From positions 1 through 23,605 of IMG/VR virus record IMGVR_UViG_3300030103_001858: a stretch of DNA of 23,605 nt; one strand, 5' to 3'. Below the pieces are notes generated by a model. It worked only from the letters and a program-made list of their open reading frames with translations. It had not been told where the DNA came from and ran no database searches. Of the stretch, positions 1-23,605 are shown one piece after another. Both the position numbers and the translations under genes were made by a program. How positions within the stretch are numbered: the first letter of the stretch is position 1; the number at the start of each line of letters is the position of its first letter. Source of the DNA: a virus.

Positions 1-378
1 ACAGAACTTATTAAGGAAAAATACAACAAGTATAATTTAGAACCTAGTGATGTATTTAAACATCAACACTACATTATTATTACAAGAAGTGGTATTGATA
101 AAATACAAGCATTAGAAAACATTTTTATACATTATGAAGTAGTAAAATCAGAATCAAATTTTGCATCAGTTAAAGCAGTAGCTATGAAAGGGGATAAAAC
201 AATTGAAACTTTTGGTAGTGCTTTAAAAGGAGATTATAAAAATGGTAATTGCAATACTTGGTATGTTTTAGAGATGGCTGAAAAAAGGGCTATGTCTAGA
301 GCAGTTTTAAAGCTTACAGGTTTTTATGAACTTGGAGTTTTTGGAGAAGATGAAAGTGAAGAATTTAAAAATAATTAA
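1..378 (+). CDS. 5'-truncated conserved phage protein, probable recombination/replication accessory
   Basis: The reading frame is open from the first base of the window to the stop at 376-378, so the gene begins upstream; the ATG at 184 is only an internal methionine. The visible 125 residues end in a segment with the pattern YVLEMAEKRAMSRAVLKLTG followed by an acidic tail (GEDESEEF). An alanine/arginine-rich helix of this kind recalls single-strand annealing proteins of the ERF/Sak type, but I cannot identify the family from the fragment. It sits 12 nt upstream of an SSB-like gene, so a role in DNA recombination or replication is inferred from context only. Confidence 0.6.
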   Translation, partial: TELIKEKYNKYNLEPSDVFKHQHYIIITRSGIDKIQALENIFIHYEVVKSESNFASVKAVAMKGDKTIETFGSALKGDYKNGNCNTWYVLEMAEKRAMSRAVLKLTGFYELGVFGEDESEEFKNN

Positions 379-390
379 AATAATAAAAAA

Positions 391-744
391 ATGAATATAG
401 AAGGAAAATTAGTAAAAATATTTGATTTAGAAACAGGAGTGTCTAAAGCAGGTAAAGAATGGAAAAAGCAATCAATTTTATTAGAACAAAATACTCAATA
501 TAATAAAGAGGTAGTAATTACATTTACAGGGGATAAAATAAGTAAATTAAAACAAATACAAATAGGAGATAATTTAAGTTGTAATGTAAATATATCATCT
601 CGAGAATATAATGGTAAATGGTATCATAATATAAATGCTTGGACTTGTGCTTTAGCTAATAGTAATGTATATGAAAAACATACAGGAATAACAGGTGTAG
701 ATAATGCTATTAAAGAAGCTACAAATGATGATTTACCTTTTTAA
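391..744 (+). CDS. DUF3127-like single-stranded DNA-binding protein (OB fold)
   Basis: This 117-residue protein has the form of the DUF3127 family common in Bacteroidetes and their phages. It starts MNIEGKLVKI, has alternating beta-strand segments with the conserved stretch INISSREYNGKWYHNINAW-like around residues 66-84, and ends with the acidic tip DDLPF at 113-117. That tip closely resembles the C-terminal peptide of bacterial SSB (DDDIPF), which recruits other replication and repair proteins. Seen: the OB-like strand pattern and the tip. Known: DUF3127 proteins are OB-fold proteins. Inferred: it coats single-stranded phage DNA during replication. It lies between a probable recombination gene and the replication-initiation genes, and starts 12 nt after the previous stop behind an A-rich stretch. 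Confidence 0.8.
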   Translation: MNIEGKLVKIFDLETGVSKAGKEWKKQSILLEQNTQYNKEVVITFTGDKISKLKQIQIGDNLSCNVNISSREYNGKWYHNINAWTCALANSNVYEKHTGITGVDNAIKEATNDDLPF

Positions 745-746
745 TT

Positions 747-1265
747 ATGACAGATAAAATAAAATTTGAATTAATATGTGACCTTACTACAGACATAGTA
801 GGGTTACATAAAGGGGCATTGTCTAATAAAACAAGAAAGCAAACAATACATATACCTAGAATGGTTGCTTCAGTTGTTGCTAGACTAATAAATGATATAC
901 ATCCAACAATTATAGCTGATGTTTTAGAAAGAGATAGAACATCTATATTACATTATGAAAAATCTCATAAACATAATTATGCTTCATTTCCTAAATATAG
1001 AGATATATTTAATTTAATATATAATTCTTATATTCTTATACAAAAAAGCAAAAAAATATTTCATAATAATGATTTATTAAGAATGTTTTTAGTTAAATCA
1101 GGCATTAAAATAACATCAAAAAAACCTCAAGTTAAAATAAAAGTTAAAAGTGGAAAGTCAAAATATATAGTTAATACAAATTATTTTGATTTTTCTAATA
1201 ATGTTGATATAATAAAAGATGTTTTAAAAGATTATGAATATTCTATAGAAATAATAACAGTATGA
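747..1265 (+). CDS. Stand-alone DnaA domain IV-like DNA-binding protein
   Basis: This 172-residue protein carries, at about residues 30-75, a segment like the C-terminal DNA-binding domain of DnaA: a basic entry (KTRKQ), the helix around IPRMVASVVARLI, and then ERDRTSILHYEKSH, which parallels the DnaA signature RDHTTVLHA. There is no Walker A or B motif, so the AAA+ ATPase part of DnaA is absent. The C-terminal half is lysine-rich and ends in a predicted alpha/beta segment that I do not recognise. It overlaps the next gene by 4 nt (ATGA), and that gene looks like a replication initiator, so binding at the phage origin or recruitment of host replication proteins is a reasonable inference. It could instead be a transcription regulator. 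Confidence 0.6.
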   Translation: MTDKIKFELICDLTTDIVGLHKGALSNKTRKQTIHIPRMVASVVARLINDIHPTIIADVLERDRTSILHYEKSHKHNYASFPKYRDIFNLIYNSYILIQKSKKIFHNNDLLRMFLVKSGIKITSKKPQVKIKVKSGKSKYIVNTNYFDFSNNVDIIKDVLKDYEYSIEIITV

Positions 1266-1882
1266 AAGATAAACCAAATTATTATGCAGTTTTAACAGCA
1301 GAAGTTAGATATAATAAATATTTAACACCAAATGCTAAATTGTTATTTGCTGAAATTACTGCTTTATGTAATATGAATGGACAATGTTTTGCTACTAATA
1401 ATTACTTTGCTAAATTATATGGTAAATCTAAGACAAGTATATCTAAGTGGATAAGTCAATTAGCTACGTTTGGATATATAACAATAGAATATACATTTAA
1501 AGAAGGTAGTAAAGAAATTGATAAGAGGTATTTAAGAATAGTTAATGGAGGTATTAAAGAAAACTTAAAGGGGGGTATTAAAGAAAACTTAAAAGATAAT
1601 ACTACAAGTAATAATACTAATATTATATATAATAATAATATACGCTTTAAAAAACCATTAATATTTGAAATTAAGGAATATTGTTTAGAAAGAAATAATA
1701 ATATAGATGCAGAATCTTTTTATGATTTTTATGAATCTAAAAATTGGTTTGTAGGAAAAAATAAAATGAAAGATTGGAAAGCTTGTATAAGAACTTGGGA
1801 AAGAAGGAATAAGCCAAAAACAAGTACAAGTAAATTAGATGCTCAAATTAGTGAATGGCAAAAAGCAAAAAATTTATTATGA
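1262..1882 (+). CDS. Winged-helix replication initiator-like protein
   Basis: This 206-residue protein has an N-terminal helix-turn-helix (about residues 15-90) of the type found in phage replisome organisers: LTPNAKLLFAEI, then FATNNYFAKLYGKSKTSISKWI, then a wing ending near YLRIV. An asparagine-rich linker (about 95-130) follows and contains the exact duplication GGIKENLK. The C-terminal part (about 135-206) includes NWFVGKNKMKDWKACIRTWERR, a pattern usual in Bacteroidetes phage replication proteins, where it probably contacts the helicase or its loader. The arrangement of DNA-binding domain, repeat-encoded linker and C-terminal interaction domain parallels lambda O. The start overlaps the previous stop as ATGA. 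No helicase or primase is visible in the window, so the host replisome is probably recruited. Confidence 0.7.
   Translation: MKDKPNYYAVLTAEVRYNKYLTPNAKLLFAEITALCNMNGQCFATNNYFAKLYGKSKTSISKWISQLATFGYITIEYTFKEGSKEIDKRYLRIVNGGIKENLKGGIKENLKDNTTSNNTNIIYNNNIRFKKPLIFEIKEYCLERNNNIDAESFYDFYESKNWFVGKNKMKDWKACIRTWERRNKPKTSTSKLDAQISEWQKAKNLL
1547..1594 (+). repeat. Tandem 24-bp direct repeat inside the initiator gene (possible iterons)
   Basis: Two adjacent 24-bp units (1547-1570 and 1571-1594) share the core GGTATTAAAGAAAACTTAAA exactly. Each encodes GGIKENLK. The repeat lies between the codons for the DNA-binding domain and the C-terminal domain of the initiator-like protein, the same place where the lambda origin iterons lie in gene O. 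Confidence 0.9.
1595..1660. other. Very AT-rich tract next to the repeat, candidate replication-origin unwinding element
   Basis: This stretch downstream of the 24-bp repeats is almost entirely A/T and includes a perfect 14-nt palindrome, TATTATATATAATA, at 1621-1634. It encodes the asparagine-rich linker of the initiator-like protein. Direct repeats beside an AT-rich tract inside an initiator gene match the layout of lambda-type origins. The whole window is AT-rich and only two repeat units are present, so the assignment is tentative. Confidence 0.3.
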
Positions 1883-2067
1883 TAAAAGAATATAAACAAA
1901 TGAAGTATTTAGAAAATTTACATAAAAAAAATACAATCGATTTAGATAAATATTTTAAATATAGTGGTAAAATAGAAGTAGGCAAAAAATTCAAAGAGCC
2001 TAAAGGAGACTATGTATATAAACATAGGATTATAATTAATAATGATATGAGTAAATATAAATTTTAA
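1879..2067 (+). CDS. Small lysine/tyrosine-rich hypothetical protein
   Basis: I do not recognise this product of about 62 residues. I chose the ATG at 1879 because it forms an ATGA overlap with the stop of the initiator-like gene, the junction type used repeatedly here; an in-frame ATG at 1855 would overlap more deeply. The protein is basic, rich in Lys and Tyr, with no Cys and no hydrophobic segment long enough for a membrane helix. Its position in the replication block is the only clue to function. Confidence 0.55.
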   Translation: MIKEYKQMKYLENLHKKNTIDLDKYFKYSGKIEVGKKFKEPKGDYVYKHRIIINNDMSKYKF

Positions 2068-2068
2068 T

Positions 2069-2365
2069 ATGGATAAAATAGAAAAAGGAGAAATAATATA
2101 TGGTAATTTAAAAATAAGCTATCAAAAAAATAATAGAAATTATATAAAAAATTTAAATGAAATAGTTTTTTCAAAAAAATATAATGATGAATTATTTCCA
2201 ATATTGGATAATAAATTATATTCTGTAATTTTAAGGAAATTAGAAAAAAACATATATCATCATCATTTATTAAAAAATATTAAAGTTTTAGATTTAAAAA
2301 TAATAGCAAGAACAGGTTATATAGATAAAAAATATTATGAAAACATTACAAGAGGAAAACATTAA
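2069..2365 (+). CDS. Hypothetical protein, 98 aa
   Basis: I do not recognise this protein. It is basic, rich in Lys, Asn, Ile and Tyr, and without a signal peptide or membrane segment. It begins one nucleotide after the previous stop and its 3' end overlaps the next gene by 29 nt, so it is held in the operon by tight packing. The base composition matches its neighbours. No domain can be named. Confidence 0.55.
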   Translation: MDKIEKGEIIYGNLKISYQKNNRNYIKNLNEIVFSKKYNDELFPILDNKLYSVILRKLEKNIYHHHLLKNIKVLDLKIIARTGYIDKKYYENITRGKH

Positions 2366-2699
2366 ACAACTAACAGAAAGTTTATTAGATTTAATCGCTA
2401 AAACATCTGTAGAATTAGGACATAGAGCAGATGCACAAACAATGGCTTCATTGGCTAAAATATTAGCTGAAGATTTGAAAAAAGAAAATAGATTTAAAAG
2501 AATGTATTTAAATCAAATTATTGATGCTTTTTATATGGGGGTTCGTTATAGTGATTTTGAACCATTTTTAAATATAAGAACATTTTATCGTTGGATATTA
2601 CAGCATAAAAAAAGAATATCAGATGCAATTTATAGGACTGAAACTTTGAAGCAGAAGAATGTAGAATTTTATCAACCACAATTAAAACAAATAAAATGA
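2337..2699 (+). CDS. Helical hypothetical protein, probable replication accessory
   Basis: This 120-residue, mostly helical protein contains MASLAKILAEDLKKENRFKRMYLNQIIDAFYMGVR and then FEPFLNIRTFYRWILQHKKR in separate blocks (about residues 35-70 and 75-95). The second block, an aromatic segment leading to a Trp-containing helix, recalls small proteins often found beside replication genes in Bacteroidetes phages, but I cannot give a family name. It overlaps the upstream gene by 29 nt and the downstream gene by 4 nt (ATGA). A link to helicase loading is a guess from position. Confidence 0.55.
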   Translation: MKTLQEENIKQLTESLLDLIAKTSVELGHRADAQTMASLAKILAEDLKKENRFKRMYLNQIIDAFYMGVRYSDFEPFLNIRTFYRWILQHKKRISDAIYRTETLKQKNVEFYQPQLKQIK

Positions 2700-2974
2700 A
2701 AACAATCAGAATTACTAGAGATGAAATAAAAACTCAAAAAGATGCTATATTATGGCATTTAAAAACTTATGGTAACATAACAAGTTGGGAAGCAATTAAA
2801 GAATATGGAGCTACTCGTTTATCAGGTATAATATTTGATTTAAAAGATGAAGGTTATCCAATAGAAACTAATTTAATAGAATGGAAAACTAGATTTGGAA
2901 GAACTACGAATATAGCTAGGTATCAGTATTATAAACCTATACCAAAAGATGAACAAATGATTATATGGGGGTAA
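2696..2974 (+). CDS. Small winged-helix/HTH DNA-binding protein
   Basis: This 92-residue protein has a clear helix-turn-helix: TQKDAILWHLKTYGNITSWE, then AIKEYGATRLSGIIFDLKDEG, then a strand pair around PIETNLIEW. This matches small phage HTH proteins of the Pfam HTH_39 type (pattern: question of which genes are 'rules' read as ITSWEAI..G.TRLS..I..L...G). It probably acts as a DNA-binding regulator or replication cofactor. The start is in an ATGA overlap with the previous gene and the end overlaps NinG by 10 nt, so all three are probably co-translated. No ligand or multimerisation domain is visible. Confidence 0.7.
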   Translation: MKTIRITRDEIKTQKDAILWHLKTYGNITSWEAIKEYGATRLSGIIFDLKDEGYPIETNLIEWKTRFGRTTNIARYQYYKPIPKDEQMIIWG

Positions 2975-3378
2975 AAAAATCAATAAGTAAACTAAAAAAA
3001 GAATTAGATAAGTGGTTTAGTTTATATATAAGATTAAAAGATTGTGATGATAATGGTATGGTAAAATGTTATACATCAGGTAGGAAATATCATTATAAAC
3101 AAATCCATGCAGGACATTTTATGAGTAGACGTCATTTATCGACACGTTGGTTAGAAAAAAATGTTAAACCCCAATCAGCAGCAGATAATTTATTTGGACA
3201 GGGAGAACAATATAAGTTTGGATTGCAATTAGATAATGAATATGGTATAGGTACTGCTGAAGAATTACAATTTAAAGCAAGACAGACTTATAAAATTACT
3301 AGAGTAGAATATATAGAAAAAATAAGTTATTATAAAGAACTTGTTAAAAACTTAAAAAAACAAAAAAAACTCGAATAA
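2965..3378 (+). CDS. ninG: NinG/Rap-like recombination nuclease, zinc cysteines missing
   Basis: This 137-residue protein has the NinG layout: a helical N-terminus, a treble-clef/HNH-like core with AGHF at 49-52 and STRWLEKNVKPQ at 59-70, then NLFGQGEQYKFGLQLDNEYG. Lambda NinG (Rap) is a Holliday-junction-type endonuclease used in recombination and replication-intermediate processing. Family members usually hold zinc with CxxC before the core and CxxC after it. Here the first pair reads CYTS (C35, S38) and the second reads SAAD (S71, D74), so only one of four cysteines remains, while the GHF histidine is kept. The start overlaps the previous gene by 10 nt. The family call is secure; retained activity is not. 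Confidence 0.8.
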   Translation: MGVKKSISKLKKELDKWFSLYIRLKDCDDNGMVKCYTSGRKYHYKQIHAGHFMSRRHLSTRWLEKNVKPQSAADNLFGQGEQYKFGLQLDNEYGIGTAEELQFKARQTYKITRVEYIEKISYYKELVKNLKKQKKLE

Positions 3379-3387
3379 ATATTTTTA

Positions 3388-3395
3388 TATATTTG
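3388..3395 (+). promoter_or_regulatory. Possible host-type (Bacteroidetes) promoter -7 element
   Basis: TATATTTG matches the Bacteroidetes primary-sigma -7 consensus TAnnTTTG. It lies in the 21-nt gap before the gene at 3400, so a transcript would begin at or very near that ATG. No clear TTTG is seen at the -33 position. In AT-rich DNA this match can occur by chance. Confidence 0.3.
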
Positions 3396-3399
3396 AGAT

Positions 3400-3762
3400 A
3401 TGACAAAACCCATATTTGCAAATACTATGCATCAAATAATTATAAATGATTATCTGAAGTTAATGCTATCATTCGTCAAAGAGATTTCATCTGAAACAAA
3501 ATACGAAAATTTTAAAGAAGTTTTAGAATTAATTATAGAATATCATAATAGTTATGGTAAAGATGTTTCTGTAATATCAGGTAATTGGAATGATTGGTTA
3601 ATGATTATACCTATAAATACATCAGTTATGGTTAATGGTTTTTTTGCAGGTATACAAACAAAAAGAAATTTAGAATCTATAAGGGCATATAAATTGTTGT
3701 TAGACAATGCTTTAGAAATGTTAGTGAGAGATTTAAGAGATATAGAAAAAAATAATGAATAA
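3400..3762 (+). CDS. Hypothetical protein, 120 aa
   Basis: I do not recognise this protein. Helical N- and C-terminal thirds flank a central segment containing YGKDVSVISGNWNDWLMIIP. It has no Cys, no signal peptide and no convincing membrane helix. It is the first gene after a rare gap (3379-3399) holding a candidate host-type promoter, and it overlaps the sigma-like gene by 8 nt at ATGAATAA, so it may be co-expressed with that factor. No function can be assigned. Confidence 0.6.
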   Translation: MTKPIFANTMHQIIINDYLKLMLSFVKEISSETKYENFKEVLELIIEYHNSYGKDVSVISGNWNDWLMIIPINTSVMVNGFFAGIQTKRNLESIRAYKLLLDNALEMLVRDLRDIEKNNE

Positions 3763-4306
3763 AATATATCAAGAAGTAGCTAATTGTAGAGAAACATTCA
3801 TAGAAATGTCTTATTCTTTTAGTCTTGATGAAAATGAAATTAATGAAGTTGTACAAGAATTAATGTTATATTTTATGCAAATGAATCCAGATACTTTAAA
3901 GTCTATATATAAAAAAGATGGCACTAAAGGTATAATCAGTTATGGTGCAGTTGTTTTGAGAAGAAGTTTTACAAGTCCTAGAAGTCCTTATTATTATAAA
4001 TATAAAAAATATTATACTAATTTAGATAGTTACTCTAGCAATATAACTTATGAAGTAAAAAGTATTAATGAAAAAAATTTATATAATATACCAAACCAAG
4101 AAGAATATAAACAATGGCAAAAGTTAGAATTAATAGACAAAGCATTAGATGAATTTTATTGGTATGATAGAGATGTATTTAAGCTTTATTATTATGAAGG
4201 AAATACATTAAGTGGATTAGCAAAAAAAACAGGTATAAGCAGAAATAGTTTATTTTCTACTATTGATAAAGTAAGAGAACAATTAAAAGAACTTTTAGAT
4301 GAATAA
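3755..4306 (+). CDS. Sigma-70-like RNA polymerase factor
   Basis: This 183-residue protein resembles compact sigma-70 family proteins. The N-terminal helical part (about residues 5-50, with ENEINEVVQELMLYFM) fits region 2. The C-terminal part (about 125-183) fits region 4: DRDVFKLYYYEGNTLSGLAK, then a helix-turn-helix TGISRNSLFSTIDKVREQLK. Such proteins either redirect host RNA polymerase to phage promoters or act as HTH proteins with no sigma activity. The window contains a repeated promoter-like motif (TTCTATTATAT) before late gene blocks, which would be a natural target; that link is inference. The gene overlaps both neighbours by 8 nt, at the same ATGAATAA sequence. Confidence 0.65.
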   Translation: MNKIYQEVANCRETFIEMSYSFSLDENEINEVVQELMLYFMQMNPDTLKSIYKKDGTKGIISYGAVVLRRSFTSPRSPYYYKYKKYYTNLDSYSSNITYEVKSINEKNLYNIPNQEEYKQWQKLELIDKALDEFYWYDRDVFKLYYYEGNTLSGLAKKTGISRNSLFSTIDKVREQLKELLDE

Positions 4307-4697
4307 ATTTTTTGTATCTGATGAAATATATGATGATAGGTTAAATATCTGTAAAAATTGTGATTATTATTTTAAACCAACAGGAAGCTGCAAAATTTGT
4401 TTATGTTTCATGTCTATCAAAGCAAGAATCAGTTTGATGGAATGCCCACAAAAATATTGGTTAAAAACAAAGGAAGTAGAACAACCTGAAGGTATTCCTG
4501 ATGAATTAATACAAGAAGTAATAGTGTTGTGGGAAGATATAAAAACAGGTATAGCAAAGAATCAAGCAGCTAAAAAAAGAATGATAACATTATTTAACAC
4601 AATTTATGGTAGTAATTATGATACAGGAACAAGTTGTAGTACTTGTTTAAATGATTGTTTTAAAGGAATAAAAAGAATATATGAAAAATACAAATAA
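4299..4697 (+). CDS. Zinc-ribbon protein with two cysteine clusters
   Basis: This 132-residue protein opens with a metal-binding pattern: C18xxC21, C31xxC34 and a following CP..YW at 49-54. The C-terminus holds a second cluster, CSTCLNDC at about 116-123. The central part (about 60-105) is helical. Small phage proteins with a C-terminal CP-x-x-W ribbon are common in Bacteroidetes phages and are of unknown function. I infer zinc binding and a nucleic-acid or protein-contact role; no catalytic motif is visible. It follows the sigma-like gene with an 8-nt overlap and overlaps the next gene by 17 nt. Confidence 0.65.
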   Translation: MNKFFVSDEIYDDRLNICKNCDYYFKPTGSCKICLCFMSIKARISLMECPQKYWLKTKEVEQPEGIPDELIQEVIVLWEDIKTGIAKNQAAKKRMITLFNTIYGSNYDTGTSCSTCLNDCFKGIKRIYEKYK

Positions 4698-4947
4698 AAT
4701 ACCAAATTATTATATAGGTAAATATTATAAATATGAAGCTAGAAAAGTTATAGCAGATTGGGAATTAAGTTATAATGTAGGTAATTCTGTTACATATCTT
4801 TTAAGATGTGGTAAAAAAACAGAAAAGGGAATGAGCAATATAGATAAACATATAGAAGATGTAAAAAAAGCAATACACCATTTAGAATTTGAATTAGAAG
4901 AATTAGAGAAAAAGAAATTAAGCAAAGTCAGATTAAATCATATTTAA
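4681..4947 (+). CDS. DUF3310-like (SaV-type) small protein
   Basis: This 88-residue protein follows the DUF3310 pattern: a YYIGKYYKYEARKVI-like opening, then LSYNVGNSVTYLLRCGKK at about 29-46 (the family's GNAIKYLLRAGKK block), then a helix IDKHIEDVKKAIHHLEFELEELEKK with the EDLKKA-type turn. DUF3310 proteins are widespread in phages and often named 'nucleotide kinase', a label with little support, and no P-loop is present here. It overlaps the zinc-ribbon gene by 17 nt. Confidence 0.7.
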   Translation: MKNTNKIPNYYIGKYYKYEARKVIADWELSYNVGNSVTYLLRCGKKTEKGMSNIDKHIEDVKKAIHHLEFELEELEKKKLSKVRLNHI

Positions 4948-4948
4948 A

Positions 4949-5185
4949 ATGTTATTATTTCAATGCAATAAATGTGAAATACAAAAGCAATTAACTAAAG
5001 TTGTAATGAAAGTTGTTAATGGTAAAATTTGCAATATAGGGTCTGAATGTCCTAAATGTGGTGAATATATGCAAGAAGTAGAAAAAGAATTTGGTGGGTT
5101 TCCTAATATAAAAAGAACAGAACCATCACTTAGTAAAAGAAAAGATAAAATATGGAAAGAAGCTAAAGAAAAACTTACAAATTAA
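4949..5185 (+). CDS. Small zinc-ribbon protein, 78 aa
   Basis: The protein has C6xxC9 near the N-terminus and C34PKC37GEYM further on, with an extra C28, the spacing of a rubredoxin-like zinc ribbon. The C-terminal half is lysine-rich and probably helical. It may bind nucleic acid. It overlaps the methyltransferase start by a single base (TAATG), suggesting coupled translation, but there is no evidence that it takes part in methylation. Confidence 0.6.
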   Translation: MLLFQCNKCEIQKQLTKVVMKVVNGKICNIGSECPKCGEYMQEVEKEFGGFPNIKRTEPSLSKRKDKIWKEAKEKLTN

Positions 5186-5844
5186 TGAAAATATTAAATT
5201 TATATGCATGTCTTGGTGGTAATCGATACAAATGGAATGAAGTTAAAGATGATATAGAAGTAACAGCAGTAGAACTTGACACAGAATGTGCTAGATTATA
5301 TCAAGAAAGATTTCCTAATGATAAGGTAATTGTAGAAGATGCACATCAATATTTGTTAGACCATTATAAAGAATACGATTTTATATGGAGTTCTCCACCA
5401 TGTCCTACTCATAGCAGATTTAATTTATCTATGAAAACAGTACAAAAAATGAGATATCCAGATATGCAATTGTATCAAGAAATAATTTTTTTAGATACTT
5501 TTTTTAAAGGTAAATATTGTGTTGAGAATGTAATACCATATTATAAACCATTAATTACTGCACATAAAAGAGGTAGACATTTATATTGGACTAATTTTAA
5601 TTTACCTAATAACATAAATGAAAGAAAAAACCCACAATTATCAAGAGGTCTATCTAAAGATATAATTTTAAATCTTTCAAAATATCACGATTATGATTTT
5701 AAAAAATATAAAGGTAAACAAGATATGAGAAAAATTGCAAGAAATTTAGTTGATTATGAAGCAGGTAAAACTATATTTGAAACAATGTTGGGAATAATAA
5801 AAAAAGAAAATATTAATCAAACAGAATTATTTTCATTAAAATAA
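5185..5844 (+). CDS. DNA (cytosine-5)-methyltransferase, compact phage form
   Basis: This 219-residue protein has the main C5-methylase motifs: motif I NLYACLGGN (5-13), which binds S-adenosylmethionine; an acidic residue after the second strand (VELD, 29-32); motif IV SSPPCPTHS (69-77) with catalytic C73; motif VI VENV (113-116); and a motif VIII-like KRGRHLYW (128-135). It transfers a methyl group to cytosine in DNA. It is short compared with bacterial restriction-linked enzymes (usually over 300 aa), so the target-recognition region is small; similar compact forms occur in Bacteroidetes phages. No cognate restriction enzyme is nearby, so protection against host restriction is the likely role. 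It is the last gene before late motif A. Confidence 0.85.
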   Translation: MKILNLYACLGGNRYKWNEVKDDIEVTAVELDTECARLYQERFPNDKVIVEDAHQYLLDHYKEYDFIWSSPPCPTHSRFNLSMKTVQKMRYPDMQLYQEIIFLDTFFKGKYCVENVIPYYKPLITAHKRGRHLYWTNFNLPNNINERKNPQLSRGLSKDIILNLSKYHDYDFKKYKGKQDMRKIARNLVDYEAGKTIFETMLGIIKKENINQTELFSLK

Positions 5845-5855
5845 ATTAAATAAAA

Positions 5856-5869
5856 TTCTATTATATTAT
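5856..5869 (+). promoter_or_regulatory. Late-promoter-like motif, copy A
   Basis: TTCTATTATATTAT abuts the ATG at 5870. The TATTAT core (5859-5864) is 5 nt from the ATG. It shares TCTATTATAT and this spacing with copies at 9173, 18278 and 21380. It heads the ParB-ABC/GNAT-terminase block. Confidence 0.55.
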
Positions 5870-6379
5870 ATGAAGTTAAAAATCAATGAGTTAAAACCTA
5901 ATCTTGCTAATCCAAGAATTATAAAAGATGATAAGTTTAAGAAGCTTGTTCAATCTATAAAAGATTTTCCTGAAATGTTAGAATTAAGACCAATAGTTGT
6001 CGATGAAAATATGACTATTCTTGGTGGTAACATGCGACATAAAGCTTGTATTGAAGCAGGTTTGAAAGAAGTTCATGTTAAAATTGCTAAAGGATTAACA
6101 GAAGAACAGAAAAAAGAATTTATAGTAAAAGACAATGTAGGTTTCGGAGAATGGGAATGGGATATATTAGCTAACGAATGGAACAGCTTAGATTTATCAG
6201 AATGGGGCTTAGATGTATGGCAAAATGAAGATGATAAAGAAACATCAATTAAAGATATATCAGAAAATATATCAGATGAATTTAGAGTAGAAGTAGAACT
6301 AACATCAGAAAGAGAACAAGAAGCATTGTTTAATGATTTAACTAAAAAAGGATATAAATGCCGAATTTTAACATTTTAA
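5870..6379 (+). CDS. ParB/Srx-fold DNA-binding or nuclease-like protein
   Basis: This 169-residue protein carries the ParB N-terminal domain: NPR at 14-16, RPIVVD at 40-45, GGNMRHKA at 52-59 (the ParB box that binds CTP or nucleotide in characterised members) and EFIVKDN at 83-89, then a FGEWEWDIL segment. No HTH of chromosomal ParB follows; the C-terminal 45 residues form a small acidic alpha/beta module. Phage proteins of this form are frequently linked to DNA modification genes rather than to partitioning. There is no ParA in the window. It overlaps the ABC/GNAT gene by 22 nt, so the two products probably work together. The start directly follows late motif A. Confidence 0.75.
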   Translation: MKLKINELKPNLANPRIIKDDKFKKLVQSIKDFPEMLELRPIVVDENMTILGGNMRHKACIEAGLKEVHVKIAKGLTEEQKKEFIVKDNVGFGEWEWDILANEWNSLDLSEWGLDVWQNEDDKETSIKDISENISDEFRVEVELTSEREQEALFNDLTKKGYKCRILTF

Positions 6380-7437
6380 GGGAAACAAAACCTAAAAAAT
6401 CTTTTAGAGTATCATCAGTAATGGGTAAGTTTGATTTGCAAACTGAACATATAAAAGAACATTTTGAGGGTAATATAGATATAGATGATAATTGGCAAAT
6501 AGGATTAATAGTTGGTAATAGTGGTACAGGCAAAACTACTATTGCAAAAGAATTATTTGAAAATGCTTATGTAACTAATTTTAAATATGAAGCAGAAACT
6601 ATATTAGATGATATGCCTAAACAAGCATCTGTTGATGATATAACTAAAATATTTAATAGTGTTGGTTTTAGTAGTCCACCAAGTTGGTTAAAGCCATATT
6701 CAGTATTATCGAATGGACAAAAGATGAGGGTTGATTTAGCCAATGCATTATTAAGAGAAGATGAATTGATAGTATTTGATGAATTTACATCAGTTGTTGA
6801 TAGAAATGTAGCTAAAATAGGTTCTTATGCTATGCAAAAGGCTGTACGTAAATCTGATAAAAAGTTTATAGCTGTAACTTGTCATCATGATGTTCAAGAT
6901 TGGTTGCTTCCTGATTGGGTATTTAACACAGATAGTATGACCTTTCAAAAACTTGAAGGGCAAAAAAAAAATAGACCAAAAGTTAGATTTGAAATATTCC
7001 AAACAAGAGATAAGTCAATATGGAAAGTGTTTGCTAAACACCACTATTTAAGTCACACACATAATAATGCTGCACATAGTTATGTAGCTTATGTTAATGA
7101 ACAAATAGCAGGATATATAAGTATATTACATTTACCTAACAAAAAACCTAACTTAAAAAAAGTACATAGATTGGTTATATTGCCTGATTATCAAGGAATA
7201 GGAATAGGAGGAAGATTATTAGATTTTATAGCTAAAAAATATACAAAAGAAAATTATGTAATGGGAATAACAACATCAGCACCAAGTTTAATATTTTCAT
7301 TAAAAAGACATATAGATTGGGTTTGTTATTTCTTTGGTAGAAATACAGGTAAACAAAAGATGGAAGGATTTAATAAAACAAGTACTAAAAATAGAATAAC
7401 AGCAGCATTTAGATATATAAAAAATGGACAAAAATAG
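6358..7437 (+). CDS. ABC-type ATPase fused to a GNAT (Mom-like?) acyltransferase
   Basis: This 359-residue protein has two domains. The first (about 1-205) is an ABC ATPase: Walker A GNSGTGKT (53-60), signature LSNGQ (117-121), Walker B IVFDEF (138-143, Glu142) and an H-loop-like VTCHHD (173-178). It has no membrane segments, so it is not a transporter. The second (about 210-359) is a GNAT fold: HHYLS at 228-232 and the acetyl-CoA loop QGIGIGG at 279-285, preceded by HRLVILPD. Phage Mu Mom, which modifies adenine in DNA, is a GNAT-fold enzyme, and the HHYLS segment and terminase neighbourhood make a DNA-modifying role plausible. That is inference; a protein substrate is also possible. It overlaps both neighbours (22 and 14 nt). 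Confidence 0.8.
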   Translation: MPNFNILRETKPKKSFRVSSVMGKFDLQTEHIKEHFEGNIDIDDNWQIGLIVGNSGTGKTTIAKELFENAYVTNFKYEAETILDDMPKQASVDDITKIFNSVGFSSPPSWLKPYSVLSNGQKMRVDLANALLREDELIVFDEFTSVVDRNVAKIGSYAMQKAVRKSDKKFIAVTCHHDVQDWLLPDWVFNTDSMTFQKLEGQKKNRPKVRFEIFQTRDKSIWKVFAKHHYLSHTHNNAAHSYVAYVNEQIAGYISILHLPNKKPNLKKVHRLVILPDYQGIGIGGRLLDFIAKKYTKENYVMGITTSAPSLIFSLKRHIDWVCYFFGRNTGKQKMEGFNKTSTKNRITAAFRYIKNGQK

Positions 7438-7777
7438 ACACATAAAAAAAGAAGCAATATTAAAAGCATTAGAAAATAGTTTGGGAGTAGTTACATTAGC
7501 TTGTAAACAAGCAGATATACCAAGAAGTACGTATTATAAATGGTTAAAGGAAGACAACGAATTTGCTAAGTCAGTAAAAGAAATTGAAAACATAGCTTTA
7601 GATTTTGCTGAAAGTCAATTGCATACACAGATTAAAGATGGTAGCACATCAGCTACAATATTTTATTTAAAGACAAAAGGTAAGAAAAGAGGTTATATAG
7701 AAAGAAGTGAATTAGACTTATCATCAGGAGATGAACCTATAAAAATTAATGTAAATATCAAAGGAGTTGAATATTGA
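7424..7777 (+). CDS. Terminase small subunit-like DNA-binding protein
   Basis: This 117-residue protein starts with a helix-turn-helix (about 8-42: EAILKALENSLGVVTLACKQ, then DIPRSTYYKWLKED) followed by helices and the segment ATIFYLKTKGKKRGY (about 76-90), the pattern of phBC6A51-type small terminases, in which the last block is highly characteristic. It would recognise the packaging site and assemble with the large subunit. It lies directly upstream of the large terminase and overlaps it by about 11 nt, and overlaps the ABC/GNAT gene by 14 nt. Confidence 0.85.
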   Translation: MDKNRHIKKEAILKALENSLGVVTLACKQADIPRSTYYKWLKEDNEFAKSVKEIENIALDFAESQLHTQIKDGSTSATIFYLKTKGKKRGYIERSELDLSSGDEPIKINVNIKGVEY

Positions 7778-9077
7778 TACTGAATTTACTCATACACAAG
7801 GACAAGCAATAGAATATCTATTCGATAAACAAACAACAGAAGTATTATTTGGAGGTGCAGCAGGTGGAGGTAAAAGTTGGGTAGGTTGTAGTTGGCTTAT
7901 TCTTTTATGTATTAAATACCCAAAGACAAGATATTTAATGGGTAGAAGTAAATTAGACTCATTAAAGAAAACAACATTAAATACTTTTTTTGAAGTTTGT
8001 CAAACTTGGGGTATATTAGCTAATAAACATTATAATTTTAATGCAGCATCTAATATAGTTAAGTTTTATAATGGAAGTGAAATAATATTAAAAGACTTGT
8101 TTTTATATCCATCAGATAGGAACTTTGATAGTTTAGGTTCATTAGAAATAACAGCAGCTTTTATAGATGAAGCAAATCAAATAACAGAAAAAGCAAAGAA
8201 CATAGTTGCATCAAGAATGAGGTATAAATTAGATGAATATAATTTAATACCAAAATTATTAATGACTTGTAACCCAGCTAAGAACTGGGTATATACACAA
8301 TATTATAAACCTGCTAAAGAGGGAGTTCAGAAACCACATAGACAATTTATTCAAAGTTTAGTAGATGATAATCAATTTATATCTAAACATTATAAATCAC
8401 AGCTATTAACATTAGATGAATTAAGCAAACAAAGGTTATTATATGGTAATTGGGAATATGATGCAACAAATGATAATTTAATAGAATATGATGCTATATT
8501 GAATTTGTTTAATCAAATAGGGAAACAGGGAGATAAATATATAAGTTGTGATGTAGCTCGTTTTGGTAATGATAGAACAATTATAATGCTTTGGGAAGGG
8601 TTACATATTAAAAAGATAAGAAGTATTGGTAAATCAGCTGTAAATCATGTTGTGGATGAGATTAGGCTGTTACAACAAACTAATAGTGTAAGATTGACAA
8701 ATATAATAGTTGATGAAGATGGAGTAGGTGGTGGTGTAAAAGATTATATGCGTTGCAGGGGTTTTGTAAATAATTCAAGAGCATTAAAAGGAGAGAACTA
8801 TCAAAATTTAAAAACACAATGTTATTACAAATTAGCTGATATGATTAATACTGCTCAAATAGGAATAGATTGTAATGATATAAATATGAAAAACCATATT
8901 ATAGAAGAACTTGAGCAGGTAAGAACTAAAGATGCTGATAAAGATAATAAGCTACAGATAATACCGAAAGAAACTGTTAAAGATATTATAGGACGTTCTC
9001 CTGATTATGCAGATGCTTTAGCTATGAGAATGTTTTTTGAATTAGATTCAAATTATGGTAAATATTATGTACAATAA
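7767..9077 (+). CDS. terL: Terminase large subunit
   Basis: This protein of about 436 residues packages DNA using ATP and cuts concatemers. ATPase domain: Walker A GGAAGGGKS (29-37), Walker B FIDEAN (132-137), coupling motif CNP (168-170). Nuclease domain: CDVARFGNDRT with Asp262, VDEDG with Asp316, and SPDYADAL with Asp413/Asp416. Length is usual for the family. The start is unusual: there is no ATG in the first 50 codons, so I use TTG at 7767, which directly follows AAAGGAG; an ATT at 7773, 6 nt beyond that sequence, would fit a Shine-Dalgarno spacing better. The gene ends 2 nt before a terminator-like hairpin and late motif B follows. No portal gene follows, which is atypical. Confidence 0.93.
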   Translation: MNIDTEFTHTQGQAIEYLFDKQTTEVLFGGAAGGGKSWVGCSWLILLCIKYPKTRYLMGRSKLDSLKKTTLNTFFEVCQTWGILANKHYNFNAASNIVKFYNGSEIILKDLFLYPSDRNFDSLGSLEITAAFIDEANQITEKAKNIVASRMRYKLDEYNLIPKLLMTCNPAKNWVYTQYYKPAKEGVQKPHRQFIQSLVDDNQFISKHYKSQLLTLDELSKQRLLYGNWEYDATNDNLIEYDAILNLFNQIGKQGDKYISCDVARFGNDRTIIMLWEGLHIKKIRSIGKSAVNHVVDEIRLLQQTNSVRLTNIIVDEDGVGGGVKDYMRCRGFVNNSRALKGENYQNLKTQCYYKLADMINTAQIGIDCNDINMKNHIIEELEQVRTKDADKDNKLQIIPKETVKDIIGRSPDYADALAMRMFFELDSNYGKYYVQ

Positions 9078-9079
9078 GA

Positions 9080-9109
9080 AAAGGTGCAACTCCGAAGAAT
9101 TACACCTTT
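9080..9109 (+). terminator. Hairpin after the large terminase, possible terminator
   Basis: AAAGGTG (9080-9086) pairs with CACCTTT (9103-9109); the stem can extend by two A-T pairs past one mismatch. There is no long T tract after it, so it may be a weak terminator or an mRNA 3'-end stabiliser. It lies 64 nt before late motif B. The rest of 9110-9172 is A-rich with no gene. Confidence 0.5.
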
Positions 9110-9172
9110 GAAAAACAAAAACTTTTAGAAAACGAGGACAAACATAATGATTTTAAACTAAAAACCAAATAA

Positions 9173-9186
9173 TTCTATTATATATT
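9173..9186 (+). promoter_or_regulatory. Late-promoter-like motif, copy B
   Basis: TTCTATTATATATT abuts the ATG at 9187, with TATTAT (9176-9181) 5 nt before it. It heads the tail gene block and follows the hairpin at 9080-9109. Confidence 0.55.
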
Positions 9187-9831
9187 ATGCGATTGAAAAT
9201 AAATAAAGATGGCAAAGAAAGTGTTTACACAATGATAAATAGTTGGAATGATGTAACACTTGACAAATGGATTAAATTAATAAGCAATAAAGAAAAAACA
9301 AATACTCAAGAAGCTATTGATTTGATAAGCACATTATCTGATATGCCAAAAAAGTTGATAAAAGAATTATCAATAAACGACATATCTTTAATAATGAATA
9401 AAATAGCAGTTTTACAAAACAAAGCTGAATCTAAATTAAAAAGTATTATAAAGGTAAATGATATTGAATATGGTTTCCATCCTAATTTGGAAGATATAAC
9501 ATTAGGGGAATATGCTGATTTAGAAACATATTTAAAAGATGGCATACAGAATAATTTAACTAAAATAATGGCTGTGTTGTATAGACCTATAACTGAAAAA
9601 GATGGAAATAATTATTCTATCGAAGCTTATGGTAAAAGTGATTTGAGAATGAGGGCAGAAAAATTAAAAAAAATGAAAGCAGCAGATGTAAATAATTCAT
9701 TGGTTTTTTTTTGGATTTTCGTGAAAGAACTATTGAAATGTTTGCAGCAGTATTTAATGGAACAGAACAAGAAAATACTAAACAAAGTGCAGATGAACAA
9801 TTTGCAGAAAAATGGGGTTGGTTCGGTGTGA
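9187..9831 (+). CDS. Tail assembly chaperone-like protein (lambda G-like), frameshift donor
   Basis: This 214-residue mostly helical protein resembles, by position and form, the tail assembly chaperones upstream of tape measures. Residues 15-110 are helical, around 95-150 there is ITLGEYADLETYLKDG, and around 170-185 NNSLVFFWIFVKELLKCLQQYL, a pattern I associate with the end of this family in Bacteroidetes phages. Codons 173-175 lie in a run of nine T that forms the slippery heptamer T_TTT_TTT (9705-9711). A -1 slip there would give a 256-residue fusion ending at 9956, as in lambda G/GT. The first codon directly follows late motif B. The tape measure is seven genes downstream, farther than usual. 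Confidence 0.6.
   Translation: MRLKINKDGKESVYTMINSWNDVTLDKWIKLISNKEKTNTQEAIDLISTLSDMPKKLIKELSINDISLIMNKIAVLQNKAESKLKSIIKVNDIEYGFHPNLEDITLGEYADLETYLKDGIQNNLTKIMAVLYRPITEKDGNNYSIEAYGKSDLRMRAEKLKKMKAADVNNSLVFFWIFVKELLKCLQQYLMEQNKKILNKVQMNNLQKNGVGSV
9704..9712 (+). other. T9 run with canonical -1 frameshift heptamer
   Basis: In the frame of the upstream gene the codons read GTT TTT TTT TGG, giving T_TTT_TTT at 9705-9711. The -1 frame has its last upstream stop at 9693-9695 and is then open to 9956, so the slip site lies just inside the allowed window. A homopolymer read error is the main alternative. Confidence 0.5.
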
Positions 9832-9956
9832 TGTATCGGTTGACAAATGGAGAAATAATTAATTTGGAAAGAATAACTAATTTAAGTTTATATGAGTGTT
9901 TAACTTGGCTAACTTATGAAACAGATTTAAATGAAACTAAAGCGGTACAAAGATGA
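9738..9956 (+). CDS. Tail chaperone extension / overlapping gene (lambda T-like)
   Basis: The frame is -1 relative to the preceding gene and is open from 9696. I give the ATG at 9738 (MFAAVFNG) as a possible own start, about 72 residues; by -1 frameshift at 9705-9711 the same frame becomes the C-terminus of a 256-residue fusion. The conserved-looking part is AEKWGWFGVMYRLTNGEIIN and NLSLYECLTWLTYETD, of a type found in phage tail chaperone T-domains (KWGW...LA.GDI pattern). The overlap with the upstream frame is about 94-120 nt, much longer than any other here. The 3' end overlaps the next gene as ATGA. Confidence 0.6.
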   Translation: MFAAVFNGTEQENTKQSADEQFAEKWGWFGVMYRLTNGEIINLERITNLSLYECLTWLTYETDLNETKAVQR

Positions 9957-10447
9957 CATATTTTAAAGATTATAATAATACAATAGATACATTAAAGCAA
10001 TTAGGTGCAAATCATTATCAAATACAAACTGTAGAATCAGGAGATATATATGATATGGATTTGGAAAAAAACACTATGTTCCCTTTAATGTTTATTAATC
10101 CAATAAATGCAATTGCAGGAACACATGAAATGACATTGAACTTTCAAATATTTATTATGGATTTAGTATTTCCAGACCAATCAAATGAACAAGAAGTATT
10201 ATCAGATTGTCTGCAGATATGTAATGATTTAATTGGAACATTTAAAAATGGAGAAAGTCTTTTACTATCTAATCAGGGAATAAATGCTATACCAAAATAC
10301 TTTACAGAAGGAGATATAACATTAGAGCCATTTACAGAAAGGTTTGATAGTTCAGTAACAGGCTGGGTGTTTACTTTACCAATTATTATAGAAAATGAAT
10401 ATAACACTTGTATAGCACCACAATCAACAACAGATGCAATACAATAA
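9953..10447 (+). CDS. Tail terminator/completion-like protein
   Basis: This 164-residue alpha/beta protein has the form seen in Bacteroidetes phage tail completion proteins: PLMFINPINAIAG (about 44-56), then FQIFIMDLVFPDQSNEQEVLSDCLQI in successive strand and helix (64-90), then LEPFTERFDSSVTGWVFTLP (122-142) and a final ENEYNTC. The sequence 'D.....N..EVLSD...I..D' and the 'PFTERF...GW' are diagnostic of that group in my experience. It would cap the tail or join it to the head. It starts in an ATGA overlap and ends in TAATG with a 22-codon ORF. Confidence 0.55.
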   Translation: MTYFKDYNNTIDTLKQLGANHYQIQTVESGDIYDMDLEKNTMFPLMFINPINAIAGTHEMTLNFQIFIMDLVFPDQSNEQEVLSDCLQICNDLIGTFKNGESLLLSNQGINAIPKYFTEGDITLEPFTERFDSSVTGWVFTLPIIIENEYNTCIAPQSTTDAIQ

Positions 10448-10515
10448 TGTTTAAATTTAAAATAGGAAAATTAACGATACAATTAATACCACCAAAAATA
10501 ACTTATAAAATATAA
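10447..10515 (+). CDS. Possible 22-residue microprotein
   Basis: An ATG overlapping the upstream stop as TAATG opens a 22-codon frame, MFKFKIGKLTIQLIPPKITY followed by KI, ending 3 nt before the next gene. It is basic and amphipathic. It fills what would otherwise be one of the larger gaps here and its junctions match those of real genes, but such a short frame could be chance. No homology can be judged. Confidence 0.35.
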   Translation: MFKFKIGKLTIQLIPPKITYKI

Positions 10516-10518
10516 CAA

Positions 10519-10962
10519 ATGGCAGATTTAACAACAACAATTAGTGAATCAGTAGTGCTTAATGGTGCAGTAAGAGGCACTACAAACACAGTAACAACAA
10601 CAGGAATAAATAACGTATATGAAAGAATAGTAACTTGTACTAGTTCACAAACTACACATATAGCAACTTTTAATACTAACTCTTATGGTTCAGCAGTTCA
10701 AATAGATAAAGAAGATGTTAGATATATTAGAATAACTAACTTAGATGCAACTAATCATTTAATCTTAGCAGTTGTAGGTGCAGCTACATTATATCAATTA
10801 AAAATAGGTGCAGGACAATCACATATTCTACCACTAGCAGATAATGTTATGTTAGCAGAAGCAGATACTACTCCAAGTTTTTTAAATATGGCAGATTTAA
10901 CAAGTATACAAGTAAACCCTGCTGCTACTTTAGATGTAGAAATATTTGTAGCTAGTGTATAG
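10519..10962 (+). CDS. Beta-rich virion protein, probable decoration or tail component
   Basis: This 147-residue protein is rich in Thr, Ala and Val with few charged residues and a strand-after-strand pattern (TTTISESVVLNG, YERIVTCTSSQTTHIATF, RYIRITNLDATNHLILAV, HILPLADNVMLAE, DVEIFVASV). It has no Cys pair or catalytic motif. The make-up is that of a jelly-roll or immunoglobulin-like structural protein on the phage particle. It lies in the tail block between the completion-like gene and an HK97 gp10-like gene. Its role, capsid decoration or tail, cannot be fixed from sequence. Its stop overlaps the GTG start of the next gene (TAGTG). Confidence 0.55.
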   Translation: MADLTTTISESVVLNGAVRGTTNTVTTTGINNVYERIVTCTSSQTTHIATFNTNSYGSAVQIDKEDVRYIRITNLDATNHLILAVVGAATLYQLKIGAGQSHILPLADNVMLAEADTTPSFLNMADLTSIQVNPAATLDVEIFVASV

Positions 10963-11516
10963 TGAAAGCTTTAGAAAGATACTTAAATAGCTTTGGTAAA
11001 AGTATAGTCAATAAGTCTATAGGAATATTAAAAAGGAAAAAAAAAGAAGTAACAGGTGCTTTGATTAATAGTATCAAATATAAACTTATTAAAACATCAG
11101 AAGGCTATACAGTTCAATTTAGCATGTTAGATTATGGTAAATTTATGGACAAAGGAGTATCAGGTGCAGGTGGAGAGATTAAAACAGGAAAAAATAAAGG
11201 TCAATATACAGGTATAAGAAGTTTTACAGATTATAAAGGTGTAACTAAAAAAAGTCCATATAGTTATAAAACTAAAATGCCACCAACTAATGTATTTGAT
11301 AAATGGATAGTAAAAAAGGGAATAGCGCCAAGAGATGAAAAAGGAAGATTTATAACTAGAAAAAGTTTAAAATTTGCTATTGCAAAAAGTATTTATATAA
11401 AAGGAATTGAAGGAATAAGTTTTTTTCAAAAACCATTAGGATTAGAATTGAAAGGTTTTTCAACAGAAGTTGCAAAAGCAGTAAAACAAGATGTATTAAA
11501 TAATTTAAGAAAATGA
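10962..11516 (+). CDS. HK97 gp10-like / neck or tail-completion protein
   Basis: This 184-residue basic protein starts at GTG 10962 in a TAGTG overlap. N-terminal helices (1-40) lead to VTGALINSIKYKLI and YTVQFSMLDYGKFMDKGVSGAGG (about 30-70), the pattern of HK97 gp10-type proteins that bridge head and tail: a GaLa-S-i block followed by a strand and a 'YG.F.d.G' block. Residues 70-110 form a lysine/glycine loop, unlike short members. The C-terminus is helical. I judge the family assignment likely, the exact role less so. It overlaps the next gene as ATGA. Confidence 0.6.
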   Translation: MKALERYLNSFGKSIVNKSIGILKRKKKEVTGALINSIKYKLIKTSEGYTVQFSMLDYGKFMDKGVSGAGGEIKTGKNKGQYTGIRSFTDYKGVTKKSPYSYKTKMPPTNVFDKWIVKKGIAPRDEKGRFITRKSLKFAIAKSIYIKGIEGISFFQKPLGLELKGFSTEVAKAVKQDVLNNLRK

Positions 11517-12973
11517 TAATAGAACAGAAACCATTATATAAAACATTACCTGTAGGACAAGATATTATATTTACAGTTTCAGATAATACTATAGTAGCTA
11601 ATAATTATAATGTAAAATTTACAGCAGAAGTTTTTATATCAAATAGAATGAGTGGTGTTTTTCAACCTGCATCTTTAGTATCAACATTAAAAGTAACACC
11701 TAACAATAAAGGAGTAGGTATTTTTTCTTTACAACCAATATTAGAAAGTTATGTAAGACCACAATATCAAGGAACTAACTTTGATGGTGTTATATATAGT
11801 ACATATAAAGGAACTGCTTATTCAGATGATTATCCACATCCTATACATTTGATTGACAAATATGCTAATAATAAAAACAATGCTAGATTTTTTGGCATTT
11901 CTTTTAATATAGAATATTATACATCAGCTACATCAACTACACCTTTAAGCTTTTCTAAACCTATTTTATCTGAACAATATTTAATATTTAATGGTGTTCT
12001 TAATTATGATGATGTACTTCAATCTCTAAATGGTAACTATGGTTTTAATTTAAATAAAGATAAATTAGTTTTAAATAATTATTATTCTGAATTAGGTAAA
12101 TTTTTGACTAATGCACCATTAGTACAATATGCTAAATTAACTGATTATGGTACTTTTTCATTTTTAAATTTTTTAAATACTCCAACTAATAGTTTTGAAA
12201 TAGGAACACCTAGTTCAACTGACCATAAAGTACAATTCATATTACTTAAATTATATGATAGAACAAGTTCACAATTAGGGGGTGATATACAAATAGATTG
12301 CACTAGAAATAATGGTGGCTTTGAATTTAATAATGATGATGCACAAACTAATTTAATGTATTTAGGAGTTTTCCCTGCTAATTTAGATGGTTGGAGTTCA
12401 GATTGGGATACACATAAATCTAATACATCTTATTACACAATACAAGCTTTTGACGACCAAGAAGTAGCAATTAGTCAGTTATATACGATTAACATAATAG
12501 GTAATAGCTGTAAAGGTTTTGAAAGTATTAGATTAACTTGGCTTAATCAATATGGCACTTGGGATTATTATACTTTTAAAAAGAAGTCTATAAAATCATT
12601 ACAAACTAATAGAACTTCATACACACAATTAGAAGGTACTTGGAATGAAAATAAGTATAAAATATATGGTTATAAAGGTGGTAAGAAAAATTTTAGAGTA
12701 AATACTAAACAATTAATTACTGTAAATACAGATTTTATAAATGAATCTGAAGCAGTATGGTTTGAAAACTTAATTAATAGCACAGATGTTTATTTGTTAA
12801 ATGGTTATGATGGTACATTAAGCGATACTAATTTTGGTATAACTAATAAGTATGTTGAACCTGTTACAGTTACAACATCTAATTATATTAGAAAAACTAT
12901 AGCTAATGATAAATTAATTCAATATACTTTTCAGTTAGAAAAAACACATAATAAAAGGTCACATTCAGTATAA
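11513..12973 (+). CDS. Beta-rich tail/baseplate protein, 486 aa
   Basis: The sequence is dominated by short strands rich in Thr, Ser, Asn and Tyr, with no Walker, protease or glycosidase motif. N-terminal residues 1-80 look like a beta-sandwich (QKPLYKTLPVGQDIIFTVSD). The C-terminal 100 residues include TKQLITVNTDFINESEAVWF and LINSTDVYLLNGYDG, then a strand hairpin to KRSHSV, a pattern seen in Bacteroidetes phage tail proteins encoded next to a large baseplate gene. It is not portal-like, which would be helical. I infer a distal-tail or baseplate component. It is coupled at both ends (ATGA, TAATG). Confidence 0.5.
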   Translation: MIIEQKPLYKTLPVGQDIIFTVSDNTIVANNYNVKFTAEVFISNRMSGVFQPASLVSTLKVTPNNKGVGIFSLQPILESYVRPQYQGTNFDGVIYSTYKGTAYSDDYPHPIHLIDKYANNKNNARFFGISFNIEYYTSATSTTPLSFSKPILSEQYLIFNGVLNYDDVLQSLNGNYGFNLNKDKLVLNNYYSELGKFLTNAPLVQYAKLTDYGTFSFLNFLNTPTNSFEIGTPSSTDHKVQFILLKLYDRTSSQLGGDIQIDCTRNNGGFEFNNDDAQTNLMYLGVFPANLDGWSSDWDTHKSNTSYYTIQAFDDQEVAISQLYTINIIGNSCKGFESIRLTWLNQYGTWDYYTFKKKSIKSLQTNRTSYTQLEGTWNENKYKIYGYKGGKKNFRVNTKQLITVNTDFINESEAVWFENLINSTDVYLLNGYDGTLSDTNFGITNKYVEPVTVTTSNYIRKTIANDKLIQYTFQLEKTHNKRSHSV

Positions 12974-15765
12974 TGTCAATACAATTAATATTATATCCTC
13001 AAACGTATGATGGTACTTATTCTTCAGTAAGTAACCCTATTTTTAATGAATATGTAGCAGATAATGTAAATTTTACTACATTATTAAACTTTACAGGGTA
13101 TGATTCTACAGCTAATGATGTAGGGTTAGATGCAATTAACAATTCAGTAGGTATAGCAGCTTGGAAAAGATTTAGAAGTACAGGTGGAGCGTTTAGCTCA
13201 GTAACTATGCCTTCTAGAAGTAATGCTAATGGATTAGAATTATATTCTGCAAATGGTTCTACATCAAGTTCAGGGGTATATCAAAAAATTATAGGTTTAT
13301 CAATGGGAACTGTATATGATTTAACTATAAACATTACACAAGCAGGTGCAGGTGGTTTATTAGTTATAGGAACACAGGGTAATATTACAAGCCAATATGA
13401 AACATTAGGTGGACAAACATTATTTACAGCTTTAAGCACAGCAAGTACAGGAACACAAACAGTATCATTTACTGCTGATAGTCCTGAAGAAATATTATTA
13501 TTAGCTTATCAAAATGATAATGGTTCTACAGTTTATATAGATAAAATAAGTATACAAGAAACAGCACAGCAACCTAGTTTTATATTTACAGATTTATCAG
13601 ATGGACAAGTTATATGCGACCTTTATGAAGAAGAAGACATACCTTTAACTTTATCAGTAGATAATTTTAAAAATGTAGCAGAGAAAACACAAAGCTATTC
13701 TAAAGACTTTAATTTACCTGCAACTAAAAGGAATAATAAAATATTTACACATCTTTTTGATATAACTAAAGTGTGGGATAGTTATAGCTTTAATCCTTAT
13801 GTTAAAACACAATGTGTGCTTAAACAAGATGGCTATGATATATTTAAAGGTTATTTAAGATTAATAGACATTGTAAATCAAGAAGGAGAAATAAGCTATA
13901 ATGTTAATTTATATTCTGAACCTGTAACTCTTGTAGATACATTAAAAGCTAAAAAAATAAGTGATTTAACAGAATTAAAAGAATTAGACCACTTATATAA
14001 TAAATCTAATATTAAAGCAAGTTGGGATACTACAGGTATAACTTTAATAAATCCATTAGGTGCTAATTCTTTTGCAGGTTCACAAGGAGACACAACAACT
14101 GAAGTATTAAAATATCCTTTTGTAGATTGGACAGGTAATATAAGTCTAACTGCACCATCAGGAAGTGGTGCAATAAGTGGAAGACCTGTTTTAAATAGTT
14201 TAGAAGATGCTTTTAGACCTTTTATAAACTGCAAATATTTATTAGATAATATAATTAGAGATGCAGGTTTTACATATACATCTAATTTCTTTAATAGTTC
14301 AGCTTTTACAAAGTTGTTTATGGATTTTAATTGGGGTTCAGGTAATGCACCTTCAGAAAGTAAAAATACAGTAACAGGGTATTATTTTAGAGATAAAGCA
14401 ACAAGTATAAATACAGCTACCTCAAACTATTCACAATTACAGATTAATCATAATCCTAGTGTATGGAATAATAATATAGGATGGTCTAATTATAAATTCA
14501 CAGCACAACAAAATAACATATCTTATAATATTGTTTATTCTTATGAAATAGAATTTAGTTCAGGTTCAGCTTTTGAATGTAGATGGGTACACAAAGATAG
14601 TGGGGGAACAGTTTATCCTAATGGAGAAATAGATTATGTAAGTTTTACACCTGTTGGTTCAGGTAATTTAGCTTGGAGTCATAATTTTACAAGAACATTA
14701 CAGCAAGGAGATACTTTAGAAGCACAATTTAGAGCATCGGCAGGTACAGTATCACAATATCAATTATTACCCCAACCAACAACACCTACAGCATCTTTAA
14801 CAGCTAATGTTACACAATTAGCAGCTACATCTTCATCATTTTTAAATGCTTTGAGAGGGGAATTAGGACAATGGCAGTTTTTGAAAGGTATATTTAATAT
14901 GTTTAATCTTGTAGTATTGTCAGATAAAGACAATGTAAATAACCTTATAATAGAAACGTATGATGATGTATTTAATGTAACTACATCAGGAACATCTTTA
15001 GCATCTAGAAGTATACAATATGACTGGACAGATAAAGTAGATGCTACACAAATACAATTAAAGCCATTAGAATTAATAAATAGAACTATATTCAAATATG
15101 AAGAAGATGATGAAGATTATATTTTTAATGAATATAAAAAATCTACTAATGGAATTAATTATGGGCAAAAAATATGGGATGGTATAAATCAATTTGGCTT
15201 TACCATTTTAGAAGGAGAAGAAGAAATAACAGCTAGTCCTTTTGCAGCTACCTTATCAAAACCTTTATTTGACAATTTATCTGATTTTATAGTACCATCT
15301 ATATTTTCATCAAATGATAATAACACAGAAAATGAAAGTTTTAATAATTTACCTAGAATATTATATGATAATCGTAAAAAGAATACTAATACAACTTATT
15401 ATATACCTGCACAAAATTCATATACTAGTGAAAACCAACAGTATTTTTTACAATTTAGTCATTTGTCTGAAATTTTACCTAATTTAAATACTATAGATTA
15501 TAATTTTGGAGAATGTCAATTAATTAATCCTATGAGTATAAGCCCAACTAATAATTTATTTAATACTTATTGGGCTAGATATTACTTTGAATTATATGAT
15601 AAAAATACGAGAATAATAACTTTAAAGGTTAATCTAAATGCTGCTGATATTAATAACTTTAACTTTAATGATAGAGTAATGATAAAAAATAGAGCTTTTA
15701 GAGTTAATAAGATAGAATATAAACCAAATGATTTATCAACTGTAGAATTTATATTAATACCATAA
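12973..15765 (+). CDS. Large tail hub/adhesin protein with N-terminal carbohydrate-binding-like domain
   Basis: This 930-residue protein is the largest here. Residues about 35-195 look like a jelly-roll carbohydrate-binding module (GVYQKIIGLSMGTVYDLTIN, ending VYIDKISIQE). From about 205 comes a block I associate with Bacteroidetes phage baseplate hubs: VICDLYEEEDIPLTLSVDNF, then SYSKDFNLPATKRNNKIFTHLF, then a 'GYLRLIDIV' strand set. The central part is Ser/Thr/Asn-rich; residues 480-600 may be a second sandwich. The last 45 residues (FNDRVMIKNRAFRVNKIEYK) form a compact beta end. It probably forms the tail tip contacting the cell surface. No lysozyme or peptidase motif is seen. TAATG links it to both neighbours. 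Confidence 0.6.
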   Translation: MSIQLILYPQTYDGTYSSVSNPIFNEYVADNVNFTTLLNFTGYDSTANDVGLDAINNSVGIAAWKRFRSTGGAFSSVTMPSRSNANGLELYSANGSTSSSGVYQKIIGLSMGTVYDLTINITQAGAGGLLVIGTQGNITSQYETLGGQTLFTALSTASTGTQTVSFTADSPEEILLLAYQNDNGSTVYIDKISIQETAQQPSFIFTDLSDGQVICDLYEEEDIPLTLSVDNFKNVAEKTQSYSKDFNLPATKRNNKIFTHLFDITKVWDSYSFNPYVKTQCVLKQDGYDIFKGYLRLIDIVNQEGEISYNVNLYSEPVTLVDTLKAKKISDLTELKELDHLYNKSNIKASWDTTGITLINPLGANSFAGSQGDTTTEVLKYPFVDWTGNISLTAPSGSGAISGRPVLNSLEDAFRPFINCKYLLDNIIRDAGFTYTSNFFNSSAFTKLFMDFNWGSGNAPSESKNTVTGYYFRDKATSINTATSNYSQLQINHNPSVWNNNIGWSNYKFTAQQNNISYNIVYSYEIEFSSGSAFECRWVHKDSGGTVYPNGEIDYVSFTPVGSGNLAWSHNFTRTLQQGDTLEAQFRASAGTVSQYQLLPQPTTPTASLTANVTQLAATSSSFLNALRGELGQWQFLKGIFNMFNLVVLSDKDNVNNLIIETYDDVFNVTTSGTSLASRSIQYDWTDKVDATQIQLKPLELINRTIFKYEEDDEDYIFNEYKKSTNGINYGQKIWDGINQFGFTILEGEEEITASPFAATLSKPLFDNLSDFIVPSIFSSNDNNTENESFNNLPRILYDNRKKNTNTTYYIPAQNSYTSENQQYFLQFSHLSEILPNLNTIDYNFGECQLINPMSISPTNNLFNTYWARYYFELYDKNTRIITLKVNLNAADINNFNFNDRVMIKNRAFRVNKIEYKPNDLSTVEFILIP

Positions 15766-16610
15766 TGGAATATAGAAAAGGATATACTATAAAACCTAAA
15801 GAAATTAGTCAATCAGGAGAAGTTACATTTACTGATGGAACTAATGATGTAGCAGCAAATCAAGCTGTATGTGAAGCTTATGGTTATACTTATAATAAAG
15901 AATCAGCAACTTGTAATGCTTTTAAATATAGCACCAGAATAAATGAAAATACTAATATATCTACAAACATAATAGGTGGTGCTAAAAATACTTTAGAAAG
16001 AGGTTCAGACAATATATTAGTAGTAGGAGAAAAAAACTTAACTAAAGGAGTAAATAGAAATGTATTTATGTCTGGTGCAGAAAATGAAATAGAAACTGGT
16101 GTAAATAATTCTTCAGTAATTGCTGGTAAATTTGGTATTATAGAAAATCAAGGAGAAATAGTAGTAGGTGGTGGTGGATTTAATACTGCTTTAGGGCTTG
16201 CACAGACATCTTTTATACAACAATCAGGTAATACTACTGATGGAACACAAACTTCTTTATATACTCAATATATCACTAATAAATTTATTGAAAAAGTACC
16301 TAATGCAGTTATAGGATTTGAAGCTAATGTAATAGGTGTAAATACAGGTGTAGGAGAAGGAACAGTAGGACAATATGGCTATGTACAGATTACAGGTGCA
16401 GTTACCTTTACTAATGGGTTGGCTTCTACATATCATCAAGCAACAACACATATAGTACAGTCAGGACATAGCGGAATGAATATAACAGCAGTAATGAAAG
16501 ATGCTACTGCTACTTCTTTTGGTGTTGCAGTAACAGGATTAGAAGAAACATATATACAATGGACTGCTGAAGTAAAATTATGGAGAAATAAAATACAACA
16601 AACAATATAA
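15765..16610 (+). CDS. Tail appendage protein with beta-roll repeats
   Basis: Residues about 58-125 of this 281-residue protein show a repeated short pattern (NTNISTNIIGGAKNTLE, SDNILVVGEKNLTKG, RNVFMSGAENEIETG, NSSVIAGKFGIIENQG) with period near 14-17, suggestive of the left-handed beta-roll of trimeric adhesin heads. It leads to GEIVVGGGG and then TDGTQTSLY and a beta-rich C-terminal domain, an organisation like phage fibre C-terminal domains that cleave themselves (Peptidase_G2-like). No catalytic Ser/Asp set could be confirmed. A trimeric fibre or tail-tip role is likely. It sits between the hub and the tape measure. Confidence 0.5.
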   Translation: MEYRKGYTIKPKEISQSGEVTFTDGTNDVAANQAVCEAYGYTYNKESATCNAFKYSTRINENTNISTNIIGGAKNTLERGSDNILVVGEKNLTKGVNRNVFMSGAENEIETGVNNSSVIAGKFGIIENQGEIVVGGGGFNTALGLAQTSFIQQSGNTTDGTQTSLYTQYITNKFIEKVPNAVIGFEANVIGVNTGVGEGTVGQYGYVQITGAVTFTNGLASTYHQATTHIVQSGHSGMNITAVMKDATATSFGVAVTGLEETYIQWTAEVKLWRNKIQQTI

Positions 16611-16612
16611 TT

Positions 16613-18256
16613 ATGGCAACTGAAGAAATAGTTTTAAATGTAAAATCAGATATTAAATCAGTAAATAAAGATGCTCAAGACTTAAACAGTACATTAGAAG
16701 AACAAAAAAAGATACTTACTGAATTACAAAGAGAAGAAATACAACTTGAACAAACAAGGGCAGGTATGTCTGATTATGAGGCAAGCATATCTGGTGTAGA
16801 TAAACAATTAAAACATTTAAAAGGTTCTATAAAAGAACAAAAATTTGAAGTTAAACAATTAACAGAGGAGCAAAAAAAGAATACAAACGAATTAAAAGAA
16901 AACGAAAAAGCTATAAAAGATGGTATAGGTAATTTTAGAGTGTTCGGTGTTTCTTTAAATGGTATTCAAAATTCTATTAAAAAGATTATTCCTAGTATAA
17001 AATTAATGTTTGGTACTATAAAAGCAGGAATATTAAGTACAGGTATTGGTGCTTTATTAATTGCTTTTGGTTCTTTAGCTACATATTTTACATCAACAAA
17101 AAAAGGTGCAGACCAATTAAAAATAGCTTTTACTGCAATAGGTGCAACAATAGATGTATTAAGAGATAGATTGTCAAAAGTAGGAGAAGCATTAAGTTTA
17201 GTTTTTTCAGGTAAATTTAAAGAAGCAGGAGATTTATTCAAAGAAAGTGTTACAGGCATTGTTACTGAAATAAAAGAAGAAATTAAAGTAATGACTGAAC
17301 TTGAAAAAAGAACACAATCTTTAAGAGATGCAGAATTAGCATTTTCAGTTCAAAAAGCAAAAACCAGACAAGAAATAGAAAAAGCAAGACTAATAGCAGA
17401 AGATGAATCTAAAAGTGCAGAAGAACGTATTGAGAATTTAAAAAAAGCATTAGAATTAGAAGAACAAACTACTAAACAAGAATTAAAACTAGCTGAAGAA
17501 AGAGTTAAGATACAAGAACAACAAATGGCTGTTTCAGAAAATCTTGTTGAAGATGAAAAGAAATTAGCTGATTTAAAAGTAGCATTAATAGAAAAAGAAA
17601 CAGCATCTATTAAATTAAGAAGAAGGGTTGTTACTGAAGTTAATGCATTAGAAAGAGAAATAGCAGCAGAAGAAGCCGCAAGATTAAAAGAAAAAGAAGA
17701 TAGAGAAGAAGCAGCAAGAAAAAAGAAAGAAGAAGCAGATAAAAAAGCTGCAAAAGAAGCAGAAAAATTAGCTAAAAAACAAGCTAAAGAAGTATTAGAT
17801 ATAGCAAAAGCAACAGAATCAGCAAAAGAAAATTTAATTAAACAAGGTTTTGCAGTGGCAGGAGAATTAGCAGGAGAAAATGCAGCTTTGTCTAAAGGTG
17901 TAGCTGTTGCTCAAACAGTATATAGTACACAACAAGCTATTATGGCGGCACTTGCAGCAACTTCTGTAGGAGATAAACTATTACCTTATCCATTAAGATT
18001 AGCAAATGCTATTGGTGCAGGTATAATGGGTGCTTCTGCTATAAAAAAGATATTGTCAACAAGTCCAAATGGTGCAGGTGCAAGTGTATCAACTCCTACA
18101 GCAGCAACAGGAACTCCTGCACCTCAAATGTTAAGCGGTAAATTTGAATTAGGCGGAACAGAAGAACAACAACCTGTACAAGCTTATGTAGTTACTGATA
18201 GCTTAACTGATAATCAAAACAAATTAGCTTATATAAGAAGGAGAGCTACAATATAA
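16613..18256 (+). CDS. Tail tape measure protein
   Basis: This 547-residue protein has long coiled-coil regions (about 20-105 and 230-410, rich in Glu, Lys, Ala), a hydrophobic glycine-rich segment at about 131-160 (GILSTGIGALLIAFGSLATY), and a second hydrophobic stretch at about 435-475 before a Pro/Thr/Ala tail. This coil-membrane-coil form is that of tape measure proteins, which set tail length and help DNA pass into the cell. At about 0.15 nm per residue it would correspond to a tail of roughly 80 nm, so a siphovirus-like particle is suggested; no sheath gene is visible. It is the last gene before late motif C. Confidence 0.8.
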   Translation: MATEEIVLNVKSDIKSVNKDAQDLNSTLEEQKKILTELQREEIQLEQTRAGMSDYEASISGVDKQLKHLKGSIKEQKFEVKQLTEEQKKNTNELKENEKAIKDGIGNFRVFGVSLNGIQNSIKKIIPSIKLMFGTIKAGILSTGIGALLIAFGSLATYFTSTKKGADQLKIAFTAIGATIDVLRDRLSKVGEALSLVFSGKFKEAGDLFKESVTGIVTEIKEEIKVMTELEKRTQSLRDAELAFSVQKAKTRQEIEKARLIAEDESKSAEERIENLKKALELEEQTTKQELKLAEERVKIQEQQMAVSENLVEDEKKLADLKVALIEKETASIKLRRRVVTEVNALEREIAAEEAARLKEKEDREEAARKKKEEADKKAAKEAEKLAKKQAKEVLDIAKATESAKENLIKQGFAVAGELAGENAALSKGVAVAQTVYSTQQAIMAALAATSVGDKLLPYPLRLANAIGAGIMGASAIKKILSTSPNGAGASVSTPTAATGTPAPQMLSGKFELGGTEEQQPVQAYVVTDSLTDNQNKLAYIRRRATI

Positions 18257-18277
18257 AAATCAAATATTAATTAAAAA

Positions 18278-18292
18278 AATCTATTATATATT
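18278..18292 (+). promoter_or_regulatory. Late-promoter-like motif, copy C
   Basis: AATCTATTATATATT abuts the ATG at 18293, with TATTAT (18282-18287) 5 nt before it. It lies in a 36-nt gap between the tape measure and the protease gene and heads the head-gene block. Confidence 0.5.
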
Positions 18293-19024
18293 ATGCCTTG
18301 TAAAAAATGTGGAAAAAAATGGAAATGGGGAGAAAATGGTGAATGTAAATACGACACTAAAGAAGCTTGTGAAAAAGCTAATCCTAAACATTATGAAAGT
18401 TTAAAAAGTACTAAAATAGTTGAATTAATAATTAGTGATGAAAGTGAAGAACTAACTATTGATGCAATTAGCTTGGTAACAAGTCCTGCTATTGAGCAAG
18501 ATTTTGTTTACTTTGGTAAAGAAAAAAACAATTTAACTTTTGCTAAAATTGATGAAGAAAAAAGAATGTTGGTTAGTCCTGCATTAATTCCTAATAAACA
18601 AATATTTAGGTATGACCCTAATACAGATAGCGATTATTACGTCTATTTTTCAAAAAATACGGTAAAAAAAGCGGCAGAACTTTATTTAAAACACAACAAT
18701 CATCATAAAGCTACATATCAACACGAAGAAAGGGTATCAGGTGTTTTAACTATTGAATCTTGGATAAAAGAAGGAGATATGGATAAATCTAAGTTATATG
18801 GTTATGATTTACCAAATGGTACTTGGTTTGTCAAAATGAAGATTGAAAATGATGAAATGTGGAATAAAATAAAAGATGGAGAATTAAAGGGCTTAAGTAT
18901 CGAAGGTTACTTTATTGATAAGATGGAAAAAATGTCTGAAACAATAAAACCTACTAATGAAGAAATACTTGCTGCTTTAAATGAAATAATTCAAGACATT
19001 AAAAATCAAACAAAAGGAAAATAA
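18293..19024 (+). CDS. XkdF-like phage serine protease (prohead protease)
   Basis: This 243-residue protein matches the XkdF/Peptidase_S78_2 pattern: TIDAISLVTSPAIEQDFVYF (55-74), then LVSPALIPNKQIFRYDP (93-109), YYVYFSKNTV (115-124), THE-type YQHEE with His144, IESWIKEGD (154-162), NGTWFVKMKI (175-184) and LKGLSIEGYF with Ser202 (199-208). It would cleave scaffold and capsid precursors. The N-terminus (1-34) is a separate cysteine-rich piece with C3, C6, C18 and C26, possibly zinc-binding. The neighbours are a scaffold-like and a capsid gene, which supports the role. A fusion with scaffold is not present. Confidence 0.8.
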   Translation: MPCKKCGKKWKWGENGECKYDTKEACEKANPKHYESLKSTKIVELIISDESEELTIDAISLVTSPAIEQDFVYFGKEKNNLTFAKIDEEKRMLVSPALIPNKQIFRYDPNTDSDYYVYFSKNTVKKAAELYLKHNNHHKATYQHEERVSGVLTIESWIKEGDMDKSKLYGYDLPNGTWFVKMKIENDEMWNKIKDGELKGLSIEGYFIDKMEKMSETIKPTNEEILAALNEIIQDIKNQTKGK

Positions 19025-19037
19025 TTCTATTATATTA
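19025..19037 (+). promoter_or_regulatory. Late-promoter-like motif, copy D (offset from ATG)
   Basis: TTCTATTATATTA starts one base after the protease stop. Its TATTAT is at 19028-19033. The next ATG is at 19053, so an RNA starting 5 nt after the core would have a leader of about 14 nt, unlike the other copies. Confidence 0.45.
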
Positions 19038-19052
19038 AAAAAAGAACTCATT

Positions 19053-19754
19053 ATGGATTTAAAAAAACAAATATTGGTAGCACTTGGTCTTGATAATCAA
19101 GATGAAGTTAATTTGGAATTTCAGGCAAAATTGGAAGATGGAACGCTAATCGTATCTACATCTAAAAATCTAGAAGCAGGTGTGGATATATCTGTTTTAA
19201 CCGAAGATGGTTCAACTATGTTACTTCCTATTGGGGAATATAAAACAGAAGATGGACAAAGATTTTCAGTTGAAAAGGAGGGCATAGTTTCAGAACTTTA
19301 CGAAGAAGAAGAAGAAAAAGAAACAGAAGGAGAGCCTGTTAATGAAGAAATGGCTGAAGAAAAAGATGAAAAAGACGAAGATTATGAAGAAGAAGCTGAT
19401 GTAGCTGATTGGGAAGGTATGGAAAAACGTATCAAAAACTTAGAAGATGCAGTAGCTGATTTAAAAAAGGATAAAGTAGGTAATGATGAGGTTGAAGAAT
19501 CAGATGTAGAAATGGAATCTGAAACAGAAACTAATCCAACACCTAAAAAAGTAAAAACTACAGAAGAAATTGAATTTGAATATCAAGCTAAAATAGAAGA
19601 ATTAAAATCTAAGGTTGTTGAATTATCTAATCAACCTGCAGATATTCCTGTAGATACTAATAAATTTAGCACAAACAAAAAAGATTCTACTCCTGATTTC
19701 AGTAAAATGTCTAAAAGAGATAGAATTTTATACAATTTAACTAATAATAAATAA
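19053..19754 (+). CDS. Scaffold-like protein, acidic
   Basis: This 233-residue protein is very acidic, with runs of Glu/Asp at about 86-125 (EEEEEKETEGEP and MAEEKDEKDEDYEEE) and a coiled coil near 125-140 and 170-200. The N-terminal 80 residues look beta-rich (LIVSTSKNLEAGVDI, STMLLPIGEYKTED). No catalytic motif. Acidic, helical proteins immediately upstream of the major capsid gene and downstream of a prohead protease are typically scaffolds removed by proteolysis. The C-terminus has a DFSKMSKRDRILYNL segment, possibly capsid-binding. Confidence 0.7.
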   Translation: MDLKKQILVALGLDNQDEVNLEFQAKLEDGTLIVSTSKNLEAGVDISVLTEDGSTMLLPIGEYKTEDGQRFSVEKEGIVSELYEEEEEKETEGEPVNEEMAEEKDEKDEDYEEEADVADWEGMEKRIKNLEDAVADLKKDKVGNDEVEESDVEMESETETNPTPKKVKTTEEIEFEYQAKIEELKSKVVELSNQPADIPVDTNKFSTNKKDSTPDFSKMSKRDRILYNLTNNK

Positions 19755-19769
19755 TTAAAATAAAAAAAA

Positions 19770-20684
19770 ATGGCTTTTACGGTAACTAGTAACTATGCAG
19801 GGAAGGCAGCTGGATTTTATATTTCGGCGGCACTTAAAGAAGCAACATCTTTAGACCACTTAACTGTATTACAAAACATAAAATATAAAGAAAATTTGCA
19901 AAAAGTTGCGGGTTCTAATTTGGTAAGGAATGCAGATTGTAATTTCACAGACCATGGAACACTTGCATTAACTGAATCGGTTCTCGAACCAAAATTACTA
20001 CAAATTAATATGCAAACGTGTAAAGACACGCTGCTTAGTTCGTGGGAGGCTGACCAAATGAGAGCAGGTGCTATGAATAACAATGCTCCTAAATTTGAGG
20101 ACTACGTTATTTCTTACTTTACACAACATATTGCTGATGCAGTTGAATCTTCTATTTGGAGTGGTGCTGCTGCAACTAATGGACAGTTTGAAGGATTTTT
20201 AACTGCCACTACAGGTGCTTTTGCAGTAAATGGTAACGTAGTACAAACTAATAACGTAGGTGGTGCAGGAACTGCTTATACTGCTGCAAACATTATAGAA
20301 AATTTACAAACTATTGCTGCTGCTATTCCTTCTACAGTATATGGTAAGGAAGATTTAAGAATATATATGAATTGGAAAACTTACAGATTATACGTTTCTG
20401 CAATCTCTGCTTTAGGATATGTAAATATGTATTCAATGAACAACGATTATGAAGCTACTTTCGAAGGTATCAGATTATCAGTTGTTTATGGTATGCCAGA
20501 TGATAAATTAGTTGCTGCTCAAGTATCTAACTTATATTTTGGGACTGACTTAGTTTCTGATACGACACAGGTTAAGATGCTTGATATGTCTCCACTAGAT
20601 GGTAGTGAGAATTTAAGATTCGTTGCTAAGTATTCAGGAGGAGTACAAGTAGGTATCGGTGCTGAAGTAGTACAGCAAGACTAA
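19770..20684 (+). CDS. Major capsid protein
   Basis: This 304-residue protein starts MAFTVTSNYAGKAAGFYISA and has an E-loop/N-arm-like region (1-60), a long beta/alpha core with NWKTYRLYVSAISALGYVNM (around 204-225), and ends with KYSGGVQVGIGAEVVQ. The late-gene position after protease and scaffold, a length near 300 and an alpha/beta pattern with Thr/Ala-rich surface loops fit a HK97-type capsid subunit. Codon use includes more C- and G-ending codons (ATC, TAC, AAC) than the early genes, as expected for a highly expressed gene. A strong hairpin lies 14 nt after the stop, which fits a separately controlled abundant message. Confidence 0.85.
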   Translation: MAFTVTSNYAGKAAGFYISAALKEATSLDHLTVLQNIKYKENLQKVAGSNLVRNADCNFTDHGTLALTESVLEPKLLQINMQTCKDTLLSSWEADQMRAGAMNNNAPKFEDYVISYFTQHIADAVESSIWSGAAATNGQFEGFLTATTGAFAVNGNVVQTNNVGGAGTAYTAANIIENLQTIAAAIPSTVYGKEDLRIYMNWKTYRLYVSAISALGYVNMYSMNNDYEATFEGIRLSVVYGMPDDKLVAAQVSNLYFGTDLVSDTTQVKMLDMSPLDGSENLRFVAKYSGGVQVGIGAEVVQQD

Positions 20685-20697
20685 TAACTAATTATAT

Positions 20698-20721
20698 GGA
20701 GAGGGGGTTTTCCCCCTTTCC
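20698..20721 (+). terminator. Strong GC-rich hairpin after the capsid gene
   Basis: GGAGAGGGGG (20698-20707), a TTTT loop and CCCCCTTTCC (20712-20721) form a 10-bp stem with one G-T pair, notably GC-rich here. It is followed by TTAACTTTT, a weak T tract, so termination may be partial and the stem may also protect the 3' end. Confidence 0.75.
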
Positions 20722-20743
20722 TTAACTTTTAAAACAGAAATAA

Positions 20744-21307
20744 ATGGCTTGTAATTTAACTAAAGGGAGAGGAATCCCATGTAGAAACCTTATTGGAGGT
20801 GTAAAGTTTGTTTATTTTGCTCAATTTGATGAGGTATCATCAATTACTACTGTTGCTTCGGAAGTAACTGATATAGAAATGGGTACTAACGATATATATA
20901 GGTATTCTATCAGGAGAGGAAATGCTTCTGTAACAGAAACTATAACAGGTTCTACAGAAAATGGAACTGTCGTATATGCACCTTCTTTAAATCTAAAACT
21001 TACAGGGCTAAGTAAAGAAGACCAAAATGAATTAAAATTAATTGCACAAAACAGAGTGATAGTATTTGTTCAATTAAATCAAGTATTATCAGCTAATGAC
21101 CATAATGTTATATTATGTTTAGGTGCTACTAATGGATTAGACTTAAATACAGGTACTAATTCATCAGGTGCAGCATTCGCAGATATGAATGGTTATGAGT
21201 GGACTTTCGAAGGGCAAGAATTTGCACCAATGCAAACAGTCGCAGATTATACTGCTACACCTTTTGACAATACTGCATTCACTATAGGAAGTATAGTAAC
21301 TTCTTAA
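20744..21307 (+). CDS. Probable major tail tube or structural protein, 187 aa
   Basis: The protein opens MACNLTKGRGIPCRNLIGGVK, then VYFAQFDEVSSI (28-39), and has YRYSIRRGNASVTETITGST and NGTVVYAPSLNLKLT blocks, a helix (about 88-105) and a final strand with GYEWTFEGQEFAPM. Bacteroidetes phages often encode such a protein ('MACN...C....GG.K..YFA.FD') among structural genes, and its size and strand content fit a tail tube or head-decoration protein. Which of these cannot be decided here. It lies between the two strongest terminators of the window and may be read by leakage through the first. Confidence 0.6.
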   Translation: MACNLTKGRGIPCRNLIGGVKFVYFAQFDEVSSITTVASEVTDIEMGTNDIYRYSIRRGNASVTETITGSTENGTVVYAPSLNLKLTGLSKEDQNELKLIAQNRVIVFVQLNQVLSANDHNVILCLGATNGLDLNTGTNSSGAAFADMNGYEWTFEGQEFAPMQTVADYTATPFDNTAFTIGSIVTS

Positions 21308-21332
21308 TAGTATATAACATATAAATTTAAAG

Positions 21333-21360
21333 AGAACTACTTCGGTAGTTCTTTTTTTTT
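21333..21360 (+). terminator. Rho-independent terminator with UUCG loop
   Basis: AGAACTAC (21333-21340), TTCG loop (21341-21344), GTAGTTCT (21345-21352), then a run of T to 21360. The stem can extend into flanking A-T pairs. Perfect stem, stable tetraloop and T tract make this a textbook intrinsic terminator. Confidence 0.92.
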
Positions 21361-21379
21361 CCAAACAAATCAAAGGTTT

Positions 21380-21393
21380 TTCTATTATATAGT
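21380..21393 (+). promoter_or_regulatory. Late-promoter-like motif, copy E
   Basis: TTCTATTATATAGT abuts the ATG at 21394, with TATTAT (21383-21388) 5 nt before it. It begins 20 nt after the terminator T tract, in the position expected for a promoter of a new transcript. Confidence 0.6.
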
Positions 21394-21873
21394 ATGATAC
21401 ATGGACAATATGGACAACCTTATACTTTTTACACTACAACAGAAGAAAAAAGAATAGACAAAGCAGTACCTAGTTCGCAGATAAGGTTTTTGTTCAAGTT
21501 TACTAATGATATGGATAGAAACGTAGTTTATGCTTATGGACAGAATCAATTAGTAAACAACAGATATACAAAAGTTAATATGACACCAAACACAACACAA
21601 AATGTATTTACAGGTAATATTGACTTTATGCCGAATGGCTATTGGGAGTATGAAGTTTACGAAGTTAGTTGGCAATCATCACCTAACTTAGCTACAAATT
21701 ATGCACCAATAACAGAAACAGATGTATTAACACCACCTGCTAATGACAAAGGAGTAGTACAAGGAAGGGTAGAAATAGGTAAATTATACATTGAAGAAGC
21801 AACAGGACAAGAGGAAGTACAATATGAACAATATGTAAAACCTACACAAACAAATTATATTTACGTAAGTTAA
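21394..21873 (+). CDS. Small structural protein, 159 aa
   Basis: The protein is beta-rich and aromatic: MIHGQYGQPYTFYTT, then IRFLFKFTNDMDRNVVYAY (30-48), NRYTKVNMTPNTTQNVFTG (56-74), NGYWEYEVYEVSW (82-94) and RVEIGKLYIEE with a final TQTNYIYVS. The Trp/Tyr-rich strands, small size and place next to tail and capsid genes suggest a virion component such as a fibre-attachment or joining protein. I do not know the family. It is the first gene after a strong terminator and late motif E. Confidence 0.5.
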   Translation: MIHGQYGQPYTFYTTTEEKRIDKAVPSSQIRFLFKFTNDMDRNVVYAYGQNQLVNNRYTKVNMTPNTTQNVFTGNIDFMPNGYWEYEVYEVSWQSSPNLATNYAPITETDVLTPPANDKGVVQGRVEIGKLYIEEATGQEEVQYEQYVKPTQTNYIYVS

Positions 21874-21884
21874 AACAATAAAAA

Positions 21885-22148
21885 ATGGGAATTAAAAATA
21901 CACAAGCATTATTAAATGAACAATTAGGTGGTTTAGGAGAAATAGAAGTATTTACAACTACTGCACAAACAGGCAAAGATTACTATGCTATTTACTTTGT
22001 GCAAGAAAGTGTAATATCTTCAATCACTATGACTAATACTACAGGTGCAAGTAACTTAGTTACGACTATACCTGCGGGAATGACTTTATTTGGTAACACG
22101 ACTGCAATAACTCTGACTTCAGGTTTAGCAATCGGCTATAAAAACTAA
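21885..22148 (+). CDS. Small beta-rich structural protein, 87 aa
   Basis: An N-terminal helix (GIKNTQALLNEQLGGLGE) leads to strands with TGKDYYAIYFVQESVISSIT and Thr-rich loops ending in LAIGYKN. No motif is recognised. It starts 11 nt after the previous stop and ends 3 nt before the LamG gene, so the three are likely one transcript from motif E. A role as a chaperone or attachment piece for the fibre is possible but unsupported. Confidence 0.5.
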   Translation: MGIKNTQALLNEQLGGLGEIEVFTTTAQTGKDYYAIYFVQESVISSITMTNTTGASNLVTTIPAGMTLFGNTTAITLTSGLAIGYKN

Positions 22149-22151
22149 AAT

Positions 22152-23605
22152 ATGCTAGCATTAGCGAACAAGCTAACAATATCAACTCAACCTATCTATA
22201 GGTTTGTAAATAAGTATTCTATTGACTTTGATGGAGTAGATGATAGGATTATTACTGATGGTGCAGATACTGTAGCACAAAACACTACTTATTCTTTTTG
22301 GTGTAAATCAAGTGAAACAAATGCTAATAGAGGTGTATTTGGACACGGAAATATTAATATAGGTGCTTTTCATTTTAACGAAAATTCAAATAGACCTTTG
22401 TTATATTTAGGTAGTTCGTTTTTTAGGTATTGGGTTGATAATTCTGCACAAGATGATGGTGAGTGGCATCATTGGGTAGTATATGCAGACACTAATGATA
22501 TGACTAATTCTAAACTTTATATAGATGGTGTTTTACAAACCCCTGATTTAACTGCTAACACACCTTCTACTTTAAATGCTTATACAGAATCATTAACTAT
22601 AGGTAGCGACCAACAAGTAGGTGGTAATAGTTTTGAAGGCAAGATAGATGAGTTTGCAGTTTACGATAGAGAACTCACTCAAGCAGAGATTACTCGTATG
22701 TTTAACACCTATTATAGCCCAAATAGAGTGGCAAACGGGAATTTCGCACAAGAGGGTGTAGAAGAAGTAACTAATGGAGATTTTAGTCAGATAGGTTCAG
22801 AAGAAATAACTAATGGCGACTTTAGTAATGGAGGAACTAATTGGGTAAATATAGACAATAAAGCTACATTCCAAAATTCAAGTGTTATATTTTTAAATGA
22901 TGCAAAAATATATCAAAATGTTACAAGTGCTTCTTCTTTAATTTATAAAATAGTAATAGATTTTAGTAGTATTTCTGGAGATGGTGTTCAAATTTTAGTT
23001 GGTAATGGTAATTCATTTATTAATTATTCTGTATCTGATATTGTTAATAACAACAATCAAATTGTTGCATATTCAAATTTTATAGGTTCAGGTTTATTAT
23101 TTATCTATTCACAAAGTGCAAACACAAACGCAACTATAACAAACGTATCAGTAAAAGAGGTTGGGCAAGGTTTTACTTTTGGAGATGGTTGGGGTATGGG
23201 AGATGGTTTAGCAACTTGTGATGGTAGTCAAAGTGCAACATCTTATTTAGAACAAACACTTACAACACCATTAGTGCAAAACAAAATATATAAAGTTACA
23301 TATACTGCTACAATTCCTAATGGTAATCTAAGACCTGAATTGACAGGTGGTGGTGGAACTTCAGAAGGTACATCACAAACCACAAGTGGTACTTATACAG
23401 ATTATATAAAAGCAGAAAATAATCATATAAAATTTAGATTTAGAGCAAATTCAAGTTTTGATGGTACAGTAGACAACATAACAGTCAGAGAAGTAGGGCA
23501 GCATTGGACATTTGGTACAGGAACAACAATAGAAAATGGGGTTGCTAATATAACTGCAGCTTCATCAGGTAGTAGTGCATTATCACAAACAGGTGGTGTT
23601 TTTGT
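22152..23605 (+). CDS. LamG/CBM-repeat adhesin or tail fibre, 3'-truncated
   Basis: The frame is open from ATG 22152 to the last base (484 whole codons), so the gene runs out of the window. Residues about 20-190 form a LamG/concanavalin-like lectin domain: SIDFDGVDDRIIT, TTYSFWCKSS, GEWHHWVVYAD, SKLYIDGVLQT, GKIDEFAVYDRELTQAEITR. Then come three short repeats (V/I)(A/T)NG(N/D)F at 193, 206 and 219, followed by carbohydrate-binding-like modules of about 111 residues marked by V(K/R)EVGQ..TFG.G at 334 and 445. It probably binds surface glycans of the host or debris. No enzyme motif is visible. Codon use matches the late genes. Confidence 0.75.
   Translation, partial: MLALANKLTISTQPIYRFVNKYSIDFDGVDDRIITDGADTVAQNTTYSFWCKSSETNANRGVFGHGNINIGAFHFNENSNRPLLYLGSSFFRYWVDNSAQDDGEWHHWVVYADTNDMTNSKLYIDGVLQTPDLTANTPSTLNAYTESLTIGSDQQVGGNSFEGKIDEFAVYDRELTQAEITRMFNTYYSPNRVANGNFAQEGVEEVTNGDFSQIGSEEITNGDFSNGGTNWVNIDNKATFQNSSVIFLNDAKIYQNVTSASSLIYKIVIDFSSISGDGVQILVGNGNSFINYSVSDIVNNNNQIVAYSNFIGSGLLFIYSQSANTNATITNVSVKEVGQGFTFGDGWGMGDGLATCDGSQSATSYLEQTLTTPLVQNKIYKVTYTATIPNGNLRPELTGGGGTSEGTSQTTSGTYTDYIKAENNHIKFRFRANSSFDGTVDNITVREVGQHWTFGTGTTIENGVANITAASSGSSALSQTGGVF
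22728..22844 (+). repeat. Three tandem 39-nt coding repeats
   Basis: Units begin at 22728, 22767 and 22806, each encoding (V/I)(A/T)NG(N/D)F at the start of a 13-codon block. The second and third are nearly identical in DNA over their first part; the first is more diverged. The repeat joins the lectin domain to the binding modules. Confidence 0.7.

Follow-up and report, generated by a model that had tools for sequence, protein, structure and literature searches.

A predicted bipartite late promoter class and a candidate ECF-type sigma factor for it in an uncultured marine phage

The late gene blocks of an uncultured marine phage are probably transcribed from bipartite promoters that host core RNA polymerase would read when carrying an ECF-type sigma factor encoded by the phage. 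We put the probability of this reading, including a pairing of sigma residue 76 with the second base of the promoter core and a host-type promoter for the sigma operon, at about 0.9. The DNA analysed (the window) is 23,605 nt long. From the presence of TAnnTTTG and the nearest isolated relatives, the host is probably a member of the Bacteroidetes; MAG-based hosts (Pseudooceanicola, Euryarchaeota) were dismissed as phage contigs binned into MAGs. The blocks are taken to be transcribed late from the functions of their genes.

Five copies of the core TCTATTATAT are present on the + strand of the window (5857, 9174, 18280, 19026 and 21381) and none on the - strand, against 0.07-0.19 copies (about 0.2) predicted for chance by Markov models of order 1-4. 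Each of the five occupies an intergenic gap ahead of a late gene block, as the initial sequence-only reading had stated for the copies it listed. That reading named recurrence within coding sequence as a refuting outcome, and in the window the motif did not recur there. It was right about the repetition but listed four copies, leaving out 19026, although it spoke of five elsewhere. The 11-mer TTCTATTATAT is indeed present at 5856, 9173 and 21380, and also at 19025; the copy near 18278, said to share it, reads AATCTATTATAT. The stated spacing of exactly 5 nt between TATTAT and the ATG is found at four of the copies, with a gap of 3 nt between motif and ATG, but not at the fifth, 19026, where the ATG lies 17 nt past the motif. 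The predicted promoters, each with a -10-type core and an upstream (-33-type) element, and two neighbouring hairpins are as follows.

5857..5866, + strand: late promoter A, core TCTATTATAT; 32.4 bits; ATG of the ParB-like gene (5870) 3 nt on; heads the ParB/ABC-GNAT/terminase block
5837..5846, + strand: promoter A upstream element TAAAATAAAT; upstream-only score at the 0.9999 percentile of the window
9174..9183, + strand: late promoter B, core TCTATTATAT; 40.0 bits; ATG 9187 3 nt on; heads the tail block
9154..9163, + strand: promoter B upstream element TAAACTAAAA; block conserved in relatives
18280..18289, + strand: late promoter C, core TCTATTATAT; 21.4 bits; ATG 18293, of a head maturation protease-like gene, 3 nt on
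18260..18269, + strand: promoter C upstream element TCAAATATTA; 0.952 percentile, the weakest of the five
19026..19035, + strand: late promoter D, core TCTATTATAT; 15.3 bits; ATG 19053 17 nt on; heads scaffold-like/capsid genes
19006..19015, + strand: promoter D upstream element TCAAACAAAA; 0.996 percentile
21381..21390, + strand: late promoter E, core TCTATTATAT; 27.2 bits; ATG 21394 3 nt on; heads the fibre block
21361..21370, + strand: promoter E upstream element CCAAACAAAT; 0.9986 percentile
21331..21361, + strand: terminator-like stem-loop, UUCG loop then U-run, directly before promoter E; stem detected on the - strand
9080..9109, + strand: 13-bp stem-loop between terL and promoter B; no clear U-run on this strand

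The core had been recognised correctly, but it is only half of the conserved element: a second conserved block, overlooked at first, lies 20-11 nt upstream of the motif. The consensus in relatives is T(T/C)AAA(C/A)TAAAT-N9-TTCTATTATAT, with a rigid spacer; 50 sites left after dereplication show conservation of the upstream block, which is missing around coding copies. When an IMG/VR scan was free to accept any spacer of 5-16, the distance after TAAACTAAA was 10 in 106 of the 109 non-redundant cases. Sites were selected partly via the exact core, and in this and other such scans conservation of the core is by construction. Unbiased core counts are those from orthologous tail-gene starts (the promoter B sites), where the exact core was present in 64 of 71, with a one-base difference in 5 more; control gene starts had no exact core. 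A matrix trained on relatives found exactly these five promoters in the window, at 15-40 bits, with the next best at 2.0 and the best in shuffled sequence at 2.9. The motif is conserved at orthologous sites over 43-100% protein identity and is present solely before operon-leading genes; among 80 TerL relatives, + strand copies precede genes and the 37 - strand copies lie in unrelated coding contexts. Sigma-70-like promoters were no more frequent than in shuffled sequence (117 vs 124), and Rfam gave no match in the window. The Bacteroidetes element TAnnTTTG, to which the motif had been said not to conform, is absent at all five late sites. The suggestion of a new phage promoter class, distinct from TAnnTTTG, is supported comparatively by the rigid bipartite element, the concerted change of the core and its covariation with a sigma residue described below.

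The phage appears to encode its own sigma factor, which would redirect host RNA polymerase to the late promoters. The features of its operon are given here.

3388..3395, + strand: host-type promoter element TATATTTG (TAnnTTTG), 4 nt before the gene X ATG
3400..3762, + strand: gene X, 120 aa, first in the sigma operon, overlapping the sigma start
3755..4306, + strand: ECF-type sigma factor gene, 183 aa, assigned from TIGR02937 and fold; proposed reader of the late promoters
3980..3982, + strand: Arg76 codon, predicted specificity-loop residue covarying with core base 2

The sigma protein matches TIGR02937 (sigma70-ECF) over its full length (residues 11-181, profile positions 10-165 of 165, E 8.3e-11), with a score 1.1 bits under the curated cut-off, and the same profile was matched by 63/63 relatives' proteins (best 9.1e-14). 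Pfam returned region 4 models only, all below their own cut-offs, with no match for region 2, and a PDB sequence-profile search with the sigma alignments gave nothing significant. In the predicted structure two helical domains are separated by a disordered linker, corresponding to an ECF-like region 2 and region 4 only, in about 180 aa. The Foldseek matches listed were sigma or sigma-complex chains, the best being Mtb SigL (E 2e-4); global TM scores were low, about 0.34, because the disordered linker joins the two domains. Clear identification as a sigma factor came from fold comparison and NCBIfam only. No homologue from a characterised phage was found by tblastn at E 0.1 with two divergent queries in 50,697 phage records. 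The element at 3388 is expected to drive both gene X and the sigma gene: in all the relatives shown TAnnTTTG stands 3-5 nt before the gene X start, with the nn variable, and in F. johnsoniae 4-5 nt separate this element from the start (PMC6847099).

Late promoter specificity seems to be coupled to this protein through residue 76 and core base 2. Variant phages have A in place of C as the second core base, giving TACATTATAT or TATATTATAT, and within a genome the change affects nearly every promoter. At residue 76, 112/112 C-phages have Arg and 24/24 A-phages have Asn, Tyr or His; among about 200 columns it is the only one perfectly associated and the sole one with maximal mutual information. 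The covariation is based on 3 independent changes of the core (7 on an unsupported TerL tree), and a change at residue 76 accompanied 3/3 of those on the sigma tree and 2/2 supported ones on the TerL tree. The pairing is not absolute: in a few C-core phages (L051, L059, L169, L177 and L210) a single promoter carries A as its second core base. The predicted helices 57-73 and 78-89 flank the loop that contains residue 76, and the -10 specificity loop of ECF sigmas occupies the corresponding region 2 loop (PMC6411747).

The 183-aa protein might instead be an activator of the ArpU/RinA-like late-regulator type, whose HTH resembles sigma region 4 and which would bring the host holoenzyme to these sites. 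Late regulators with region-4-like domains exist in other phages, and the Pfam matches to region 4 alone would suit such a role. We consider this improbable, although it is the least so among the alternatives: the ECF profile is matched over the full length, a region 2 fold is predicted with ECF sigmas as the best structural matches, the residue that pairs with a -10-type base lies in the region 2 loop and not in the HTH, and the late sites lack TAnnTTTG. Less probable again is that a host alternative sigma reads the motif while the phage protein has another role. Flavobacteria do possess several ECF sigmas and a sigma-54 (PMC9723704), but the core variants differ among close phages and follow the phage residue 76. 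Moreover, no promoter-like copy of the motif was found in the TerL-related Flavobacterium phage 11b or between 10 and 53.7 kb in Cellulophaga phage phi10:1, and neither phage has a detectable homologue of the sigma protein.

The position of the transcription start can be predicted from sites with long leaders. Of 50 such sites after dereplication, 49 have a purine at offset 13 (A in 45), the same offset at which the A of the ATG stands at the other sites. Most late mRNAs would therefore begin with the AUG itself and be leaderless. The initial proposal of a start on the A of the ATG gains comparative support from this, with the restriction that leaderlessness would be the majority state and not a rule.

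The same proposal had offered a translation-initiation signal in place of Shine-Dalgarno as its alternative, for which the 3-nt distance in four of the five window copies and in most relatives could be cited, as could the lack of Shine-Dalgarno sequences in Bacteroidetes (PMC6847099). We give it very little credence: motif and upstream block are kept at 4-14, 17 and 31-33 nt from the ATG, and retention at either 3 or 31-33 nt in effect rules out a Shine-Dalgarno substitute. Restriction to operon-leading genes and a conserved block extending 20 nt further upstream with rigid, DNA-like spacing also oppose it, and the motif has T at -6, one of the positions where A promotes translation initiation in F. 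johnsoniae (PMC6847099). It is scarcely credible that the motif is an AT-rich repeat arisen by chance, or an operator bound by the ParB-like product or a similar DNA-binding protein, even in an AT-rich genome where degenerate matches are common, given the strand-specific excess of exact cores, the conservation at orthologous sites, and an asymmetric bipartite element with a predicted start base.

We propose that early in infection the host primary sigma would transcribe gene X and the sigma gene from the TAnnTTTG element at 3388, and that the phage sigma with host core polymerase would then act at 5857, 9174, 18280, 19026 and 21381 to switch on the packaging, tail, head and fibre blocks. The full promoter would be T(T/C)AAA(C/A)TAAAT-N9-TTCTATTATAT-ANT-A(+1), with C at core position 2 read or tolerated by Arg76 of the region 2 loop predicted to set specificity, the upstream element presumably read by region 4, and a transcription start at the purine lying 13 nt past core position 1; at four of the five sites this purine is the A of the ATG. 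What the sequences themselves show is the bipartite element with its rigid spacing and late-operon placement, the concerted variation, the residue-base covariation, the fold and family match of a sigma-type protein, and the TAnnTTTG ahead of the sigma operon; from these we infer where and when transcription starts, that the sigma is active and forms a holoenzyme, and that translation is leaderless. More tentatively, at a little short of even odds, the phage may use a sigma cascade of two steps, arranged so that the sigma operon, whose host TAnnTTTG element lies 3-5 nt ahead of the ATG, and most late operons yield exactly leaderless messages. Lineage changes from Arg76 to Asn, Tyr or His would then retune the late promoter set together, leaving a natural record of promoter-specificity evolution, and may separate the late programmes of co-infecting phages.

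Little is known of late-gene timing in Bacteroidetes phages, and a factor-promoter pair with a residue-to-base rule would be provided here for an abundant uncultured marine group. Leaderless translation of structural genes is predicted in a phylum without Shine-Dalgarno sequences in which few mRNAs are leaderless (5.5% in F. psychrophilum, PMC9723704). The motif could offer a simple means of locating late operons in phage genomes from metagenomes, and the sigma/promoter pair could serve as an orthogonal tool for Bacteroidetes genetics.

The primary sigma/TAnnTTTG system of Bacteroidetes (PMC6847099, PMC9723704) is used at the sigma operon (3388) and absent from the late sites; TAnnTTTG probably also serves the early operon in relatives. 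Bacterial ECF (group 4) sigmas such as Mtb SigL/SigH share the two-domain architecture and the full-length profile match, and ECF promoters likewise have a strict sequence and rigid spacer read with a region 2 inter-helix specificity loop (PMC6411747). The phage protein differs from them in its late-gene role, its AT-rich promoter in place of the usual AAC/CGT-type, and in that no anti-sigma was identified. T4 gp55, another small and divergent phage sigma, serves late genes, as is proposed for the protein described here. The T4 late promoter is -10 only, with no -35 element, and needs gp33 and the sliding clamp as cofactors, whereas the phage here has an upstream element. In phiEco32, gp36 is also a phage sigma for middle/late genes (PMC8948821); its promoter is a single -10-type element, tAATGTAtA, because gp36 is without region 4 (PMC8948821), in contrast to the two elements and region 4-like domain here.

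Salmonella phage 7-11 (late sigma SaPh711_gp47, PMC8948821) shares with the system predicted here a phage sigma, a bipartite promoter, use of host RNA polymerase, several promoters before late blocks and early genes on host-type promoters. Its late promoter, GTAAtg-(16)-aCTA (PMC8948821), has another consensus, and host phylum and genome type differ; the sigma described here has no detectable homology to any of the 50,697 phage records. The TAA...CTA likeness differs in spacing by one and was not taken as homology. Leaderless promoter placement is predicted here and absent from the description of phage 7-11. The literature searched contained no description of the motif or of Bacteroidetes phage late sigma factors.

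The window covers 23,605 of the 24,054 bases in the record of an uncultured virus and is a phage genome fragment with co-directional genes and the following features.

Up to ~5.8 kb: replication and regulatory genes
3388: host-type element TATATTTG (TAnnTTTG), before gene X
3400-3762: gene X, first gene of the sigma operon, overlapping the sigma gene
3755-4306: putative ECF-type sigma factor gene, 183 aa
After ~5.8 kb: ParB-like/terminase block, then tail, head and fibre blocks
5857, 9174, 18280, 19026 and 21381, + strand: -10-type core TCTATTATAT of the predicted late promoters

The + strand of the window contains exactly five copies of the core and the - strand none, where Markov models (orders 1-4) put the chance expectation at 0.07-0.19; all five copies lie in gaps ahead of late genes. 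NNT-ATG follows directly in four of them; at 19026 the ATG is 17 nt away. The sequence-only reading had described four copies in late-gene gaps, sharing an 11-mer and a fixed distance to ATG. Its placement holds for all five, but it had omitted 19026, the copy to which the fixed distance does not apply, and the copy it placed at 18278 reads AATCTATTATAT in place of the 11-mer. A strong terminator-like hairpin (20698-20721) stands immediately 3' of the gene for the major capsid protein. No late promoter follows this hairpin, and the next gene (20744) may need read-through. Within the ParB/terminase block, 6358-7437 encodes a fusion of an ABC-type ATPase domain with an acetyltransferase-like one (phrog_11143).

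Among 80 related contigs collected with the terminase (TerL) protein, almost all + strand copies of the core were located just upstream of an ATG, and the 37 - strand copies fell within unrelated coding sequence. Alignment of 50 dereplicated + strand sites revealed a second conserved block, tTAAA(C/A)TAAAT, 20 to 11 nt 5' of the core, a position that showed no conservation in 20 control core copies. When IMG/VR was scanned with 5 to 16 nt permitted between TAAACTAAA and TTCTATTATAT, the spacer was 10 in 106 of 109 non-redundant cases. A promoter matrix derived from relatives, leaving out the copies nearest to those of the window, returned exactly the five sites at 15 to 40 bits (next-best window position 2.0 bits, best among 40 shuffles 2.9 bits). 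The core part of this matrix is inherently circular, which does not apply to its upstream part or to the ortholog survey. The upstream half alone placed sites 5857, 9174, 18280, 19026 and 21381 at percentiles 0.9999, 1.0000, 0.952, 0.996 and 0.9986 of window positions. In the ortholog survey, for which contigs were retrieved through their proteins rather than through the motif, the exact core preceded 64 of 71 tail gene starts (five more had one mismatch), 37 of 53 ParB-like gene starts and 10 of 16 protease gene starts, and was found before none of the control genes in the seven families with data. Core copies were present in 30 of 30 long records searched, mostly on one strand. At the level of sequence, the core is one half of a bipartite element. 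A 118,325-base contig four times larger than the others, and either another phage type or a prophage, had a single match to a variant bipartite promoter (L302:2858-2887).

A translation-initiation signal, the alternative raised in the sequence-only reading, would need a fixed distance to the start codon, and this is not possible given how the distance varies at orthologous genes. In one relative group the ATG of the terminase small subunit gene lies 3 nt after the bipartite motif in some phages and 31-33 nt after it in others, and the core-to-ATG distance of the tail gene spans 3 to 14 nt in the ortholog survey; this alternative was rejected. For a promoter, the position of the start site can be predicted. 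Counted from the first core base, offset 13 holds the A of ATG in a dereplicated set of 74 leaderless-type sites. Of 50 dereplicated sites with the ATG far away or absent, 45 have A and 4 have G at this position, usually after T. Most simply, offset 13 would be the +1 base, and four of the five late messages of the window should then start at AUG, as the earlier proposal of a start on the A of ATG anticipated. In long-leader terminase small subunit promoters (L145:10810-10860, L156:12491-12541 and L149:12644-12694) the leader holds, about 4-8 nt past the predicted start, a palindrome (TTGAWTAATCAA or CAGTTAACTAA-like) that may be an operator or 5' hairpin.

The protein encoded at 3755-4306 is the putative sigma factor that would read the late-promoter motif. 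Pfam gave a weak region 4 match only; the NCBIfam sigma70-ECF model matched over the whole length (E 8e-11, 1.1 bits below cut-off) and was matched by 63 of 63 diverse relatives. A structure model built from the 63-sequence alignment (mean pLDDT 82) was compared with the PDB, and all matches listed were sigma factors or sigma-containing complexes, the best being Mtb SigL (E 2e-4); global TM scores were low because a disordered linker joins the two domains.

The pairing of promoter and sigma variants points to this protein. Some relatives carry TACATTATAT or TATATTATAT in place of the TCTATTATAT core, one form being used at nearly all promoters of a genome. All 112 dereplicated sigmas from phages with C at core base 2 (C-type) have Arg at residue 76; among the 24 from phages with A (A-type), 18 have Asn there, 5 Tyr and 1 His. 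Residue 76 is the only alignment column at maximal mutual information with this base (runner-up, 0.48 of 0.67 bits). On a sigma tree built without the residue-76 region the core changed three times, each time with residue 76; an independent TerL tree gave two supported pairs in agreement, along with seven unsupported core changes. This makes a strong rule, though not an absolute one: three events allow no small sign-test p value, and there are a few exceptions, C-type phages with one A-type promoter (L051, L059, L169, L177 and L210). Two genomes (L296, L307) mix TACATTATAT and TATATTATAT promoters; base 3 varies and base 2 remains A. In the model, residue 76 is placed in a loop between predicted helices 57-73 and 78-89; at that site ECF sigmas have a specificity loop that reads a base flipped out of the -10 element, and their promoters have strict sequences and rigid spacers (PMC6411747).

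Expression of the sigma gene itself may depend on the host. TAnnTTTG lies 3-5 nt upstream of gene X in every relative listed (90 of 95 by a stricter position window), with nn varying freely (TATATTTG, TAACTTTG, TACCTTTG, TATCTTTG, TAAGTTTG and others), and 3388 is the only intergenic copy ahead of a gene start in the window. A TAnnTTTG element, with TTTGTTAATT upstream of it, also precedes the first early operon in several relatives. The element belongs to the host primary sigma and lies 4-5 nt from the start site in F. johnsoniae (PMC6847099), so the sigma operon message should likewise be nearly or fully leaderless. Host sigma would thus act at TAnnTTTG to give gene X and the phage sigma, which would then switch on the late blocks. 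Gene X, always present, faster-evolving (43-100% identity) and without a family, is a candidate co-activator or anti-sigma. The order NinG-like gene, gene X, sigma (2965-4306) recalls the position that the late antiterminator Q has after ninG in lambdoid phages. We infer a Bacteroidetes host from TAnnTTTG and from the closest phage isolates. Contigs L278 (G022 C4 and C49) and L279 (G023 C18) of the group were binned into MAGs named Pseudooceanicola and Euryarchaeota, host labels that should not be trusted.

T4 gp55 and the ArpU/RinA-like regulators are broader comparisons from general phage biology. A search of 50,697 phage records found no homologues of the sigma. Other phages are already known to encode sigma factors that have late promoters of their own: phiEco32 gp36 uses a single promoter element, and Salmonella phage 7-11 gp47 a bipartite promoter, GTAAtg-(16)-aCTA, ahead of late genes (PMC8948821). 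The 7-11 system is the closest in design. As the window's system would work in a similar way, but with another sequence and host group, a predicted leaderless placement and no homology found between the sigmas, we regard it as a variant within this known kind of phage sigma and late-promoter system.
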